Positions 1-64,000 of a DNA stretch of 64,000 nucleotides are shown in pieces (the stretch's first letter is position 1; every line of letters starts with the position of its first letter). Below the pieces are notes generated by a model that saw nothing but the letters and a program-made list of their open reading frames with translations, did no database searches and was not told the origin of the DNA. This DNA comes from Herbinix hemicellulosilytica. GTDB lineage: Bacteria > Bacillota > Clostridia > Lachnospirales > Lachnospiraceae. The stretch covers positions 310,001 through 374,000 of the forward strand of contig NZ_CVTD020000015.1 in assembly GCF_002904165.1 (NCBI RefSeq), in the 5' to 3' direction. The position numbers and the translations under genes were made by a program.

Positions 1-1560
1 CCTTACCGGCTCGCCCATATCAAGCACAAATATTTCCCCGCCCTTGGCAAAAGCACCTGCCTGAAGAACTAAGGATACGGCTTCCGGTATGGTCATAAAA
101 TATCTGATTATATCAGGATGGGTTACTGTTACGGGGCCACCTTCTTTTATCTGCTTTTTAAACAGCGGAATTACGCTTCCGTTTGAGCCCAGTACGTTTC
201 CGAATCTTACAGCAACGAACTCGGTCTTGGATCTCTTGTTATATGTTTGTATTATCATTTCACAGATTCGTTTGGATGCCCCCATTATGTTAGTCGGATT
301 TACGGCTTTATCTGTAGAAATAAGTACAAATCTCTCAGTTCCGTAAAGGTCCGCTGCCTGAACAACATTAAGAGTACCCAGTACATTATTTTTTATGGCT
401 TCACCCGGGCTGTCTTCCATCAAAGGCACATGTTTATGGGCAGCCGCATGAAATACTATCTGCGGCTTGTATGTTTTGAATATGTAATTCATTCTTGTAG
501 CACTTCTTACGGAAGCTATTAATACAACCAAATCCAGTTCAGGATGGTGAGCCTTCAATTCCTGCTGTATTTCATAGGCATTGTTCTCATAGATGTCAAC
601 TATTATAAGCTGTTTCGGCTTATGAGATGCCAACTGCCTGCAAAGCTCGCTTCCTATGGATCCGCCTCCTCCGGTTACCAGTATAACCTTATCCTTGACA
701 TAATCCATTATTGAATCCAAATCAACTTTGATGCTGTCCCTGCCAAGCAAATCCTCCACTTCAACGTCCCTTAACTGGCTTACGCTTACTTCACCGTTCA
801 TAAGTTGATACATACCGGGTAAGATTTTTAAGGAACAACTGGTCTGCTGGCATATCTCCACTATTTCGCGGATTGTTCTCTTTGAAACCGACGGCATGGC
901 TATAATTATTTCATCTATATGATACAAATTTGCCGTTTCAACTATATCGTTTCTGGTTCCTACTACTTTTACGCCCTGGATGTAAGTACCCTGTTTTGAC
1001 GGTTCATCGTCTATTATACATTTAACATCGGTATTATGGATATGGTCACTGGTCCGTATCTCTCTTATTATAGCATTGGCAGCATTTCCACCGCCTATTA
1101 TCATTACATTTTTCACTGCGTTACTGTTTTTTACTAATCGCTTTAAATATCTGAAAAAACGGTATGCAAATCGGTTACCTAAAGTAAGAAAAAATAACAC
1201 ACCGCCGTACAGAAAATGATAGCTTCTTGGAACCGGAAGGCCCATTATTTGTAAACCTGCAAATTGCATGAGTGTCGACATCACACATGCGGCAGTTACA
1301 TTCTGCATCTCCACTATTCCGGCAAACTGCCATATACTGTGATAGAGCCTAAGTATGTAAAAAATTATCAAAGTGCATATCATATTAATAGGTAGATAAC
1401 GCCACAGTGATTCTACAAATCGCGTATCTACCTTCGAAAATGCCAAATCAAAACGAAGCAGTAATCCCAATGCACTTGATGCAATGATTACTGCCATGTC
1501 ACATAATATTAAACTCAATCTTCTTACAGCCAGTTTACTATCTATTATTTTTCTCGCCAT
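1..1560 (-). CDS. Polysaccharide biosynthesis NDP-sugar dehydratase/epimerase, CapD/FlaA1 family (3' end cut by window)
   Basis: This membrane protein is expected to dehydrate or epimerise a UDP- or NDP-linked HexNAc for surface polysaccharide synthesis. The first 140 or so residues are hydrophobic, with about four membrane segments. A first Rossmann motif (GGGNAAN) lies near residue 150. A second, the NAD-binding TGGGGSIGSE, lies near residue 297, and the family's Met/Lys active-site motif (NIMGASK) lies near residue 423. The ATG at 1560 follows AGGAAAATACG. The zinc-ribbon gene ends 10 nt upstream, so the two are co-transcribed. At least 520 codons are present and no stop occurs before base 1, so the C-terminus is missing. 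Substrate specificity cannot be read from the sequence. Confidence 0.93.
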   Translation of the reverse strand, partial: MARKIIDSKLAVRRLSLILCDMAVIIASSALGLLLRFDLAFSKVDTRFVESLWRYLPINMICTLIIFYILRLYHSIWQFAGIVEMQNVTAACVMSTLMQFAGLQIMGLPVPRSYHFLYGGVLFFLTLGNRFAYRFFRYLKRLVKNSNAVKNVMIIGGGNAANAIIREIRTSDHIHNTDVKCIIDDEPSKQGTYIQGVKVVGTRNDIVETANLYHIDEIIIAMPSVSKRTIREIVEICQQTSCSLKILPGMYQLMNGEVSVSQLRDVEVEDLLGRDSIKVDLDSIMDYVKDKVILVTGGGGSIGSELCRQLASHKPKQLIIVDIYENNAYEIQQELKAHHPELDLVVLIASVRSATRMNYIFKTYKPQIVFHAAAHKHVPLMEDSPGEAIKNNVLGTLNVVQAADLYGTERFVLISTDKAVNPTNIMGASKRICEMIIQTYNKRSKTEFVAVRFGNVLGSNGSVIPLFKKQIKEGGPVTVTHPDIIRYFMTIPEAVSLVLQAGAFAKGGEIFVLDMGEPVR

Positions 1561-1569
1561 CGTATTTTC

Positions 1570-1806
1570 CTACTTTTTCATTTCTTGTTCGGTATAATAA
1601 TTGTCCATGTTATCTTTTATCAATTTCATTCTTTCGATAAATTTTTCTTTATATTTTAAGCGTTCCGCCATACTCATTTCTATGTAATCGACATAATCCA
1701 GATCACTTTTATATAATCTGGCACCACAATGGAAGCAAGTTGCATCAGGTTTTCTTGATACAATCCTGTAATTAAAACACTTTGGACATATAAAGATTCT
1801 TAGCAT
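1570..1806 (-). CDS. Small zinc-ribbon protein, function unknown
   Basis: The product is a 78-residue soluble protein. Two CxxC pairs (CPKC at residues 8-11 and CFHC at 25-28) form a probable zinc ribbon at the N-terminus. The rest is charged and likely helical, with many Lys and Glu. The ATG at 1806 has a strong ribosome site (GGGAGGGAG, 7 nt spacing) and a good promoter upstream, so the gene looks real. It is the first gene of a unit continuing into the CapD-like dehydratase. I do not recognise the family; a regulatory or scaffolding role in the polysaccharide locus is only a guess from position. Confidence 0.75.
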   Translation of the reverse strand: MLRIFICPKCFNYRIVSRKPDATCFHCGARLYKSDLDYVDYIEMSMAERLKYKEKFIERMKLIKDNMDNYYTEQEMKK

Positions 1807-1840
1807 ATAAATACTCCCTCCCTTTCTGTGGGTAGTATTT

Positions 1841-1869
1841 ATTATACTATTTAATTATTAGTATGTAAA
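1841..1869 (-). promoter_or_regulatory. Sigma-A-type promoter for zinc-ribbon/capD unit
   Basis: On the minus strand there is TTTACA (1864-1869), a 17-nt spacer and TATAAT (1841-1846). It lies 35 nt upstream of the zinc-ribbon start codon. The -35 matches 5 of 6 positions, the -10 matches all 6, and the spacing is ideal. Confidence 0.75.
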
Positions 1870-2003
1870 CCCATATGTTTAATTTTATAATATTTTACCA
1901 ATTTAGGATGTATTCCCGATAAAAATATTTACTCTACTGTTAACCCTAACATTTCGTAGTATCCGTTTTATCAGCAAAACTTTTCTGGTACTCAAGTTTT
2001 CTT

Positions 2004-2040
2004 AAGCCTCTTTTTTGATAGTCGTTTTACTCTGAGGCTT
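2004..2040 (-). terminator. Stem-loop after the cpsB-like gene
   Basis: AAGCCTC at 2004-2010 pairs with GAGGCTT at 2034-2040, just after the stop of the cpsB-like gene at 2045. The T-run after the stem is poor on the minus strand, so this is a possible terminator only. Confidence 0.35.
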
Positions 2041-2044
2041 TCTA

Positions 2045-2794
2045 TTATATGTAATTATTCTCAAGTATTTTAAAAGGGTTTTCATATAGTATTTCTGATA
2101 AATTAATATCGCATTTTTTAATCATATACCTTACGGCTGTTTCCATAATAGGAGGCCTTATATTGCAGTCGTGGCAGTCGCTTCCCAGAAAATGTACCAG
2201 TCCGCTGCTAATAAGTTTTCGTAGATAGACTGCCTTGGAATTTAATATATTTCCTACAATACCGGAAGCATTCACCTGTATATAACAACCTGCCTTTATA
2301 AGTTCCTTGATTAAGTCTGTTCTTTTATGTAGGCAAATATATCGTTCGGCATGAGCAAGGACAGGCCAGTACCCGTTATTGATTAATTTTGTCACCGCAT
2401 TATATATAGTATTATAGCTTTCACTAATTGAAAATTCCACTAGTACATACCTGCTCCCCGCTAAGGTAAGAGCCTTTCCCCGCTTTAAGTCTTCAATAAC
2501 AGACTCACTGTAAAATATTTCGTTGCCAAGAAGTATTCTCATGTCCTTATTTATATCGTAAGCCTCTTTTTGAACCCGCAACCTTAATTTTTCAAGATAA
2601 TCCGGCTCAGGATTATTTCTTCCGCATACATAATGAGGTGTCGCAATAATAGTAGTAATATTTTCCGATGCCGCTAATTTAAGCATATTTACCGTTTCGG
2701 TTAAATCTGTTGCCCCATCATCTACTTCGGGAAGTATGTGAGCATGTATGTCAAAATAGTTTTTAAACTCAATATAGCTGTCATCGTTTGCCAT
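2045..2794 (-). CDS. Protein-tyrosine phosphatase of the CpsB/YwqE PHP family
   Basis: This 249-residue cytoplasmic enzyme is predicted to dephosphorylate the tyrosine-rich tail of a capsule-chain-length kinase and so tune polysaccharide export. Metal-binding PHP motifs are visible: DIHAHILPEVDDGA at residues 14-27, TPHY near 51, AHAE near 147 and GSDCHD near 201. Length and motif order match CpsB, CapC and YwqE. The ATG at 2794 follows GAGGGGG. The partner tyrosine kinase is not in this window. The gene lies between rfbB and the capD-like unit, which supports a role in surface polysaccharide control. Confidence 0.9.
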   Translation of the reverse strand: MANDDSYIEFKNYFDIHAHILPEVDDGATDLTETVNMLKLAASENITTIIATPHYVCGRNNPEPDYLEKLRLRVQKEAYDINKDMRILLGNEIFYSESVIEDLKRGKALTLAGSRYVLVEFSISESYNTIYNAVTKLINNGYWPVLAHAERYICLHKRTDLIKELIKAGCYIQVNASGIVGNILNSKAVYLRKLISSGLVHFLGSDCHDCNIRPPIMETAVRYMIKKCDINLSEILYENPFKILENNYI

Positions 2795-2950
2795 TTAAAC
2801 CCCCTCATTTTGTACTGAAAATTATTCATTGTACCGGCTAGCTCAGTGACAATTATTCTTTTCGAAAATCGAATCCCCCTATAGATGAAGTACAGAAAAA
2901 ACATTTGCCGTTATTGCCCTAAAGTTTAGCATGATGTTTAGGAATTAAAA

Positions 2951-3979
2951 TTAATGAGAAATACGGTTACCGTACATTTTTTTATAATAATCCTGATATT
3001 CACCGCTTATAATATTCTCCCACCACTTTCTGTTATCAAGGTACCATCTGATTGTAAGTTTTATACCTTCATCAAACAGGGTGGTAGGTTCCCAACCAAG
3101 TTCTTTTCTGATCTTTGAAGGATCAATGGCATATCTTTTATCATGTCCCGGCCTGTCTGCGACAAACTTTATAAGATCTTCGCTTTTTCCAAGTTCCCTT
3201 AATATGGTCTTTACTACCTCAAGATTTGTCTTTTCGTTATGTCCTCCGATATTATATATCTCTCCTGCTTTCCCTTTTCTGATTATCATATCAATGGCCC
3301 TGCAGTGATCGATAACATAAAGCCAGTCTCTTACATTTTCACCTTTACCGTATACGGGAAGGGGTTTGTCGTTGAGGGCATTAGCTATCATCAGAGGAAT
3401 TAACTTTTCTGGAAATTGGTATGGGCCGTAATTATTGGAACATCTGGATACAGTCACCGGAAGTCCGTATGTTCTATGATATGCTAGTACTAATAGATCA
3501 GCCGAGGCTTTGGATGCGGAATACGGGCTTGAAGCATGTATGGGCGTTTCTTCCGTAAACATCAAGTCCGGCCTGTCAAGGGGAAGATCCCCATATACCT
3601 CATCCGTAGAAACCTGGTGAAACCTTTCTATTCCGTATATTCTGCAGGCATCTAAAAGTACGCCCGTTCCGATAATATTTGTCTGCAAAAATACACCGGG
3701 ATCGCTTATGGACCTGTCGACATGGCTTTCAGCCGCAAAATTTACAACCACATCGGGCTTTTCTTCTTCAAACAGCTTGTAGATAAAACTTCTATCCGCT
3801 ATGTCGCCTTTGATGAACTTAAAATTTTCCTTATTCATCACAGGCTCCAGTGTTTCAAGATTTCCTGCATATGTAAGCTTGTCCAGGCAAATAATATAAT
3901 CCTTAGGATGATTTTCTATCATATAATGAATAAAGTTCCCACCGATAAATCCGGCACCGCCGGTTATAAGCATTTTCAT
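2951..3979 (-). CDS. rfbB: dTDP-glucose 4,6-dehydratase
   Basis: The enzyme converts dTDP-glucose to dTDP-4-dehydro-6-deoxyglucose, the second step of the dTDP-rhamnose route. It is an extended short-chain dehydrogenase with the NAD motif [10 protein letters not shown] at the N-terminus, catalytic STDEVYGD near residue 125 and YSASK near residue 152. I place the start at ATG 3979 (342 residues). The upstream in-frame GTG at 3991 lies inside the ribosome site AAAGGTGG. It is separated from rfbC by about 240 bp containing a strong hairpin, so it may be transcribed on its own. No rfbD is present between the rfb genes. Confidence 0.96.
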
Positions 3980-4099
3980 ACGGATTACCACCTTTATTTC
4001 AAAAGTTATCGTTTTTTTAATAATATCATATAAATGCTTAACAATGATAGATAAATTTTATATATCGGTTTAATGATATAAGTTCATGTAAAACCTGTA

Positions 4100-4183
4100 A
4101 AAACGGAACCGATCTCCTGTCAGATTTAGAAAATCAAAAAGCGCTATGAGTTATTATATCTGACAAGAGATGGTCCCTTTTTA
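4100..4183. terminator. Long hairpin between rfbC and rfbB, probable bidirectional terminator
   Basis: Arms of about 20 nt at 4105-4124 and 4158-4177 pair with few mismatches (core ATCTCCTGTCAGAT with ATCTGACAAGAGAT). Each is followed by a T-run in its own direction (GTTTTTA on the minus strand, CCCTTTTT on the plus strand). It would stop or attenuate rfbA-rfbC transcription before rfbB. Confidence 0.65.
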
Positions 4184-4220
4184 ATTTATCATATGTTTTA
4201 GAAATTCAAATTTTGATTTA

Positions 4221-4772
4221 TTAATAGTAGAAATCTATGTCACTGTCCTTAAGGTAAGGGGCGTTTCTGTCTTTATCCGACAGTATGGGATTATCAATAC
4301 CCCAGTCTATATTTAAATCCGGGTCATCCCAGCGTATGCTTCTGTCCGCTTCCCTGTTATAATAGTTGTCAAGTTTATATACAATTTCCACCTTGTCTGT
4401 CAATGTAAGAAACCCATGCAAAAATCCTCTGGGTATAAGAAGCTGTCTAAAATTATCTTCGGTCAATTCCACTGCTTCCCATTTCATATAGGTGGGGGAA
4501 CCTTTTCTCATGTCCACTGCCACATCCAAAACCGCCCCCCGTATGCAACGGACAAGTTTAGCCTGTGCGGCGTCACCTAGTTGAAAATGCAGTCCTCTTA
4601 ATATCCCTTTATGGGCAGAATAAGAATGATTATCCTGTACAAAGTTATAATATAAGCCTGCCTCTTCTAAAGTCTTTTTGGACCAGCTTTCCATGGTCCA
4701 GCCCCTGTTGTCGCCATGTACAATAGGTTCCAAAATATACAAATCTTTTACTTTAGTTTCTCTTATGTTCAT
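4221..4772 (-). CDS. rfbC: dTDP-4-dehydrorhamnose 3,5-epimerase
   Basis: The product is a 183-residue cupin-fold enzyme that epimerises C3 and C5 of dTDP-4-dehydro-6-deoxyglucose in dTDP-L-rhamnose synthesis. The catalytic His region LRGLHFQ is near residue 60 and the substrate-binding KLDNYYN is near 132. RGFLHGFLTL is typical of the family. The ATG at 4772 follows AGGAGAG with good spacing. It lies 40 nt after rfbA and is clearly co-transcribed with it. Confidence 0.96.
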   Translation of the reverse strand: MNIRETKVKDLYILEPIVHGDNRGWTMESWSKKTLEEAGLYYNFVQDNHSYSAHKGILRGLHFQLGDAAQAKLVRCIRGAVLDVAVDMRKGSPTYMKWEAVELTEDNFRQLLIPRGFLHGFLTLTDKVEIVYKLDNYYNREADRSIRWDDPDLNIDWGIDNPILSDKDRNAPYLKDSDIDFYY

Positions 4773-4811
4773 AGTCTAAGCTCTCCTAATTGTCGCATTT
4801 TTCAAGTTGTC

Positions 4812-5690
4812 CTAATAAAGTATTTTACCTTCTGCCACCTTCATCAGATGGATTCCGTAATTGGATTTTCCGTATGTTTTTGCCGCCTCCAAAAGTTTTT
4901 CCCTTGTAATCCAACCGTTTATATATGCAATTTCTTCAAGGGCGGCTATCTGGATGCCCTGCCTGGTTTCTATTACCCTGACAAATTCGGATGCATCGCT
5001 TAAAGAATCTATAGTCCCCGCATCCAACCAGGCATAGCCCCTTCCTAAAGTGACAACATTTAATGAGCCGTCCTCAAGATACATTCTGTTAAGGTCTGTT
5101 ATCTCAAGTTCTCCCCTTTTAGACGGTTTAACCTTCTTTGCAAACTCACAGACCCGGTTATCGTAAAAATACAGGCCCGTAACACAATAGTTTGATTTCG
5201 GATTTGCCGGCTTTTCCTCTATGGATATAGCTTTTCCGTTTTCATCAAATTCTATTATGCCAAATCTTTCGGGATCATCGACATAATAACCGAATATGGT
5301 TGCCCCATATGTTCTTTCTGCGGCTTCCCTAAGATGCTTTTTAAGCCCGCTGCCATGGAAGATATTATCTCCCAGAATCATGGCGCAAGCATCTCCGTCT
5401 ATAAATTTTTCACCTATTATAAAAGCCTGTGCCAGTCCGTCAGGCGAAGGCTGCACTGCATAACTAAGATTAATACCGTAGTTTGAACCGTCACCCAGCA
5501 GCCTTTCGAAATTTGGAAGGTCTGTAGGTGTCGAAATAATCAAAATATCCCGTATACCTGCCAGCATAAGGGTAGAAAGAGGATAATAAATCATAGGCTT
5601 ATCATAAACAGGCAAAAGCTGCTTGGATGTCACCATCGTAAGGGGATATAGTCTGGTGCCGGATCCCCCGGCCAGTATAATTCCTTTCAT
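4812..5690 (-). CDS. rfbA: Glucose-1-phosphate thymidylyltransferase
   Basis: The enzyme joins glucose-1-phosphate and dTTP to form dTDP-glucose, the committed step of dTDP-sugar synthesis. The nucleotidyltransferase signature [11 protein letters not shown] is at residues 8-18, followed by [16 protein letters not shown] and GDNIFHG. At 292 residues it has the family's normal length. The start at 5690 follows AAAGGAGAT. It is the first gene of the rfbA-rfbC unit. I found no convincing promoter in the 94 bp upstream. Confidence 0.97.
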
Positions 5691-5784
5691 AAAATATAAT
5701 ATCTCCTTTAAAATTACTCTCTTGTGGCTAATTTACTGTTTTTATATTAATTTTAGTTAAATGATGGTTTATCAAGTTAGATTA

Positions 5785-6552
5785 TCATTTTTGGTCCGCC
5801 TTATCAAGCATCAGATCAAAACCTTGGTTTACAATAACATTCATTATTCTTTGCCTTATAGGATTAATATTTTTTAGCTTGGTTACAACCTGATTGCTGA
5901 AGCTGTCCACCCTTTGGTTGGACTGCCTCAAATCATAATATGTCTGCATGATTTCGTCATATTCTTTAATCATATCAAGATAACTGTCAAAACATTTGTA
6001 TTTGTTCTCAAACATTCTCAATTCCATGTCCATCCTGGGTTTAAGCTGCGGGTTTTGATTCGGGTATCCAAATCCCAGTCCCAGGGCAGGAAAAGTCAGT
6101 TTCGGAAGGTCAAGAAGCTTTATAACCCTATCCGCATCATTTAATATGCTTCCGAAATAAACGGTCCCAAGCCCAATGCTTTCGGCGGCATTTACCACAT
6201 TCTGAGCCATCAGGACAGCATCGGTAAAGGCCTGGAAAAACCGGTCCATATCCCTTATGCTTTCCTCATGGCAGTCTTTTTCCTTTGCGATTTGGCCGTT
6301 ACGGTACTGATCCACAATAAATATCCAAAGTTCAGGCATCCTGGCCACATATTCCTGTTTGCAGATATCGGCAAGCTCGTCTTTTATGGCCTGGTCTGTT
6401 ATCCTGATTATAGAACAAGCCTGAAGCCCGTTGGATGTAGCCGTACGGCATGCCACCTGAATTAATTGCTTTATAATTTCTTCAGGTACAGGTCTATTTT
6501 CATACTCTCGTATAGTCCGATGTTCCAATTGAGTTCTTATGGTATCATTCAT
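5785..6552 (-). CDS. Nitroreductase-family FMN oxidoreductase
   Basis: This 255-residue protein is of the NADPH-flavin oxidoreductase (NfsA/Frp-like) type. The N-terminus RTIREYENRPVPEEI is the classical FMN-phosphate-binding start of the family. AAESIGLGTVYFGSI and FPALGLGFGYPNQNPQLKPR are also family hallmarks. The C-terminal third is helical and charged, as in NfsA-type enzymes. It likely reduces quinones, nitro compounds or flavins; the substrate is unknown. The ATG at 6552 follows GAAGGAGGA. A promoter using a repeat-derived -35 lies immediately upstream, so it is a single-gene unit. Confidence 0.88.
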   Translation of the reverse strand: MNDTIRTQLEHRTIREYENRPVPEEIIKQLIQVACRTATSNGLQACSIIRITDQAIKDELADICKQEYVARMPELWIFIVDQYRNGQIAKEKDCHEESIRDMDRFFQAFTDAVLMAQNVVNAAESIGLGTVYFGSILNDADRVIKLLDLPKLTFPALGLGFGYPNQNPQLKPRMDMELRMFENKYKCFDSYLDMIKEYDEIMQTYYDLRQSNQRVDSFSNQVVTKLKNINPIRQRIMNVIVNQGFDLMLDKADQK

Positions 6553-6575
6553 ATCTAGTCCTCCTTCAAGGAATT

Positions 6576-6604
6576 ATTATACCACATAATGTTAATGGTG
6601 TCAG
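6576..6604 (-). promoter_or_regulatory. Promoter of the nitroreductase gene, -35 inside a REP-like repeat
   Basis: On the minus strand CTGACA (6599-6604) is followed by 17 nt and TATAAT (6576-6581). The -35 hexamer is the terminal CCTGACACC of the palindromic repeat at 6597-6660. The -10 is a perfect match, and the start codon lies 23 nt downstream with a strong ribosome site between them. Confidence 0.7.
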
Positions 6605-6660
6605 GCACTGTAAATAAATTGTTAACAGAAGTTAACATTTTATTCACAGTGCCTGACACC
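6597..6660. repeat. REP-like palindrome, complete copy
   Basis: Two 30-nt arms (6597-6626 and 6631-6660) match at 28 of 30 positions around a 4-nt AGAA loop. The outer ends read GGTGTCAGGCACTGT and its complement. The element starts on the last base of the histidine kinase stop codon, so it can act as that operon's terminator hairpin. It resembles the copies around the RAYT gene at 9313. Confidence 0.9.
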
Positions 6661-8459
6661 TATCTCGAAATCGGAAATCCCATTTTCACTTTAAACTGGT
6701 CACCGTCTATTTCTACTTTGAAAGTCCCACCGCATGCCTGAGTAAAACTTTCAGCTATAGATAAACCAAGTCCGCTGCCTTCGGTTGATCTTGACTTATC
6801 ACCTCTGTTGAATCTTTGAAGAATCTCCTCAGCGGTAAAATCCATATCATATGATGCCGTATTTTTTACGGTTACATTTACATAATTATTGGCGGTTTCC
6901 ATATCAATAAATACTCTGGTTCCCGAAAGCGAATATTTTAATGCATTACCGATGATATTTTGAAATACCCTGTAAAGTTTCTTACCGTCCGAGTAAATGT
7001 ATACCGGATTTTCCGTAAGATTTGTCTTAATCCGCAAATTTGTCTTTTTTATATCATCTTCCATATCAGCCAAAGTCTGTTCTATAAGCTTTTTTAAATC
7101 CAAATTTTCAAGATTTAACGGAAGGTTGCCGCTGGTACTTTTTGCAAGTTCAAAGAGGTCCGATACAATATTTTTTAACCTTTCGGATTTTTCGGCCAGT
7201 ATTTTTACATAATCCCTGGCAGTTTCCGGCAGGTCTTCCTTGGACAAGAGTTCCACATAACTTATTATAGAAGTAAGGGGCGTTTTAAGATCATGTGAAA
7301 CATTTGTTATCAAATCGACTTTCATTTTTTCGGATTTCATCATTTCTTTATAACTTTCCTGAAATCCCAGATTGATCTCTTCAAAAGTCTTTTTGTTCTC
7401 GTTAAAGTACCAATATATAATTAAACCTTCTAAAAAAATTGCAAATATCCCGAAAAATGGATTAATAAACATTGAAATAAAGAAAATGAAAACCATAAAT
7501 CCGCTGGATACTGTGAAAATTACCTGCCTGCGGTTTAAGGACTTTGTAAGCGGATAATGTTCAAATCTGCTGTCGTTAAAAAAGCTTCTTACAAAGTTAC
7601 TGATACCGGATAATATGGCAAAAATTAAAGTATGTTTAATAAGTTTCCCCGCTTTTAATTTTCTTACAAGGCTAAGAAGAAACATCACGCAGATACTTGC
7701 TGCAATAGCGGTAATAATTCCGATGGCAATCATCGAAATTGTTTGATCAGCGGTAAGGTTACTGTTTTGATAGTTATTATCCATTAATGTGTTGCCACAT
7801 ATATAAAACCATATAAATAGAGTAAACAGTATTCCCCCTGCTTGAATATCACTATAAATCCTGTCAGTATAAGGTGACAGATGGACCTTGTCATCTTCCG
7901 CTTTCCTGCCCGCAACAACAATCAAATATCCCAGGCATATAAGGGCAGCTATAACCGATTGTAAAAACGATACCGTTATCGGGATCAGCTCTGATCTTAT
8001 ATCGTTCCATACCGCTTGCCTTTTTTGAATATAATCATCCGGAAATGCCAGATATAAAGTATATTCTTTTGATTTATCCTGGACAGTTTTAAATTCCTTA
8101 TACAACCAGGGCTGAATCAAAACTTCATATTTATATTTAAGTTTTTGAAGTTCATCCAATGAAATATTATTGTAGGTGTTAACTTCGTCGGTAAAAAAGT
8201 AATAATAATGAAATTCCTTGTCCGGCTTAATACTGGTAGCCAAATAGTCGTGCATTTCATCAATAATCGGTGTAAGCTCATCATTTAAAAATTCTTTACT
8301 TTTCGTATATTCCTCCTCAAATAAAGGTTCCAAATCATAATTACGGTAATAGATATAAACCACATGCAATACGATAGCTGTTATAAATACTACCGCCAGT
8401 AAAAAAGCCGTGGCTTTTAAACCTTTGCTTCTGTTAAACTTTCTCAATCTTGTAACCAA
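6660..8459 (-). CDS. Sensor histidine kinase, VanS/PhoR-like
   Basis: This 599-residue membrane kinase pairs with the response regulator encoded just upstream. One membrane segment lies at residues 14-36, followed by an extracytoplasmic stretch of about 125 residues. Several more hydrophobic segments occupy about 160-350. The kinase core has the phospho-acceptor motif NVSHDLKTPLTS (His near 390), the N box QNIIGNALKYS near 501 and the G box GSGLGLSI near 563. The start is TTG 8459, preceded by GGTGGTGTGGGG, and overlaps the regulator gene by 26 nt, implying translational coupling. The signal is unknown; the multi-pass sensor region suggests a membrane or envelope cue. Confidence 0.9.
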   Translation of the reverse strand: MVTRLRKFNRSKGLKATAFLLAVVFITAIVLHVVYIYYRNYDLEPLFEEEYTKSKEFLNDELTPIIDEMHDYLATSIKPDKEFHYYYFFTDEVNTYNNISLDELQKLKYKYEVLIQPWLYKEFKTVQDKSKEYTLYLAFPDDYIQKRQAVWNDIRSELIPITVSFLQSVIAALICLGYLIVVAGRKAEDDKVHLSPYTDRIYSDIQAGGILFTLFIWFYICGNTLMDNNYQNSNLTADQTISMIAIGIITAIAASICVMFLLSLVRKLKAGKLIKHTLIFAILSGISNFVRSFFNDSRFEHYPLTKSLNRRQVIFTVSSGFMVFIFFISMFINPFFGIFAIFLEGLIIYWYFNENKKTFEEINLGFQESYKEMMKSEKMKVDLITNVSHDLKTPLTSIISYVELLSKEDLPETARDYVKILAEKSERLKNIVSDLFELAKSTSGNLPLNLENLDLKKLIEQTLADMEDDIKKTNLRIKTNLTENPVYIYSDGKKLYRVFQNIIGNALKYSLSGTRVFIDMETANNYVNVTVKNTASYDMDFTAEEILQRFNRGDKSRSTEGSGLGLSIAESFTQACGGTFKVEIDGDQFKVKMGFPISR

Positions 8460-9135
8460 TTCCCCACACCACCTTTAGATATTTCGGTTCCTTCGGATTA
8501 ATTTCGATTTTTTCTCGAATCCGCCTGATATGGACCATTACCGTATTTTCAACCGAATACGCAGGCTCCTGCCATACCTTTTCATAGATTTGCTCGGCAG
8601 AGAAAACCCGGCCGGCATTTTTCATAAGAAACTCCAGGATTTTAAATTCCTTTGCCGTTAACTTAACCGGTTCTCCGTCCACCGTAAATTCCGCCTTTTC
8701 CACATCCATGCAAAGACCACCAACAACAATTTTTGATGTTCCGTTTGCACTGTCTTTTGCCCCAAGGTGCAGGTACCTTCTTAGCTGACTTTTTACCCTG
8801 GCAACAAGCTCCTGCGGATTGAAGGGTTTTGTAACATAATCATCCGCGCCCATAGAAAGCCCCAAAATCTTATCGGAGTCTTCGGATTTTGCAGACAGTA
8901 AAATAATCGGAATATTTTTGCCGTCTCTTACCTTCATCATAGTAGACAAACCGTCAAGCTTTGGCATCATAATATCAAGAATAATAAGCTGCACATCATT
9001 GGATACAAGTGCATCCAAAGCCTCCATACCGTTGTAGGCTTTAATTACCTCATAACCTTCCATAACCAACAACTTTTCTATTGCCCCGGCTATGGTTTTG
9101 TCATCATCAACAACTAAAATTCTTGCTGTTTCCAT
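8434..9135 (-). CDS. OmpR-family response regulator
   Basis: The 233-residue regulator has a receiver domain and a winged-helix DNA-binding domain. Acidic DDD lies near residue 10, the phospho-acceptor Asp sits in LIILDIMMPKLDG near residue 50, and Lys lies in VTKPFNPQEL near 100. The C-terminal part (TAKEFKILEFLMKNAGRVFS, YSVENTVMVHIRRIREKIE) is typical of OmpR/PhoB proteins. I choose ATG 9135, which follows AGGAGGTAAGCCTGAT. The in-frame ATG at 9159 would place that ribosome site inside the coding region. It is coupled to the downstream kinase. No target genes can be named, although VanR-like similarity points to envelope functions. Confidence 0.93.
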   Translation of the reverse strand: METARILVVDDDKTIAGAIEKLLVMEGYEVIKAYNGMEALDALVSNDVQLIILDIMMPKLDGLSTMMKVRDGKNIPIILLSAKSEDSDKILGLSMGADDYVTKPFNPQELVARVKSQLRRYLHLGAKDSANGTSKIVVGGLCMDVEKAEFTVDGEPVKLTAKEFKILEFLMKNAGRVFSAEQIYEKVWQEPAYSVENTVMVHIRRIREKIEINPKEPKYLKVVWGIGYKIEKV

Positions 9136-9226
9136 ATCAGGCTTACCTCCTATCATCACCGTCGTATTTATTGTAACGGTGGTTTCTTAAATACAAACAG
9201 ATAAAAATCTTAAAGATTTCTTAAGA

Positions 9227-9311
9227 GTGTCAGGCACCGTAAACAAACTGTAAACAAAATATTACCAACAACCTCCTCTGTATTCATAATTTATTAACAG
9301 TACCTGACACC
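9227..9311. repeat. REP-like element downstream of the RAYT gene
   Basis: The left end GTGTCAGGCACCGT (9227-9240) and right end CAGTACCTGACACC (9298-9311) are inverted and enclose a diverged middle. It lies 1 nt after the RAYT stop codon and upstream of the two-component operon. Confidence 0.85.
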
Positions 9312-9312
9312 T

Positions 9313-9864
9313 TCAGACACCTTCCACATATTCTCTATACAGGTCCCTGCTGCCGTTTTGGAACAAACATAAAATAGCATTCTCATCTACCAAATCATTC
9401 TTATACAAGCCCATAAAAACCCCGTAGCTGCTCCAAGGATATTGAATTGGTTTTTCTACAATACCTGCCTTTACCGGATTTAGATGTATGTATTTACTGG
9501 TCTGTAAAAGATATGATTCGGTATCAATTAATTCCGAATAATATCTGCCCTGAAAAAGATGACCGGTAAGATCATATTTCTCATTGAAATACATTGAATA
9601 CATCCAATGAATACCCTTCATGATCTTCCATATCTCACTGTCAATAGTTGCTATCTGCAAATGAACATGATTTCCCATCAAACAATAGCTGTATAATTTA
9701 AACGGATATTTTTCATTTACTTTCTTTAAGAATTTCATATAGACCTTATAATCTTCTATTTGCCTGAATATATCTTCTTTGCGATTGCCTCTGGCAACCA
9801 CATGGTATACAGCACCAGGATACCATATTCTTGGTTGACGTGCTATAGGCTTTCCTCCCTTCAT
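9313..9864 (-). CDS. REP-associated tyrosine transposase (RAYT, Y1/HUH family)
   Basis: This 183-residue single-strand DNA transposase is of the IS200/RAYT type. The N-terminal block PRIWYPGAVYHVVARGN is diagnostic. The HUH-type metal site is NHVHLQ (about residues 64-69), and the catalytic Tyr is expected in SKYIHLNPVKAG near residue 122. RAYTs are domesticated single-copy genes that act on nearby REP palindromes. Here palindromic repeats flank the gene on both sides (9227-9311 and 10058-10132), and other copies are scattered to 28915. The start ATG 9864 is followed by GGGAGGAAAG inside the coding region, so the true initiation point is uncertain. The gene is intact with no frameshift, and no classical IS ends are seen. 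Confidence 0.92.
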   Translation of the reverse strand: MKGGKPIARQPRIWYPGAVYHVVARGNRKEDIFRQIEDYKVYMKFLKKVNEKYPFKLYSYCLMGNHVHLQIATIDSEIWKIMKGIHWMYSMYFNEKYDLTGHLFQGRYYSELIDTESYLLQTSKYIHLNPVKAGIVEKPIQYPWSSYGVFMGLYKNDLVDENAILCLFQNGSRDLYREYVEGV

Positions 9865-10057
9865 CTATTCTAAATTATTTGATGCAAGTAATCACCGATA
9901 AAATTTAAAATTTAGCGGCATGGGAAATTTTTTGGAACATAAAAATAAATAGAAATGATTAAAGAATATTAGAAACGGTACTTGTTATATTCTAACATGA
10001 TTTACAAATAAAGTATATTGGGCAATATCATAATTTTTTGAATGAGGTATTGTAAAA

Positions 10058-10132
10058 GGTGTCAGGTACTGTAAATAAATTGTAAACAAGACATCTTGTC
10101 TTGTTCATTATTTATTAACAGTACCTGACACC
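10058..10132. repeat. REP-like palindrome between RAYT and purC
   Basis: A complete palindrome with ends GGTGTCAGGTACTGT and complement, and an inner perfect palindrome CAAGACATCTTGTCTTG. It begins 4 nt after the purC stop codon on the minus strand, so it can serve as the purC terminator hairpin. Confidence 0.9.
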
Positions 10133-10136
10133 CAGG

Positions 10137-10820
10137 TTAATTCACCAAAAGTTTCTCAAGCTCAAGGGGTTCTATGTATTTTCCGTCTTTATATGCTCTC
10201 ATATTTCCGCCGGATATTTCATCTATTAATGCTATATGCTTGTCTTCACCGATACGGCCAAATTCCAGTTTGATATCATAAAGTTCAATGCCTTTTTTTG
10301 CCAGCTCATCTTTTATTATGTTTGATATTTTTATAGTAAGGTCTTTAAGTATTTTATATTCCTCTCTTGTAAGAATTCCAAGCATATGCAGAGCATCTTC
10401 GCTTATAGGAGGATCCTGTCTGGCATCATCTTTTAATGTTACCTCAACAAATGAATCAAGCGGCTGGCCTTCTTTTGCATACATTCCGTAACGGCGAATG
10501 AAGCTTCCTACTGCTCTGAACCTGCATATAACTTCAAGGCCGTTTCCGAATAAAGTAGCCGGCTTTACCTTCATGGTCGCCTCTTCTATATTGCAATCAA
10601 TATAATGTGTAGGTATTCCTTCGTCCCTAAGCTTTTCAAAAAACATCTTTGTAAGCTTTAACCCTGCCTTGCCGGCTCCTTCTACCGTTAATCCTACAGT
10701 ATTGGCACCGGGATCAAATACCCCATTTTCACCGGTCATATCATCTTTAAATTTGAGCAAATAATTTCCGTCTTCCAATTGGTATACATCTTTGGTTTTT
10801 CCCTGATAGATGAGTTTCAT
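10137..10820 (-). CDS. purC: Phosphoribosylaminoimidazole-succinocarboxamide synthase
   Basis: The ATP-dependent enzyme ligates aspartate to CAIR to give SAICAR in purine synthesis. Family blocks seen are LIYQGKTKDVYQ at the N-terminus, KFKDDMTGENG near 30, RRYGMYAKEGQPLDSF near 105, and EFGRIGEDKHIALIDEISGGNMR near the C-terminus. I start at ATG 10820 (227 residues), which follows GAGGGATATCGT; the in-frame codon at 10850 has no ribosome site. It stands alone, without other pur genes, between the RAYT locus and a divergent lipid gene pair. No purine riboswitch was recognised upstream. Confidence 0.96.
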   Translation of the reverse strand: MKLIYQGKTKDVYQLEDGNYLLKFKDDMTGENGVFDPGANTVGLTVEGAGKAGLKLTKMFFEKLRDEGIPTHYIDCNIEEATMKVKPATLFGNGLEVICRFRAVGSFIRRYGMYAKEGQPLDSFVEVTLKDDARQDPPISEDALHMLGILTREEYKILKDLTIKISNIIKDELAKKGIELYDIKLEFGRIGEDKHIALIDEISGGNMRAYKDGKYIEPLELEKLLVN

Positions 10821-10878
10821 ACGATATCCCTCTTTCCCTGTAATCAGCAAATACTTTAATTGCTTTAGATATGGTTAA

Positions 10879-10905
10879 ATTATATTATTTATAAACTGTT
10901 GTCAA
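10879..10905 (-). promoter_or_regulatory. Candidate purC promoter
   Basis: Perfect TTGACA (10900-10905) and TATAAT (10879-10884) on the minus strand, but with a short 15-nt spacer. It lies about 60 nt upstream of the chosen purC start. Confidence 0.5.
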
Positions 10906-10989
10906 TACTGCCATACCCATTTTTTTCTTATCATTGTTATTAATAAAACTGATAAATGATTTGATACAAGTTACAAAATGTTCAAATTT

Positions 10990-11020
10990 TATTCATAATT
11001 TGTTAACAGTGCCTGACACC
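10990..11020. repeat. Half-copy of the REP-like repeat
   Basis: The plus strand reads ATTCATAATTTGTTAACAGTGCCTGACACC, given here as one arm only, closely matching the right arms of the copies at 9227 and 10058. It lies 38 nt before the glycosyltransferase gene, in the divergent purC intergenic region. Confidence 0.8.
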
Positions 11021-11058
11021 CAATATTATATCATATAACCAGAAAGGGACGATGTCAT

Positions 11059-12204
11059 ATGAAGGTGCTGATTCTCTCCTGTGATACAGGGGGAGGGCAT
11101 AATTCGGCAGCCATTGCAATATACGAATATCTCAAAAAAGTTAATGTTGAATGTCAAATGCTTGATGCTTTAACCCTAAAAAGCAGGCAAACTTCAAAAA
11201 GGGCTGCCTCTGCATATATTAGTGTGATTAATATTCCGTTTCTTTTCGGAATTATATACAGTGCCGGAAGTCTCTTAAGCAATCCAAAAGTAAAGTCGCC
11301 GGTTTATTATTTGAACAGAAGCTATCGCAAACAGTTGCAAGATTATATAAATACCAACGGATTTGATACGGTAATCACTACGCACCTTTTTCCTGCCGAA
11401 GCCCTTACGGCTTTAAAGAGAGAAAAATCCATAAATGCCAAAACCATAGCAGTAAATACAGACTACACCTGCATTCCTTTCTGGGAAGAAACCGAACTTG
11501 ATTATTACATCATTCCTCATGAAGATCTCATGGATGAGTTTATACGTCGTGGTATTCCGAAAGAGAAACTCCTCCCTTTCGGTATTCCTGTCAATCCCGA
11601 TTTTTATGCGAAGCTTCCCAAACAAGAAGCCAGAAGGAAATTTTGTGAAATTTACAATGTTAAATTTGACCCTTCCAAACCTTGGTACATGATAATGTCG
11701 GGTAGCATGGGATACGGTAAAGTTCATCAACTGGTAAATGCCATAATTAATATGCACTATACCGGTGTAAATATAGTCGTTATATGCGGAACTAATCAAA
11801 AGCTTAAAAGTAAATTAGAAGCTGATTACGGTGATTTTGACAATGTAGCTATCTGTGGCTATTGTAAGAATGTACCTCTTATAATGGATGCCTGTGATGT
11901 CTTGTTTACAAAACCGGGAGGTCTAAGCAGCACGGAAGCGGCCGTAAAAAATATACCTATAATTCATACCGCTCCTATTCCCGGCTGCGAAACCAAAAAC
12001 GCCCGGTTTTTCAATAAAAGGAATATGTCATATTCAAGCAAAAATATTCAAAATCAGTTAATAGCTGCATTAAAAATGTGCGGTGACGATTCATACAGAA
12101 ACCAAATAATTGAGGCCCAAAGCAGAAATATATCCCGCAATACCTTAGACAAGATTTATATGTTTCTTACTGATCTGAAAAGAAAGGAAGGAATGATAGT
12201 TTGA
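11059..12204 (+). CDS. MGDG-synthase-like glycosyltransferase (GT28 family)
   Basis: The 381-residue protein resembles processive diacylglycerol glucosyltransferases and MGDG synthases. The N-terminal acceptor-side motif DTGGGHNSAAIAI (residues 9-21) is characteristic. The C-terminal sugar-nucleotide domain has IMSGSMGYGKV near 214 and the donor-binding block FTKPGGLSSTEAAVKNIPII near 290-310. It probably transfers a hexose to diacylglycerol or a related lipid at the inner membrane face. The start at 11059 follows AAAGGGACG with wide spacing. The stop overlaps the TTG start of the PlsY-like gene by 4 nt, so the two are translationally coupled. It is one of only two plus-strand genes in the window. 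Confidence 0.87.
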   Translation: MKVLILSCDTGGGHNSAAIAIYEYLKKVNVECQMLDALTLKSRQTSKRAASAYISVINIPFLFGIIYSAGSLLSNPKVKSPVYYLNRSYRKQLQDYINTNGFDTVITTHLFPAEALTALKREKSINAKTIAVNTDYTCIPFWEETELDYYIIPHEDLMDEFIRRGIPKEKLLPFGIPVNPDFYAKLPKQEARRKFCEIYNVKFDPSKPWYMIMSGSMGYGKVHQLVNAIINMHYTGVNIVVICGTNQKLKSKLEADYGDFDNVAICGYCKNVPLIMDACDVLFTKPGGLSSTEAAVKNIPIIHTAPIPGCETKNARFFNKRNMSYSSKNIQNQLIAALKMCGDDSYRNQIIEAQSRNISRNTLDKIYMFLTDLKRKEGMIV

Positions 12205-12824
12205 TTCAATATCTGCTTTTTACTGTGGCAGGCTTCTTATCCGGAAGTATCCTTTACAGTTATATGATTGCAAAATATTTTTGCCGTATAGATATTACCG
12301 AGGTAAGTGACGACAAAAATCCCGGTGCCGCCAATGTCATTAAACATGCGGGAGTAAAATACGGTATCCCTGCCATTATTCTTGATGTGTTGAAGGGATT
12401 TATACCTATTTATCTGGCTTCTAAGCATCTGGATATAGAAAGCCTGTATTTTATACCTGTTCTTGCCGCACCTGTTTTAGGGCATGCTACCGCTCCGTTA
12501 TTTAATTGGCACGGAGGTAAAGCCATAGCATCTTCCTTCGGATGCTTATTGGGGCTTATGCCAAATAGCTATATTGTATTGGTACTTGCTATGCTGCTTT
12601 TTTTCTTTACTTTCTTCGTCATTATCCGTCCGAACAGCCTTCGCTGCATCGTATCTTATGCCTTATTTTCAATGTATTGTCTCCGTTACTGTCCTATTCC
12701 CGGCATCCGTTACGGTGGTATACTCATTTCAATTATTGTAATAATAAAACATCTCAAAGGTTATGAAAACACAAAAGTTACACTTCAGTTCGGCCCCTGG
12801 GAACAGCTTAAAAAGATTATCTAA
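12201..12824 (+). CDS. PlsY-like acyl-phosphate:glycerol-3-phosphate acyltransferase, divergent
   Basis: The 207-residue integral membrane protein has about five hydrophobic segments. PlsY-type motifs are recognisable but altered. The phosphate-loop region reads DDKNPGAANV where GSGNPGATNV is usual. The second motif reads GHATAPLFNWHGGKAIA with GGKA in place of GGKG. The third keeps RPNSLRCIVSYA. PlsY acylates glycerol-3-phosphate from acyl-phosphate, the first step of phospholipid synthesis. The altered motifs suggest either a paralog with another acceptor or a relaxed enzyme. The start is TTG 12201 after AAGGAAGGA. Coupling to a glycolipid glycosyltransferase implies a shared membrane-lipid pathway. 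Confidence 0.8.
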   Translation: MIQYLLFTVAGFLSGSILYSYMIAKYFCRIDITEVSDDKNPGAANVIKHAGVKYGIPAIILDVLKGFIPIYLASKHLDIESLYFIPVLAAPVLGHATAPLFNWHGGKAIASSFGCLLGLMPNSYIVLVLAMLLFFFTFFVIIRPNSLRCIVSYALFSMYCLRYCPIPGIRYGGILISIIVIIKHLKGYENTKVTLQFGPWEQLKKII

Positions 12825-12856
12825 TCGATATGAAATTACATATATAAATTGAAAAT

Positions 12857-12916
12857 GGCTCTGTGTCAAGTAAATCGGTAAGCCCAAAAACTTACCGAAA
12901 TACCTGGCACAGAGCC
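12857..12916. terminator. 26-bp-arm hairpin between the lipid operon and tRNA-Glu
   Basis: GGCTCTGTGTCA...GGTAAG (12857-12882) pairs with CTTACCG...GGCACAGAGCC (12891-12916) with few mismatches and an 8-nt loop. It lies 32 nt after the PlsY-like stop and serves the convergent plsY and tRNA-Glu transcripts. Inner GTGTCAAGTA and TACCTGGCAC resemble the REP-like ends, so it may be a diverged copy. Confidence 0.7.
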
Positions 12917-12930
12917 TTCTTACATCAAAA

Positions 12931-12966
12931 GTGCCAAACACCGTAATACTTGCGATGCCTGACACC
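12931..12966. repeat. Diverged REP-like element after tRNA-Glu
   Basis: The ends GTGCCAAACACCGTAA and GATGCCTGACACC form an imperfect inverted pair. It lies 8 nt from the 3' end of tRNA-Glu. Confidence 0.6.
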
Positions 12967-12974
12967 TTTAAGTA

Positions 12975-13046
12975 CAGCTCGTAGGGGAATCGAACCCCTG
13001 TTTCCGCCGTGAGAGGGCGGCGTCTTGACCGCTTGACCAACGAGCC
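12975..13046 (-). tRNA. tRNA-Glu (anticodon CTC)
   Basis: The minus strand folds as a cloverleaf: acceptor GGCTCGT with ACGAGCT, D-arm region GGTCAAGCGGTCAAGAC, anticodon stem CCGCC/GGCGG with loop CTCTCAC (anticodon CTC, codon GAG), and T-arm CAGGGGTTCGATTCCCCTA. It closely follows the bacterial tRNA-Glu pattern. The CCA end is not encoded. Confidence 0.92.
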
Positions 13047-13062
13047 ACGGAACAATATTTAT

Positions 13063-13089
13063 ATTATACTATTCCGTTATAAAATGCAA
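13063..13089 (-). promoter_or_regulatory. Candidate promoter of tRNA-Glu
   Basis: TATAAT at 13063-13068 on the minus strand, 16 nt upstream of the tRNA 5' end, with a weak TTGCAT -35 (13084-13089) at a 15-nt spacing. Confidence 0.5.
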
Positions 13090-13308
13090 GTACTTTTTTT
13101 TAATTTTTTAAATTTTTTCGCCAATTAATACAACTGTTCTTGTCATTTTATTCCAATATCTTTCATTTTGCTACATTAGTTGTCGTGAGATATATTGTAT
13201 AATATGTTCGTTTATTTTAAATTATTTTATCAATATGCAATATACAACCAGATTATGGTGTCTATTACTGTGCAAATTTTTCAAATTGTTTCATCAATTA
13301 ACACAATC

Positions 13309-13326
13309 GTACCAGGTACCTGACAC
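13309..13326. repeat. REP-like half-end at the polC stop codon
   Basis: The minus strand reads GTGTCAGGTACCTGGTAC directly after the polC TGA stop (13327-13329), with no gap. Only one end of the element is recognisable. The rest of the 280-bp interval to the tRNA gene is AT-rich with no gene. Confidence 0.6.
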
Positions 13327-16300
13327 TCACTGAAGAAAATCCAGCAGCGACATCTGGTTTGATTGAGGCAGATCATCCAATATTCCCAGCCTTACCATGG
13401 TATCTACCAGGGTGGAGCTTACTTTGCAGCGGGTCTTAAATTCGTCTCTTGATAAGAACTTTCCTTGCTTAGCGGCTTCTTCCACCGCATTTGCCGCCGT
13501 TTCTCCCATTCCGTCTATGGAATTCAGTGACGGCATCAGCTTATCTCCGACAATCTGGAACTTGGTGGCTTTTGCCTTGTATATATCTATGGGAACAAAG
13601 GAAAAGCCTCTTGCATACATTTCCTGAACGATACGCATATCCTTATAGGTATCTTGTTCTTTTTTAGACAGGGTATTAAACCTGCGCTTATAGTCGGCCA
13701 TAACAGCTTCCAGATGTTCTCTGCCCTGGCACATCAGCTCATAGTTGAATGCCGATGCACGAATCGTAAAATAGGCACAGTAGTAAGCCAGCGGATAATA
13801 TACTTTAAAGTAGGCTATACGGAATGCCATCATAACATACGCTGCCGCATGGGCCTTAGGGAACATATACTTAATGGTCTTACAGGATTTGATGTACCAT
13901 TCCGGTATCCCTGCCGCAAGCATAGCCGATTCCATCTCGGGAGTAAGGCCTTTTCCCTTTCTTACGCTTTCCATTATCTTAAAGGAAAGGCTTGGCTCCA
14001 TTCCGGAATTAATCAGGAAAGTCATGATATCGTCACGGGTACAGATACAGGTGGACAAAGTACAAATTCCGTCTCTGATAAGGTCCTGGGCATTGTTAAG
14101 CCATACGTCAGTACCGTGGCTTAAGCCGGAAATACGGACCAAATCCGAAAATGACTTAGGCTTTGCTTCCTTGACCATCTGCATAACAAAATCCGTTCCG
14201 AATTCCGGTATGCCAAGGCACCCCAGTTCACATCCGCCGATATCCTCAGGCTTAATCCCCAGAGCACTTGTATCACTAAACAGGGATAAAACTTTTTGGT
14301 CATCAAGTTTGATTTTCTTTGCGTCCACTCCCGTCAGGTCTTCCAGCATACGAATCATGGTAGGGTCATCGTGGCCCAGTATATCCAGTTTTAACAGGTT
14401 ATGATCAATGGAGTGGTAGTCAAAATGGGTGGTAATAGTCTTGGAATTCATATCATTGGCAGGCCGCTGTACCGGTGTAAAGGAATAAATATTTTCCCCG
14501 TGGGGTAAAACAACAATTCCTCCCGGATGTTGGCCTGTGGTCCGTCTTACACCGACCAGGCCTTCCAATAACCTCTCTATTTCCACACTCCGTTTATGTA
14601 TGCCCCGTTCTTCAAAATAATTTTTTACAAAGCCGTAAGCGGTCTTGTCCGCCAGGGTACCTATGGTCCCTGCTCGGAAAGTATGACCTTCGCCGAATAT
14701 TTCCTCGGTATATTCATGAGCCCTGCTTTGGTATTCACCGGAGAAGTTTAAGTCAATATCAGGCTCTTTATCCCCGTCAAAGCCCAGGAATGTTTCAAAT
14801 GGAATATCGTGTCCGTCTTTATTAAGCAGGTTTCCGCATACGGGGCAGGTTTTATCCGGCATGTCACATCCTGAACTTCCCGCATACTTTTTAACTTCTT
14901 CGGAGTCAAAGTCACTGTAATGGCAATTGCTGCAGTAATAATGAGGCGGCAAGGGGTTAACCTCGGTTATTCCCGCCATGGTAGCAACAAAGGAAGATCC
15001 TACAGAGCCGCGGGAACCTACCAGATATCCGTCCTCGTTGGACTTCCAAACCAGTTTCTGAGCAATTATATACATAACCGCAAATCCGTTTGATATAATG
15101 GAGTTTAGCTCATGTTCCAGCCTGTCCTTTACGGGCTTTGGAAGTTCTTCTCCGTATATGGCATGGGCTCTTTCGTAACATATCCTTCTTAACTCCTCAT
15201 CGGAATTGGGAAGTACCGGCGGGCATTTATCCGGCCGAACCGGAGATATTTTTTCTATCATATCGGCTATCAGGTTGGTATTGGTTATGACCACTTCTTC
15301 GGCTTTTTCCCTGCCAAGGTAAGAAAACTCATTAAGCATCTCTTCGGTTGTCCTGAAATACAGGGCAGGCTGCGTATCGGCATCCTTGTAACCCTGGCCG
15401 GCTAAAAGTATCCTTCTGTATACTTCATCCTCCGGATCTAGAAAATGCACGTCACAAGTTGCCACTACCGGTTTATTATACTCTTCACCTAACTCCACGA
15501 TTCTTTTATTTATCCTTTTTAAATCTTCTATGGAGTTAATGTTTCTTTCGTCCCCTCTGTCACTTCGGATTAAGAATTCGTTATTGGAAAGAGGCTGTAT
15601 CTCCAGATAATCGTAGAAATTAACGATTCTTTCGATATACTCATCAGATTCGTTTTCCAAAACTGCCCTAAATACTTCTCCCGCTTCACAGGCAGAACCG
15701 ACCAAAATTCCTTCCCTGCACTCCATCAAAAGGCTTTTAGGAATCTTGGGTCTTTTATTAAAATATTCTATATGGGACAGTGATACCATCTTATAAAGGT
15801 TTACTCGGCCTACATCGTTTCTTGCAAGCAGTATGGCATGATAACTGGGAAGCTTCCTTATGGCTTCAGCAGACATCTTTCCTAGTTTATCTATATCATT
15901 TATATTGTCGATGCCTTTTTCCTTTAGCATCTCAATAAATTTAACAAATATCTCGGCTGTTGCTCCCGCATCATCCACCGCCCTGTGGTGATTTTCCAAA
16001 GAAACACCCAGTGTCTTTGCCACAATATTCAGTCTGTGTTTGTTTAGGTTAGGAAGCAAAATCCTGGATAAGCCTACGGTATCGATATATGTAAAATCCG
16101 ATGTAAGCCCTAGGTCCTTGGCATTCTTTATAATAAAGCCCGTATCAAACGAAGCATTATGGGCTACAAGTACACATCCTTTACAAAATTCCAAAAATTC
16201 CGGAAGGGCTTGTTCAATCAAAGGAGCATCGGCAACCATACTGTCGTTTATGCCGGTTAACTGCTCAATTTCGTAAGGTATGGGCATATTGGGATTAACA

Positions 16301-18030
16301 AATGTGCTGTACCTGTCGGTAATTTGGCCCTTTGATACTTTAACCGCACCTATTTCTATGATTTTGTCCTTGTTCTTGCTTAGGCCAGTGGTTTCAATAT
16401 CAAAAACGACAAAATCATCCTGCGAAAGGCTCTGTCCCCGTCCGTTGGTTACGACCTCCTTAATATCATCCACCAGATAAGCTTCCATACCGTATATTAC
16501 CTTAAATGCCTTTGCTCTGGCCTGTTCTTCCGGGTCGGAATAATCCTTGGGATTTAAAGCGTGATTTGCTTCAGGGAAAGCCTGTACCACGCCATGATCC
16601 GTTATGGCTACAGCCGGATGCCCCCACTCAAAGGCCCGCTTAACCAATTTTTTTACATCCACAACCGCATCCATATCGCTCATCATGGTATGGGCATGAA
16701 GTTCCACTCTCTTTTGAGAAGCCCTGTCCATCCGTTTTATTCTGAAATCATCAATCTTTTTGATGCCAACAACGCTGCCTACGGTAATATCCCGTTCAAA
16801 AGTATCCGTCATGGCTATGCCTTTAAGCATATAAAAAGATTTTTCCTTAAGATTTGCAAGTATCTCCTCAAGCTGTTCGTTTTTTGCATATATCTTTACT
16901 TTTATGGAATCCGTAAAATCGGTCAGGACAAACATAATTAAACATCTGTCGTTTCCGATAGGCCTTGTTTCCAGCTTTCTTATCATGCCTCGGATAACTA
17001 CTTCGCCTATTTCCCCGATAATATCACTTATAGGTATGATGCTGCCCTCAAAATTTCTGCCGTATATAACCGACGGGTCGGCAGGAAGCTTGCGGTATTT
17101 GCTCTTCTTAAAGGTTGAACTGTTATCGGGACTGAAAGTTTCTGCCTTTCCGTTAGCTCCCGTTTTACCGTTGTTGTCATTGCTGCCGTTCCCGCCTGTT
17201 TTACCGTCATTGTTACTGCTGTTTTTACCGTTTACATTATCAAAATTATTACCGTTACCGCCTGAGTTTTGGACATAACCAAAATTTTCGGCAGCACTGT
17301 AAATATAATTGTCATCAGTTATTATATTGTTGTTATCATTGTCCTTGTCAAAACCGTAATTGGCCGGATCCCACATGTCATTTTCATTGCTTTCAGCCGC
17401 ATTATTACCGTTTGTTTTATTAAGTTCATCGGCTTTTACAAACTCATAATAAGGATCAACGTATGTCCCGTCATCATCATCGTCGTCCCCGTTTTCCCTT
17501 AAGAATGCCGGTAGCCTAATTTTTCTGTTCTCCTCGCTTTTTATGTATTCGAAAGACACTGATATGTCATAACCGAATCTTTTCTTAAATACATCAGTAA
17601 AATATACTTTAAGTTTTTCGCATTTATCGACAACAACGCAGTTTTCCCTTAATTTCACAACAATGCGGTTATCCTCGGCTTTTATATCTGCCTGGGTCAA
17701 AATATGGTAAGTTAAAATACTTTCTTCTTTCAGCTCCTCCAAGAGGCTGTCAAAATATATAGAAAACAGCTTTTCGAAGCTGTAATTGTCCTCAAGTTCA
17801 AAATAAGGTTCTATAAAGGCCTTATTGCCGGTTCTTTTAAAGAGCTGCCGATAAAGCAGCTCTTCCATTTTTCTGATTTCTGCCCTGTGTATAAGCTTGT
17901 TGCTTTTTATATGAATACTTATGGTTTTATTTTGTCTTGAAGCAACAGCCTTCACAACCTCAACAGAACTGAATACATCCCATAATTCACTGTCACATTT
18001 CAAATTCTCAAAAGCTTCAAAAAACAGCAT
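13327..18030 (-). CDS. polC: DNA polymerase III alpha subunit, Gram-positive type (PolC)
   Basis: This is the replicative polymerase with built-in 3'-5' proofreading. Domains in order are an N-terminal domain, an OB fold (about 330-420), a PHP domain split by the exonuclease (PHP start VELHAHTMMSDMD; exonuclease VFDIETTGL, HNASFDTGF and HRAVDDA), and the polymerase palm with DPDIDLNFSG. A zinc site has CNCHYSDF and CPVCGN. The C-terminal QMSLLDFL is a sliding-clamp-binding peptide. At 1567 residues it exceeds the usual length near 1440. The excess is an Asn/Gly/Asp-rich insert at about residues 180-305 (17105-17490), between the N-terminal domain and the OB fold. I choose ATG 18030 because GGGTGG precedes it; ATG 18045 would put that site inside the gene. 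Confidence 0.97.
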   Translation of the reverse strand: MLFFEAFENLKCDSELWDVFSSVEVVKAVASRQNKTISIHIKSNKLIHRAEIRKMEELLYRQLFKRTGNKAFIEPYFELEDNYSFEKLFSIYFDSLLEELKEESILTYHILTQADIKAEDNRIVVKLRENCVVVDKCEKLKVYFTDVFKKRFGYDISVSFEYIKSEENRKIRLPAFLRENGDDDDDDGTYVDPYYEFVKADELNKTNGNNAAESNENDMWDPANYGFDKDNDNNNIITDDNYIYSAAENFGYVQNSGGNGNNFDNVNGKNSSNNDGKTGGNGSNDNNGKTGANGKAETFSPDNSSTFKKSKYRKLPADPSVIYGRNFEGSIIPISDIIGEIGEVVIRGMIRKLETRPIGNDRCLIMFVLTDFTDSIKVKIYAKNEQLEEILANLKEKSFYMLKGIAMTDTFERDITVGSVVGIKKIDDFRIKRMDRASQKRVELHAHTMMSDMDAVVDVKKLVKRAFEWGHPAVAITDHGVVQAFPEANHALNPKDYSDPEEQARAKAFKVIYGMEAYLVDDIKEVVTNGRGQSLSQDDFVVFDIETTGLSKNKDKIIEIGAVKVSKGQITDRYSTFVNPNMPIPYEIEQLTGINDSMVADAPLIEQALPEFLEFCKGCVLVAHNASFDTGFIIKNAKDLGLTSDFTYIDTVGLSRILLPNLNKHRLNIVAKTLGVSLENHHRAVDDAGATAEIFVKFIEMLKEKGIDNINDIDKLGKMSAEAIRKLPSYHAILLARNDVGRVNLYKMVSLSHIEYFNKRPKIPKSLLMECREGILVGSACEAGEVFRAVLENESDEYIERIVNFYDYLEIQPLSNNEFLIRSDRGDERNINSIEDLKRINKRIVELGEEYNKPVVATCDVHFLDPEDEVYRRILLAGQGYKDADTQPALYFRTTEEMLNEFSYLGREKAEEVVITNTNLIADMIEKISPVRPDKCPPVLPNSDEELRRICYERAHAIYGEELPKPVKDRLEHELNSIISNGFAVMYIIAQKLVWKSNEDGYLVGSRGSVGSSFVATMAGITEVNPLPPHYYCSNCHYSDFDSEEVKKYAGSSGCDMPDKTCPVCGNLLNKDGHDIPFETFLGFDGDKEPDIDLNFSGEYQSRAHEYTEEIFGEGHTFRAGTIGTLADKTAYGFVKNYFEERGIHKRSVEIERLLEGLVGVRRTTGQHPGGIVVLPHGENIYSFTPVQRPANDMNSKTITTHFDYHSIDHNLLKLDILGHDDPTMIRMLEDLTGVDAKKIKLDDQKVLSLFSDTSALGIKPEDIGGCELGCLGIPEFGTDFVMQMVKEAKPKSFSDLVRISGLSHGTDVWLNNAQDLIRDGICTLSTCICTRDDIMTFLINSGMEPSLSFKIMESVRKGKGLTPEMESAMLAAGIPEWYIKSCKTIKYMFPKAHAAAYVMMAFRIAYFKVYYPLAYYCAYFTIRASAFNYELMCQGREHLEAVMADYKRRFNTLSKKEQDTYKDMRIVQEMYARGFSFVPIDIYKAKATKFQIVGDKLMPSLNSIDGMGETAANAVEEAAKQGKFLSRDEFKTRCKVSSTLVDTMVRLGILDDLPQSNQMSLLDFLQ

Positions 18031-18093
18031 GGAGCATCCACCCATTCTTTATCCGGTAATCGTTCTTTAATTTGATTCTTTAATACATCGGTT

Positions 18094-18126
18094 AATTATT
18101 TACGTAAACATGTTATGTAAATAATT
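18094..18126. repeat. 33-bp AT-rich palindrome between ispG and polC
   Basis: Arms AATTATTTAC-TAA at 18094-18107 and the complement at 18113-18126 pair over 14 positions with one G-T, leaving a 5-nt loop. It overlaps the ispG stop codon and lies 64 nt before the polC start. It has no strong T-run on the minus strand, so it is a dyad or mRNA hairpin rather than a clear terminator. Confidence 0.7.
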
Positions 18127-19183
18127 ATTCATATTTCCAGTTTTCCAGTTCATGACGAAGGGCGTCAAGAAGCTCATTTTCCGGGACTTTACGAATAACT
18201 TCACCCTTTTTTATTAAAATACCGACCCCGTTGCCGCCGGCAATTCCTATATCGGCTTCACTTGATTCACCCGGCCCGTTTACAACACAGCCCATAACGG
18301 CAATCTTGATATTAAGATCAAAATCTGCCACCATCTCTTCCACCTGACCGGCAAGCTTGATCAAATCAATCTGTGTCCTGCCGCAGGTAGGGCAAGATAC
18401 AATATCTATGCCACCGCTTCTGAATCCTAAAGTCTTTAGTATAAGCTTTGCGGTTTTGACTTCCTCTACCGGGTCCCCGGTCAGGGATACACGGATCGTA
18501 TCCCCGATTCCCTGATAAAGTATTATACCAAGGCCAACCGAGGATTTTATATTTCCTGCATTTATGGTGCCGGCTTCGGTTATGCCTACATGGAGAGGAT
18601 AATCGGATTTTTTTGCAATAAGTTCATGGGCTTTTATGCACATCAGTACATCGGAGGATTTTATACTTATAACAAGATTATCATAACCCATATCCTCAAT
18701 TCTTTTAACATTATTTAAAGCACTCTCTACAAGTCCCTCGGCATTTACATGGCCATGCTTTGCCAGTATGTCTTTTTCCAAAGACCCGCTGTTTACTCCC
18801 ACCCGAATCGGGATGTTTCTTTCCTTTGCTGCATCAACAACCGCTTTTAGCTTTTCATCGCTTCCGATGTTGCCAGGGTTTATACGGATCTTATCGGCCC
18901 CATTTTCAATGGCGGCTATAGCAAGCCTATAGTCAAAATGGATATCCGCAACTAAAGGTATGCTAATTTGCTTCTTTATTTCCTTTAAGGCTTTTGCGGC
19001 TTCCATATTTGGCACCGCACAGCGGATTATGTCGCAACCCGCCTTGGCAAGCCTGTTTATCTGTTCGACAGTACTTTTTACATCTTCGGTTTTTGTATTT
19101 GTCATAGATTGGATCAGAATGGGGTTACCGCCTCCTATTACCCTGTTTCCGATCCGAATTACTTTCGTATGTTCTCTATACAT
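18125..19183 (-). CDS. ispG: 4-hydroxy-3-methylbut-2-en-1-yl diphosphate synthase (IspG/GcpE)
   Basis: The iron-sulfur enzyme converts MEcPP to HMBPP in the MEP isoprenoid pathway. The TIM-barrel N-terminus begins TKVIRIGNRVIGGGNPILIQSMTNT. Cysteines that ligate the 4Fe-4S cluster are in SCPTCGRTQ (about residues 261-264) and GCVVNGPGES (about 298). At 352 residues it is the short bacterial form. The ATG at 19183 follows GGAAAGGCG. It sits in the same unit as dxr, the other MEP gene here, with rseP between them. Confidence 0.97.
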   Translation of the reverse strand: MYREHTKVIRIGNRVIGGGNPILIQSMTNTKTEDVKSTVEQINRLAKAGCDIIRCAVPNMEAAKALKEIKKQISIPLVADIHFDYRLAIAAIENGADKIRINPGNIGSDEKLKAVVDAAKERNIPIRVGVNSGSLEKDILAKHGHVNAEGLVESALNNVKRIEDMGYDNLVISIKSSDVLMCIKAHELIAKKSDYPLHVGITEAGTINAGNIKSSVGLGIILYQGIGDTIRVSLTGDPVEEVKTAKLILKTLGFRSGGIDIVSCPTCGRTQIDLIKLAGQVEEMVADFDLNIKIAVMGCVVNGPGESSEADIGIAGGNGVGILIKKGEVIRKVPENELLDALRHELENWKYE

Positions 19184-19225
19184 TTTATCACGCCTTTCCG
19201 ATACCGAAGCCTTAAGTCCTGGCTT

Positions 19226-20521
19226 TTATCCGAATATTTTTCTGAAGTCATTAAATACTACAATAATCATTAAAATCATCAGGAGTGCAAGGCCAACAAA
19301 ATGCACCATTGCTTCCTTTTCTTTGGGTATCGGCTTTCTTCTTATTGCTTCTATTATAAGAAATACAAGCCTTCCCCCGTCCAGGGCAGGCAAAGGAAGA
19401 AGATTTATAACACCCAGGTTAGCACTTAAATACATAGCGAAATTCACCAGGTTAAGAAATACAAAGCCTACTCCTTCATCCTCAGTCTGTTCCACTATGT
19501 TGTCTACAATAGTAACAATTCCAACAGGCCCGCTGATTTCATTGAGGCTTGCCTTGCCGGATATAAGATATTTTAAACTGCTTATGGTATAGTTAATATT
19601 ATATTTAAGCTCCATAAAGCTGTACTTAATAGCCTTACGCGGTGAAACTTTTTCCCTGTATAAATTATAGCTCAATCCCAATTCGTAACCTGACGTTACT
19701 AATTTTGGTGTAACAGTTGCGGTTTTTTCGCTTTTTCCGTGAATATAGGTTATTTCTACGGGGTCTCCCGTCAACGGATTGGCCTCAAAATATTCCGCCA
19801 TATCCTTTCCCGATTTTATCGGGGTTTGGTTAATGCTGGTTATAACATCCCCCGGTACAATTCCGGCTTCATGAAAAGGCAGGCCCGGCTCAACCACCAA
19901 AAGAATGGCCTCATCCGTTTCACTGCTGTACTCGATTCCAAGTCTGTAATGAGGCGGCAAAAGTTTGGGATAAACGGTTGTGTTATAAGTTTTTCCGTCC
20001 CTTTCATAGGTAACATCTATCGGCTTTCCGTTTACCGGATTGAAAAAGAAATATAAATCCAATTCCTTACCGAAATTTATTCTCTTTCCGTCAATTTTCT
20101 TTATTATATCCCCGTCTCTTAACCCTGCTTCATATACTGCCGTATCTTCCCTGACATTTAAGACTTCGGGATAATCAACCCCTGCAGAGCTTGTTATCAC
20201 AAATGCCAATACCAAAGCCAGGATAAAATTAAAGAAAGCACCGGCAAAAATAACTGAAAATCTTGCCCATACTCCCTTCTTATGAAAGGCTCCTTCATCT
20301 TCCACTTCTTCGTCTTCTCCGAGCATCATGCAGGAGCCGCCTATCGGTAAAAGTTTTATGGAATATCTGGTGCCGTTTTTTACAAAACTTGCGATTCTCG
20401 GCCCCATTCCCAAAGAAAACTCAGTTACCGTTATATTGTTCTTCTTTGCAAGCAAAAAGTGACCAAGCTCATGGATAAAAATTATAATACCCAGAATTAG
20501 TATTGCTATAAAAATGTTCAT
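19226..20521 (-). CDS. rseP: RIP zinc metalloprotease (site-2 protease, RseP/RasP)
   Basis: This membrane-embedded protease cleaves transmembrane segments of anti-sigma factors and signal-peptide remnants. The zinc site HELGH is in the first membrane segment near residue 20, and the second metal ligand motif NLLPLPALDGG lies near the C-terminus. Two PDZ-like repeats lie between them (EAGLRDGDIIKKIDGKRI and EAGIVPGDVITSINQTPI). The last membrane segment lies near the C-terminus. I prefer the second ATG (20521), which is better spaced from GGAAAGG than the one at 20527. It is located between dxr and ispG, as in many Clostridia. Confidence 0.95.
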   Translation of the reverse strand: MNIFIAILILGIIIFIHELGHFLLAKKNNITVTEFSLGMGPRIASFVKNGTRYSIKLLPIGGSCMMLGEDEEVEDEGAFHKKGVWARFSVIFAGAFFNFILALVLAFVITSSAGVDYPEVLNVREDTAVYEAGLRDGDIIKKIDGKRINFGKELDLYFFFNPVNGKPIDVTYERDGKTYNTTVYPKLLPPHYRLGIEYSSETDEAILLVVEPGLPFHEAGIVPGDVITSINQTPIKSGKDMAEYFEANPLTGDPVEITYIHGKSEKTATVTPKLVTSGYELGLSYNLYREKVSPRKAIKYSFMELKYNINYTISSLKYLISGKASLNEISGPVGIVTIVDNIVEQTEDEGVGFVFLNLVNFAMYLSANLGVINLLPLPALDGGRLVFLIIEAIRRKPIPKEKEAMVHFVGLALLMILMIIVVFNDFRKIFG

Positions 20522-20550
20522 ATGCATTTTCCTTTCCGGTATCCGGCTAA

Positions 20551-21717
20551 TTAGTCAAGCTTGCCGGATTTTATGGTTTCTTCTATAAAATCATATGTCT
20601 GCTGTTCTATGTTAAGAATTTCATTTAATGTAGGAGAAGAAATAAGGGTATGATTCTCCATTGCCAAATTTATCAGCTTAGGAATATCCAAAAATCTTAT
20701 TTTCCCCTCCAAAAATCTTGCTACCGCCCTTTCATTGGCTGCGTTAAAGACCGTAGGCATACTCCCGCCGGTTTCTCCGGCTTTTATGCCCAGTTTCAGC
20801 CCGTAAAATGTTTCCGTATCGGGTTCTTCAAAAGTAAGCTGCTTTAACTTTATAAAATCAAGCCTTTCTCCCGGTTTCAATTCCTTTCGTTCGGGATAAA
20901 AAAGGGCATATTGAATGGGAAGCCTCATATCCGGCAGCCCCATCTGAGCAATTATGCTTCCGTCTAAGTATTCCACCATTGAGTGAATTATACTCTGGGG
21001 ATGGACAAGAATTTGGATTTTTTCTATGGAAATATCAAAAAGCCATGCGGCTTCCATAACTTCCAGCGCTTTGTTTACCAATGTCGCTGAATCTATCGTT
21101 ATCTTTGGGCCCATCTTCCAGTTCGGATGTTTTAAGGCATCCTTTGCGGTAACATCTTTCAGGTCTTCTTTTTTCATCCCCCGAAACGGGCCGCCTGATG
21201 CCGTAAGCAGGATTTTATGAATATTTTTTCTGTCTTCACCGTTAAGGGCCTGAAATATGGCAGAATGTTCGCTGTCTACAGGCAAAAGATTAATTTTTTT
21301 CTCCTTGCATAAAGGTATAATAATATGCCCTGCAGTCACCAAGGTTTCTTTGTTGGCCAGGGCTATGTTTTTTCCTGCTTTTATAGCTTCTACGGTTGGT
21401 ATAATCCCTATCATGCCTACCATAGCCGCAACAACCGTATCGGCTGAATTAAAAGTTGCACAGGCAATTAACCCGTCCATTCCGGTTTCAACACGGACCG
21501 GAAGGTCCTTTATTTTTTCCTTAAGGTCCTTTGCCTTATTCTCATCAAAGACGCAGACAAGATCAGGGCAAAACTCCCTAATCTGAACTTCCAAAAGGTC
21601 AATATTCGAATGGGCTGCCAGGGCCCTTACTTTTATTTCATCCCTGTGCTGTCTTACAACCTCCAGGGTCTGGACACCGATAGAACCGGTAGAACCCAAT
21701 ATCGCAATTTCTTTCAT
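20551..21717 (-). CDS. dxr: 1-deoxy-D-xylulose-5-phosphate reductoisomerase
   Basis: The enzyme converts DXP to MEP using NADPH, the first committed MEP step and the target of fosmidomycin. The NADPH-binding motif LGSTGSIGVQTL is at residues 5-16. The metal- and substrate-binding motifs are DSEHSAIFQ near 148 and ASGGPFRG near 173, followed by KMGPKITIDSATLVNK. Its 388 residues match the family. It is preceded by cdsA (75 nt) and followed by rseP (30 nt). Confidence 0.97.
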   Translation of the reverse strand: MKEIAILGSTGSIGVQTLEVVRQHRDEIKVRALAAHSNIDLLEVQIREFCPDLVCVFDENKAKDLKEKIKDLPVRVETGMDGLIACATFNSADTVVAAMVGMIGIIPTVEAIKAGKNIALANKETLVTAGHIIIPLCKEKKINLLPVDSEHSAIFQALNGEDRKNIHKILLTASGGPFRGMKKEDLKDVTAKDALKHPNWKMGPKITIDSATLVNKALEVMEAAWLFDISIEKIQILVHPQSIIHSMVEYLDGSIIAQMGLPDMRLPIQYALFYPERKELKPGERLDFIKLKQLTFEEPDTETFYGLKLGIKAGETGGSMPTVFNAANERAVARFLEGKIRFLDIPKLINLAMENHTLISSPTLNEILNIEQQTYDFIEETIKSGKLD

Positions 21718-21792
21718 ATTTCCTCCGTATAAAATCCTATCAAAGAATTATGTCCTTTTTGTGTCTTGATATCTTATGTAGCTTTTCATCTA

Positions 21793-22605
21793 TTATTGTG
21801 TTATATTCTGAAACAATACCGCCAGATAATACACTATAGGGGCGGTAAAAATTATGCTGTCAAATCTGTCCAATATCCCGCCATGGCCAGGAATTAATTT
21901 TCCATAGTCTTTTATTTCAAAATTTCTTTTAATTGCCGAAGCAGCCAAATCTCCGGTCTGGGAAATCACACTGCTTGCTGCGCCGATAATGGCAAATAAA
22001 AGCTTGGGATTATTTACTTCCGTAATTTTGCTTCCCAAAGCAAGCGCATATAAAAATCCAATTAATCCTGACCCCAAAATTCCTCCTATGCAGCCTTCAA
22101 CGGATTTTTTCGGGCTAAGCCTGGGAAAGGCCTTGTGTTTTCCCAAAACCATACCCACAGCATAGGCACAGGTATCGGAGCCCCAGGCTCCTATAAAAAT
22201 AAGCCACACCAAAATAGCCCCGTCTTCAAAAATTCGTACCCTGTATATATAAGATAACATTACAGCCACATAAAACAGGCTAAAAAAACTTGTCATAACC
22301 TGTTCAATCCGATATTTTGGGTATGAGACCACATATATTATCATAATCAGCAAGAGAAAAATTATAAACAATGGCATAAGATATTCTGTTTTTTCGAAAT
22401 AAATCAAGCAATAATAAATAAGTGCCGCCAGGTACCCTACGATTCCGACCGGCGATTTTTCAATCTTTAATATCTTATAAAGCTCTGACATACCTATTAA
22501 AGAAATTAAAAGCAGAGTCCCAAAAAGCACTTTATCTCCCGTTACTACAACCGTTATGGCTATTGCCAAAAGAATAATACCGCTGATTAATCTTGTCTTA
22601 AACAT
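21793..22605 (-). CDS. cdsA: Phosphatidate cytidylyltransferase
   Basis: This integral membrane enzyme makes CDP-diacylglycerol from phosphatidic acid and CTP, the branch point of phospholipid synthesis. It has about seven hydrophobic segments. The CDP-DAG synthase signature is at the C-terminal end: SQTGDLAASAIKRNFEIKD, then PGHGGILDRFDS. SPKKSVEGCIGG is also typical. The ATG at 22605 follows AAGAGGTAA. It lies 14 nt after uppS. Confidence 0.96.
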   Translation of the reverse strand: MFKTRLISGIILLAIAITVVVTGDKVLFGTLLLISLIGMSELYKILKIEKSPVGIVGYLAALIYYCLIYFEKTEYLMPLFIIFLLLIMIIYVVSYPKYRIEQVMTSFFSLFYVAVMLSYIYRVRIFEDGAILVWLIFIGAWGSDTCAYAVGMVLGKHKAFPRLSPKKSVEGCIGGILGSGLIGFLYALALGSKITEVNNPKLLFAIIGAASSVISQTGDLAASAIKRNFEIKDYGKLIPGHGGILDRFDSIIFTAPIVYYLAVLFQNITQ

Positions 22606-22619
22606 GGTTTACCTCTTTC

Positions 22620-23339
22620 CTACTCAATTATACCGCCGAATTTTCTTGTTCTGCTTGAATAATACTCGACGGCTTTTAATAATTCATCCTTATTAAAATC
22701 AGGCCAAAGCACATCGGTAAAATAAAATTCCGTATAAGCCATTTGCCATAAAAGGAAATTGGACAACCTTTGTTCACCGCTGGTACGGATTAAAAGATCC
22801 GGTTCCGGTATCCCCCTGGTATCCAGATATTGTGAAAACAGTTCTTCGTTTATATTATCCGGGGCTACCTTATTTTCCAATACATCCTTTGACAAGGCTT
22901 TAACCGCACGAATTATCTCATCTCTGCTTCCGTAATTTATTGCAACCTGAAAATTCAGGCCTGTATTCATCTTTGAGGCTTCTTCCAGTTCCCGGATTTT
23001 TTCCTGTATATCCTGCGAAAGTCCGGAAATATCACCGATAATTCTTACTCTCATATTATTTTTCTTACTGGTACTTATACTGGTTTCAAGATAGTTTCGA
23101 AGAAGCTTCATTAAGGCATCCACTTCTTCTTTCGGCCTTTTCCAGTTCTCTGTTGAAAAAGCATATACCGTAAGATATTTTATTCCCATACGGTAAGCAT
23201 CTTCGCATATTTTTTCTACGACTTTGCTTCCCTGAGCGTGGCCGTAATTTCTGGGCATCATTCTTTTTTTTGCCCATCTGCCGTTGCCGTCCAATATAAT
23301 TGCAACATGATTCGGTATTTTCAGATTGTTTTCATTCAT
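22620..23339 (-). CDS. uppS: Undecaprenyl (polyprenyl) diphosphate synthase, cis
   Basis: The enzyme extends farnesyl diphosphate with IPP to undecaprenyl diphosphate, the lipid carrier for peptidoglycan and the polysaccharides encoded elsewhere in the window. The catalytic region HVAIILDGNGRWAKKR is at residues 11-26, with YAFSTENWKRP near 74. DLLIRTSGEQRLSNFLLWQ carries the conserved RTSGE block. It has 239 residues. The start at 23339 follows a GGGTG site. It is first in the downstream block after a 354-bp gap that holds a hairpin and a weak promoter candidate. Confidence 0.96.
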   Translation of the reverse strand: MNENNLKIPNHVAIILDGNGRWAKKRMMPRNYGHAQGSKVVEKICEDAYRMGIKYLTVYAFSTENWKRPKEEVDALMKLLRNYLETSISTSKKNNMRVRIIGDISGLSQDIQEKIRELEEASKMNTGLNFQVAINYGSRDEIIRAVKALSKDVLENKVAPDNINEELFSQYLDTRGIPEPDLLIRTSGEQRLSNFLLWQMAYTEFYFTDVLWPDFNKDELLKAVEYYSSRTRKFGGIIE

Positions 23340-23693
23340 ACAATAACACCCATTTCATAGTATATCATTAAACAAGGGTGTCCCAAAAGGGTTTTTTAAA
23401 AACTTTTGCGGACACCCCCTAATTAAACGTTATATAAATATTATGGCAACTCTTAAATTCATATTCTATCAGTCCTTGCCGGCAGAAATTAATACATGTG
23501 TATATAAGAAACATATGTAATTATTACATCTGTTTAACCAAGCAAATGCATTTGTAATACAAATGTAATCATTACATATGCCTGATATTTTTACTGCCTG
23601 ACTTAATTTTAATCTACTTTCCCCTAATGCATACAACAAAAGGTAGTAAAATATCACATAAATACGCAATTTCTATTTTACACAGGATTTGTA
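23340..23693 (-). promoter_or_regulatory. Non-coding gap between frr and uppS with hairpin, tandem dyads and weak promoter
   Basis: I see no credible gene here. GGGTGTCC-AAAAG (from 23376) pairs with CTTTTGCGGACACCC (to 23418) as a stem-loop. ATGTAAT-N-ATTACAT occurs twice, centred near 23521 and 23570, and the two copies are themselves inverted to each other (23512-23531 and 23561-23580). ATTTGTAATACAAAT lies between them. A minus-strand TATACT with TTGGGA at a 16-nt spacing lies close to uppS. Together these suggest termination after frr and a regulated restart at uppS. Confidence 0.5.
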
Positions 23694-24248
23694 TTATACG
23701 GTAAGGATTTCTTTGGACTTAGCTTCGGTTATTTCATCAATTTCTTCAATATAGGAATCCGTTAACTTTTGGCATTCCTCTTCAAGATACTTCCATTCAT
23801 CCTCAGATATCTCACTGGACTTACTCATTTTCTTGAAAGCATCATTGGCATCTCTGCGGATGTTTCTGATAGCCACTTTGGCATTTTCAGCCCTCTTTTT
23901 GACGTCTTTAACCAGTTCTTTTCTTCTTTCTTCCGTAAGTTCAGGGAATACCAGGCGAATTACCTTACCGTCATTGCTGGGCGTTATGCCAAGATCTGAA
24001 GCCAGTATAGCCTTTTCAATTTCTTTAATCATTCTGCTTTCCCAAGGTTGAATCTGAATTATTCTGGCTTCAGGTACGGATACGTTTGCTACCGCTTGTA
24101 ACGGAGAAGGTTGTCCGTAATAATCCACCCTTATTTTATCCAATAAACGAGGATTAGCTCTGCCTGCACGAATTGCTGTGAACTCTTCTTTAAGATTATC
24201 CAAAGTTTTATTCATTTTTTCCTCATAAGGTTTCAGTCTTTCATCCAT
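23694..24248 (-). CDS. frr: Ribosome recycling factor
   Basis: With EF-G, RRF splits post-termination ribosomes. The 184-residue all-helical protein shows family blocks [18 protein letters not shown] near residues 28-45, [19 protein letters not shown] and [18 protein letters not shown] near 120. Length and motifs are normal. It follows pyrH by 54 nt, the universal pyrH-frr pairing. The following 354-bp gap separates it from uppS. Confidence 0.97.
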
Positions 24249-24302
24249 TATTTCTCCCTCCTCGTATTATAAATTCCTCTTCGCTCTCTAAAATTTAAAA
24301 CA

Positions 24303-25007
24303 CTATACCGTAAGTGTAGTACCGTTTGATTGACCGCAGGCGGCTTTTACAATGCTGTTTTCTTCCGAAAGGCCAAACAAAAGCATCGGCATCTTATTAT
24401 CGATGCTCAAAACAGCCGCCGTAAGGTCAATAACCCCAAGCTTCTTATCCAAAACTTCCTGTAATGAAATAACATCGTATTTTTTTGCATTCGGATTAAT
24501 CTTTGGATCACTGTCGTAAACACCGTCTACGTTTCTTGCCATTAAAATAATATCGCAATCAAGCTCAATGGCCCGAAGTACCGTCGCGGTATCCGTTGAA
24601 AAATAAGGATGTCCGGTTCCTCCAGCCAAAAATGCCACTCCGCCCTTTTTCATGAAATTAACAACTTCGTCCTTAGAAAACAGCTGTGTCATGCTTCCAC
24701 AGGAAAACGGAGTGAAAATTTTCGTGTCAAGTCCTACATAGCGGAAAATTTCAGATACATAAATACAATTCATGACAGTAGCAAGCATACCGATCTGGTC
24801 TGCTTTTGTCCTGTCGATTGTCTTGCTGCTTCTGCCTCTCCAGAAGTTTCCTCCACCGATAACTATACTTACTTCATAACCGTCTTCTGCCAGAGTTTTG
24901 ACTTGTCTTGCCACATTCAGGCAAGTTTCTTCATCGAAACCCATTTGCTTGTCTCCGGCCAATGCTTCCCCGGAAAGTTTAAGTAATACCCGGCTGTATT
25001 TTTTCAT
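24303..25007 (-). CDS. pyrH: UMP kinase
   Basis: The bacterial hexameric UMP kinase (amino-acid-kinase fold) phosphorylates UMP to UDP. Motifs are VLLKLSGEAL at the N-terminus, IVIGGGNFWRGR near 49-60, and GTGHPYFSTDTATVLRA near 131. It has 234 residues. The start at 25007 lies 10 nt after GGAGG. A perfect 11-bp inverted repeat abuts that ribosome site, which could control its translation. Unlike the usual tsf-pyrH adjacency, four genes separate it from tsf. Confidence 0.96.
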   Translation of the reverse strand: MKKYSRVLLKLSGEALAGDKQMGFDEETCLNVARQVKTLAEDGYEVSIVIGGGNFWRGRSSKTIDRTKADQIGMLATVMNCIYVSEIFRYVGLDTKIFTPFSCGSMTQLFSKDEVVNFMKKGGVAFLAGGTGHPYFSTDTATVLRAIELDCDIILMARNVDGVYDSDPKINPNAKKYDVISLQEVLDKKLGVIDLTAAVLSIDNKMPMLLFGLSEENSIVKAACGQSNGTTLTV

Positions 25008-25017
25008 AAAACGAAAG

Positions 25018-25045
25018 CCTCCATATCAAAAATCTTTTTGATATG
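25018..25045 (-). promoter_or_regulatory. Perfect dyad abutting the pyrH ribosome site
   Basis: CATATCAAAAA (25022-25032) and TTTTTGATATG (25035-25045) are a perfect 11-bp inverted repeat with a 2-nt centre. Its last base is the first G of the pyrH GGAGG. It could be an operator or an RNA stem that limits pyrH translation. Confidence 0.55.
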
Positions 25046-25099
25046 ATTATGCGAAACCATACCTATAATACTCTATCACAACAGGCCGGATTTATCAAG

Positions 25100-25972
25100 C
25101 TATTCAAATATATTGTCCAGGTTGACGTCTGAGTATGTTAATGAACAGAAACCGTCGACAACCGCACCGTTGTTGATCTGTAAAGATTTAGCCTTGATAT
25201 TTCCCTTTATAATTGCTGTGGAATCGATTACTACAGGTCCGTTTACGTCTATATCCCCTTTAACAGCTCCGGCTATAACAGCGCTAGTTCCCAAAATATC
25301 ACCTATTACAACCGTACCAAGTCCTATTTTTACACTGCCTTCACTGTTTATAGAACCTTCCATCCGCTCGGTATTTACATATATTTCTGCTGCGGTGGCA
25401 TTACCTATCACCTTACCGGTTATAGTAAGTTTTCCGAGACATTCCACATCGCCGGTGACATTACCCATAATATCAAGAGAACCTTTTGATGATATATTAC
25501 CGCTTATAACGGTCCCTTTACTGATAACGGTTACTTCATCTTCTTTTGCGTCGTCTACGGAAGCGGCGTGTACTTTTTCTTCTGCCGTATTTTCCTTAAG
25601 ACTTGCATCGTCCTTTTTGTCTTCTTCCGAATTCAAAGCATCAAGAAGCTCTAAATCAATGTTTTCTTCCATATCCCCTTCTCCAACCTCCAGCACATCT
25701 TTATTTTCATTTTTATTAGTTTCATTTACCCCCGTAATTTTATGTTCATTTTCAGTATCGGAATTGGGATCGTAATCTGATTTGTCATTTGCATCATTTT
25801 CGATCTCATCTAACAATGCCTGCATATCGTCATTTGATTCATCATTGGTTGGTTCATCCGAATCCAAGGTGTTTACCATTTCAGACAAGTCATCCGAATT
25901 TTCGTTGCTGTCCGGAAGCAGCTCATCAACTGCCTTTGACAGATCATCCTTGAAATCTTTAAAAAATCCCAT
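25100..25972 (-). CDS. Bactofilin-family polymer-forming protein with acidic N-terminal extension
   Basis: The C-terminal 140 or so residues (about 150-290) are a bactofilin domain: repeated short beta-helix rungs rich in Gly and Val (GTVISGNISSKGSLDIMGNV, GKLTITGKVIGN, GPVVIDSTAIIKGNI). Bactofilins self-assemble into membrane-associated filaments that place cell-wall enzymes. The N-terminal half is unusually acidic (Asp/Glu/Asn-rich) and probably disordered. The start at 25972 follows AGGGATG. It lies 22 nt downstream of the membrane polysaccharide deacetylase, so the two are probably co-transcribed and may act together at the envelope. Confidence 0.85.
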   Translation of the reverse strand: MGFFKDFKDDLSKAVDELLPDSNENSDDLSEMVNTLDSDEPTNDESNDDMQALLDEIENDANDKSDYDPNSDTENEHKITGVNETNKNENKDVLEVGEGDMEENIDLELLDALNSEEDKKDDASLKENTAEEKVHAASVDDAKEDEVTVISKGTVISGNISSKGSLDIMGNVTGDVECLGKLTITGKVIGNATAAEIYVNTERMEGSINSEGSVKIGLGTVVIGDILGTSAVIAGAVKGDIDVNGPVVIDSTAIIKGNIKAKSLQINNGAVVDGFCSLTYSDVNLDNIFE

Positions 25973-25994
25973 AAATTATAAACATCCCTATGTA

Positions 25995-27395
25995 TTATTT
26001 TACACTTGAAGCCTTGACCTGTTGAATTAATGGAACATTTTCATCCAAAGGCAGCACCTGGGCCCCTCCGGATATCAGTGCATCCAGTATCTTCGGTAAT
26101 GTATCCACGGTTTTATCCTTTCCAGTACCGTCATGCATCAGTACTATCGATACCTCTTTTTTGGCCACTCCGTTCAGTACATTTTCAATCATTTGCCCTT
26201 CAGTGTAATCTTTTCCTTCCGCATCTCCGTTAACTACGTTCCAGTCATAATATGTAATACCTTTTTTGTTAAGATAGCCAATAAATTCCCTGATATCCTC
26301 TTTACATACCTGATTTAAACTGCCTCCCGGAAACCGGTATAAAGTAGGCATATATCCAGTAGTATCATATAACAATTTCCATAGTTTTGTAAAGTCTTTA
26401 TCAAAATCTTCTAAAGATTTATATATTTCTTTATAGTTATGAGAATAGGAATGCATACCTAAAGTATGGCCTTCGTCCACAATTCGTTTATATCGCTTTA
26501 AATCCTCTTCATCCGTACTGCCTATAACAAAAAAAGTGGCTTTTACATTATAATCGGCAAGGATATCCAAAATTTTATCCGTATTATCACTGGGGCCGTC
26601 ATCAAAGGTCAGGTATACCTTTTTTTCATGATATATGCCCCGTGACTCTTTTGATGTATCTACATCCTGCCTGATATCTTTAAAGTCTTTTTCTTTGTTA
26701 TCCTTATCAGATGTGTTTTCCGGTTCATCAGACTTTTTATCTTTCTTCCTTGCATCCTTTGAATCATTCCGATTTGATGAATCTTTGGCATTCTCACCTG
26801 TGGCAGTCGTGCCTGCGTCTTTATTAGTAATACCGGATGCGTTTTCTTCTTTTGTATTAGCGCTTGCATTATCAGAATTATATGTCTTTTCTGAGGAACC
26901 GGATTGCTTTGAAGCGGAATTACTTAAATCAGTTTTATCGGTTTTAACATTTTCAAAACTGTCTAAATCGGTTCTATCTGAACTTGACTTATTTAGATCA
27001 GATGTATCTAAACCGCCGATTTTACCTTGGCTTGCATTATGTATACCGGATTTTTGCGATGTTGACCCGTTTTTGTTTTCATCAGTCATGTTTTCAGATC
27101 CGTTTGCTTCTGATTTTTCATCTTCATAATCGGGTATTTCTGACGCATAAGCATAATTTCCCGTACCGTCCTGATTTTTATATCCCGATTCAATATTTTG
27201 GGTCATAAGACTGTTAATCTTTTTTTCCAGTTTATTAACCTGTATGCTTAACAAAATGCACAATATGGTCGGTATAAGAAAAAGAATAAATATAATTATA
27301 ATAATTGCTGTCTTAATTCTGTTAATCCTCTTTTTTTTCTGTATACCTGTGCTTTTGTTACTCACATCCTCTAAAGAAAAATTTATTTTCTGCAA
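25995..27395 (-). CDS. Membrane-anchored polysaccharide deacetylase (NodB domain, CE4)
   Basis: The 466-residue protein has a short basic N-terminus, one membrane anchor (about residues 28-50), a 170-residue Ser/Asn/Asp/Lys-rich linker and an extracellular NodB domain (about 255-450). Catalytic and metal motifs are present: TFDDGPSD (Asp pair), HSYSH, RFPGGS and LMHDG, so it should be an active carbohydrate esterase deacetylating peptidoglycan or another surface glycan. The start is TTG 27395 after GAGGTG. An extended -10 (TGCTACAAT, 27451-27459) lies upstream. Its direct neighbour is the bactofilin gene. Confidence 0.9.
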   Translation of the reverse strand: MQKINFSLEDVSNKSTGIQKKKRINRIKTAIIIIIFILFLIPTILCILLSIQVNKLEKKINSLMTQNIESGYKNQDGTGNYAYASEIPDYEDEKSEANGSENMTDENKNGSTSQKSGIHNASQGKIGGLDTSDLNKSSSDRTDLDSFENVKTDKTDLSNSASKQSGSSEKTYNSDNASANTKEENASGITNKDAGTTATGENAKDSSNRNDSKDARKKDKKSDEPENTSDKDNKEKDFKDIRQDVDTSKESRGIYHEKKVYLTFDDGPSDNTDKILDILADYNVKATFFVIGSTDEEDLKRYKRIVDEGHTLGMHSYSHNYKEIYKSLEDFDKDFTKLWKLLYDTTGYMPTLYRFPGGSLNQVCKEDIREFIGYLNKKGITYYDWNVVNGDAEGKDYTEGQMIENVLNGVAKKEVSIVLMHDGTGKDKTVDTLPKILDALISGGAQVLPLDENVPLIQQVKASSVK

Positions 27396-27450
27396 AATTT
27401 CACCTCATTAGTCATAAAAAGTGTCGTGTTTTATCGACTTTCTTCTATTT

Positions 27451-27459
27451 ATTGTAGCA
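27451..27459 (-). promoter_or_regulatory. Extended -10 promoter of the deacetylase-bactofilin unit
   Basis: TGCTACAAT on the minus strand is a good extended -10. The -35 region is poor. GTCG and CGAC arms about 20 nt downstream (around 27423-27438) form a short dyad. Confidence 0.5.
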
Positions 27460-27663
27460 TAAATCGAATTAAAATAACACTATTTTCATAAGGGAATTAA
27501 AGCTTTTTATATAAGTTTACTTTATATTTACCTGACGCCTACGAGATTAATTGTGAAAAAGAATATGCCGCCTTTTTCTTATTCAGACAGGCAAAAAATG
27601 CCATTCTGCAGGATATTATGAAAACTTTTTGCTTTAATGAACTAAAACATTTACAATGGCAAA

Positions 27664-27984
27664 TCAGCCCTTGCCTGTCTGTTCATCTATCCATGCCAGA
27701 TATGCTTTACTTCCTTTTTCCGCATCCACCATTAAGATTTCCGGGGTTTCATATGGATGAAGTTCCAAAAGTTTTTTCTCAAGTTCGGGATATACTTCCT
27801 TTCTTGTCTTTATTAAAACCAGAATCTCATCATCATGGCAAAGTTCATCCTTCCAGATATAATGACTTTTTATTTTTATTTCCTGTATGCATGCAGCCAG
27901 TTTATTTTTTATAATTTCATTTATTACAGGTTCTGCCTGCTTTTCATTTTCAAAAGTCGTTAAAACTATTCCGTATTTGCTCAT
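27664..27984 (-). CDS. cutA: Divalent-cation tolerance protein CutA
   Basis: The small 106-residue trimeric PII-like protein contains the family core LAACIQEIKIKSHYIWKDEL (about residues 29-48), EILVLIKTRK and HPYETPEILMV. CutA was linked to copper tolerance in E. coli, but its general role is unsettled. The ATG at 27984 follows TTGGAGG. A TATAAT lies about 60 nt upstream with a weak -35. It is probably a single-gene unit between DUF2726 and the deacetylase. Confidence 0.92.
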   Translation of the reverse strand: MSKYGIVLTTFENEKQAEPVINEIIKNKLAACIQEIKIKSHYIWKDELCHDDEILVLIKTRKEVYPELEKKLLELHPYETPEILMVDAEKGSKAYLAWIDEQTGKG

Positions 27985-28087
27985 AAATATGCCTCCAATT
28001 GATTCTTTTCAATAACTCTTTGCTTTTTATGATCATACTGTATATATTATACATTAAAATACCATATAAAGCATGACATAAATAAAA

Positions 28088-28111
28088 GACCGGTTTCTTT
28101 AACAACCGGTC
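28088..28111 (-). terminator. Intrinsic terminator upstream of cutA
   Basis: GACCGGTT (28088-28095) pairs with AACCGGTC (28104-28111) with an 8-nt loop. On the minus strand it is followed by TTTTATTTA. It ends the DUF2726 transcript. Confidence 0.75.
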
Positions 28112-28222
28112 CCTAAAAATGTATTATATCAACGCTTTAATTAATTCAAAAAAATATTATAAATATCCTGAACCTTTATTTCTTGCAGTTCTAATCTGTC
28201 AAGTTCAGCCGAAGTTGGCACT

Positions 28223-28255
28223 ACGGCGTAAAGGTGATTTAATACCTTACGCCGT
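28223..28255 (-). terminator. Stem-loop directly after the DUF2726 stop codon
   Basis: ACGGCGTAAAGGT (28223-28235) pairs with ACCTTACGCCGT (28244-28255), adjacent to the stop codon at 28256-28258. There is no T-run, so it is a stabilising or attenuating hairpin before the true terminator at 28088. Confidence 0.6.
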
Positions 28256-28741
28256 TTACTTATTGCCAAAATTTTTTACGGTGCCTGACACTATTAAATC
28301 AATATCCTGATGCCTATAGTATCTTGCCGCTTTAACTCTTATAAGGGGAAAACCGATATGCTTATACAATTTGTTTTTAAATTCATCGTTTTTCTTTGCT
28401 TTTTTCAGTTCATGGCTGCTGTCATCAAGTTCAATTGCCATAATCGGTCGTAAATTTTTATCGCATATAAGAAAATCAACATGCTTCTGGGATATCTTGC
28501 GAAACCATTTAAGATAATCTTTTTTGCCGGTAACTGTAATAAAATCTTTTAAGCCCACTTTTGGGCAAATAACATATCCGTACTTGTCACACACAGGTTT
28601 AAGCGAATTGTAAAAAACAGTTTCACTTTTTGAAAGTAAATATGTTAATTTGTAAGGAAATGCTTTCTTTCGGTAATATTTAATAACTAAAATTAAAAGG
28701 ATCAGTCCTGAAGATGCCAGTATAATAGTATTCCGGTCTAT
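28256..28741 (-). CDS. DUF2726-domain membrane protein, apparent AUA start
   Basis: The longest frame with a standard start (GTG 28594) gives only 112 residues. The same frame continues upstream without a stop to 28741 and adds a membrane helix (TIILASSGLILLILVIKYY) and the typical DUF2726 lead-in LTYLLSKSETVFYNSLKPV. The domain follows (VICPKVGLKDF, HVDFLICD, IAIELDDSSHEL, FPLIRVKA). A ribosome site GAGAGGA lies exactly 9 nt before an ATA codon at 28741, and no ATG, GTG or TTG occurs before GTG 28594. Initiation is therefore probably at AUA, giving 161 residues; otherwise the gene has lost its start. The last codons (SGTVK) are made of REP-like repeat sequence. Function is unknown; DUF2726 resembles nuclease-like folds. 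Confidence 0.7.
   Translation of the reverse strand: MDRNTIILASSGLILLILVIKYYRKKAFPYKLTYLLSKSETVFYNSLKPVCDKYGYVICPKVGLKDFITVTGKKDYLKWFRKISQKHVDFLICDKNLRPIMAIELDDSSHELKKAKKNDEFKNKLYKHIGFPLIRVKAARYYRHQDIDLIVSGTVKNFGNK
28275..28291. repeat. REP-like end inside the 3' end of the DUF2726 gene
   Basis: The minus strand reads GTGTCAGGCACCGTAAA, identical over its first 13 bases to the left end of the copy at 9227. It lies in frame and encodes part of the C-terminus. Confidence 0.65.
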
Positions 28742-28820
28742 TTATATCAGTCCTCTCAATCTTTAAGTTTGTGCAAAGTACAGATTACGTCCGGCAACAT
28801 GGTTTTAACTGCTATAAGGC

Positions 28821-28872
28821 AGAAAAAAGCAGGCCCTAAAATCCCGTAATCGTGTTACAGGCTTTTAGAGCC
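28821..28872 (-). terminator. Intrinsic terminator after tsf
   Basis: GGCCCTAAAA (28832-28841) pairs with TTTTAGAGCC (28863-28872). On the minus strand the stem is followed by GCTTTTTTCT. It closes the rpsB-tsf operon. Confidence 0.75.
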
Positions 28873-28879
28873 TTATTTA

Positions 28880-28915
28880 CAATTTGTTCATAATTTATTA
28901 ACAGTACCTGGCACC
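28880..28915. repeat. REP-like half-copy after tsf
   Basis: The plus strand ends CATAATTTATTAACAGTACCTGGCACC, close to the right arms at 9227 and 10990. It lies 4 nt after the tsf stop codon, between the gene and its terminator. Confidence 0.8.
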
Positions 28916-28919
28916 GATA

Positions 28920-29852
28920 TTACATACCCATCTGCTTTGCTACTTCAGCTGCAAAGTCCTCGGATTTTTTCTCAAGGCCTTCACCGGTCTCAAAACGTAC
29001 AAAACGCTTAATGGTGATAGGTGCACCAACCTGTTTTGATACGGATTCAAGATACTGACCGACAGTCATATCACTGTCTTTAACGTATAACTGATCAACC
29101 AGGCACATCTCTTTTAATTCTTTATTCAATCTGCCTTCGATCATCTTCTCAATAATATTTTCAGGCTTCTTGGAGTTTGCAGGATCGTTCATAATCTGAG
29201 CCTTGATGATATTCTTCTCATGAGCAATGAAATCCTCAGGAACGTCTTCTCTCTTAACATACTTGGGATTCATAGCCGCGATCTGCATAGCCACGTTCTT
29301 TGCAGCCTCTTTTGCTTCATCATTTACTGCGGTAGTTTCAACATCTACCAGGATACCGATTCTTCCGCCGCCATGGATGTAGGAAGTGATAAATCCGTTA
29401 TCGGTTGTAAGTTTCTCAAATCTTCTGATATTCATGTTCTCACCGATAACAGCAATCATTGAAGCAAGCTGTTCTTTAACGGTCTTAGTAGGATCAAGCT
29501 CCCATTTTTCTGCCAGGAAATCATCGATATTGGCAGCATTGGTCTTAGCAGCCTGAGCTGCAACAGCCGCAACATATTCTTTAAATTTCTCGTTCTTTGC
29601 AACAAAGTCGGTTTCGCAGTTTACTTCTACGATAGAAGCAACCTTACCGTCTTCGCTTACATTTGTATCTACAATACCTTCTGCAGCAATTCTTCCAGCT
29701 TTCTTTTCTGCAGCAGCAAGGCCTCTTTCTCTCAGGTATTCAACAGCCTTGTCCATGTCACCGCCAGTCTCTGTCAGAGCCTTTTTGCATTCCATCATAC
29801 CGGCACCGGTCATATCTCTTAACTCTTTTACCATATTAGCTGTTATATTCAT
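28920..29852 (-). CDS. tsf: Translation elongation factor Ts
   Basis: EF-Ts exchanges GDP for GTP on EF-Tu. The N-terminal UBA-like domain reads VKELRDMTGAGMMECKKAL, followed by VEVNCETDFVAKNEKF near residue 76 and the conserved VDQLYVKDSDMTVGQYL in the C-terminal half. It has 310 residues, as usual in Firmicutes. The ATG follows GGAGG in TTTTGGAGG. It is 80 nt downstream of rpsB and forms the standard operon with it. Confidence 0.97.
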   Translation of the reverse strand: MNITANMVKELRDMTGAGMMECKKALTETGGDMDKAVEYLRERGLAAAEKKAGRIAAEGIVDTNVSEDGKVASIVEVNCETDFVAKNEKFKEYVAAVAAQAAKTNAANIDDFLAEKWELDPTKTVKEQLASMIAVIGENMNIRRFEKLTTDNGFITSYIHGGGRIGILVDVETTAVNDEAKEAAKNVAMQIAAMNPKYVKREDVPEDFIAHEKNIIKAQIMNDPANSKKPENIIEKMIEGRLNKELKEMCLVDQLYVKDSDMTVGQYLESVSKQVGAPITIKRFVRFETGEGLEKKSEDFAAEVAKQMGM

Positions 29853-29932
29853 TATTTTACCTCCAAAATATTTATATTTTAAAAATGGGACTGTTGTAAT
29901 GCATATACATCTGCAACAGACCCATCCACATA

Positions 29933-30715
29933 TTATTCGGCAACTTCCTCTAAATCTTCGGTATTAACATCTAATTCAGCGGATGTTTCTTCTTCCGATA
30001 CATCTGTATCTTCAGTTGTATCTGTCAACTGTACGCCCTGATTTGCTTCAATAACCGCATCGGCCATCTTGGAAACGATTAATTTAACCGCACGAATTGC
30101 ATCATCGTTACCGGGAATTACATAATCCAGTTCTTCAGGGTCACAGTTAGTATCAGCTATACCGATCAGCGGAATTCCAAGTATATGAGCTTCCTGAACA
30201 CAGATTCTTTCTTTCTTGGGATCTACAACAAATATAGCATCGGGAAGCTTCTTCATATTTTTGATACCGCCCAGATTCTTCTCAAGCTTTTCCCATTCTT
30301 TCTTAATTTTGATTACTTCTTTCTTAGGAAGAACCTCAAATATTCCGTCTTCGGACATTTTCTCAATTTCTCTTAATCTGTCAATTCTGCTCTTGATTGT
30401 CTTGAAGTTGGTAAGCATTCCGCCAAGCCATCTCTCATTTACATAGTACATTCCGCAACGCTCAGCTTCTGCCTTAATGGCATCCTGTGCCTGCTTCTTT
30501 GTTCCTACAAAGAGAATAGTACCGCCGTCTGCTACGATTCTTTTAATTGCGGCATAGGCTTCGTCAATCTTTACCACTGTCTTTTGCAGGTCAATGATAT
30601 AGATGCCGTTTCTCTCTGTGTAGATGTACTGCGCCATCTTAGGGTTCCATCTTCTGGTTTGATGTCCGAAATGAACACCGGCTTCCAATAATTGTTTCAT
30701 TGAAATAACGCTCAT
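29933..30715 (-). CDS. rpsB: 30S ribosomal protein S2
   Basis: S2 is needed for 30S assembly and S1 docking. Family signatures are [20 protein letters not shown] at the N-terminus, [12 protein letters not shown] near 66, [17 protein letters not shown] near 90, and [24 protein letters not shown] near 180. The 260 residues include an acidic Thr/Asp/Glu-rich C-terminal tail. It has its own sigma-A promoter and a 100-nt leader with a stem-loop, which is a candidate for feedback control. Confidence 0.98.
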
Positions 30716-30755
30716 AAATTACCTCCATTTGGTTAGTTTCTTCCGTATACTTCAC

Positions 30756-30791
30756 ATTTCATGTAGACCTAATCGGCACCATACATGAAAT
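30756..30791 (-). promoter_or_regulatory. Stem-loop in the rpsB leader
   Basis: ATTTCATGTA (30756-30765) and TACATGAAAT (30782-30791) are a perfect 10-bp inverted repeat around a 16-nt loop, midway between the rpsB promoter and start codon. Ribosomal-protein leaders often carry autoregulatory stems; this one is only a candidate. Confidence 0.55.
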
Positions 30792-30819
30792 CCATATACG
30801 TGTTTTTTCAACGTTGTTG

Positions 30820-30848
30820 ATTATACCATATTCGGTTAATTGTGTAAA
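30820..30848 (-). promoter_or_regulatory. Sigma-A promoter of rpsB-tsf
   Basis: TTTACA (30843-30848), a 17-nt spacer and TATAAT (30820-30825) on the minus strand. The -35 is within the last codons of the upstream gene that ends at 30836. Confidence 0.85.
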
Positions 30849-31528
30849 GAAGATTTTGTAATAGCTTTAAGTATTTCATCATAACTTGCATTTTTGTGTA
30901 AAGTAAATGTTCCTGTTCGGATAACAGTTGATTTACCCATTCTTATTACATAATTGTCGAAGTCTTTTGCATCCTCTATAAGGCCGATTTCATTTAATAG
31001 CTCAGCCACCTGATTGGATGTCATACCTTCGATAATGGTAAATGTAATTTCATCGTCTGTTTCCGATATATTTTCATTATCATTATCTTCGCTATCTGCT
31101 GACTTGTTGTCATTATCCGTATCTTCCGGCATTCTTACATCATCTGCCCCGTCTTCTGCATCAGTTGTTTGATTTTCTGCATTATTATCTTCAGACGAAT
31201 TTATAACTTCATTCGTATTCTCATTAACCGTGGTATTTTCAGTTTCAGAAGTTTCCGAAGATAAAGATTCATTTGATGCTTGTCCGTTTGTACTGTCATC
31301 CTTTGATTTATCTGCAATTTCCTTGTTTGTATCGTCTTTGTCCAGAGATTTACCGATAATGCTTTCCCAATCGTCCTTGCTTTCATCTTCCATTACCATA
31401 CCTAGTTCTCTGGCCCTTGCAATTATTTCTTCGTCTGACAGTTTCTCTTTTTTATCGCCAATTGAAAGGACAAGTGTAGTAACAAAAATCCCAATTCCAA
31501 GTCCCATCAGATAATATTTAAGCTTCAT
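30836..31528 (-). CDS. Membrane protein with MltG/YceG-like N-terminal module, no catalytic domain
   Basis: The 230-residue protein has an N-terminal membrane segment (residues 5-23) and an acidic, Asn/Asp/Ser-rich linker of about 110 residues. Its C-terminal 65 residues (FTIIEGMTSNQVAELLNEIG, FDNYVIRMG, GTFTLHKNASYDEILKAIT) resemble the LysM-like part of the endolytic transglycosylase MltG. The lytic domain itself is absent. Such stand-alone modules may bind glycan or regulate wall synthesis. The ATG at 31528 follows AGGATG. It is the last gene of the flagellar-chemotaxis run, and the rpsB promoter sits in its 3' end. Confidence 0.7.
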   Translation of the reverse strand: MKLKYYLMGLGIGIFVTTLVLSIGDKKEKLSDEEIIARARELGMVMEDESKDDWESIIGKSLDKDDTNKEIADKSKDDSTNGQASNESLSSETSETENTTVNENTNEVINSSEDNNAENQTTDAEDGADDVRMPEDTDNDNKSADSEDNDNENISETDDEITFTIIEGMTSNQVAELLNEIGLIEDAKDFDNYVIRMGKSTVIRTGTFTLHKNASYDEILKAITKSSLHN

Positions 31529-31548
31529 TTTTATTACACATCCTATTC

Positions 31549-32151
31549 TTATTGTCCCTTACTGAAAAGATCGATTATAAGCTTAACTTCTCCTTGTCCG
31601 ATTCCCAGTTTCTTTGATATTTCCAGAATTGACATACCCTGGGAATGCAGATTAAGTATTTCTTCATTATTTATTGAAGCCGGTTGGCTGTCAATCGAAT
31701 CTTTATCGAAACTCTCCGTGTTTTTTTGATGATTAATTTCTTTTTGTTCGTTTTCAGGATTAATAACTTCATTATTACTTAAAAGAACTTCTCTGGCATT
31801 GCGCTTCACATCATTTAATTCCTTAAGCGTTTCTTTGAGTTCTTTTTCTTTGCCGGTAAGCATATTATAGAGAAAAACGACTTCCTCATGGTTACGATTT
31901 ATTTTTTCTAATATTTGATCCGAGTATTCACTTACTGCCATGATTTTTTCATTGGATAGCTTGCTTAAATAATCCTCGGTCTTGTTTATAATTTCTTCAC
32001 TTAACGAAGATAAGCTTTCACCGTATTGCTTAAAAAAACCGCTTTCATAAGGATCGGCTTCACTGTTTGCTTGCGGGCTTTTTAATAATAAACCTCCGAC
32101 AATTGCTATAGCCGCTCCTATGACAAGCATTATTATTTCCAATAAGTCCAC
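31549..32151 (-). CDS. DUF6115-like membrane protein with coiled coil and C-terminal HTH-like motif (SwrB position)
   Basis: The 200-residue protein has one N-terminal membrane segment (residues 4-22), a central helical region likely to form a coiled coil (about 50-120), and a C-terminal helix-turn-helix-like block (NEEILNLHSQGMSILEISKK). The architecture and the place between sigD and rpsB match the B. subtilis YlxL/SwrB slot, whose product promotes flagellar type III export activation. Sequence identity with SwrB cannot be judged here, so the function is inferred from position. The start is GTG 32151 after AAGGTGG. Confidence 0.65.
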   Translation of the reverse strand: MDLLEIIMLVIGAAIAIVGGLLLKSPQANSEADPYESGFFKQYGESLSSLSEEIINKTEDYLSKLSNEKIMAVSEYSDQILEKINRNHEEVVFLYNMLTGKEKELKETLKELNDVKRNAREVLLSNNEVINPENEQKEINHQKNTESFDKDSIDSQPASINNEEILNLHSQGMSILEISKKLGIGQGEVKLIIDLFSKGQ

Positions 32152-32186
32152 CGTCTACCACCTTTTCCGCATATATAGCCATATTT

Positions 32187-32492
32187 TCAGATTAAAATAT
32201 CTATTCCGCCCGGCCGTCCGCCTGTATTTGCCGGCTTTTTAATTTTGTCCTCTTTTTGCTTCTTTTTATATTTGGGCCCTTTATATTTGTTCCGGCCTTC
32301 TTCCTTGGCGTCATAGCGAAACTCATTGTTTTCACTCTTGTTTGTTTCTACAGGTCTGGATGCCTCGGCTTGTATAACGTTCTGAAAATTTTTGCTGATC
32401 TGTACCTGTTCATGTTGTATTTTTTGCTTCTGTAAATTCATGTACTGAGAAGCATCATGAGATTTTACAATATCAATCGGCCTAATAGGCAT
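32187..32492 (-). CDS. Small conserved flagellar-locus protein, function unknown
   Basis: The product is 101 residues, hydrophilic, with a Lys-rich middle and a C-terminal GGRPGGIDILI. No domain is recognised. The N-terminus MPIRPIDIVKSHDASQYM resembles short proteins that I recall from this spot in Clostridia, but I cannot name a family. I use ATG 32492, 8 nt after AGGGGG; the ATG at 32498 is too close to that site. It lies between fapA and the DUF6115-like gene with small gaps, so it is in the same operon. Confidence 0.6.
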   Translation of the reverse strand: MPIRPIDIVKSHDASQYMNLQKQKIQHEQVQISKNFQNVIQAEASRPVETNKSENNEFRYDAKEEGRNKYKGPKYKKKQKEDKIKKPANTGGRPGGIDILI

Positions 32493-32558
32493 TGCCATTC
32501 CCCCTTTACTTTTAAATTTTAATAACCGGGGAGTCTATATCCTTATGCCATATGTAAG

Positions 32559-34163
32559 TCATGTTAAAGGTACAACTTTTATATCGGCCCTGTCACGAAT
32601 AAACTTGCTGTGTTGTATGGGATCCCTGACATAGTATATAATATTGGAAATTATAATTTTAGTCCCGGGATATACAGTATCAGATACTTTAATCGAGCCT
32701 GCTTCATTGTACTCCACTTCAACTTTAAGCTTTTCATATCTTTCCTGGACTTCGGCAAGCTGCGTATTTAGCTGAATGCCGGCATTGGTTAACTGCTTAA
32801 GTGTTTGCAGCTTGTTATAGTCTATATTTCCGCCGGATTGAAGTTTCTTGCGGATTAAAGATATAGCCTGAGCAATCTTTTCTTTCTCCGCCTTTATGGC
32901 CACGATTTTTTTCTCTGTTTCCCGAAATTCGTCCAAGACCTGCGGATCTATGCCCACTTCCAGCAATGTACTGGTTCCCATTGTGGAGCCAGCAGTTTTG
33001 ACGGAAATCATTGTTCCGGAACGGATTACACCACCGGTTACAAAACCTCTTCTTCCTCCAACAATTATCTCTTTTCGAGCAGATACTTTGCTGTGCATAA
33101 TGGAATCCGTATTAATATATCCTCCGGCAATTACCTCCGCATTTTCAATAAATTTAGTAATAATATTGCCGTTTGCCTTTAGGATTCCTTTGTTCATTCC
33201 CTGCATGCCCCGTCTTAAGATTATGTGGCCTCCGGCCTCTATATAAGCTCCTTCCACTACACCGTGAACCTCAATATCTCCTTTGGCCTTAATTGAAAAT
33301 CCGGTAATTACGTTTCCTCTGACAACTACGTTTCCGTCATATTCAATATCTCCCGTTGACGAATCCAAATCCGCAGGGATTTCAAAAACATCCGACACAA
33401 GTACTTTACCGTCTCTAAGCGAAACATGTCCGTCCACCTCTGCATAAAGCCGCAGACCGTCTTCGGATTTTACTACTTTTGGTCCGTATTTAAGGATTTT
33501 ATTGTTAACTTTTCTGGGGTGAATTATTTGTCCGAAAACATCCACCCCGGGTTTGCCGTAGTCTACCGGATTCAAGGTGGCCAATAGATCACCTTTTTTA
33601 CAATGGCAGATTATATCCAGTTTATGGAAATCTACAGACCCGTCCTCGTTTGTCTTCGGTTTCATAGTAAGGTCAGTGTTAAAATGATAAATTATTTCTG
33701 CGTCCCGTCCTTCTACAGGCGGTGTTGCTTTGGCAAAAATGTAATCGGTACAATATCTCCGGTCATTAAGAAACTGTAAGATTTTAACCTCATCTATTCC
33801 GTGTTTTACTCCTGCCTGATTAAGGCCTGCAATTATGTCTTCTTTTGTAAGCAGGTTACCGCCGTTACTGGGAGGATAAAACCTGCACAATGCATACATT
33901 CTGTGTTCGTCTATGGTTATTTTCATATATTCATCCTGGGGAATTAGTACCGCTGATGTAAGTTTTACCTCCGCCTCCTTCTTAAGATTAGCCATAGCCC
34001 ATCCTAAAGAAGATTTGTCAAACTCATAAATTCTTTTATCAGCTAAATAACTGCTGATTTCATCATATATAAGGCCTCTTCCCCCGGGTTCCTCTCCAAA
34101 AAGTTTCAAATAAGTTCCGTCATCTTTAATGACTAATTGAAAATAAGCATTTAATGGCCCCAT
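32559..34163 (-). CDS. fapA: FapA-family (DUF342) flagellar assembly protein A
   Basis: The 534-residue protein of the DUF342 family has a central beta-helical part (about 230-390) with turns such as GNVVVRGNVITGFSIKAKGD and IEAGGHIILRRGMQGMNKGI. A coiled coil follows (about 420-490). DUF342 proteins appear in flagellar loci of Clostridia and in polymer-forming contexts, and the molecular role is unclear. The start is ATG 34163, directly after GGAGGTAAAG; the in-frame ATG at 34193 lacks a site. It follows sigD by 81 nt. Confidence 0.8.
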   Translation of the reverse strand: MGPLNAYFQLVIKDDGTYLKLFGEEPGGRGLIYDEISSYLADKRIYEFDKSSLGWAMANLKKEAEVKLTSAVLIPQDEYMKITIDEHRMYALCRFYPPSNGGNLLTKEDIIAGLNQAGVKHGIDEVKILQFLNDRRYCTDYIFAKATPPVEGRDAEIIYHFNTDLTMKPKTNEDGSVDFHKLDIICHCKKGDLLATLNPVDYGKPGVDVFGQIIHPRKVNNKILKYGPKVVKSEDGLRLYAEVDGHVSLRDGKVLVSDVFEIPADLDSSTGDIEYDGNVVVRGNVITGFSIKAKGDIEVHGVVEGAYIEAGGHIILRRGMQGMNKGILKANGNIITKFIENAEVIAGGYINTDSIMHSKVSARKEIIVGGRRGFVTGGVIRSGTMISVKTAGSTMGTSTLLEVGIDPQVLDEFRETEKKIVAIKAEKEKIAQAISLIRKKLQSGGNIDYNKLQTLKQLTNAGIQLNTQLAEVQERYEKLKVEVEYNEAGSIKVSDTVYPGTKIIISNIIYYVRDPIQHSKFIRDRADIKVVPLT

Positions 34164-34244
34164 CTTTACCTCCTTCCATTTCTTTAGTATCAACCCTGAC
34201 AGTTTTTCTATATCACAAGTTCCCTAACTTTTTCATATAATCAG

Positions 34245-35012
34245 CTAAAAACTGGTCAGAACGTCGATATTAACACCCAACATTTTTCTCATTTTTTGCA
34301 ATGCCTTTGTATGCAGCTGCGAGATTCTGGACTCGGAAACCTCAAGTATTTTGCTGATTTCCTTCAAAGTCAACTCCTCATAATAGTAAAGAATAATGAC
34401 TTTCTTTTCTTTTTCTGTCAATGTATCTAAAACCTTAGTCAAAATTTCTTTCAGCTCCTGCCTTTCCACAATTTTATCAGGCTGATCAAAGGTTGCCGTA
34501 AGATATTGCTCATTTTTTGATTCGGAGCCTTGTTCCAGAAATTCGTCTAAGGATATTATATTCGTTAACTTTGTTTGATTTTGCCAATTTTCCAGTTCCT
34601 CAACACTGATATCCAATTCCTGTGCTATTTCTTCATCATTAACATCCTTGCCATATCTGGCCTCAAGGCTTCTGTACGCATTTTCAAGCTTTCTTTGTTT
34701 TTGACGTATACTTCTTGGAATCCAGTCCATTTTCCTTATCTGGTCCAGAATGGCTCCCCTTATTCTTAATGAAGCATATGTTTCAAACTTATATCCTTTT
34801 GTATAGTCATATTTGTCAATTGCATCAATTAAACCAAATATACCGTATCCGACAAGATCGTCATATTCCACATTATACCCCAAATACATACTGAGGCGTC
34901 CTGCAACAAGCTTTACAAGTCCGGCATATTCAATTATTATTTTCTCGCGAAGTTCAGGAGTTTTTTTCCTTGCATATTCCTCCCAGAGCTTTTGCCTGTT
35001 ATCAGTATTCAT
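34245..35012 (-). CDS. sigD: Flagellar sigma factor sigma-28 (SigD/FliA)
   Basis: It directs RNA polymerase to late flagellar, motility and autolysin genes. The 255-residue protein has region 2 with EYDDLVGYGIFGLIDAIDKYD (first 20: EYDDLVGYGIFGLIDAIDKY) and YASLRIRGAILDQIRK, region 3 near 105-150, and region 4 with TLKEISKILEVSESRISQLH as the -35-binding helix-turn-helix. The ATG at 35012 follows TTAGGAGGC. It is located near the end of the fla/che operon as in B. subtilis, where distance from the promoter limits its level. Confidence 0.95.
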   Translation of the reverse strand: MNTDNRQKLWEEYARKKTPELREKIIIEYAGLVKLVAGRLSMYLGYNVEYDDLVGYGIFGLIDAIDKYDYTKGYKFETYASLRIRGAILDQIRKMDWIPRSIRQKQRKLENAYRSLEARYGKDVNDEEIAQELDISVEELENWQNQTKLTNIISLDEFLEQGSESKNEQYLTATFDQPDKIVERQELKEILTKVLDTLTEKEKKVIILYYYEELTLKEISKILEVSESRISQLHTKALQKMRKMLGVNIDVLTSF

Positions 35013-35087
35013 ACTGCCTCCTAAGTGTATTAAAGCCTATCCCCATTATAGTCTTATGCAGCAACAAAATATTATCCGTTCGTTAAC

Positions 35088-35119
35088 GGGACTAGTCTTT
35101 TTCGGGACCGGTCTTTCTC
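35088..35119. repeat. Tandem 16-bp repeat with palindromic cores upstream of sigD
   Basis: GGGACTAGTCTTTTTC (35088-35103) is followed directly by GGGACCGGTCTTTCTC (35104-35119). Each contains a perfect 8-bp palindrome (GACTAGTC, GACCGGTC). It lies in the 127-bp gap before sigD. Confidence 0.6.
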
Positions 35120-35139
35120 TTTGATTGCTAATTATTTTC

Positions 35140-35427
35140 CTATTTATTATTTTCTATATTTTCGTTATTATTTTCTTTTTCATCTTGTAATTTGTTGTCA
35201 GAATTATCCCCGTTTACGGTATCCGTTTGGTCGTCTTTTGATCGTTTTGCTATCAGTGTATTTACGATAATCACTTTAGCTATCAATCCTAAAATATAAA
35301 ACACAATCAGGACTATAAGAAGCCGCTTTAAACTGGTCAGCAAATCAGTTTTGTTAATAATATCCAGTATGCAGGTTATGGCACCGGCAATAAGCATAAT
35401 CAAAGGCGGCAAATATCTTTCTCGCAT
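35140..35427 (-). CDS. Small two-helix membrane protein of the che/sigD region
   Basis: The 95-residue protein has two hydrophobic segments (about residues 5-23 and 33-57) and a hydrophilic Asp/Asn-rich C-terminal tail. No enzyme motif is visible. The ATG at 35427 follows GGAAGGTG. It sits between cheD and sigD in the operon. I do not recognise a named family; an operon-linked membrane role is all that can be said. Confidence 0.65.
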   Translation of the reverse strand: MRERYLPPLIMLIAGAITCILDIINKTDLLTSLKRLLIVLIVFYILGLIAKVIIVNTLIAKRSKDDQTDTVNGDNSDNKLQDEKENNNENIENNK

Positions 35428-35467
35428 TTTTTCACCTTCCGTTTCCAGCTGTCGTAGAAGTCAAAGA

Positions 35468-35953
35468 TCAGATAATTTTTAATTCTCTTCCGACAGCTTT
35501 AATATGTAACAAGCCTGTTTCAGGATAAAACTCTATGGTCCTTCCGTAATTGGCCCCTGTATCTTCAGCCAAGATACGGATACCCAACTGGGCCAGCTTT
35601 TCTTTTGTTGCCTCCACATTGCGGTCACCGATACGCATCATTTCGGAGCTGTTTCCGAAATTGAACATTTGCGCTCCGCCTGCAATTTTCGCAACCAAAT
35701 TATTTCTGTTTGCCCCGATACGCATCATATCCTTGATTAGAATATCTATAGCCGTGTCTGCAAACTTGTATTTATTTGAATTGTTAAGTATTTTTGTGCT
35801 GTCCGGAAGCATTATATGTGCCAAGCCTGCAATTTTACTTACCGGATCATATAAAACAATCCCTACACAGGAGCCCAGACCCAATGTCGTAATTACGTCC
35901 GGCGCGGCGCATACATTGGCATCAGCCATGCCTACTTTTATAATTTTGCTCAT
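35468..35953 (-). CDS. cheD: Chemoreceptor glutamine deamidase CheD
   Basis: The enzyme deamidates receptor glutamines and, in B. subtilis, forms a feedback complex with CheC that stimulates CheY-P hydrolysis. The catalytic Cys is in TLGLGSCVGIVLYD (about residue 29) and the His in GLAHIMLPDS (about 46). GANYGRTIEFYPETG is the family's C-terminal block. Its 161 residues are normal. It follows cheC by 9 nt. Confidence 0.96.
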   Translation of the reverse strand: MSKIIKVGMADANVCAAPDVITTLGLGSCVGIVLYDPVSKIAGLAHIMLPDSTKILNNSNKYKFADTAIDILIKDMMRIGANRNNLVAKIAGGAQMFNFGNSSEMMRIGDRNVEATKEKLAQLGIRILAEDTGANYGRTIEFYPETGLLHIKAVGRELKII

Positions 35954-35962
35954 TTATTCACC

Positions 35963-36592
35963 CTATAATCCCAACGAATTTAAAATGGCCTTGTATGAGT
36001 TTAATGTCGGTATAAGGATAAAATAACCGTTGACAGATTTTTCTTTATCACCAAATTCGGTTTCAATAAGCAGAGCCTTGTCACCTATTTTTCCGAATTC
36101 GATAGCCGGAACACTTAAAATTGCTCCGGCCATGTCTATGGCCATATAAGGTATACTGGAAGTTATGGTCAAATTCGTCAAAGTGGATAGAGACGAAAGA
36201 TATGCGCCGGCTATTATATTACCTATTTCACTTAATGCAGATAATTCCATCTCGCTAAATTCATAATCGCCTGACAAATCGTCCGGTTGAGGATTACCGA
36301 GAAGTATATTGACAAGATACCTCGAAGCAGGCATATCCATCATAAACATCATCATGCCGTCTATGTCATTCTCAAGAGTAAACAAAATACCAACCACTAT
36401 TCTGTCCGCTCCGCCGACAATATCGGCAAGATTTTTAAATTCCAGCAATTCTACATTGGGTACCTTCATGTCTATTTTACTGTTAATCATCTGAGAGAGT
36501 GCAGTAGTGGCATTACCGGCACCGATATTACCGATTTCACGAAGCACATCAAACTCCATACTGTTTATTTTATTAAAATCTATATCTGACAC
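35963..36592 (-). CDS. cheC: CheY-P phosphatase CheC
   Basis: CheC hydrolyses CheY-P during adaptation and binds CheD. Two active-site repeats are seen: EFDVLREIGNIGAGNATTAL near the N-terminus and EFSEMELSALSEIGNIIAGAY near residue 125. Both keep the Glu and Asn pair, so it is likely active. I prefer GTG 36592 (209 residues) because GGGGGTG lies just before it; the ATG at 36607 would put that site inside the gene. Neighbours are cheW upstream and cheD downstream. Confidence 0.95.
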   Translation of the reverse strand: MSDIDFNKINSMEFDVLREIGNIGAGNATTALSQMINSKIDMKVPNVELLEFKNLADIVGGADRIVVGILFTLENDIDGMMMFMMDMPASRYLVNILLGNPQPDDLSGDYEFSEMELSALSEIGNIIAGAYLSSLSTLTNLTITSSIPYMAIDMAGAILSVPAIEFGKIGDKALLIETEFGDKEKSVNGYFILIPTLNSYKAILNSLGL

Positions 36593-36624
36593 TACGGACA
36601 CCCCCATAAATTATAAATTTATAT

Positions 36625-37053
36625 TTAGACATTTTTCTCACTGACTATTGCCGGAACATTTAAGATATTAATAAGTTCATCTCCGTTTTTCCCTATACCT
36701 GCACTAAAAACAGCTTTTTCATCTTTTTCGTCATAATTTACTTTTTTTATACTATCATCTTCCAGAGTAACAACCTCGTTTACTTCATCCACAATCAATC
36801 CGACAGATTCGGATGAATCGTCCGGTTTTAAAATTAATATCCTTGTGCTTGGGGTAAACACGTCATCTTCCAGACCCAACCTTCTTCTTAGGCTCATCAC
36901 CGGAATAACTTCTCCCCTTAAATTGATGACCCCCAGATAATACGGTTGGGCTTTCGGTACCCTGGTTATGTTTTGCATGACAATAATACTGTTTACATAT
37001 CTTATATCTATGCCATACAATTCCTGACCTAATTTTAAATCTATAATTTGCAT
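36625..37053 (-). CDS. cheW: Chemotaxis coupling protein CheW
   Basis: CheW links receptors to CheA in signalling arrays. The protein of about 142 residues has two SH3-like subdomains; typical blocks are GQELYGIDIRYVNSII, IGVINLRGEVIPVMSLRRR (here LGVINLRGEV) and GLIVDEVNEVVTL. I choose ATG 37053, 7 nt after CGGAGGGT, rather than ATG 37059, which is 1 nt from it. It follows cheA by 33 nt. Confidence 0.95.
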   Translation of the reverse strand: MQIIDLKLGQELYGIDIRYVNSIIVMQNITRVPKAQPYYLGVINLRGEVIPVMSLRRRLGLEDDVFTPSTRILILKPDDSSESVGLIVDEVNEVVTLEDDSIKKVNYDEKDEKAVFSAGIGKNGDELINILNVPAIVSEKNV

Positions 37054-37085
37054 AATCATACCCTCCGTTTTTTATGCCGGCATAT

Positions 37086-39161
37086 TTATATCAGGGAATT
37101 CACATCGAGAATTAGTGCCACTTCACCGTTTCCAAGTATCGTTGCTCCGCTGATAATTTTATGAGCTTTAATAAATTTGCCGATAGATTTAATGACAATT
37201 TCCTGCTGGCCTAACAGCTCGTCCACTACCATACCGGCCATTCTTTCACCCTTCTTGACTACAACCACAAAAAGTTCATCCTTGTCTTCTCCCTTATTGC
37301 AGTCCAAAATATCACCGAGACGTATAATCGGTATAAGCTTGCCTCTTAAGTCTAATACTTCCGTATTGTTAACTATCTTAATATCCTTGCTTGCAACATT
37401 CTCTACGGTCTGGATATTTCCTAAAGGCAAGGCGTATTTTTCGGATGAAATTTTTACCATTAAAGCCTGCATAATAGCCAAAGTAAGCGGCAGCCTTATT
37501 ATGAAATTAGACCCGACATTTTTCTTGGTTCTTGCTTCAATTTCTCCGCCTAAGGCTTCTATCTTGGATTTAACAACGTCCAGGCCTACTCCTCTTCCCG
37601 AAACATCGGTAACCTTGCTTGCAGTCGAAAAGCTTGGTACAAACAGTATGTCGATAATCTCCTTATCGCTCATTCTTTCAGCCTGTTCTGGTGTAATAAC
37701 ACCTCTCTCGATGGCTACCTTCTTAACCTTCTCTACATCTATACCTTTACCGTCGTCCCTGACTTCAATAACGACATTGTTTCCGTCCTGATATGCGTCA
37801 AGGAAAATAGAACCGACGGGATTTTTGCCAGCCTTAATCCTTTCTTCCCTGCTTTCAAGCCCATGGTCTGCAGCATTTCGAAGCAGATGCATTAAAGGAT
37901 CTCCTATTTCGTCTATTACTGTACGGTCCAGTTCCGTATCTTCACCGGTCATGAAAAGTTCCATCTCTTTGTCAAGAGTCTTTGACAAATCACGGATCAT
38001 TCTGGGGAATCGGTTTACGACGCTTTCTATCGGAACCATTCTTACCTTCATGACAGATTCATGCAAATTGGATGTAATCCTTTCCAAATACTCAATCTGG
38101 TCAAAAAATTCCGGATTGGCCTGCTGATCGAATGCGCTGCTGGATGATACAATACTGTTTTTGGCAATAATAAGCTCACTTACCAAATTCATAAGAACAT
38201 CCAGTTTTTCTATATCTACACGGACCGAACGGTTGGCTACCGGTTTTCCTGTCTGCTTTGGCTGTTTTGGTCCGCCTTCCTTTAAGGAATCCAATTCCTT
38301 CGGGGCTTTAGGAGCCGAAGTGCCTTCCTCGTCCTGTTTGATGGCAGTCATGTATGTATTAAACTCGTTTTCATCCAGCCTTATGTAGTCTGCAACAACT
38401 TCTTTTATCTCGGAAACGGACATAACGTATTCGATAATCTTGTCCGGTGTTTCGTTGGTAATTATAAAGGCAGAAAAATCAAAGTCGAACTTTTCATCTT
38501 CCAGGTCCTGGGCACTGGGATGAAGCTTGATTATTTCTCCATGCTCCTCCAATACCCTGTTTATCATGAAGGCTCTGGCACCTTTTAGCATACAGTCTTC
38601 CTGTATATATACGGTAAGGCCTATAACATTCAAATTCAAAGAAGCAGCCTTTGCAACGGCCATTTTTTCGTGTTCTTCAAGACTGATTGACAGGAATTTA
38701 TACTTTCCTGTATCCGCTACCGCTTTTTTGGTATCATTAGGTTTTTGTACTGCTTGCGAAGTTGCAGCCTTGCCGGAGCCTTTATCCAAAATTTGATTTA
38801 AGGCGTCGATTATATCCTGGCTGTCATAATCTCCTTCAGTACCTTCCGATTGGATGTTAACCAGGTAGGTTTCCAAAACATCAAGACCCTTGAACAATAC
38901 ATCAATCAAGTCAGAAGTAGCCTTCATCTTACCGTTTCTGATTTCCGAAAAAACATTTTCCATATCATGGGTAAGACGCTGCATTTTCTGAAATCCCATG
39001 GTTCCTGCCATTCCTTTCAGGGAATGGGCTGCACGGAATATCTCGTTGATTGTAGCTTCATTTTCCGGTTCTTTTTCCAAAACCAGAATATGTTCATTAA
39101 GTGACTGTAAGTGTTCTTTTGTTTCTTCAATAAAAATTTCTAAATATTGGCTTACGTCCAT
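37086..39161 (-). CDS. cheA: Chemotaxis histidine kinase CheA
   Basis: CheA autophosphorylates on its N-terminal Hpt domain and passes phosphate to CheY and CheB. The protein has 691 residues. The Hpt motif is AAHSLKGMAGTMGF (His near 47). A CheY-binding P2 region follows, then the dimerisation domain near 310-370. The ATPase has HLLRNAADHGLESREER near 408, DDGKGID and GRGVGLDVVK, and a C-terminal CheW-like domain completes it. The start ATG 39161 follows GGGGGT and overlaps the end of cheB by 10 nt. Confidence 0.97.
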   Translation of the reverse strand: MDVSQYLEIFIEETKEHLQSLNEHILVLEKEPENEATINEIFRAAHSLKGMAGTMGFQKMQRLTHDMENVFSEIRNGKMKATSDLIDVLFKGLDVLETYLVNIQSEGTEGDYDSQDIIDALNQILDKGSGKAATSQAVQKPNDTKKAVADTGKYKFLSISLEEHEKMAVAKAASLNLNVIGLTVYIQEDCMLKGARAFMINRVLEEHGEIIKLHPSAQDLEDEKFDFDFSAFIITNETPDKIIEYVMSVSEIKEVVADYIRLDENEFNTYMTAIKQDEEGTSAPKAPKELDSLKEGGPKQPKQTGKPVANRSVRVDIEKLDVLMNLVSELIIAKNSIVSSSSAFDQQANPEFFDQIEYLERITSNLHESVMKVRMVPIESVVNRFPRMIRDLSKTLDKEMELFMTGEDTELDRTVIDEIGDPLMHLLRNAADHGLESREERIKAGKNPVGSIFLDAYQDGNNVVIEVRDDGKGIDVEKVKKVAIERGVITPEQAERMSDKEIIDILFVPSFSTASKVTDVSGRGVGLDVVKSKIEALGGEIEARTKKNVGSNFIIRLPLTLAIMQALMVKISSEKYALPLGNIQTVENVASKDIKIVNNTEVLDLRGKLIPIIRLGDILDCNKGEDKDELFVVVVKKGERMAGMVVDELLGQQEIVIKSIGKFIKAHKIISGATILGNGEVALILDVNSLI

Positions 39162-40240
39162 GTTAATACCCCCACATTCTTAATGATAGCATCGGCAATG
39201 TTATATAACGGAAGCACTTCATCCGCCAGTCCTGTTTGCTTAATCATTCTGGGCATTCCGTATACCACGCTTGTTTCACTGTCCTGAGCTATTACATGTA
39301 TATTCTTTTTTTTACTTAGTTCTGTAATACCGGCAGTACCGTCACTTCCCATACCGGTAAGCACAACACAGACTATTTCATCATAATCGGAATCGACAAG
39401 GGATTCATACATTATATCTGCGCATGGATTAAGGCCCCGTCTTGCCGGCTCTTCGGTCAGTTTTATTATATGATTTCCCTGGCCGCCTTTTACAATCCTA
39501 AGCTGCCTGCCGCCTTTTGCAATATAAGCCCAACCCTTTTTAATGATCTCTCCGTCCTCTGCCTCTTTTACCGGAATCTGGCTTATACCGTTTAGCCTTT
39601 CAGCCAAAGATTTTGTAAAACCTTCCGGCATATGCTGCACTATGACCACTCCGGCATCAAGATTTTTCGGCAAACTTGGAATAATTAGATGAAGGGCCTT
39701 TGGGCCTCCTGTCGAACAGGCAATTGCCACCAGTTTATTTGATTTCTCCGGGATAATTGCCGGCTTATCCTTTTTGGCATTAGGATCGGATTTTTTCTTC
39801 CTTTCCTTTTTACTATTCTGTCCGTCAGATAATTGACTATCTGTTGCCATTGCCAGGCACTCAAGAAGCTTGCCTGAAAATACATCGTTTTTCAGCTCGT
39901 CAAGTCTTTCAGGTTTTGTAATAAAATCGAATGCCCCCAATTCCAGGGCATATATAGTTTCCTTAGCTTCCTTTGTAGTAACGGCACTGACAACAATCAC
40001 ATTTGTCTTAATATTCTGCTTTTTGAGTTCTTCAAGCAGCTCTATGCCGTTCATTCTTGGCATATTAATATCCAGAAGCACAGCATCAACGGCACCGACA
40101 TTTTCTTTCAGCATACTTAACCCGTTAAGTCCGTCAGTGGCAACTCCGATTACATGAAACCTGTCATCTGTCTCTATTATATCAGATAACACCCTTCTCA
40201 TGAGTGCAGAGTCATCTATTATTAAAATATTTTTCTTCAT
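39152..40240 (-). CDS. cheB: Chemotaxis methylesterase/deamidase CheB
   Basis: CheB removes methyl groups from receptors when phosphorylated by CheA. The 362-residue protein has a receiver domain with DDS near 9 and the phospho-Asp in AVLLDINMPRMNG near 57. A linker follows, then the methylesterase domain with catalytic Ser in ACSTGGPKAL near 175, His in VQHMPEGF near 202 and Asp in GMGSDGTAG near 297. It overlaps cheA. No cheR is found in this window. Confidence 0.96.
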   Translation of the reverse strand: MKKNILIIDDSALMRRVLSDIIETDDRFHVIGVATDGLNGLSMLKENVGAVDAVLLDINMPRMNGIELLEELKKQNIKTNVIVVSAVTTKEAKETIYALELGAFDFITKPERLDELKNDVFSGKLLECLAMATDSQLSDGQNSKKERKKKSDPNAKKDKPAIIPEKSNKLVAIACSTGGPKALHLIIPSLPKNLDAGVVIVQHMPEGFTKSLAERLNGISQIPVKEAEDGEIIKKGWAYIAKGGRQLRIVKGGQGNHIIKLTEEPARRGLNPCADIMYESLVDSDYDEIVCVVLTGMGSDGTAGITELSKKKNIHVIAQDSETSVVYGMPRMIKQTGLADEVLPLYNIADAIIKNVGVLTWT

Positions 40241-40275
40241 ACTGCCATTAGCCTTTCTAATTATCCCCTGAAAAG

Positions 40276-41037
40276 TTACTTTTTCTCATTGCTTCTGCGT
40301 TTTCTTTCCTGTTCAAAAATATATTTTATCAGGTCTTCCCTGTCTTTCGGGCTTATACCCTCAAATTCAACCCTATGTTCATAAAATCCTGTTCTTCTGT
40401 ACATTTTTTCAGATGCAATTATAACCGATGTTATTTCCAATTTTTTTAATTGATTTTTTACTGTAAAACTTAATTTTAGCAGAATTTTGTCTCCGGGTTT
40501 TAGCTCCTCCTTAGAGTTAAACCGGCATCCGCCTCCGCTTAAATCCGTTATACAACCGTTAGTCCACTTACCGGTTATTTCAGCCAGTTTTTTTCTTATT
40601 TCAGCCTGTTCCTGCGGGGTTACTGAATTGTCATATATAAGTTTCTGCTCAAGGGTTAATTCCTCTTCCGTAATACGCCTGTATAAAATGTCATGGACAC
40701 ATTCGAGACGAAAATACTTTCTTCTTTGAACCTTTTCCAGGTCCGAAGTAAGTTTCATTATCACCATAGGCATATTTTTTTCCCTGTATATATTGAGCAT
40801 GTGTCCGTTGCATTGATACAAGCCCTTTTCGGTATAAAAATATAGTCTGTAGCTAACCCATTTATTAAGTATAACTAGCAGACCGTTCTTTATGGGCGAA
40901 GCTAAGCATATAGTTCCTTCTTCACCAAAATCAACAACCTGACTGACATATGTATTGGCAGATTTAATCAGGTTCCCTTTTTGGTCCAGTTGCTTTAGTT
41001 CCACTTTATCGCCGATTTTTACTAAATCCCGCAGCAT
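40276..41037 (-). CDS. YcgR-type PilZ protein, c-di-GMP-dependent flagellar brake
   Basis: The 253-residue protein has an N-terminal YcgR-like domain and a C-terminal PilZ domain. The c-di-GMP-binding motif RKYFR (RxxxR) lies near residue 104, and DLSGGGCRF (DxSxxG) near 180. When c-di-GMP rises, such proteins bind the motor or stator and slow rotation. I start at ATG 41037 after GGAG; an in-frame codon at 41112 would overlap flhG heavily and lacks a site. It lies between flhG and cheB, tying c-di-GMP sensing to the operon itself. Confidence 0.88.
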   Translation of the reverse strand: MLRDLVKIGDKVELKQLDQKGNLIKSANTYVSQVVDFGEEGTICLASPIKNGLLVILNKWVSYRLYFYTEKGLYQCNGHMLNIYREKNMPMVIMKLTSDLEKVQRRKYFRLECVHDILYRRITEEELTLEQKLIYDNSVTPQEQAEIRKKLAEITGKWTNGCITDLSGGGCRFNSKEELKPGDKILLKLSFTVKNQLKKLEITSVIIASEKMYRRTGFYEHRVEFEGISPKDREDLIKYIFEQERKRRSNEKK

Positions 41038-41041
41038 AAAT

Positions 41042-41935
41042 TCACTCCAATCCCTTCCTGGTCCTGGACTTAAGCAAATGATAAAACAATTGGGCAATCC
41101 CCTTCTTTTCACTGCTGTTTATAATCGGTGCGGTATTGCATAATTTACTTGCAATCCCGCTTATGTGTCTGGAAAAATCGGAATCCGGAAATACACATAT
41201 AACCGGCAGTTGCCTCATAACCGCTTTTGACACCGAATAATCCATGGGAATGTATCCGAGATAATCTAAATTTAGCTTTAGAAATTTGGAACTTACAACA
41301 CTTAATTTTTTGTATATCTCCTCACCGTTGTCATCCTTTGTAATCCGGTTTGCTATAACTCTGATCATTGTATTGTCGGCAGAAAAATTAGATTTTCTGT
41401 TCAATGTTTTTAACAGAGCATAGGCATCGGTTATAGATGTCGGTTCCGGTGTTGTTACCAAAAGTATTTCAGAGCTGGCCGACGCAAATTCCAATACCGT
41501 ATCGGTAATTCCGGCTCCGGTGTCAATAACTATAATATCTGCTATTTTGTCCAATTCTGCTAATTTATATATTAGGTAAATAATCTGATCCTTGGTTAAA
41601 TTGGTTAGCTCCTGAATTCCCGACCCGCCGGAAATGAAACCGATATTCTCCGGTCCCCTGGTTATGATATCAGACAGATTTTTTCCTTTAAACATCAAAT
41701 CCGCCAGGTTATATACAGGTCTTATTCCCAACATAACTTCCACGTTGGCCAGACCGAAATCGGCATCCAATATAATAACCCTTTTCCCGAGACGGCTTAA
41801 GGCTATGGATAAATTAACAGTAACGCTTGACTTGCCCACACCGCCTTTTCCGCTTGTTACCGTTATAATTCTGGCTGACTGATTGGGAGCATTCTGTTGT
41901 TTAATTAAGCTTCTTAATTTTTCTGCCTGATCCAT
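41042..41935 (-). CDS. flhG: MinD-like ATPase FlhG (YlxH)
   Basis: FlhG is a MinD/ParA-type ATPase that partners FlhF to set flagellar number and position. The deviant Walker A motif SGKGGVGKSSVTVNL lies near residue 28, VIILDADFGLANVEVMLG near 55, and the hydrolysis region IVIDTGAGI near 135. A 25-residue N-terminal segment can stimulate the FlhF GTPase. It has 297 residues. It starts 1 nt after the flhF stop. Confidence 0.94.
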   Translation of the reverse strand: MDQAEKLRSLIKQQNAPNQSARIITVTSGKGGVGKSSVTVNLSIALSRLGKRVIILDADFGLANVEVMLGIRPVYNLADLMFKGKNLSDIITRGPENIGFISGGSGIQELTNLTKDQIIYLIYKLAELDKIADIIVIDTGAGITDTVLEFASASSEILLVTTPEPTSITDAYALLKTLNRKSNFSADNTMIRVIANRITKDDNGEEIYKKLSVVSSKFLKLNLDYLGYIPMDYSVSKAVMRQLPVICVFPDSDFSRHISGIASKLCNTAPIINSSEKKGIAQLFYHLLKSRTRKGLE

Positions 41936-41936
41936 C

Positions 41937-43115
41937 TTATTGCCCCCTTAGCAGCCTCTTTGCAATGTCCTGCGGATCTATCCGTTCGATATCATCCGGC
42001 ACATCCTGTCCGAATGTGGCGTAAGATAAGGGCATATTCGTCAGCATTCTTATATTTAATATATTGCCTACATAATTGGTTTCATCCAGCTTAGTGAAAA
42101 TTAAACTATAGTCGGTTATTTCAGAGTAGACTTCCGTTATCGCTTTTAAATCCTTATATTTGGTGGTAGCACTTAAAACCAGATATATTTCTCTTTCTTC
42201 CTTGGGTACTGCTTCAATTAATTTTACCAAGTCATCCCTGTGCTCCTTGTTTCTGTGGGAACGGCCTGCGGTATCTACAAAAATAAGATCATAATCCGAA
42301 AATTCTTTTCTGGATTCTTTTATATCTTCCTCATTATATACGACTTTAAGGGGTACCCCAAGAATATTGGCATAGGTCCTAAGCTGCTCCACCGCCGCTA
42401 TACGATAGGTATCTGCAGTTATAAATGCAATCTTTGCTTTTTCATCCAGTTTAAACCTGGATGCTATTTTTGCTATGGTGGTGGTTTTACCTACACCTGT
42501 AGGGCCAATGAAAAATACATACTTCGGTGTATTCTGTGTAGGCGTAATCACTTTGGGCTGTCCTAGTTTAAGGACAATCTTCTGATATACGCCGGACAAG
42601 ATATTATCCATTGAAGCATCCTTCTTAAAAATGCCTTCTATTTCATTAATAATCTGATTGGCATACTTTTCGTCCACTTCATTAATAACAAGCTGGTTAT
42701 ATATAAGTTGTATGCAGGCAAAATTTTTATTGAAAGGTTTGCTCTTGCCGTTTTCCTTTTCCAATTCTTCTTTTGCAACTATTTGCTTTTCCAGAAGGCT
42801 TTGCAGATTATTAAGCTTTTCTTCAATCGCGGATGTTTTTAGCACTGCCTCGTTTTCCGGCTCGGATTTGTCCTGCTCATCATCATATATAATATCTGGA
42901 AAATTTCTTTTTTTAGCCGGATGCCTGTCATTCTTATATATTAAATTTTCATCTACGGCAGCCGTAATTTCCACAAGCGGCTTTTTAAATAATCTGTATA
43001 TACCCTTTGGAGATATAGTTTTTATGTTCATGACAACCGCATCCTTGCCAAGTTCTTCTTTGGCAAGCATAATTGCTTCTTTTTCGGTATTTGCCTGAAA
43101 TTTTTTGATTATCAC
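41937..43115 (-). CDS. flhF: SRP-like GTPase FlhF
   Basis: FlhF is an SRP-family GTPase that marks sites of flagellar assembly. The 392-residue protein has an N-terminal basic domain (about 1-130) and a G domain with GPTGVGKTTTIAKIA near 205, TADTYRIAAVEQL and VDTAGRSHRNKEH near 290, and FTKLDETN near 350. The start GTG 43115 overlaps the flhA stop by one base (TAGTG), indicating tight coupling. Confidence 0.95.
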   Translation of the reverse strand: MIIKKFQANTEKEAIMLAKEELGKDAVVMNIKTISPKGIYRLFKKPLVEITAAVDENLIYKNDRHPAKKRNFPDIIYDDEQDKSEPENEAVLKTSAIEEKLNNLQSLLEKQIVAKEELEKENGKSKPFNKNFACIQLIYNQLVINEVDEKYANQIINEIEGIFKKDASMDNILSGVYQKIVLKLGQPKVITPTQNTPKYVFFIGPTGVGKTTTIAKIASRFKLDEKAKIAFITADTYRIAAVEQLRTYANILGVPLKVVYNEEDIKESRKEFSDYDLIFVDTAGRSHRNKEHRDDLVKLIEAVPKEEREIYLVLSATTKYKDLKAITEVYSEITDYSLIFTKLDETNYVGNILNIRMLTNMPLSYATFGQDVPDDIERIDPQDIAKRLLRGQ

Positions 43116-45148
43116 TAAACTGTCACCATCCCTACTGACTGTAATTCGACATCCGAATCTATTTCATTATATGATATCACAGTTAAGTCCTTAAAATAAT
43201 CCTGGATAAGCCGTTTGAAATACATACGGACAATAGGCGAAGTAATTATTATAGGATTTTTTCCAAGCTCCTCCAATTTTTGAAGCTCGTTTTGAACCGA
43301 ATTGATAATTTCTCTGGTTATTTCGGGATCCAGGGCAAGATAAGCACCATGCTCCGTCTGTTTGACAGAATCCATAATCTCCTGCTCTACCTTGGGATCC
43401 AGGGTTATAACGCTTGTCATCTCCCCTTCAGGGAAGAATTTTTTGGATATAGCCCGCTTTAAGCTCTGCCTTACATATTCGGTAAGGACATCAATATCCC
43501 TGGTGGAAGGTGCATAATCTGCCAAAGTTTCCAGGATGGTAACCAGATCTCTGATTGAAATTTGCTCCCGAAGCAGATTCTGAAGAACTTTTTGAATCTC
43601 ACCTACACTAAGAAGTTTGGGAACAAGTTCTGATATAAGTGTTTCGTTGCTTTCCTTAATATTATCAATTAACCTCTGTACATCCTGTCTGGTAAGAAGT
43701 TCATGGAGATGCCGTTTTATAACCTCGGTCAGATGGGTTGCAATAATTGACGGAGGATCAACTACCGTATAACCTAATGATTCGGCCCGTTCTCTCTGAC
43801 TTTCGGTAATCCAAATAGCCGGCAGCTTAAATGAAGGTTCCAGGGTAGGGATACCCGTTATTTCTTCCTCAACATAACCTGGGTTCATAGCCAGATAATG
43901 GTCAAATAAAATTTCTCCTTCACTAACTTGTACACCTTTGATTTTTATTATGTACTGGTTAGGATTAAGCTGTATATTGTCACGCAGGCGAATCATAGGA
44001 ACTATTGTTCCCAGTTCCAGAGCAATCTGCCTTCTTATAAGAACAACACGGTCAAGCAGATCACCGCCCTGATTAACATCCGCCAGCGGTATTAAGCCGT
44101 AACCGAATTCCAGTTCAATAGGGTCAACCTGCAAAAGCGCAGCAACATTTTCTGGTTTTCGTATCTCTTCGGCTTCCGTTTCTTCCGTAGATACTTCCCT
44201 TTCGATGGAAGATATCTCGATTTTTTCTGCTATGGTTCTTCCGGCCAGAATAAAGGCCAAACCATATCCTACAAATAAAAACGTATTAAGCGGAGTAATA
44301 ATGCCGAGCCCTATCATACTGGCTCCTACAATATAAAGAACTTTAGGTACTGAAAATAGCTGGCTGACAAGTAAATCGCCGAAATCCGCCTCTTTCGAAA
44401 CCTTTGTAACCAGGACACCGGTTGCAAGAGATATCATTAAAGAAGGGATCTGAGATACAAGACCGTCACCGATAGTAAGTATAGCGTATTCCTGAAAAGC
44501 TTGTGTGGCGTCCATTCCTCTGTTAAGCATACCGGTAACTGTACCGCCCGCTATATTAATAATCGTGATGATAAGTCCCGCTACCGCATCTCCTTTAACG
44601 TATTTGGTAGCACCGTCCATAGAGCCGAAAAATGCGGCTTCATCCTGGATTCTTTGCCTGCGTTCCTTAGCCTCTGCATCGTTAATGGCACCGGTATTTA
44701 AGTCAGCGTCAATAGCCATCTGTTTGCCCGGCATGGCATCCAATGTGAATCTTGCCGTTACTTCCGCCACGCGTTCGGAGCCTTTGTTTATAACAATAAA
44801 CTGCACCAATATTAAAACTATGAATATGATTATACCGATAACCATGTCACCGCCACCGACGAATTCACCAAAAACGCGGACAACACTGCCCGGATTGCCG
44901 GTTGACAAAATCAGTCTGGTACTGGATACGTTAAGGGCAATCCTGAAAATGGTACTAAAGAGCAAAATCGTCGGGAAAGTTGACATATAAAGAACTTCCT
45001 TGGTAAATATAACATTGAACAAAATTACTAGTGACAATGCGATATTCAAGGCAAGGAAAAAGTCCAACAGAGAAGGACTCATAGGTATGATCAAAAATAT
45101 GATGGCTGCTAATATATATAGTCCAACAAAAATATCATTTTTCTTCAT
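43115..45148 (-). CDS. flhA: Flagellar export gate protein FlhA
   Basis: FlhA forms the cytoplasmic ring and transmembrane gate of the flagellar type III secretion apparatus. It has 677 residues. The first 330 hold about eight membrane segments and the FHIPEP-family block LDAMPGKQMAIDADLNTG near 140. The C-terminal 340 residues are cytoplasmic. The ATG at 45148 follows GGGAG. A 399-bp gap with a possible promoter separates it from flhB, although flhB and flhA are usually adjacent. Confidence 0.97.
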   Translation of the reverse strand: MKKNDIFVGLYILAAIIFLIIPMSPSLLDFFLALNIALSLVILFNVIFTKEVLYMSTFPTILLFSTIFRIALNVSSTRLILSTGNPGSVVRVFGEFVGGGDMVIGIIIFIVLILVQFIVINKGSERVAEVTARFTLDAMPGKQMAIDADLNTGAINDAEAKERRQRIQDEAAFFGSMDGATKYVKGDAVAGLIITIINIAGGTVTGMLNRGMDATQAFQEYAILTIGDGLVSQIPSLMISLATGVLVTKVSKEADFGDLLVSQLFSVPKVLYIVGASMIGLGIITPLNTFLFVGYGLAFILAGRTIAEKIEISSIEREVSTEETEAEEIRKPENVAALLQVDPIELEFGYGLIPLADVNQGGDLLDRVVLIRRQIALELGTIVPMIRLRDNIQLNPNQYIIKIKGVQVSEGEILFDHYLAMNPGYVEEEITGIPTLEPSFKLPAIWITESQRERAESLGYTVVDPPSIIATHLTEVIKRHLHELLTRQDVQRLIDNIKESNETLISELVPKLLSVGEIQKVLQNLLREQISIRDLVTILETLADYAPSTRDIDVLTEYVRQSLKRAISKKFFPEGEMTSVITLDPKVEQEIMDSVKQTEHGAYLALDPEITREIINSVQNELQKLEELGKNPIIITSPIVRMYFKRLIQDYFKDLTVISYNEIDSDVELQSVGMVTV

Positions 45149-45547
45149 GCCAAGTCTCCCATGCCTTTCCGCAAATTATAGTTTCTATAAAGAATCTAGA
45201 AACCTAGAATAGTTTTCTTTGTTTTAATTTATTAACTGAATTTTTACCTTATTGGGCTTTTTACTTTAATTTTAATAATCCTGATTGTTCTTTTTACCTG
45301 TTTAACATTGTATTTTATGTACTTTTTATGTCTTGTACTTAATTTTACAATGTACTTTTTTAATAATTTAATTCTTTTATTATTTAATTCTTTTATTATT
45401 TAATTCTTTGAATTAATTTTATATTTTTGCCTATTATAATAATCTCATTATTACTTAAGCATATTATTTGTATAAATTCATTTTTAACAGTATATTTTGA
45501 AATATTTATAATTTACTCTATAATCCTTATTTATCTTATACCGAAGT
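45149..45547 (-). promoter_or_regulatory. AT-rich gap between flhB and flhA with promoter, dyad and tandem repeat
   Basis: No gene is visible. On the minus strand TATAAT (45175-45180) lies 27 nt before flhA with a weak GTTTCT -35 at a 17-nt spacing. GTTTCTA (45181-45187) and TAGAAAC (45197-45203) make a dyad spanning the spacer. Further up, TTTAATTCTTTTATTA is repeated with a 16-bp period from about 45367 to 45410. The interval is the most AT-rich of the operon. Confidence 0.5.
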
Positions 45548-46687
45548 TTATATCTTGCCTTTCAATTTATAGACATAGGCAAGAACTTCCGCTGTCATCT
45601 GATAAAGTTCCGGAGGAATTTCCGCTCCGACTTCTACATTGTAATAAAGCATCCTCGCAAGGGGTTTATTTTCAACTATTTCAACATTATTCTCCCTGGC
45701 AATCTCTTTTATCTTTTGTGCCAGATAGTCTGCACCTTTTGCAAGAAGTATAGGTGCCTCAGCCTTTTCTTTGTCATACTTGATAGCAGCTGCCAAATGA
45801 GTAGGGTTAGTAATAACCACATCGGCTTGGGGAACCTGCTGCATCATCCTTCTTTGAGAAACTTCCATCATCTTGCTTCGGATTCTGCGCTTAACCTGAG
45901 GATCTCCTTCCGCCTGTTTAAACTCATCCTTAACCTCTTGCTTGGTCATCCTCATATCTTTTTTGAATTTGAACTTCTGATAAATATAATCCGCAATACC
46001 GACAGCCAAAAATACCATACTGATTTTAAGGCCAAGATCCAGTACAAGTTTTCCGATAAGGGCTATACCCTGATACAAATCCATATCATATAGAATAAGC
46101 AGGGTGTTCCACTCTTTTTTTAAAGTACTGTAGGCAACGTAACCGATTATAATAATTTTTACTACTTCAACTGCCAGAGTAACTACTTTTTCCAAAGAAA
46201 ATATCTTTTTAAATCCATTTACCGGATTTATTTTGCTGAATTTAGGTTTAAGCGGTTTGCCCGACAGCTTCCATTTTACCTGATAAAGCACGATTACAAA
46301 TGAAGCTGCAACGGCTATGGCCAACATGGGAAGACTTATAAGTATAACCTTTGTTATTGAAGTTCTTAAAAGCCCTTCAGCCATCACTACGGTAAATTCT
46401 CCATCCAGGGCCTTTCCGAAATCCTGAAAGAATCCTCTGAACAGTTCTATAAAATTTTTTCCCATATAACCTATAAATATTTTCAGAGCCAGAAATAAAG
46501 TCACCAATTCCGCCGAAACAGTAAGCTCTTTACTTCTGGCTACCTGTCCTTCTTTTCTGGCATCGGAAAGTTTCTTTGCTGTCGGTTCCTCTGTCTTTTC
46601 TGCCCCTTCGGCAAAGAATTGCAGACGATAAGGCAATAATCTTTTAATGTTAGTTAAATCTTTATTATACTGTTCCAAATACTCCAC
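45548..46687 (-). CDS. flhB: Flagellar export switch protein FlhB
   Basis: FlhB is the export-apparatus subunit that switches substrate specificity from hook to filament. It has about 379 residues. A cytoplasmic N-terminus (LQFFAEGAEKTEEPTAKKLSDA) precedes four membrane segments and a C-terminal cytoplasmic domain with the self-cleavage motif NPTH near 265 followed by AAAIKYD. The longest frame starts at GTG 46687, but TTG 46678 is better spaced from AAGGTGG. The two choices differ by three residues. Confidence 0.95.
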   Translation of the reverse strand: MEYLEQYNKDLTNIKRLLPYRLQFFAEGAEKTEEPTAKKLSDARKEGQVARSKELTVSAELVTLFLALKIFIGYMGKNFIELFRGFFQDFGKALDGEFTVVMAEGLLRTSITKVILISLPMLAIAVAASFVIVLYQVKWKLSGKPLKPKFSKINPVNGFKKIFSLEKVVTLAVEVVKIIIIGYVAYSTLKKEWNTLLILYDMDLYQGIALIGKLVLDLGLKISMVFLAVGIADYIYQKFKFKKDMRMTKQEVKDEFKQAEGDPQVKRRIRSKMMEVSQRRMMQQVPQADVVITNPTHLAAAIKYDKEKAEAPILLAKGADYLAQKIKEIARENNVEIVENKPLARMLYYNVEVGAEIPPELYQMTAEVLAYVYKLKGKI

Positions 46688-46731
46688 CTTATCCTTTGAT
46701 TATATATTTAACCAATCCGATAAACGTGTCT

Positions 46732-47499
46732 TTATTTCATCATTTCAATTACAGCCTTAAGCATTTCAATCATCTTGTTGTATATAAAGTCTGCAACCGA
46801 GGGTATAAGCCCGACTATCAGATAAAGAACCAAAAGGCCGACTAAAGCCTTAAGCTGTATACCTACCACAAACATATTCATCTGAGGTGCGGCTTTCGTT
46901 AGAATACCCAAAACCGTATTTACAATAAGTATGGCTGCAAACATAGGAAGAACTATTCGCATAGCAATAACAAAATAATCAACAAGAAATTGCAGCATCA
47001 GACGGTACATATTGGGCGGAAATACCGCCTGACCGAGACCGATTACCTGAAACGAGTCCGCCACAGCCCTGATAAAATAATGATGCAGGTTTGTAATAAG
47101 CATGATAAGCAAAATTGAATAACCGTAAAGATTGGCTGTTATGGACGAGCCGCCGCCTAAAATCGGATTTAACTGATTTATCATAGAAAACCCGATTTCC
47201 ATATCTATCATTTGCCCGGCAAATGACAGAATGTGGTAGGCTATATTTGAAAACAATCCCATCAGAGTACCTGCGATTGCCTCTTTGACAACTAAAATCG
47301 AATAACCGATAACTCCGCTGTAATCGAGATTTGACGCAGGTGCCGTATAAAAAAGGATTACTGCCAAGAATATTGACAATCCCGCTTTAACCCTGACGGG
47401 AATATTCTTTAATGAAAGTATCGGGGCGGTATATACAAATCCGCTCATTCTAACAAGTATTAAAAAAAATATTTCAAAATTATCAATTGTGAATGTCAT
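46732..47499 (-). CDS. fliR: Flagellar export protein FliR
   Basis: FliR is an integral subunit of the FliPQR export gate. The 255-residue protein has about six hydrophobic segments (ILVRMSGFVYTAPIL at the N-terminus, ISMINQLNPILGG near 108) and no soluble domain. The start ATG overlaps the fliQ stop (ATGA), so the two are coupled. It lies 45 nt before flhB. Confidence 0.95.
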   Translation of the reverse strand: MTFTIDNFEIFFLILVRMSGFVYTAPILSLKNIPVRVKAGLSIFLAVILFYTAPASNLDYSGVIGYSILVVKEAIAGTLMGLFSNIAYHILSFAGQMIDMEIGFSMINQLNPILGGGSSITANLYGYSILLIMLITNLHHYFIRAVADSFQVIGLGQAVFPPNMYRLMLQFLVDYFVIAMRIVLPMFAAILIVNTVLGILTKAAPQMNMFVVGIQLKALVGLLVLYLIVGLIPSVADFIYNKMIEMLKAVIEMMK

Positions 47500-47771
47500 A
47501 GCGCATTAATATATAAACTGAAATTTGAATACAGTTCCAGCATAAAATCTTTTATTGTTGTCAACATCCAATTGCCAAATATTATCATGACCAGTAAAAT
47601 TGCAATAAGTTTAGGTACGAATGTCAGGGTTTGCTCCTGAATAGATGTCACCGTTTGCAATATGCTTACGATTAAACCTACAATCAATGATACCAGCAAT
47701 ATGGGAGCTGCAACTTTAAAAATAGTAAATATAGCTTCCCTGGCTATATCTATAACCATATTTTCATTCAT
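47496..47771 (-). CDS. fliQ: Flagellar export protein FliQ
   Basis: FliQ, a 91-residue export-gate subunit, is two long hydrophobic hairpin helices. The typical block LIVGLIVSILQTVTSIQEQTLTF is abbreviated here as LIVGLIVSILQTVTSIQEQ (about residues 25-43), followed by VPKLIAILLVMIIFG. It overlaps fliR by 4 nt and follows fliP by 29 nt. Confidence 0.95.
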   Translation of the reverse strand: MNENMVIDIAREAIFTIFKVAAPILLVSLIVGLIVSILQTVTSIQEQTLTFVPKLIAILLVMIIFGNWMLTTIKDFMLELYSNFSLYINAL

Positions 47772-47800
47772 AGCTTAACTCCTTTTCATAAAAAGCCATG

Positions 47801-48655
47801 TTAATAGAAGGTCTTAACCAATTCTCCTACAATTAGGTTCCATCCGTCAGCTATTATAAACAGCAAAATTTTAAACGGCATGGATATCATTGTAGGCGGA
47901 AGCATCATCATACCCATAGACATTAAAGTAGATGCAACTACCATATCTATAATAATAAATGGTATGTATATTAAAAATCCTATAATAAAGGCCTTCCGAA
48001 GTTCACTTATAATAAAGGACGGAATGATAACCGTAAGCGGTATGTCATCCACAGTTTCTACGGTATCGATTTTTACGATATCCATAAACAGCCTTAAGTC
48101 CTTAACGTTTGTTTGTTCCAGCATAAATGTCCTTAAGGGGGCAACCCCTGCTTTAAAGGCTTCTTCCTGGGATATTTCTTCCCTGGATAAAGGCTGAATG
48201 GCATTTTCGTTAACCTGGGTAAATACCGGTGACATTATAAAAAATGTTAAGAACAATGCCAAACCGATAAGTACCTGGTTTGGCGGGGTTGTTTGTGTGC
48301 CCAGAGCCGACCTTACAAAATGCAGGACTATGATAATCCTAGTAAAGGATGTTACCATAATCAGAATTGACGGTGCCAAAGAAATAACCGTCAAAATTAA
48401 CAGTATTCTTAAGGTGGCAGGCAGGCTTTTCTCATCCTCATCCGTAGTCAATTTAAATTGAAGTGGTCCCAAAACACCGCTTATGCCATTATCTGTGCCG
48501 GGAACATCATTAACCGTATCATTCGTTGTTATGGTATCCTCTATATTTGCAGCTGATACCTTTTTATAACCGGATAAGAACAATAACCCAAATATCATAA
48601 GAAGTGCAGCAATGGTCATTCTTATCCCAAACTTTTTAAATTCCGATGCAATCAT
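47801..48655 (-). CDS. fliP: Flagellar export protein FliP
   Basis: FliP is the main subunit of the export gate pore. The protein of about 284 residues has a signal-like hydrophobic N-terminus (about 12-30), an extracytoplasmic stretch, then four segments. Family blocks are ILIMVTSFTRIIIVLHFVRS near 103 and LFIIADGWNLIVGELV at the C-terminus. I choose ATG 48655, which follows AAAGG; the in-frame TTG at 48664 overlaps that site. Confidence 0.95.
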   Translation of the reverse strand: MIASEFKKFGIRMTIAALLMIFGLLFLSGYKKVSAANIEDTITTNDTVNDVPGTDNGISGVLGPLQFKLTTDEDEKSLPATLRILLILTVISLAPSILIMVTSFTRIIIVLHFVRSALGTQTTPPNQVLIGLALFLTFFIMSPVFTQVNENAIQPLSREEISQEEAFKAGVAPLRTFMLEQTNVKDLRLFMDIVKIDTVETVDDIPLTVIIPSFIISELRKAFIIGFLIYIPFIIIDMVVASTLMSMGMMMLPPTMISMPFKILLFIIADGWNLIVGELVKTFY

Positions 48656-48667
48656 GGATACCAACCT

Positions 48668-49111
48668 TTACTCTTTCTTGCTTTTAAACCTTTCAAGTAT
48701 CTGATTAAAAGATAGTTTTTCAACCTCCTTAACCTCACGGGTTAAGATTTTGTCTTTATCAAGCTCAGTAATAAATGTAATATGGTCTTTTGATACTCCC
48801 AAAACCATATATTTATCAGCTATTCTTACCAAAAGCAGCAAATGGTTAAAATTAATTTTATATGATTCTATAACTTCAAAATTGCTGCTTCTTAATTGTC
48901 CCAGCTTATATTTTCCGACAAATCTGGATGTATAATAAGCGGCTATCAAAATAACAACCAGTAATATACATAAGCCTAAAAGTTGAAATATGTTATCCCA
49001 GGCAGAAAAATTCCCGGGAGTGGCTTTTTCTGCTGTTTGGTTAAGCTTATTAAGCAAGTCATCACTTTGACTGCTTTGCAGAAATATAACCGTATTATTA
49101 AGTAAAATCAT
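48668..49111 (-). CDS. fliO: Flagellar biosynthetic protein FliO/FliZ
   Basis: FliO is a small membrane factor that helps assemble the FliP ring. The 147-residue protein has an extracytoplasmic N-terminal 45 residues, one membrane segment (about 47-66) and a cytoplasmic tail with SNFEVIESYKINFNHLLLLV and DKYMVLGVSKDHITFI, typical of the FliO/FliZ family. It starts directly after the cheY stop. Confidence 0.85.
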   Translation of the reverse strand: MILLNNTVIFLQSSQSDDLLNKLNQTAEKATPGNFSAWDNIFQLLGLCILLVVILIAAYYTSRFVGKYKLGQLRSSNFEVIESYKINFNHLLLLVRIADKYMVLGVSKDHITFITELDKDKILTREVKEVEKLSFNQILERFKSKKE

Positions 49112-49474
49112 TTAACCCACAGCTTTCTTAACTGCCTCCAGCACTCTGTCAGCCTGGAACGGTTTTACTATAAAGTCCTTGGCTCCGGATTGTATGGACT
49201 CTATTACCATAGCCTGCTGTCCCATGGCTGAACACATTATTACATTGGCAGAAGGATCTATTTCTTTTATCTTCTTTAATGCTTTTATGCCGTCCATCTC
49301 CGGCATCGTAATATCCATCATAACCAGATCAGGCCTTGTTTCAGCATACTTCTCAACTGCCTTAAGGCCGTTTTCTGCTTCTCCTGCGATAGTGTAACCG
49401 TTCTTAATCAAAATATCCTTAATCATCATTCTCATAAATGCTGCATCATCACAGATTAAAATACTCTTAGCCAT
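49112..49474 (-). CDS. cheY: Chemotaxis response regulator CheY
   Basis: Single-domain receiver protein of 120 residues. When phosphorylated by CheA it binds FliM or FliY and changes motor rotation. It has acidic DD near residue 9, the phospho-Asp in PDLVMMDITMPEMDG near 54, Thr/Ser in MCSAMGQQ near 82 and Lys in FIVKPFQ near 104. It sits between fliY and fliO as in B. subtilis. The ATG at 49474 follows AGGAGAG. Confidence 0.95.
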   Translation of the reverse strand: MAKSILICDDAAFMRMMIKDILIKNGYTIAGEAENGLKAVEKYAETRPDLVMMDITMPEMDGIKALKKIKEIDPSANVIMCSAMGQQAMVIESIQSGAKDFIVKPFQADRVLEAVKKAVG

Positions 49475-49488
49475 ATCAACTCTCCTAT

Positions 49489-50628
49489 CTACTGTAATAT
49501 TTTCTGTCCTTGCTTAATTATTTCAGTAACTCTGATACCGAAAGCTTCTTCCATAACCACAACTTCACCTTTGGCTACAAATTTGCCGTTTACGAGAACA
49601 TCTATCGGTTCTCCGGCAAGCCTGTTAAGCTCTATAATGGTACCGGGTGCAAAATCAAGAATTTCTCTTATGGATTTGCTTGTCCGGCCCAGTTCCACAG
49701 TAACTTCCAAAGGCACGTCCATAAGAAGATCTATGTTTTCAGGAGGAACAGTCTGAGGTGCCGTAGGTGAAAACGGAGCAAACTGTGCCGGTTGAACATT
49801 TATATCTTGAACAGGTTGCTGCATGTACGGCATTTGATTAGGCATAAATCCCGTCGAGATACTTGCTTGCTGCATTTTCAGCCCCCTTTCATCGTCTTTG
49901 GGAGTAGATTCGGATTTTTTCTCCCTGGTTTCGACCGATTTATCCGGTTGCATTGAATGTGCATTTATAAATTCTTGATAAAGGTTTCTTGCGAAATCAA
50001 AAGGATAGAGCTGCATTAAAATACTGTCTACCAAATCGCCGATTACCATGTGGAATGATACTTTGACGAAAGAGCCTTTTAAGAAATCTGCTATATTTTC
50101 ACCGCTTACCGCTTCACCCATGTCGACTATTGCCGCCGAAGGTGGTGAAATTGATACTCTCTTTTCCAGCATAGAGGAGATAGAGGTGGCTGCCGAGCCC
50201 ATCATCTGATTCATGGCCTCAGATATGGCACTTAAGTGTAGCTCCGATATCTCTCCGTCAATATTTGTACCGTCACCACCCATCATCAGGTCGGTAATGA
50301 TTTTAACGTCTTTTTCTTTTAATATCAAGATATTATTGCCGTCTAACCCGTCATCATAATATATCTGTATAAAAACACATGGTCTGTCATAGCTGTTGAC
50401 TATATCCTGCCAAGTGGCATATTCAACTACAGGCGTTGTTATGGTAACTTTTTGATTTACTAAAGTAAAAAGGGTTGTTGCAGCAGTTCCCATGCTGATA
50501 TTGGATATTTCACCTATAGCGTCTTTTTCAGCATCCGTTAACTGCTCAGTTTCCTTTGTTTCCTGAAAGTCATCGCCCAAACCGTTAAGCAGAGCGTTTA
50601 TCTCTTCTTGAGACAACATTCCATCCAT
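49489..50628 (-). CDS. fliY: Motor switch phosphatase FliY
   Basis: FliY is the Gram-positive C-ring protein that also hydrolyses CheY-P. It has 379 residues. The N-terminal peptide MLSQEEINALLNGL binds CheY-P. Two CheC-like half-sites follow (DAIGEISNISMGTAATTLF near 46 and HLSAISEAMNQMMGSAAT near 147), then a disordered Pro/Gln-rich stretch (about 235-290). The C-terminal FliN domain has LDVPLEVTVELGRTSKSIRE (seen as MDVPLEVTVELG). It lies 6 nt after fliM. Confidence 0.95.
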   Translation of the reverse strand: MDGMLSQEEINALLNGLGDDFQETKETEQLTDAEKDAIGEISNISMGTAATTLFTLVNQKVTITTPVVEYATWQDIVNSYDRPCVFIQIYYDDGLDGNNILILKEKDVKIITDLMMGGDGTNIDGEISELHLSAISEAMNQMMGSAATSISSMLEKRVSISPPSAAIVDMGEAVSGENIADFLKGSFVKVSFHMVIGDLVDSILMQLYPFDFARNLYQEFINAHSMQPDKSVETREKKSESTPKDDERGLKMQQASISTGFMPNQMPYMQQPVQDINVQPAQFAPFSPTAPQTVPPENIDLLMDVPLEVTVELGRTSKSIREILDFAPGTIIELNRLAGEPIDVLVNGKFVAKGEVVVMEEAFGIRVTEIIKQGQKILQ

Positions 50629-50634
50629 AGCCTC

Positions 50635-51615
50635 TTACTCCTCTCCTCGTATAATTGACGAAATTTTAACCGCATATGAACCCGAATAAGAACCCGGAAG
50701 GGCGGTGAATTTATGCAAATTTCCGACATATACATTTAATTCATCAGTAACTTTTGTATCAAGTTTAATGATATCACCCCGCTGCATATTCATAAAATCG
50801 TTTACAGATATTGTGCTTTTTCCCAATACTGCTCTTATGGGAATTCTGGCTTTAGAAATTGCTATTTCAATAAGATCCTTATAGGATTTATTGTCGCTTG
50901 TCTTCATGGTTGAATACCAATATTTGGTATTCAGCTTATCTATAACCTTCTCCAGGCAAACATAAGGAAGACACAAATTCATCATACCGTCAATATTACC
51001 GATTTTTATGTTTAATGTAACTATTGAAATCATCTCGCTGGGTGAAATGATCTGGGCAAACTGTGAATTGGTCTCTATCCTTATAAGCCTAGGTTCCAAA
51101 GTAATTACATTTGCCCACGGGTCTCTCAACAAATTTGTACATATATTAAATATCCGTTCAATAATTACCAGCTCAATTTCCGAAAACTCTCTGGGTTTAT
51201 CTAACGGATATCCTCCGCCTCCAAGCATCCTATCTACAATAGCATATCCAAGATTATTCGACATTTCTATAATTATATTTCCCTCCAGAGGAGAAAAATC
51301 AATTATTCCCAATAATACCGGATTTGATAGGGCGTTAGTAAACTCCGAAAATGTAACTGCTTCCGAGTTAATAACCTCCACCTGCACGTTCTTTCTCAGA
51401 TAAGCAGGAAGATTTGTCGATAAAAGTCTTCCGTAATGTTCAAATATTATATTCAAAGTCCGCAGGTGTTCTTTCGAAAACTTGGACGGTCTTTTAAAAT
51501 CATAGTTTTTAATGTTTTTCTCGCTGGTCTGCTTAAAATCTTCCGCATCAAGTTCCCCGCTGCTTAAAGCCGCCAGCAAATTGTCTATTTCGTGTTGGGA
51601 TAAGACGTCGCCCAT
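50635..51615 (-). CDS. fliM: Flagellar motor switch protein FliM
   Basis: FliM is the middle part of the C-ring; it binds CheY-P and FliG. The 326-residue protein begins MGDVLSQHEIDNLLAAL, the CheY-binding peptide. Central CheC-like blocks include GYAIVDRMLGGGGYP near 120. The C-terminus is a SpoA-type domain (about 245-320). I choose ATG 51615, after AGGAGGTAGATAT; ATG 51657 lies upstream of that site. It follows fliL by 106 nt. Confidence 0.96.
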   Translation of the reverse strand: MGDVLSQHEIDNLLAALSSGELDAEDFKQTSEKNIKNYDFKRPSKFSKEHLRTLNIIFEHYGRLLSTNLPAYLRKNVQVEVINSEAVTFSEFTNALSNPVLLGIIDFSPLEGNIIIEMSNNLGYAIVDRMLGGGGYPLDKPREFSEIELVIIERIFNICTNLLRDPWANVITLEPRLIRIETNSQFAQIISPSEMISIVTLNIKIGNIDGMMNLCLPYVCLEKVIDKLNTKYWYSTMKTSDNKSYKDLIEIAISKARIPIRAVLGKSTISVNDFMNMQRGDIIKLDTKVTDELNVYVGNLHKFTALPGSYSGSYAVKISSIIRGEE

Positions 51616-51721
51616 ATATCTACCTCCTAGTATTATACACCACCCATAATACCACAAAATAACCAGATTATCATCATTTTTCTTTAAATAAACAGTATCT
51701 TACTAATATTGCATCAATTTT

Positions 51722-52228
51722 CTATTGGTACATAATGTTACCGAAAGAAATATTAATTATAAAGTCAGATTTAAAGAGCTCCTGAATTCTAACCAGTACC
51801 TGATCTTTTAATTTATCTTTCATCTCCATAGCCTCATCTATTGTAAATTTGGCAAATTCATCGGTAACAATTTCTTTTATGTTGTTCTCATATTGCTCTA
51901 AATATGGTTTCAATTCTTCATAATCATTATGGGTCTTATTCAAAGACAATGACAGATATAAAACCGCATAATGTTCTTTACCGTCACTGTCTTTTAGCCT
52001 GCAGGCAAGTCTTTCATCAATAAGATATGTTTCAATATCCGAAACACTTAAATTCTCTATGCTATTCTCCGGAGATTCAAGCTCCAAATCTATTAACTGT
52101 GCTACCTTATTAACCAACTTTGCCGTTTTGTTTGAAGCTGGTACCATTACAAATATCAGCACCGTCGAAAGTATAATATTTACCAAGCACATTGCCATTA
52201 TAATAACCGTCAGTATGTTCTTTCTCAT
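51722..52228 (-). CDS. fliL: Flagellar basal-body-associated protein FliL
   Basis: FliL surrounds stators and supports torque. The 168-residue protein has one N-terminal membrane segment (about 6-30) and an extracellular domain with YLIDERLACRLKDSDGKEHYAVLYLSLSL (first part YLIDERLACRLKD) and a C-terminus IINISFGNIMYQ. Sequence is weakly conserved, so the call rests on architecture plus position between motB and fliM. The start follows AAGGGGAG. Confidence 0.85.
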   Translation of the reverse strand: MRKNILTVIIMAMCLVNIILSTVLIFVMVPASNKTAKLVNKVAQLIDLELESPENSIENLSVSDIETYLIDERLACRLKDSDGKEHYAVLYLSLSLNKTHNDYEELKPYLEQYENNIKEIVTDEFAKFTIDEAMEMKDKLKDQVLVRIQELFKSDFIINISFGNIMYQ

Positions 52229-52255
52229 ATTACGTCTCCCCTTTTCTCTGGGTAT

Positions 52256-53125
52256 TTATTTTCCAGAATATTCGTTATAAATTCTTATCTCTATTCTTCT
52301 GTTTTTAGCTCTTCCCTCCGGAGTACTGTTGTCGGCAATCGGTTCGTATTCACCCCTGCCCGAATATTTCAGCATCTTCGGGTCAAGCTTATTGTTTTTT
52401 ATCAGAAACTCAGCCGCATTTAAGGCTCTTGCTGATGAAAGCCAATTATTGTCCTTAAACACATTATTTCTGCTTACCGGGACATTGTCTGTATGGCCGA
52501 TAATCTCTATAATATACCCATCAAAATTCTTTAAAACTTCACCTATCTTTGAAAGAATTGGTTCTGCATCAGGCCTGATATCAGCTTTGCCTGAATCGTA
52601 AAGAACCGAGCCTCTCATTGAAAGCTGGACGTATCTGTATTCAGGATCTATACTAAGTTCCACATAGTTACCCAAATCCAGTTCCTGCGTAAGTTCTTCG
52701 ATGGTTTCATACATCTTTCCGGAAACTTCCTGCATTTTTTCCTTTATAATCTCATAAGCTTCGTCTAAATTATTTTCAGTTTGGGGATTTTTAATATTGT
52801 CATCGGGCTTGGAAGTATTGTCTCCTTCGTGATCGGTTACATCGCCTTCACTGGAACCGGACCCCGAAAGATAATCATCCAAATAATTTAGCTGCGTCAT
52901 TCCGGATGTAATCAGCGGGCCTTCACCTAATTCTCTGGTACCGTCAAATATACCGAAGGTATTGGACATCGATATGGCTATATTCTGAAATTTCATTTCA
53001 TCCATATCCGACATGGCAAAAAGCATAACAAAAAAGCAAAGCAAGAGATTCATCAAATCCGCAAACGTGTTCAGCCATGGTGCACTACCGCCACCGGAAT
53101 CCGATCCCCTTTTTTTTCTAGCCAA
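52256..53125 (-). CDS. motB: Stator protein MotB, PomB-like membrane segment
   Basis: MotB anchors the stator to peptidoglycan. The 289-residue protein has one membrane segment with the ion-binding Asp (TFADLMNLLLCFFVMLFAMS, residues about 21-40), a plug and linker region, and a C-terminal OmpA-like domain (about 165-285, IEIIGHTDNVPV). The membrane segment resembles sodium-type PomB more than proton-type MotB. I choose TTG 53125 (MARKKRGSD), since GGCGGTG precedes it; GTG 53134 lies in that site. It overlaps motA by 8 nt. Confidence 0.93.
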   Translation of the reverse strand: MARKKRGSDSGGGSAPWLNTFADLMNLLLCFFVMLFAMSDMDEMKFQNIAISMSNTFGIFDGTRELGEGPLITSGMTQLNYLDDYLSGSGSSEGDVTDHEGDNTSKPDDNIKNPQTENNLDEAYEIIKEKMQEVSGKMYETIEELTQELDLGNYVELSIDPEYRYVQLSMRGSVLYDSGKADIRPDAEPILSKIGEVLKNFDGYIIEIIGHTDNVPVSRNNVFKDNNWLSSARALNAAEFLIKNNKLDPKMLKYSGRGEYEPIADNSTPEGRAKNRRIEIRIYNEYSGK

Positions 53126-53918
53126 TATTTTCACCGCCTTCTTCCTGACTAAATGCAGCCTTACGTGCCGGGGAAAGGAATGACTTTAATTTTTCTTCTA
53201 TTACTCTTGGGTTTTCTCCTGCCTGAATTGACAAGAGTCCTTCCACCATTAATTCCTTTACCATAATTTCACTTGCATTTTTTGATTTAAGTTTTGTTGA
53301 TATGGGAATACATATCCAGTTTGCCAACATGGACCCGTAAAAGGTAGTAACCAGCGCAACCGACATCTGAGGTCCTATTGTTTCAGGGTTTTGCATCTGC
53401 CTTAACATATTTATTAGACCGATTAAGGTTCCGATCATACCCCAGGCAGGTCCCATTGCCGCCAGGGAATCCCAAAATCCGGTTATTTCGGCATGTCTGT
53501 CTTCTATACAATTTAACTCCGTTTCCAGTATGCTTCTTACCAGTTCCGGATCAGTACCGTCTACAATTAACAATACACCCTTTTTCAAAAAATCATCGTC
53601 TATACTATTGGCCGCTTCTTCCAACGCCAAAAGTCCTTCTTTTCTGGCTATATTTGACAATGCAATTATCTGCCTAATAGTTTCCTCTTCATTGATTTTC
53701 TGAACTTTTAAAATCAATGTAAAACTCTTCAGGTATTTAAAAAATGTTTTTAAATCCGGAGCCATAATAAGTACACAACATAAAGCTCCTCCGAAAGTAA
53801 TCAATATCGAGGCAAAATCATAAAAGTTTCCTAAATAATCAATAGGATTACCAAATACAATACCATATACAACAAGAACTGCACACAGTATCAATCCTAA
53901 AATGGATGCTAAATCCAA
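53118..53918 (-). CDS. motA: Stator protein MotA, PomA-like
   Basis: MotA forms the ion-conducting ring around MotB. The 266-residue protein has four membrane segments (about 4-22, 33-50, 145-165 and 180-200) and a large cytoplasmic loop. AMGPAWGMIGTLIGLINML is the conserved third segment. I choose TTG 53918 (MDLASILGLILC), five nt after GAAGGTGG, because homologs begin MDLA; the longer frame starts at GTG 53927 inside that site. It is coupled to motB, within the fla operon. Confidence 0.93.
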   Translation of the reverse strand: MDLASILGLILCAVLVVYGIVFGNPIDYLGNFYDFASILITFGGALCCVLIMAPDLKTFFKYLKSFTLILKVQKINEEETIRQIIALSNIARKEGLLALEEAANSIDDDFLKKGVLLIVDGTDPELVRSILETELNCIEDRHAEITGFWDSLAAMGPAWGMIGTLIGLINMLRQMQNPETIGPQMSVALVTTFYGSMLANWICIPISTKLKSKNASEIMVKELMVEGLLSIQAGENPRVIEEKLKSFLSPARKAAFSQEEGGENIG

Positions 53919-54060
53919 AACTGCCACCTTCCATCCTTGTAAATTTATAAAATCATCCGTTATCTATCTATTTGAACATTTTTTATATTCTTCATAATGA
54001 TTCTTAATGGGAAATACACGAGTAATTTTTAACAATTGCTTTTCTATTATTAAATTCTTT

Positions 54061-54252
54061 CTACAAATCTCTACAAAATATCTCTTTTTTGTATAATATT
54101 ACTAAATTTTTTACTTCTTGTCTACTTTCTTTTACGATAATTTTATTGCCTGTAGTCAATGTTATTACCGTATCGGGCAATTCTTCAACCCGTTCAATCA
54201 GTTCCGCATTTACTGTCATCTTGTTACCGTTTAATCTTGTTACTTCAATCAT
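54061..54252 (-). CDS. flbD: FlbD/SwrD family protein
   Basis: A 63-residue protein with the conserved start IEVTRLNGNKMTVNAELIE and TTGNKIIVKES. In B. subtilis the homolog SwrD raises flagellar power and swarming. It is placed between flgE and motA as in other Clostridia. The ATG at 54252 follows CGGGAGGG. Confidence 0.92.
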   Translation of the reverse strand: MIEVTRLNGNKMTVNAELIERVEELPDTVITLTTGNKIIVKESRQEVKNLVILYKKEIFCRDL

Positions 54253-54333
54253 ATAATTCCCTCCCGACCTGCTTTATAGGTTAGGGTGGCAGCAGGAGTA
54301 CTGCCACCCGTTTACTTTTTCATATTAAATCAA

Positions 54334-55812
54334 TTATCTCTTAAGATTAATAAGTTCTTCCAAGAGGGAATCCGATGTTGTAATAATTCTGGAGTTAGCT
54401 TGGAAACCTCTCTGAGTAGTAATCATCTCGGTAAATTGCTGTGCCAAATCTACGTTTGACATTTCCAAAACGCCGGTAGAAAGGCCTCCGCCTACCTGGG
54501 TAGGGTCTTTTCCTTTACCGTCAAAGTCACCGGAGTTTTGGGTTGCTCTGAACATATTATTTCCCACAGCCTCAAGTCCGGCAGGATTGGCAAAGGTTGC
54601 AACCACAATCTGGCCAAGCAGCTTGCTGTCTCCGTTGTCGTATCTTCCGTATATTTTACCGGCAGCATCAATGCTTACTCCTGTCATATAACCGACTTTT
54701 TTACCTGCCCCTAAGCCGTCTAGGCCTCCTCTGGTAGCTTCCAGAGATGACTTGCCGCTGGTTGAATACATGGTAGTCTTGGAAAAATCTATATCAATAG
54801 GTCTAAAAGGATTTCCGCCTGTTGAAGCGGTTGCTCCTATGGTCAGTGTAACGTATTTCAGCTCATCATCGTTCGTGTCGCCTGTCGTGCTGCCGTCTCC
54901 TATACTTACAAAAGCACCTGTTGCACCGTTAAATGTCAGAAGTACGCTGTCTCCGGCTTCTAAAGTTACCTCACCGGTTTCTTCGTCAACTTCAACATCG
55001 TATGTAACGTCTCCGAATGATATCTGGCTGATACCCGATCGGGTATATCTTTTTGAACCGTCTGTATCTTCTTCTTCCACAACAAAGATGGATTTTCCGG
55101 TTTCATCCTTGATGTCCACAACATCTACAGCATAAACATTGGTAGCTTCATCGTCTGCCTGTCTTACCCTTAATTCTGCCTTATAAGCATGTCCTCTGCT
55201 GTCGTAAAAATTCAAAGTTACCATAATACCGGTTCCGTTATAAGCTACCTGTGAATCTTTGCTGTCTATATTTCCGGATACATATGCTTTTGTTGTAGCT
55301 TCAGGAGTCGTATACATATTTTCCGGAGACATAATTCTTAAAGGTGAAACTTCGCTGGCTACGGTCTTTGTCGGATCACCGGGATCGACCTGCCATCCCA
55401 TAACAAATGCTCCGGAAGGTGTACACAAGTTTCCTTGAGCATCTATATTAAATGAACCTGCTTTGGTGAAATAATTCGTTCCACCGTAATTGACTATAAA
55501 GAAACCGTCTCCGTCAATCATAACATCAAAAGGATTATCGGTTCTTTGGGATGCCCCGGTCACATTTACGGATGTAGTTATGGATGCCACATTCGAACCT
55601 AAACCTATCTGCATGGCATTACGGCCTGCGGTGCCTGTTGAAGCGTTCGGTCCTGTTGCGCTTTGTGTGGTCTGATAAAATACATCCGAAAAAGTTACGG
55701 AACTTGCTTTAAAACCGACTGTATTTACGTTTGAAATATTATTACCTATAACATCCATTTTTGTCTGATGAACCTTAAGTCCGGATACACCAGAAAATAA
55801 TGATCTCATCAT
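54334..55812 (-). CDS. flgE: Flagellar hook protein FlgE
   Basis: FlgE polymerises into the hook. The 492-residue protein has the N-terminal rod/hook motif SLFSGVSGLKVHQTKMDVIG and NISNVNTVGFKASSVTF, and the C-terminal heptad-rich VDLAQQFTEMITTQRGFQAN (residues about 455-474). The middle D1/D2 part (about 150-400) is variable. The ATG at 55812 follows AGGAGG with 9-nt spacing; a second ATG is adjacent. It is followed by flbD. Confidence 0.95.
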   Translation of the reverse strand: MMRSLFSGVSGLKVHQTKMDVIGNNISNVNTVGFKASSVTFSDVFYQTTQSATGPNASTGTAGRNAMQIGLGSNVASITTSVNVTGASQRTDNPFDVMIDGDGFFIVNYGGTNYFTKAGSFNIDAQGNLCTPSGAFVMGWQVDPGDPTKTVASEVSPLRIMSPENMYTTPEATTKAYVSGNIDSKDSQVAYNGTGIMVTLNFYDSRGHAYKAELRVRQADDEATNVYAVDVVDIKDETGKSIFVVEEEDTDGSKRYTRSGISQISFGDVTYDVEVDEETGEVTLEAGDSVLLTFNGATGAFVSIGDGSTTGDTNDDELKYVTLTIGATASTGGNPFRPIDIDFSKTTMYSTSGKSSLEATRGGLDGLGAGKKVGYMTGVSIDAAGKIYGRYDNGDSKLLGQIVVATFANPAGLEAVGNNMFRATQNSGDFDGKGKDPTQVGGGLSTGVLEMSNVDLAQQFTEMITTQRGFQANSRIITTSDSLLEELINLKR

Positions 55813-55897
55813 AATTAATGACCTCCTTCATGTGCTTTGCAAACAGTTGTATCCAATCTGTCAGTCATGGATACTAAAGCCTCCGTAAGGTCCGGCT

Positions 55898-56317
55898 TTA
55901 CATTATTACAGCACCGTCAATATTAGTAAATATTTTTTCTTCGCCTTCATTTACCGCCGTAATTACCGTACTGTTTTTTATATTTACGATAAATGCAAGG
56001 TCGTCGATAAGTACCAGTGACTCTCTTATTCCCTTCTCAGACGCCTTCCTGGCACCGTTTAGCAGCCTTTCATACTGTTCATCCGTAAGATCGATATTTC
56101 TGCTGGCAAGTCGTTCATTGGCATGTTTTGAAAACTTTAGCTCTGTAATCTGTGTCTGATTTAAGCTTGCCTGTTTTTCTTTTAATATCTCATCAAAGGG
56201 TTTTCCCGGTGTATGTAAATTACCCTTTTTTGCTCTGTCGCTACCGTTTAACGGGCCTACAGGCATTACGGAAGGAATTTTGCCTATGGGAATATTATTA
56301 ATAGGTATGTTATTCAT
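55898..56317 (-). CDS. Flagellar operon protein, TIGR02530-like
   Basis: The 139-residue hydrophilic protein has the characteristic core ELKFSKHANERLASRNIDLT and GARKASEKGIRESLVLIDDLAFIV (part: GARKASEKGIRESL). Proteins of this type are encoded between flgD and flgE in many Firmicutes. Their function is unknown, perhaps in hook assembly. I choose ATG 56317 after GGCGGAG; GTG 56326 lies in that site. It follows flgD by 17 nt. Confidence 0.85.
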   Translation of the reverse strand: MNNIPINNIPIGKIPSVMPVGPLNGSDRAKKGNLHTPGKPFDEILKEKQASLNQTQITELKFSKHANERLASRNIDLTDEQYERLLNGARKASEKGIRESLVLIDDLAFIVNIKNSTVITAVNEGEEKIFTNIDGAVIM

Positions 56318-56334
56318 AAATATCACTCCGCCTT

Positions 56335-57189
56335 TTAAAGCTGACTTTCATTTTCAGGCTCAGCAGGCTTTTCTTCTGTAACATCCCCTGGGACTACTTC
56401 GTCTGTAACAGTATTTTCATCACCGGTCTGGTCCTCATCATCCACATCATCATCTCCGGGAACAACATCGGAGTTCTTGACAGTTATTGTAACCATGTCT
56501 TTAACTACCGTGGTCAGAGGATCATTAAATATCACTGTTACCTTGTAAACACCGTTAGGTGCTTTTTGGAATACAGATTTATCAATAATAACCTTGTTGT
56601 CCTTAAGGGTAACGACAGATGAATCCAACAATGTATTTTCTACAATTACGGCGACCTCATCCGCCTTTGCTTCTCCCTCGCCCTGATATACCTCAAAAAC
56701 TATATCCGAAGGATTCTTAGCATCGTATTCCAGTTCTGCCTTCTTGTCTATACGGGGCCTTCCCTGTTCAAGGATATAAGTATCATCAATGACACTGTCG
56801 ATATCCTCGATGGAATAAAGCTTTCCGTTTACAGATATGCGGGCTTTATTGTTAGACATATTTACATAATCCACTCTGCCGCTAATATAGTTGATATTTC
56901 CCAGATCGCTTTTAGTCTTTACTATGACATATTTGCCTACCAGACTTAAAGCTTGTGAATTAGATGCCATTGCATTTAAATTTTGCATCTGTTCCAATTG
57001 GGAAAATGTAGCCAACTGGGCAATGTATTCGGTATTAGTGGCCGGATTAAGAGGGTCCTGATATTTCATCTGCGCTACCAATAACTGCAGGAAAGCATCC
57101 TTCCCCAGGGTATTTTTTGCCGTAGTTTCCTTTGTACTGCTTGTCTGGTCAATAACCCCATTTTTGACCGGCTGAATTAATTCACTCAT
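56335..57189 (-). CDS. flgD: Hook-capping scaffold protein FlgD
   Basis: FlgD caps the growing hook and is later replaced. The N-terminal region has the typical LGKDAFLQLLVAQMKYQDPL and NTEYIAQLATFSQLEQMQNL. A central beta-rich domain (about 95-240) follows. The last 40 residues are very acidic (DDDVDDEDQTGDENTVTDE). That tail is longer than in most homologs I know. It has 284 residues. The ATG at 57189 follows AGGAAAG. It lies 28 nt after fliK. Confidence 0.92.
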   Translation of the reverse strand: MSELIQPVKNGVIDQTSSTKETTAKNTLGKDAFLQLLVAQMKYQDPLNPATNTEYIAQLATFSQLEQMQNLNAMASNSQALSLVGKYVIVKTKSDLGNINYISGRVDYVNMSNNKARISVNGKLYSIEDIDSVIDDTYILEQGRPRIDKKAELEYDAKNPSDIVFEVYQGEGEAKADEVAVIVENTLLDSSVVTLKDNKVIIDKSVFQKAPNGVYKVTVIFNDPLTTVVKDMVTITVKNSDVVPGDDDVDDEDQTGDENTVTDEVVPGDVTEEKPAEPENESQL

Positions 57190-57217
57190 GACTTTCCTCC
57201 TTTTTTGCGCTTACCGG

Positions 57218-58612
57218 CTAAGCCGTATAATCGATATTGTGACCGCTGACACCGGTAATCCTGACAGGTGTACTTTCTTCTGCCGGTTCTTCGCTCATGG
57301 CTACGGCTTCTTCGAAAGTAATCTTTCGTCCGCTTCCGCTTTCTTTCTTTTGCGTACTGCCCTGGTCACCCAAATTGCCGTTTTGCTCAAATGAGTAACC
57401 GGCTATGGTAACTTCTATGCTTTCAACCTTTATTCCTTGCTGTGCAAGGTTTTCTTTAAAGGCCACCATCTGTCCTTCCAAAGCCGCTTTAGCCGATTCG
57501 TTTTGAACAATGAAGCGGGCAGACAGAACACCTTCCGCATTGGAACTTATGGTAAGGTTTACTTTACCGAGGTGTTCCGGATATAACTGAAGTTCCATGG
57601 TAGTCTGTCCGGGTTTTGCCATAATGCGAACCTGCTCTATAATCTCGCGGGCAATTTCTTTAATGTTGGTAAGTCTAACGGTGTCTTCGGAAAATTCGCC
57701 TATGCTATTTTCATAACCGGCCTCTAACCTGTTAAGGAAAGCCTCAAATCCGTCAGTTAAATCAAGATTTTCATCCTTATTGTTTTCTTCTGCCTGATTA
57801 GCATTGCTGTCTTTAGCTTTGTTTACAATTATGTCAGCATTGTCTGAGTTTTCGGCAACAGTACCGACCTTAGCCGTATCGGTTACAGTTTCCTTTTCGG
57901 TTTGTACCTTATTATTTTCGGTTGGGTCATCCTGCCTAAACTGAGCCAAAATCTCTTCATTTGCGTCATTTTGATCGATTAATTGAATGCCGTATTCTTT
58001 TGTAATCTGTTCAATCTCATCCCGGGTAAGCCCTATGTTAGCTTCTTTGATGATCTTGTCCAAAGTTTCGGTAAGATTTTTGAATGTTTCACCGACCTGC
58101 TCATCAAGAAGCAATACTGTGGCATCAACATTACCGCTGTTATAAAGCACCAGACTTTTAATTGCCTGCATATCCAACAGATCGATATTGTCAAGGCCAA
58201 GCTCTTCCATCATCTTGCTAAGCTCTTCATCTGTAATATTCAGAGCTTCGGTTATAGCATTCCGGATCTGATTAAACATAGCCATAATTTGCTCGGCTAC
58301 TGCGGAAATATATACGGCATTGTTTTGGTCATCAGCCTGCTCCTCGGGCAACTGACCTTTAAGAATGTCACCGGTCTTTTTAGGTACCGCTTTGTAATCA
58401 GTACTTACTGCCGCAGTATTATCTGCCTTTTCCTGTCCGGTTTTAGCTGTTGTTTTTGTATCACTTTTTACTTCAGCCGATTTTCCGGAACCTGCACAGT
58501 TACCAAGCAACAGGTCAAAATTGCTTTGGCTGCTTTTCTTTGTAAAAGTGCTTCTATCGGCAGTACTTACTGTCAATGCCGAAGCATTCATTGTAACGTT
58601 TTGCATCACCAT
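57218..58612 (-). CDS. fliK: Hook-length control protein FliK
   Basis: FliK measures the hook and triggers the FlhB substrate switch. It has 464 residues. The long N-terminal part (about 1-320) is hydrophilic, with many Asp, Asn and Thr, as expected for a molecular ruler. The C-terminal switch domain has TTMELQLYPEHLGKVNLTI near 345 and ALEGQMVAFKENLAQQGIKV near 385. The ATG at 58612 follows GGAGGG. The gene sits between the MotE-like gene and flgD. Confidence 0.93.
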   Translation of the reverse strand: MVMQNVTMNASALTVSTADRSTFTKKSSQSNFDLLLGNCAGSGKSAEVKSDTKTTAKTGQEKADNTAAVSTDYKAVPKKTGDILKGQLPEEQADDQNNAVYISAVAEQIMAMFNQIRNAITEALNITDEELSKMMEELGLDNIDLLDMQAIKSLVLYNSGNVDATVLLLDEQVGETFKNLTETLDKIIKEANIGLTRDEIEQITKEYGIQLIDQNDANEEILAQFRQDDPTENNKVQTEKETVTDTAKVGTVAENSDNADIIVNKAKDSNANQAEENNKDENLDLTDGFEAFLNRLEAGYENSIGEFSEDTVRLTNIKEIAREIIEQVRIMAKPGQTTMELQLYPEHLGKVNLTISSNAEGVLSARFIVQNESAKAALEGQMVAFKENLAQQGIKVESIEVTIAGYSFEQNGNLGDQGSTQKKESGSGRKITFEEAVAMSEEPAEESTPVRITGVSGHNIDYTA

Positions 58613-58689
58613 TCTTTTCCCTCCTTTCTTAGTAAGATAAATTTATCTACAACAGGGATAAAAATCCCTGATGTATTCCGACTTATAAT

Positions 58690-59451
58690 TTACTTTGCAA
58701 GCCTTTCTTCATCCATATCAAGCATTTTCTTTGTAATCTTTGCAGCCATTACATAATCCATCTCGGCTAAAATTTTAGAACTTTCACTGGGCCTCATGGC
58801 AAGAAGAATCTTTGCCACGGATTCTATATCTGCCGTCATTGTTTCTAAAATCTGAGCAGCCGCCTTAGGCTCCATCTTTCTGTAAATATCGGCTTTTTCC
58901 TTTATGGCTTGCGAATACTCAAGCTGTTCCACTACTTGTCTGTATATTATCTCGGCATTGGCCGGATTTATATCTTCATAAAATTTCTTATATTCTTCCA
59001 AATCCGGAGCCTGATCTGCAAATACAACTTTTTTGTCAAATTCCAGTTGCCTTTCCTCAAACTCCTTCTGGCTGTCTTCAAACTTCCTGAGTCTTGCTAC
59101 TTCCGCCAAAAGCTCGTCCTTCTCGCCTTTAATTTCACTTTTGTCGTCTTCCAATCCTTTGATTATTTCTTCCAATTCTTTTATTCTTGCTACCGCCTCA
59201 GCCAAAGTTTTATATTCATAGTTATTTTCTTTTGCCAGCTGTTCATCCGATACTTTTGGAAGAATTTTATTGATAAGAGGGACATCTTTTATTATGGGTC
59301 TTAAAACACCTGAGCCAAATCCTCCTACGTCAAACTTTATTAGAAGTCCGAATATTATAAACCATAAAATGGCAATCGCAATGGCAATCAAAACGGTCAA
59401 TATCTTGCTGCTTTCTTTTTCTATCCCTTCATTGTTTTTGGTTTTTGCCAT
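58690..59451 (-). CDS. MotE/YlxF-like membrane protein with MgtE-N-type domain
   Basis: The 253-residue protein has a cytoplasmic start, one membrane segment (about 17-40) and a long coiled coil (about 75-150). Its C-terminal domain resembles MgtE N-terminal repeats (DIYRKMEPKAAAQILETMT, AKILLAMRPSESSKILAEMD). In other bacteria MotE is a MotC chaperone, and B. subtilis has ylxF at this spot; its role in flagella is not settled. It overlaps fliJ by one base (TAATG). Confidence 0.85.
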   Translation of the reverse strand: MAKTKNNEGIEKESSKILTVLIAIAIAILWFIIFGLLIKFDVGGFGSGVLRPIIKDVPLINKILPKVSDEQLAKENNYEYKTLAEAVARIKELEEIIKGLEDDKSEIKGEKDELLAEVARLRKFEDSQKEFEERQLEFDKKVVFADQAPDLEEYKKFYEDINPANAEIIYRQVVEQLEYSQAIKEKADIYRKMEPKAAAQILETMTADIESVAKILLAMRPSESSKILAEMDYVMAAKITKKMLDMDEERLAK

Positions 59452-59912
59452 TATCTATCCTCCTCATGCAACAAAACGCTGCCATATATAAAACTGTTGT
59501 GCTCGTCTATTTCTTTTTGCTCTTCGGCTTCATATTCCATCATATATTCCTGCCATGCCTTTTCTTTAAGTTTCTCCTGGGTCTTTCTTTCAACCATGGC
59601 TTCATTAAGACGCGCCCTTGCTGTTTCCAGCCGCTTTTTTGCCGCCTTTACTACAGCGATTTGATTTTCTATTCTTTCATTCATTATATTAATAGCTTCC
59701 GAAAGCTGTTTCATTTTTATAATATTAAGCCTGCTTGTGCAAAGCTTTCGCTGTTCGTCTTCATAAAACGTCTTTTTTTGCTTTAAAATTTCAAGCTTTT
59801 CCTCTTCCTTTTTCAAATTTGCGAGGGCATTGGCATAAACAAGCTTTGCCTGATCTTCCAATTTTATTTTAATTTTCAGTATGCTTTCCATCCTGTACCG
59901 GAACTTTTTCAT
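59451..59912 (-). CDS. fliJ: Flagellar export chaperone FliJ
   Basis: FliJ is the central coiled-coil stalk of the export ATPase. The 153-residue protein is almost wholly helical, rich in Lys, Glu and Ala, with the typical start MKKFRYRMESILKIKIKLED. It overlaps fliI by one base (TAATG) and is likewise coupled to the next gene. Confidence 0.92.
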   Translation of the reverse strand: MKKFRYRMESILKIKIKLEDQAKLVYANALANLKKEEEKLEILKQKKTFYEDEQRKLCTSRLNIIKMKQLSEAINIMNERIENQIAVVKAAKKRLETARARLNEAMVERKTQEKLKEKAWQEYMMEYEAEEQKEIDEHNSFIYGSVLLHEEDR

Positions 59913-61219
59913 TATTTTTCAAAAATCTCCTTTAGCATAGCAATCTCTTGTTCAAAATCAAATTTTTCACTTGTTTCCTGCATAAGAAATTCATTAACCT
60001 GCTTAATCTTTGAGATTGCATAGTCTATATCGGGATTGGAACCGTTTCTGTAGGCTCCTATATTTATCAAATCTTCTGCATCCATATATGTAGCCAGAAC
60101 ATTTTTTAATTTGTTTGCCGCTTCTTTATGTTCTTTTGTAACAATCTGGTTCATAACACGGGAGATGCTTTGCAAAACGTCAATAGGCGGATAATGGTTT
60201 TTATGGGCTAGTTTTCTTGACAACATTATATGGCCGTCCAAGATGCTTCTTGCTGTATCGGTTATAGGCTCGTTGAAATCGTCACCGTCCACCAATACGG
60301 TATATAGCCCTGTTATCGATCCCTTTTCCGAATTGCCGGCTCTCTCCAATAGTTTCGGCATTTCGGCATATACACTGGGCGGATATCCTCTGGAAACCGG
60401 CGGTTCTCCCGAAGCTAAGCCGATTTCTCTTTGAGCCATACAGAATCTTGTAAGCGAATCCATCATAAGAAGGACGTCTTTACCCTGATCCCTGAAATAT
60501 TCTGCTATTGCGACGGCAGTCTTGGCTGCTTTTTTACGGATTAAAGCAGGTTTATCCGAAGTTGCTACAACCACTACCGAACGTCTTAAGCCTTCTTCGC
60601 CTAAGTCTCTTTCGATAAATTCCCTGACTTCCCTGCCTCGCTCTCCTATCAGGGCTATAACATTTATGTCCGCTTTGGTATTCCTTGCAAACATTCCCAT
60701 CAGTGTACTTTTACCGACACCGCTGCCGGCAAATATGCCTATTCTTTGCCCTTTACCCACCGTTATAAGACCGTCTACAGCCTTTACTCCGAGCGGCAAT
60801 ACTTCATCAATTAACTTACGTTTTAGCGGGTCCGGAGGCGACGCTTCGGCTTCATAGAATTTATTGCATTTTAACTGCGAACCGTCCATAGGATTTCCAA
60901 GTCCGTCAAGAACTTTCCCCAAAAGTTCTTCACCGACCGGAACTTTAAAAGATGTTCCGGTGTTTTCGACCAGGTTTCCTATGCCTACTCCGGTCATATC
61001 ATCATAGGGCATAAGCAGAATTCTGCTTCCTTGAAAACCTACCACTTCCGCCAGCTTTTTATTGCTTTCGCCACAGGTTATGCAGCAGACGTCGTTTAAA
61101 TTGGAAGCAGGTCCCGAGGCTTCCATGGTAAGTCCGACCATTTTAACTATTTTGCCGTATTCTTTAAAGTAGTTTTTATCAAGTAGCTGCCTGTATTTTT
61201 CAAAATTGATAATATCCAT
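59912..61219 (-). CDS. fliI: Flagellar export ATPase FliI
   Basis: FliI is the F1-beta-like hexameric ATPase that unfolds export substrates. It has 435 residues. Walker A is GIFAGSGVGKSTLMGMF near 162-178, Walker B is DVLLMMDSLTRF near 243, and YPPSVYAEMPKLLERAGN lies near 290. The ATG at 61219 follows AGGTAGGA. A 179-bp gap with SigD-like promoter candidates separates it from fliH. Confidence 0.97.
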   Translation of the reverse strand: MDIINFEKYRQLLDKNYFKEYGKIVKMVGLTMEASGPASNLNDVCCITCGESNKKLAEVVGFQGSRILLMPYDDMTGVGIGNLVENTGTSFKVPVGEELLGKVLDGLGNPMDGSQLKCNKFYEAEASPPDPLKRKLIDEVLPLGVKAVDGLITVGKGQRIGIFAGSGVGKSTLMGMFARNTKADINVIALIGERGREVREFIERDLGEEGLRRSVVVVATSDKPALIRKKAAKTAVAIAEYFRDQGKDVLLMMDSLTRFCMAQREIGLASGEPPVSRGYPPSVYAEMPKLLERAGNSEKGSITGLYTVLVDGDDFNEPITDTARSILDGHIMLSRKLAHKNHYPPIDVLQSISRVMNQIVTKEHKEAANKLKNVLATYMDAEDLINIGAYRNGSNPDIDYAISKIKQVNEFLMQETSEKFDFEQEIAMLKEIFEK

Positions 61220-61286
61220 CTGTTCCTACCTTCTAAGCGTTAACTTCGGATAGCTTATGCGACTTATGATGTATATATAGTTTTTT

Positions 61287-61312
61287 ATATCGGTATTTTA
61301 ATGATAATCTTA
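61287..61312 (-). promoter_or_regulatory. SigD-like promoter candidate 2 in the fliH-fliI gap
   Basis: The minus strand has TAAG, 14 nt, then ACCGATAT (61287-61294). This is 7 of 8 matches to the SigD -10 consensus GCCGATAT, and 3 of 4 to TAAA, with a spacer one base short. Confidence 0.35.
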
Positions 61313-61375
61313 GATTTAAACGATAACCTTTGCAGTTTAACTTAAGATAAACCGAAATATCCATGGTTATCGAAT

Positions 61376-61401
61376 ATATCGGCATATTATATTGTTTTCT
61401 A
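61376..61401 (-). promoter_or_regulatory. SigD-like promoter candidate 1 in the fliH-fliI gap
   Basis: Perfect GCCGATAT (61376-61383) on the minus strand, preceded at 14 nt by TAGA (61398-61401), which overlaps the fliH stop codon. SigD sites normally have TAAA at 15 nt, so the match is good but not complete. Confidence 0.45.
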
Positions 61402-62169
61402 AATACATGAAAGTAGTTTTAAATCATTTACCAAATTATTTAATTGAACATCCAGGCTGCAATCTATAACTTTATTTTCACTTTCAATCACACATTGATT
61501 TTTCATAAGATGTAAATCCTTTGATATCTGTATCTGGCAGCCTGTTATTTCTTCCAGATAATCTTTTTTCGATAGCAATAAATCATAATCTTCGCTGCTT
61601 ACCCGTATATTATAAGAATCTAAGTTGTCGTAAGCCCTAAGTCCTTTCTCAACCAGATAAAGAATGATATCGGTCTTGTCCTCTGTTAAAATACCGGTTA
61701 TTTTTGTTACAAGAGAAGCGACAAGCTCTGCTACATTTCCTTCTATTTGACTAAGCAGCATCTGATATTCCTTTTCTTGTCTTAACTTTTGCTCATTAAG
61801 CTCCTGTCTTAATTTTTCCGCTTCTTTGCCGGCTTTTTTTATTCCTTCGTCATAACCTTGTTTTGATGCTTGTTTGAAAGCTTCTTCCTTTATCCTTACA
61901 GCTTCCTGTTTTGCCTCTTCAAGTATTTCGGCCGCTTTTATCCGGGCATCTTCCAATATTTGTTCTGTTTCTTTTTTTATCTCTTCTTCGGTCTTTATCT
62001 GATCAACAACAACAGCCTGAAGGCCTTCTTCAAATTCTCCTTCATTCTGGACTTGGCTTATCTTATTTAATCTTTTTTCTTCTATTTCCGATACCTTATC
62101 CTTATAATCGATAAGAATCTTGCTGCCTGTCTTGTACTGGACCGAGTAAGCCTTAATAATATTAGACAA
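61399..62169 (-). CDS. fliH: Flagellar export regulator FliH
   Basis: FliH inhibits FliI and delivers it to the export gate. The 256-residue protein has a long Glu/Lys-rich helical region with Ala-rich heptads (about 65-145: LEDARIKAAEILEEAKQEAV) and a C-terminal FliI-binding domain (about 150-250). The N-terminal Trp motif is not obvious. It overlaps fliG by 8 nt. The start at 62169 is within the fliG 3' end. Confidence 0.9.
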   Translation of the reverse strand: MSNIIKAYSVQYKTGSKILIDYKDKVSEIEEKRLNKISQVQNEGEFEEGLQAVVVDQIKTEEEIKKETEQILEDARIKAAEILEEAKQEAVRIKEEAFKQASKQGYDEGIKKAGKEAEKLRQELNEQKLRQEKEYQMLLSQIEGNVAELVASLVTKITGILTEDKTDIILYLVEKGLRAYDNLDSYNIRVSSEDYDLLLSKKDYLEEITGCQIQISKDLHLMKNQCVIESENKVIDCSLDVQLNNLVNDLKLLSCI

Positions 62170-63178
62170 TTATCTCATCACCTCCGCCTCTGGATATGAT
62201 AATCTCAGAGGAATCCTCCAGCTTTCTGATAATGTTGACAATTCTCTGCTGAGCCTCTTCAACATCCTTCATGCGGACAGGTCCCATATATTCCATATCC
62301 TCTTTTATCATAGCAGCAAGTCTCTTAGACATATTGTTAAAGATAACATTCTGTACTTCTTCCGTAGCACCTTTAAGCGCAACAGCCAGTTCATTGTTAT
62401 CAACTTCTCTGAGAACTCTCTGAATCGATCTGTCATCCAGGCTAAGTATGTCTTCGAATACGAACATCTTCTTGCGGATTTCGTCAGCAAGCTCGGGATC
62501 TTCTATCTCTAAGGTTTCCATAATATGTTTCTCTGTACCGCGATCTACGGTATTTAAGATCTCTACGATAGCATCCACGCCACCGACGATTGTGTAATCC
62601 TGATTTACCAAGGATGCCAGTTTTCGCTCCAGTATCTTTTCCACTTCTTTGATGACATCCGGCGATGTCCTGTCCATAGTTGCAATACGCTTAGCCACAT
62701 CCGCCTGTTTATCCGGGGAAAGTCCCGATATAATAGCGGAAGCCTGAGAAGAAGGAAGGTATGACAAAATCAAAGCAATGGTCTGAGGATGTTCGTCCTG
62801 TATAAAGTTCAAAAGTTGTGTTGCATCTGCCTTGCGGACAAATTCGAAAGGCCGTACCTGTAAAGATGCTGTCAGCTTTCCTATTACTTCCCTGGCTTTT
62901 TCTGGTCCCAGGGCTTTCTCAAGAAGTTCTTTAGCATAAGAGATACCGCCCTCTGCAATATACTGCTGTGCAAGGCATATCTCGTAGAATTCATCCAATA
63001 CCATATCCTTTGTAGCAGCAGAGACACTGCGGGTATTGGCAATCTCCAGGGTCAGTGCTTCTATTTCATCTTCTCTCAGATGCTTAAAGATATTAGCTGA
63101 ACGCTCCGGTCCGAGAGTTATCAGCAATATTGCAGCTTTTTGTATTCCCGTAATTTCTTGTGCGCTTGCCTTTGCCAC
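62162..63178 (-). CDS. fliG: Flagellar motor switch protein FliG
   Basis: FliG is the torque-generating C-ring protein joined to FliF. The 338-residue protein has the N-terminal domain ITGIQKAAILLITLGPERSA, the middle EHPQTIALILSYLPSSQASAI, and the C-terminal charged torque helix (RSIQRVLREVDNNELAVALK). The start is GTG 63178, 8 nt after GGGAGGAG. It follows fliF by 15 nt. Confidence 0.97.
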   Translation of the reverse strand: MAKASAQEITGIQKAAILLITLGPERSANIFKHLREDEIEALTLEIANTRSVSAATKDMVLDEFYEICLAQQYIAEGGISYAKELLEKALGPEKAREVIGKLTASLQVRPFEFVRKADATQLLNFIQDEHPQTIALILSYLPSSQASAIISGLSPDKQADVAKRIATMDRTSPDVIKEVEKILERKLASLVNQDYTIVGGVDAIVEILNTVDRGTEKHIMETLEIEDPELADEIRKKMFVFEDILSLDDRSIQRVLREVDNNELAVALKGATEEVQNVIFNNMSKRLAAMIKEDMEYMGPVRMKDVEEAQQRIVNIIRKLEDSSEIIISRGGGDEIIV

Positions 63179-63193
63179 TTTACATACTCCTCC

Positions 63194-64000
63194 CTATTCC
63201 CAATCTTCGCTTAACCAGTTGCGAAGAAGCTGTGCAACCGCATCAGGTTTTTCATCAACAAATTTCTCTATCATCCTGCGTACTTCCGATGCATCTGAGA
63301 ACTCAATATCTTCAAGAGATTTTTGCTCTTTAGTTGTAGCCAAAAGCTCTTCTACGGATAATTCGGGTTCCAATTCTGTAACCTCCACAGGCTTCATAGC
63401 TTTAAATACTACGAAGAATACCATGGCCACAATCATAACCAGAAGTATAATCTGCAGGTAATCTGTCCAATCCCTGACTTTGATTTCCTTTGGAAGAAAT
63501 ACCGGTTGCTCTATTGCGGTTATTTGAATATTGTTTTCCGGTATTCCCGTTGCCATGGACACCATTGCAACAATATCGGGATCGACTTCAAGCTTGGTTC
63601 CGTCACTGTTAGCCCTTACATATTCCTCAAATGTCATATTTTCCAAAGAACCGTTTTGCTCCAATTCTTCTTCTGTAATTGTTATAATCTTGCGAAGGAG
63701 AATGCTTACGGAAGATTCCTCCGATTTTATAGCACCTACTTCATACTCTGTATTGGTAACCCTTTCATTGGGCAGGTAATCAAATTCTTCTATCTTTACA
63801 CTTCCACTGGTACTTGATCCGTCTTCAATCATATAATCCGTTTCGTCGTTTGATGAAGTACCGGGAATACCTCCTCCCTGTACTCCGACATTCTCAGAAT
63901 TATATGTATAGCTGTGGCTGTATAAACCCTGGTCCTGCCCTTCTGCGGGAATATATTCCGTGTATAATTCCGATACTTTCTTAAAATCCAATACTAAATT
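63194..64000 (-). CDS. fliF: MS-ring protein FliF, C-terminal part (5' end cut by window)
   Basis: FliF forms the MS ring in the membrane. The C-terminal 268 or so codons are present and the frame runs open to base 64000, so the N-terminus and first membrane segment lie outside. Visible parts are the end of the periplasmic region (NTEYEVGAIKSEESSVSILL), a membrane segment (YLQIILLVMIVAMVFFVVFK), and the cytoplasmic FliG-binding tail ending KPDAVAQLLRNWLSED. Apparent start codons near 63991 are internal. Confidence 0.95.
   Translation of the reverse strand, partial: NLVLDFKKVSELYTEYIPAEGQDQGLYSHSYTYNSENVGVQGGGIPGTSSNDETDYMIEDGSSTSGSVKIEEFDYLPNERVTNTEYEVGAIKSEESSVSILLRKIITITEEELEQNGSLENMTFEEYVRANSDGTKLEVDPDIVAMVSMATGIPENNIQITAIEQPVFLPKEIKVRDWTDYLQIILLVMIVAMVFFVVFKAMKPVEVTELEPELSVEELLATTKEQKSLEDIEFSDASEVRRMIEKFVDEKPDAVAQLLRNWLSEDWE

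Follow-up and report, generated by a model that had tools for sequence, protein, structure and literature searches.

A dispersed family of inverted-foot hairpin elements around a RAYT transposase and at gene 3' ends in Herbinix hemicellulosilytica

Results

The RAYT gene and its surroundings

The window, by which we mean the whole 64,000-nucleotide stretch of Herbinix hemicellulosilytica DNA that was analysed, contains a gene for a RAYT located between purC and a response regulator gene and accompanied by copies of a short repeat (Table 1). At an E value of 0.001 or less, PF01797 has one match in the genome (designated G000), and this is RAYT. Its NCBIfam NF047646 score of 79.8 bits lies 0.2 under the cut-off of 80. 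The best PDB match of the predicted structure (pLDDT of 94.5) was 4er8, a complex of a RAYT with a REP hairpin (E value of 4.5e-10). Residues H66, H68, and Y125 showed no variation in any of the 51 aligned sequences, and Y125 aligns with a tyrosine of 4er8 which we take to be the catalytic Y115. The two HUH histidines, FQ, and YIHLNP were kept in all seven RAYT orthologues of the genus. Judging from these alignments and the structural model, the catalytic motifs and the TnpA-REP fold are intact. The motifs NHVH, FQ, and YIHLNP, given for TnpA-Y1 subclass 2.1 in Table 1 of PMC6006769, are present as well, and on motifs alone, without a reference tree, RAYT would be placed in this subclass, or Bertels group 1.

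RAYT is a single-copy, vertically inherited gene and not an insertion sequence. In six of the seven RAYT-bearing genomes of the genus, purC and/or the response regulator gene lie near it (G000, G001, G005, G014, G019, and, inverted, G017); neither was found alongside RAYT of G002 in the stretch covered. Spread by plasmid or by phage was considered and not adopted: relatives of RAYT were present in 30 of 72,556 plasmid records, all with less than 60% identity, and in viral contigs there were three weak ones (36 to 39% identity).

Table 1. Positions of the RAYT locus genes and repeat elements in the window
Feature	Position	Strand	Remarks
Complete element, 64 nt	6597..6660	.	Shares G of histidine kinase TAG stop; DNA fold -26.6 kcal/mol, z -11
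Response regulator, Trans_reg_C domain	8434..9135	-	Downstream neighbour at conserved RAYT locus
Complete element, 86 nt	9226..9311	.	1 nt past RAYT TGA; DNA fold weak, z -1.6; RNA fold z -4.8
RAYT / TnpA-REP-like Y1 HUH transposase, 183 aa	9313..9864	-	PF01797, E 2e-14
Complete element, 75 nt	10058..10132	.	4 nt past purC TAA, upstream of RAYT; DNA fold -27.5 kcal/mol, z -10.8
purC (SAICAR synthetase)	10137..10820	-	Upstream neighbour at conserved RAYT locus
Half element, foot and one arm	10984..11020	-	Divergent gap; inverted-repeat arm; half-site model match 10992-11020, 34.4 bits
Two diverged feet (weak)	12931..12966	-	Gene-nearer foot 7 nt past tRNA-Glu 3' end; half-site model, no match
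Bare foot	13316..13327	-	Shares A of polC TGA stop; half-site model, no match
Foot and partial arm	28270..28292	-	Within DUF2726 gene 3' end, codes part of C-terminal tail; half-site model, 18.2 bits
Half element, GGTGCCAGG foot	28886..28915	-	4 nt past tsf TAA; half-site model, 26.9 bits

An earlier, sequence-only reading of the window had given distances from the element to six gene ends and had described two copies as flanking RAYT. The distances proved to be exact or within 1 nt (that for tRNA-Glu is 7 nt rather than 8 nt), and the flanking copies are the complete elements at 9226 to 9311 and 10058 to 10132. A 3'-end case that it had left uncounted is the foot at 28281, which codes for part of the DUF2726 protein tail, VSGTVKNFGNK.

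Genome-wide occurrence and architecture of the elements

Searching the 3.04-Mb genome for the exact foot GTGTCAGGYAC yielded 49 copies, compared with 0 for the reversed-pattern control. Nine of these lie in the 22.3-kb span originally reported, where 0.36 were expected (Poisson P = 2e-10). Allowing up to two mismatches, GGTGTCAGGYAC was found 15 times in the window against 2.8 expected, a count that was reached by none of 100 shuffles. The claim of a dispersed repeat family enriched around RAYT is therefore confirmed as real. About 30 hairpin repeats make up the family, which is smaller than the REPIN families of Pseudomonas, and 16 copies have both feet and form inverted repeats of 64 to 96 nt. 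A literature search with GTGTCAGGYAC and its complement had no paper on a bacterial repeat among the matches listed, as judged by title and the start of the abstract. Matches with two mismatches at 24066, 27528, and 48413 are weak and possibly due to chance, and so are the two feet at 12.9 kb (12931 and 12955).

A complete element consists of two inverted GGTGTCAGGYAC feet and the AT-rich arms TGTWAAYAAATTGTRAAC that join them; in one copy (L046), the arms are perfect over 30 bp. Four of the five copies that were folded formed a single long hairpin with a strong fold (z of -8.7 to -14.4), the fifth having a z of -1.6. The half-sites did not fold on their own, with three of three at -0.3 to -1.3 kcal/mol and none better than shuffles. 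Among 32 half-sites, 28 start with GGTG, 31 continue with T, and one (L036, left) starts with GTGG; the canonical REP foot GT[AG]G is absent as a consensus. Since this foot is absent and the half-sites do not fold, the elements are not canonical REPs. What had been called REP-like palindromes around a RAYT stands as a family and in its enrichment at RAYT; the REP label in its strict sense does not.

TAA[TG] precedes the element at 11 of 32 flanks, where 0.7 were expected, and by our own reading it is a stop codon in 5 of these 11 cases. Inspected by eye, the 16 flank pairs showed no regular direct target-site duplication, and TTAA lies 1 nt beyond both ends in two of the 16 copies (L032 and L043:8364). 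A search for inverted feet gave 10 matches, of which 7 were left after removal of 3 (two in L043, 8364 to 8429, and one at 9226 of the window) that were normal feet next to a TTAAG or TTAAT flank.

Three other explanations of the elements were rejected. Insertion into terminator hairpins via palindromic flanks was not borne out by flank complementarity (total of 66 versus 61.6 for shuffled pairings; P = 0.26); extended complementarity of 5 to 6 bp occurs in 3 of 16 copies. A Rex-type operator (TTGTGAA-N6-TTCACAA) fits the core of L046, but the spacer length differs among copies, and the likeness was therefore judged coincidental. DNA uptake sequences were dismissed on copy number.

Placement at gene 3' ends

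Sixteen of the 27 usable copies are no more than 5 nt away from a gene 3' end, compared with 3.2 expected for uniform placement in the same gaps, and none of the 27 lies within 10 nt of a gene 5' end. The 27 are our 32 clusters minus 5 within called open reading frames, and the count is approximate because the gene caller misses or shortens some genes: it shortened those for RAYT and the DUF2726 protein and missed the EPSP-synthase gene of L043. Two of the excluded clusters (L038 and 28281 of the window) are real 3'-end overlaps. The other three (L041, L042, and L045:9646) are armless and probably chance matches. The bias recurs in relatives: of the 63 element clusters in seven other genomes, 19 have a gene 3' end at most 5 nt away, where 6.7 were expected. 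It had been suggested to reflect targeting of, or selection for, such sites; the bias itself is strong, and the data do not separate the two. PMC3733652 already describes such a bias of GTAG and CGTC REPs, so it is not peculiar to the present family.

Some copies supply the stop codon and a tail. The element-derived tail is VSGTVNK on PyrI and on an EPSP-synthase-family protein and VSGTVKN on the DUF2726 protein.

Feet and RAYT across the genus and beyond

The number of feet matching GGKGHCAGGYAC, a broad pattern picked after foot variants had been seen, was 9, 10, 23, 38, 45, 104, and 142 in the seven genomes with a RAYT orthologue; among the 18 other members of the genus it was 0 to 4 in 14 and 8, 10, 27, and 81 in the remaining four (Mann-Whitney P = 6e-4). 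GTGTCAGGYAC alone gave a weaker split, with 49, 6, 14, 4, 37, 2, and 91 copies in genomes with RAYT and 23 (G015), 6 (G007), 5, 4, and 4 in those without, the other 13 having 0 to 2. The half-site model, applied to at most 150 candidates per genome, had 9 matches in G007 and 13 in G015, which are RAYT-less, and one each in the RAYT-bearing G001, G005, and G014.

No RAYT was found in G015, which has 81 GGKGHCAGGYAC feet. Its assembly is 85% complete and also without a purC match, so the RAYT locus may be unassembled. The sequence-only reading had named the same repeat in genomes lacking any RAYT as an observation against it, and this was found in part, in G007, a complete genome with 8 GGKGHCAGGYAC feet and no RAYT. 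These feet are probably best read as relics because three copies, two having an exact foot, occupy gaps whose G000 orthologues carry an element, and their arm type is similar. Within the genus, feet are abundant only in genomes that have RAYT or in which it has decayed or may be missing from the assembly. In G002, G014, G017, and G019, there are feet no more than about 1 kb from RAYT, and three of these genomes have them on both sides; the short RAYT loci of G005 and G001 (L054 and L055) had none.

For distant RAYTs, the best 80 of at least 578 confirmed relatives were sampled. In these loci, the density of GGGGTCAG was 14-fold higher within 500 nt of RAYT than beyond 1.5 kb (0.81 versus 0.057 per kb). 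At least one copy lay within 500 nt in 35 of the 80 loci and none in 45, and the reversed control gave 0 near RAYT. In the same sample, GGTGTCAG showed no strong enrichment (4 near versus 24 far).

Element gaps shared between species

Elements occupied the orthologous gap in a relative for 25 of 108 element gaps, compared with 12 of 140 neighbouring gaps in which no exact foot is present, an imperfect control (Fisher P = 0.001). Against a chance level of 1.9% per gap, which assumes an estimated 5,400 or so gene ends, P was 4e-20. Eleven of the 25 shared gaps map to elements near RAYT (6597 to 13327 of the window).

The type of element in shared gaps differs by species, which points to ongoing turnover, or to replacement at sites that are themselves old. 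Orthologue scores of 11 element pairs, comprising 10 of the 25 shared gaps and L043/L181 from the same list, were 11 to 22, compared with 12 to 20.5 for non-orthologous copies; these scores vary with element length. In two gaps, the gene-nearer junction is similar in G000 and G014, at 4 and 3 nt past the stop codon (L043/L181) and at 18 and 26 nt ahead of the start codon (L034/L176). At the tsf 3' end, G001 and G017 have a different repeat at the same spot, five of nine relatives having been read (all except G020, G019, G008, and G002).

Discussion

The elements probably represent a REPIN-like family of nonautonomous hairpins and are served by a single RAYT that is inherited vertically, is catalytically intact, and has the motifs of subclass 2.1 (TIRYT type). 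We infer that RAYT mobilizes them. A RAYT dimer would recognize the hairpin ends on single-stranded DNA, and cleavage and joining would proceed through the HUH/Tyr centre by analogy to IS200/IS605 and TnpA-REP; RAYT would thus copy or move elements in trans. Copies located at stop codons would persist because the protein stays whole or receives a stop codon and short tail from them, and some may turn into terminators. Speaking against this reading are that no insertion, excision, or empty site was seen, the feet of the RAYT-less G007 and of G015, the weaker split with GTGTCAGGYAC alone, the few half-site matches in three RAYT-bearing genomes, the distant loci that have no GGGGTCAG near RAYT, and the RAYT loci of G005 and G001 with no foot.

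In form, the 16 complete copies agree with REPINs, inverted doublets that make one hairpin of about 60 to 100 nt. Inverted ends and a spacer, with 71 bp between ends in the GI type, are described by Bertels and Rainey (2011, PMC3116915), and a single-copy, vertically inherited RAYT in PMC8049555. Each REP of a REPIN, however, is a palindrome in itself and bears a GTAG-type foot (PMC3686654), whereas here the half-sites are unfolded and the foot is another one. Double-foot REPs of subclass 2.4 likewise form a single long hairpin whose two ends carry a foot and its reverse complement, but their foot is GT[AG]G and their transposase belongs to another subclass (PMC6006769).

TIRYTs, named in PMC3733652 and PMC6006769 among the matches listed, are Y1 transposases with their own dispersed inverted repeats (TIRtrons), and some families are self-complementary or occur as dimers or clusters (Di Nocera et al. 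2013, PMC3733652). The repeat motif of that paper, GGGGWSAS, is matched by GGGGTCAG, which occurs in the relative G002 and at distant loci. The G000 foot GGTGTCAG resembles the motif but has T in place of the third G, and the present arms are of a defined AT-rich type. The main text of the 2013 paper never names Firmicutes or Clostridium and mentions Bacillus solely for an unrelated MITE. Quentin et al. (2018, PMC6006769) matched subclass 2.1, the largest non-IS subclass, to Bertels group 1 and equated it with TIRYTs. RAYT resembles this subclass in its motifs and low copy number, yet it is shorter (183 aa versus a median of 238), and it is surrounded by feet and a dispersed repeat family where that paper reports REP-like sequences as absent after automatic and manual searches.

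We rather doubt, without dismissing it, the possibility that the elements chiefly work as structures of gene 3' ends (as terminators, protectors of mRNA ends, or brakes on translation) and are kept by selection, RAYT now being marginal. The hairpins 0 to 5 nt past stop codons are highly stable, and REPs less than 16 nt from a stop codon are reported to lower translation in Escherichia coli (PMC12306157). In the RAYT-less G007, the element by the orthologue of an L032 gene is now a stem with TTTTTT behind it, and compared with G000 its two arms have changed in a complementary way (TTAAC has become TTAGC, with the partner to match; a single pair rather than a covariation test), and in G019 a GGTGTCAG/CTGACACC stem behind purC is followed by TTTT. 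However, the T-run is missing after most elements, a terminator-like site past the element is present at only 2 of the 18 gene ends that elements abut (7 of 139 for the remaining gene ends), feet track RAYT through the genus, and the species-dependent type in shared gaps is contrary to sequence constraint. An origin as ordinary MITEs of an unrelated DDE transposase, close to RAYT by accident, is highly improbable: terminal inverted repeats, dispersed copies without coding capacity, and the two copies flanked by TTAA would suit it, but there is no regular target-site duplication, and both the feet near RAYT in four relatives and the copy number that tracks RAYT argue against it.

The 3'-end bias may reflect plain purifying selection that removes insertions from coding sequences, promoters, and terminators, with no targeting, to which we give somewhat less than an even chance. 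The complete lack of copies near 5' ends agrees with this, as do the native terminators that L045 and L047 keep beyond the element; fewer than half of the TAA[TG] flanks are stop codons, so that a target motif alone cannot explain the bias. Against it, uniform placement reached at most 9 of 27 in 20,000 runs, compared with the 16 observed. For the shared gaps, RAYT may rewrite elements in place, the sequence at old shared stop-codon sites being replaced by the current type of the species, so that a dispersed family would evolve in concert while its sites are kept; the sites would act as donors of stop codons and tails and harden into terminators after RAYT loss. We consider this unlikely. The alternative that independent insertions struck common hot spots more than once falls just short of an even chance: the 11 pairs bear no clear trace of shared sequence, and the tsf spot holds another repeat in G001 and G017, whereas the G000-like copies retained in shared gaps by G007 and the two similar junctions of G000 and G014 speak against it.

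Subclass 2.1, or group 1, is described as REP-free, its link to TIRYT inverted repeats being presumed only. A genus with a clear cognate repeat, a TIRYT-related foot, and natural RAYT losses offers a testable substrate for this subclass. With shared gaps that hold different element types from species to species, it is also a natural system for questions of repeat turnover and placement at stop codons.

Anatomy of the repeat family

Allowing up to two mismatches, the 12-mer GGTGTCAGGYAC, the conserved end motif or foot, matched the window 15 times (2.8 expected). Across the 3.04-Mb genome of Herbinix hemicellulosilytica (G000; 35 contigs), the exact form GTGTCAGGYAC occurred 49 times (23 forward, 26 reverse), while its reversed control did not occur. 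The sequence-only reading had described REP-like palindromes at gene 3' ends around a REP-associated tyrosine transposase (RAYT) gene. The clustering it described was borne out, with 9 of the 49 exact feet falling inside the claimed 22.3-kb span, where 0.36 were expected, and the six distances to gene ends that it gave were all correct to within 1 nt.

Both feet, with at most two mismatches each, were present in 16 copies with lengths of 64 to 96 nt. The 32 half-sites derived from these copies, each a foot plus one AT-rich arm, yielded the consensus GGTGTCAGGYACTGTWAAYAAATTGTRAAC, in which nine of the 12 foot positions were invariant. TAA(T/G) immediately preceded the foot in 11 of the 32 flanks (0.7 expected). 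The foot followed the usual order relative to the arm in 36 cases and was reversed (GGTACCTGACAC-TGTWAAC) in 7, after three further matches had been dropped. Folded as single-stranded DNA, four of five copies formed a hairpin (−22.6 to −36.4 kcal/mol; z from −8.7 to −14.4), whereas half-sites alone formed structure in none of the three folded. The 30-bp arms of the copy in stretch L046 match perfectly. The polC foot and a foot in stretch L049 are both lengthened to GTGTCAGGTACCTGGTAC, with AT-rich DNA beyond it, and perhaps represent a second element subtype.

Coordinates of features (window positions unless indicated)
Feature	Position	Strand	Remark
Span claimed by the sequence-only reading	6597-28915		
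Element copy	9226		One of five folded; strong hairpin absent on single-stranded DNA folding (z −1.6)
RAYT gene	9313-9864	−	183 aa; sole PF01797 match in G000
polC foot	13299-13327		Extended form
DUF2726 protein (PF10881)	28256-28594	−	C-terminus ...VSGTVKNFGNK, tail partly foot-encoded; restriction-endonuclease-like match PF18741 below cut-off
Foot in L049	3004 of L049		Extended form

The RAYT protein and its locus

The protein scored 79.8 bits against NF047646 (REP-associated tyrosine transposase), for which the cut-off is 80. The only solved sequence relative found was 4er8 (E 5e-4). A structure model built from 51 aligned sequences (pLDDT 94.5) also retrieved 4er8 first (E 4.5e-10), followed by the ISDra2, IS200, and IS608 transposases. 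Residues H66, H68, Y125, and N129 were invariant in all 51 sequences, and the motifs NHVH, FQ, and YIHLNP are included in the set tabulated for subclass 2.1 (PMC6006769, Table 1). That paper equates subclass 2.1 with Bertels group 1 and states that a REP-like sequence was not found for it.

A RAYT relative of some kind was detected in 16 of the 41 genomes searched (G000 and 40 relatives). Seven genus members including G000 carry a close orthologue, the other six sharing 62 to 70% identity. In G000, G001, G005, G014, G017, and G019 the gene lies close to purC and/or a response regulator gene; G019 has one additional gene next to purC, and in G014 two additional genes precede the response regulator. 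RAYT of G017 (L215/L200) is inverted relative to purC, possibly by a local inversion; neither neighbor was found within the stretch examined for G002. At the conserved loci, RAYT identity was 64 to 68%, compared with 82 to 88% for its neighbors.

A genome search of G007 (one contig, 99% complete) found no RAYT; purC lies directly beside the response regulator, and eight feet remain. G020 (L211/L257) retains a remnant of about 28 codons next to purC that continues directly into the response regulator gene, midway along its length. Most of RAYT and the N-terminus of the regulator are gone from the contig as assembled, through either deletion or misassembly. G009 carries a partial relative (48% identity). 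For G015 (85% complete), the genome search returned neither a RAYT nor a purC match, so the RAYT locus may be unassembled. In G036, a 2.0-Mb genome of the same order, ten RAYT matches (28 to 52% identity) were spread over several contigs, some of them fragments only and several with long C-terminal extensions; this genome has only two GTGTCAGGYAC and no GGKGHCAGGYAC.

Foot variants and co-occurrence with RAYT

Among the matches listed, the foot was GGGGTCAGGCAC in G002, mostly GGTGCCAGGYAC in G014, and often GGTGACAGGCAC in G015; at the RAYT of G017 it was GGTGCCAGG, and in G019 it was as in G000 with a different inner part. Tandem feet were seen in L163 (G019 C13; four, 42 nt apart) and L176 (G014 C224; four directly adjacent 12-mers).

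We also considered the best 80 of at least 578 RAYT loci, drawn from several phyla. Unbiased 9-mer counting surfaced GGGGTCAG-type words near the gene, at a density of 0.81 per kb within 500 nt versus 0.057 per kb beyond 1.5 kb. At least one lay within 500 nt at 35 of the 80 loci, and on both sides at 17, whereas the reversed control was absent near RAYT. GGTGTCAG showed no strong enrichment around these 80 genes (4 near, 24 far). GGGGTCAG matches the TIRYT consensus GGGGWSAS given in PMC3733652, and the foot types of the genus and of the distant loci probably form one family.

GGKGHCAGGYAC, a pattern broadened once foot variants had been seen, occurred 38, 9, 45, 10, 142, 23, and 104 times in the orthologue bearers G000, G001, G002, G005, G014, G017, and G019, respectively. 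Among the other 18 genus members, the counts were 81 in G015, 27 in G020, 10 in G009, 8 in G007, and 0 to 4 in the remaining fourteen (Mann-Whitney P = 6e-4). The reversed control totaled 40 over the 25 genus members (maximum, 12 per genome). Two further counts split less clearly, which weakens the co-occurrence argument. GTGTCAGGYAC alone gave 49, 6, 14, 4, 37, 2, and 91 in the bearers (same order), and 23 in G015, 6 in G007, 5 in G009, 4 each in G010 and G020, and 0 to 2 in the other 13. The G000 half-site model, with at most 150 candidates scored per genome, matched 43 times in G000, 19 in G019, 13 in G015, 9 each in G007 and G002, 8 in G017, once each in G014, G001, and G005, and never in five other genomes; its matches follow arm type, not RAYT presence. 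Feet lay within about 1 kb of RAYT in G002, G014, G017, and G019, on both sides except in G017; none was found in the short RAYT loci of G001 and G005.

Placement at gene ends

Genes were called with a purpose-written codon-usage caller, and 27 of the 32 element clusters of G000 were scored, five being inside called ORFs. In 16 of 27 (3.2 expected), an edge was 5 nt or less from the 3' end of a gene, while 20,000 runs of uniform placement within the same intergenic gaps reached at most 9; no gene 5' end had a cluster within 10 nt. Of 63 clusters from seven other genomes, 19 were 5 nt or less from a 3' end (6.7 expected), 28 were 10 nt or less away (9.9 expected), and 2 were that close to a 5' end.

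Some elements reach into the gene. PyrI of G000 ends in ...CEQAF-DGVPSVVSGTVNKL, its stop codon lying within an element arm, and PyrI of G007 ends in ...CEQAF-KGVRYR, with the stop supplied by its own element copy. An EPSP-synthase-family protein in L043, ending in ...FFEKVSGTVNKM, is likewise overlapped. Of 32 element readings in frame +1, 28 reach a stop after 6 to 8 codons. PMC3733652 places GTAG and CGTC REPs near gene 3' ends, convergent ones mostly at <20 bp, and describes GTAG REPs as often providing a TAG stop.

The tsf site carries a foot in G000, G005, and G015. Just past the tsf stop, a different repeat is found in L206 (G001; GTGTCAAGGGGACGGGGATACTGTCAC type) and, in a related form, in L208 (G017); another repeat family may have the same site preference.

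The G007 counterpart of the L032 copy has altered feet, GTACCAGGTAC and GTACCTGGTACC. Compared with G000, its two arms also show a complementary change, and a run of T follows the element; in this RAYT-less genome it looks like a terminator. RAYT-bearing G019 has a short GGTGTCAG/CTGACACC stem with TTTT behind purC. These are two cases, no rule, and of the 18 gene ends that abut an element in G000, only 2 have a terminator-like site beyond it.

Recurrence of sites between species

We collected 100 stretches of G002, G007, G014, G015, G017, G019, and G020, chosen for feet or model matches and including RAYT or purC loci; L268 was taken just to extend the tsf region. Gap sharing was assessed in 93 of them, excluding G002, G017, and L268. 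For 25 of 108 element gaps (G019, 10/37; G014, 8/34; G015, 4/18; G020, 2/15; G007, 1/4), an element was likewise present at the orthologous G000 gene end, compared with 12 of 140 neighboring gaps without an exact foot (Fisher P = 0.001). Eleven of the 25 were near RAYT and fourteen elsewhere; tblastn added, outside the 25, two G007 loci shared with G000 (L191 with L038, L193 with L032).

The mutual scores of 11 orthologous element pairs (11 to 22) were similar to those of non-orthologous copies (medians, 12 to 20.5), so the sites recur while the element types differ. The relative's element scored clearly higher against copies of its own species in 7 of 11 pairs (medians, 23.8 to 37.5), slightly higher in one (G014 L181), and not higher in three (G019 L240, G014 L177, and G015 tsf). 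In-place rewriting and reuse of hot spots both fit this pattern.

Implications

Sequence comparison establishes the family, its anatomy, synteny, co-occurrence, and placement. We consider it likely that the elements are a REPIN-like family of TIRYT type that relies on a domesticated RAYT bearing motifs of subclass 2.1 and lands or survives at stop codons. RAYT would mobilize the elements, presumably through single-stranded intermediates, and the elements may influence gene expression. No earlier report of the G000 repeat family was found among the best-ranked matches in open-licence literature. The principle is already known; what would be new is the transposase subclass concerned, the type of foot, and the way gaps are shared between species.
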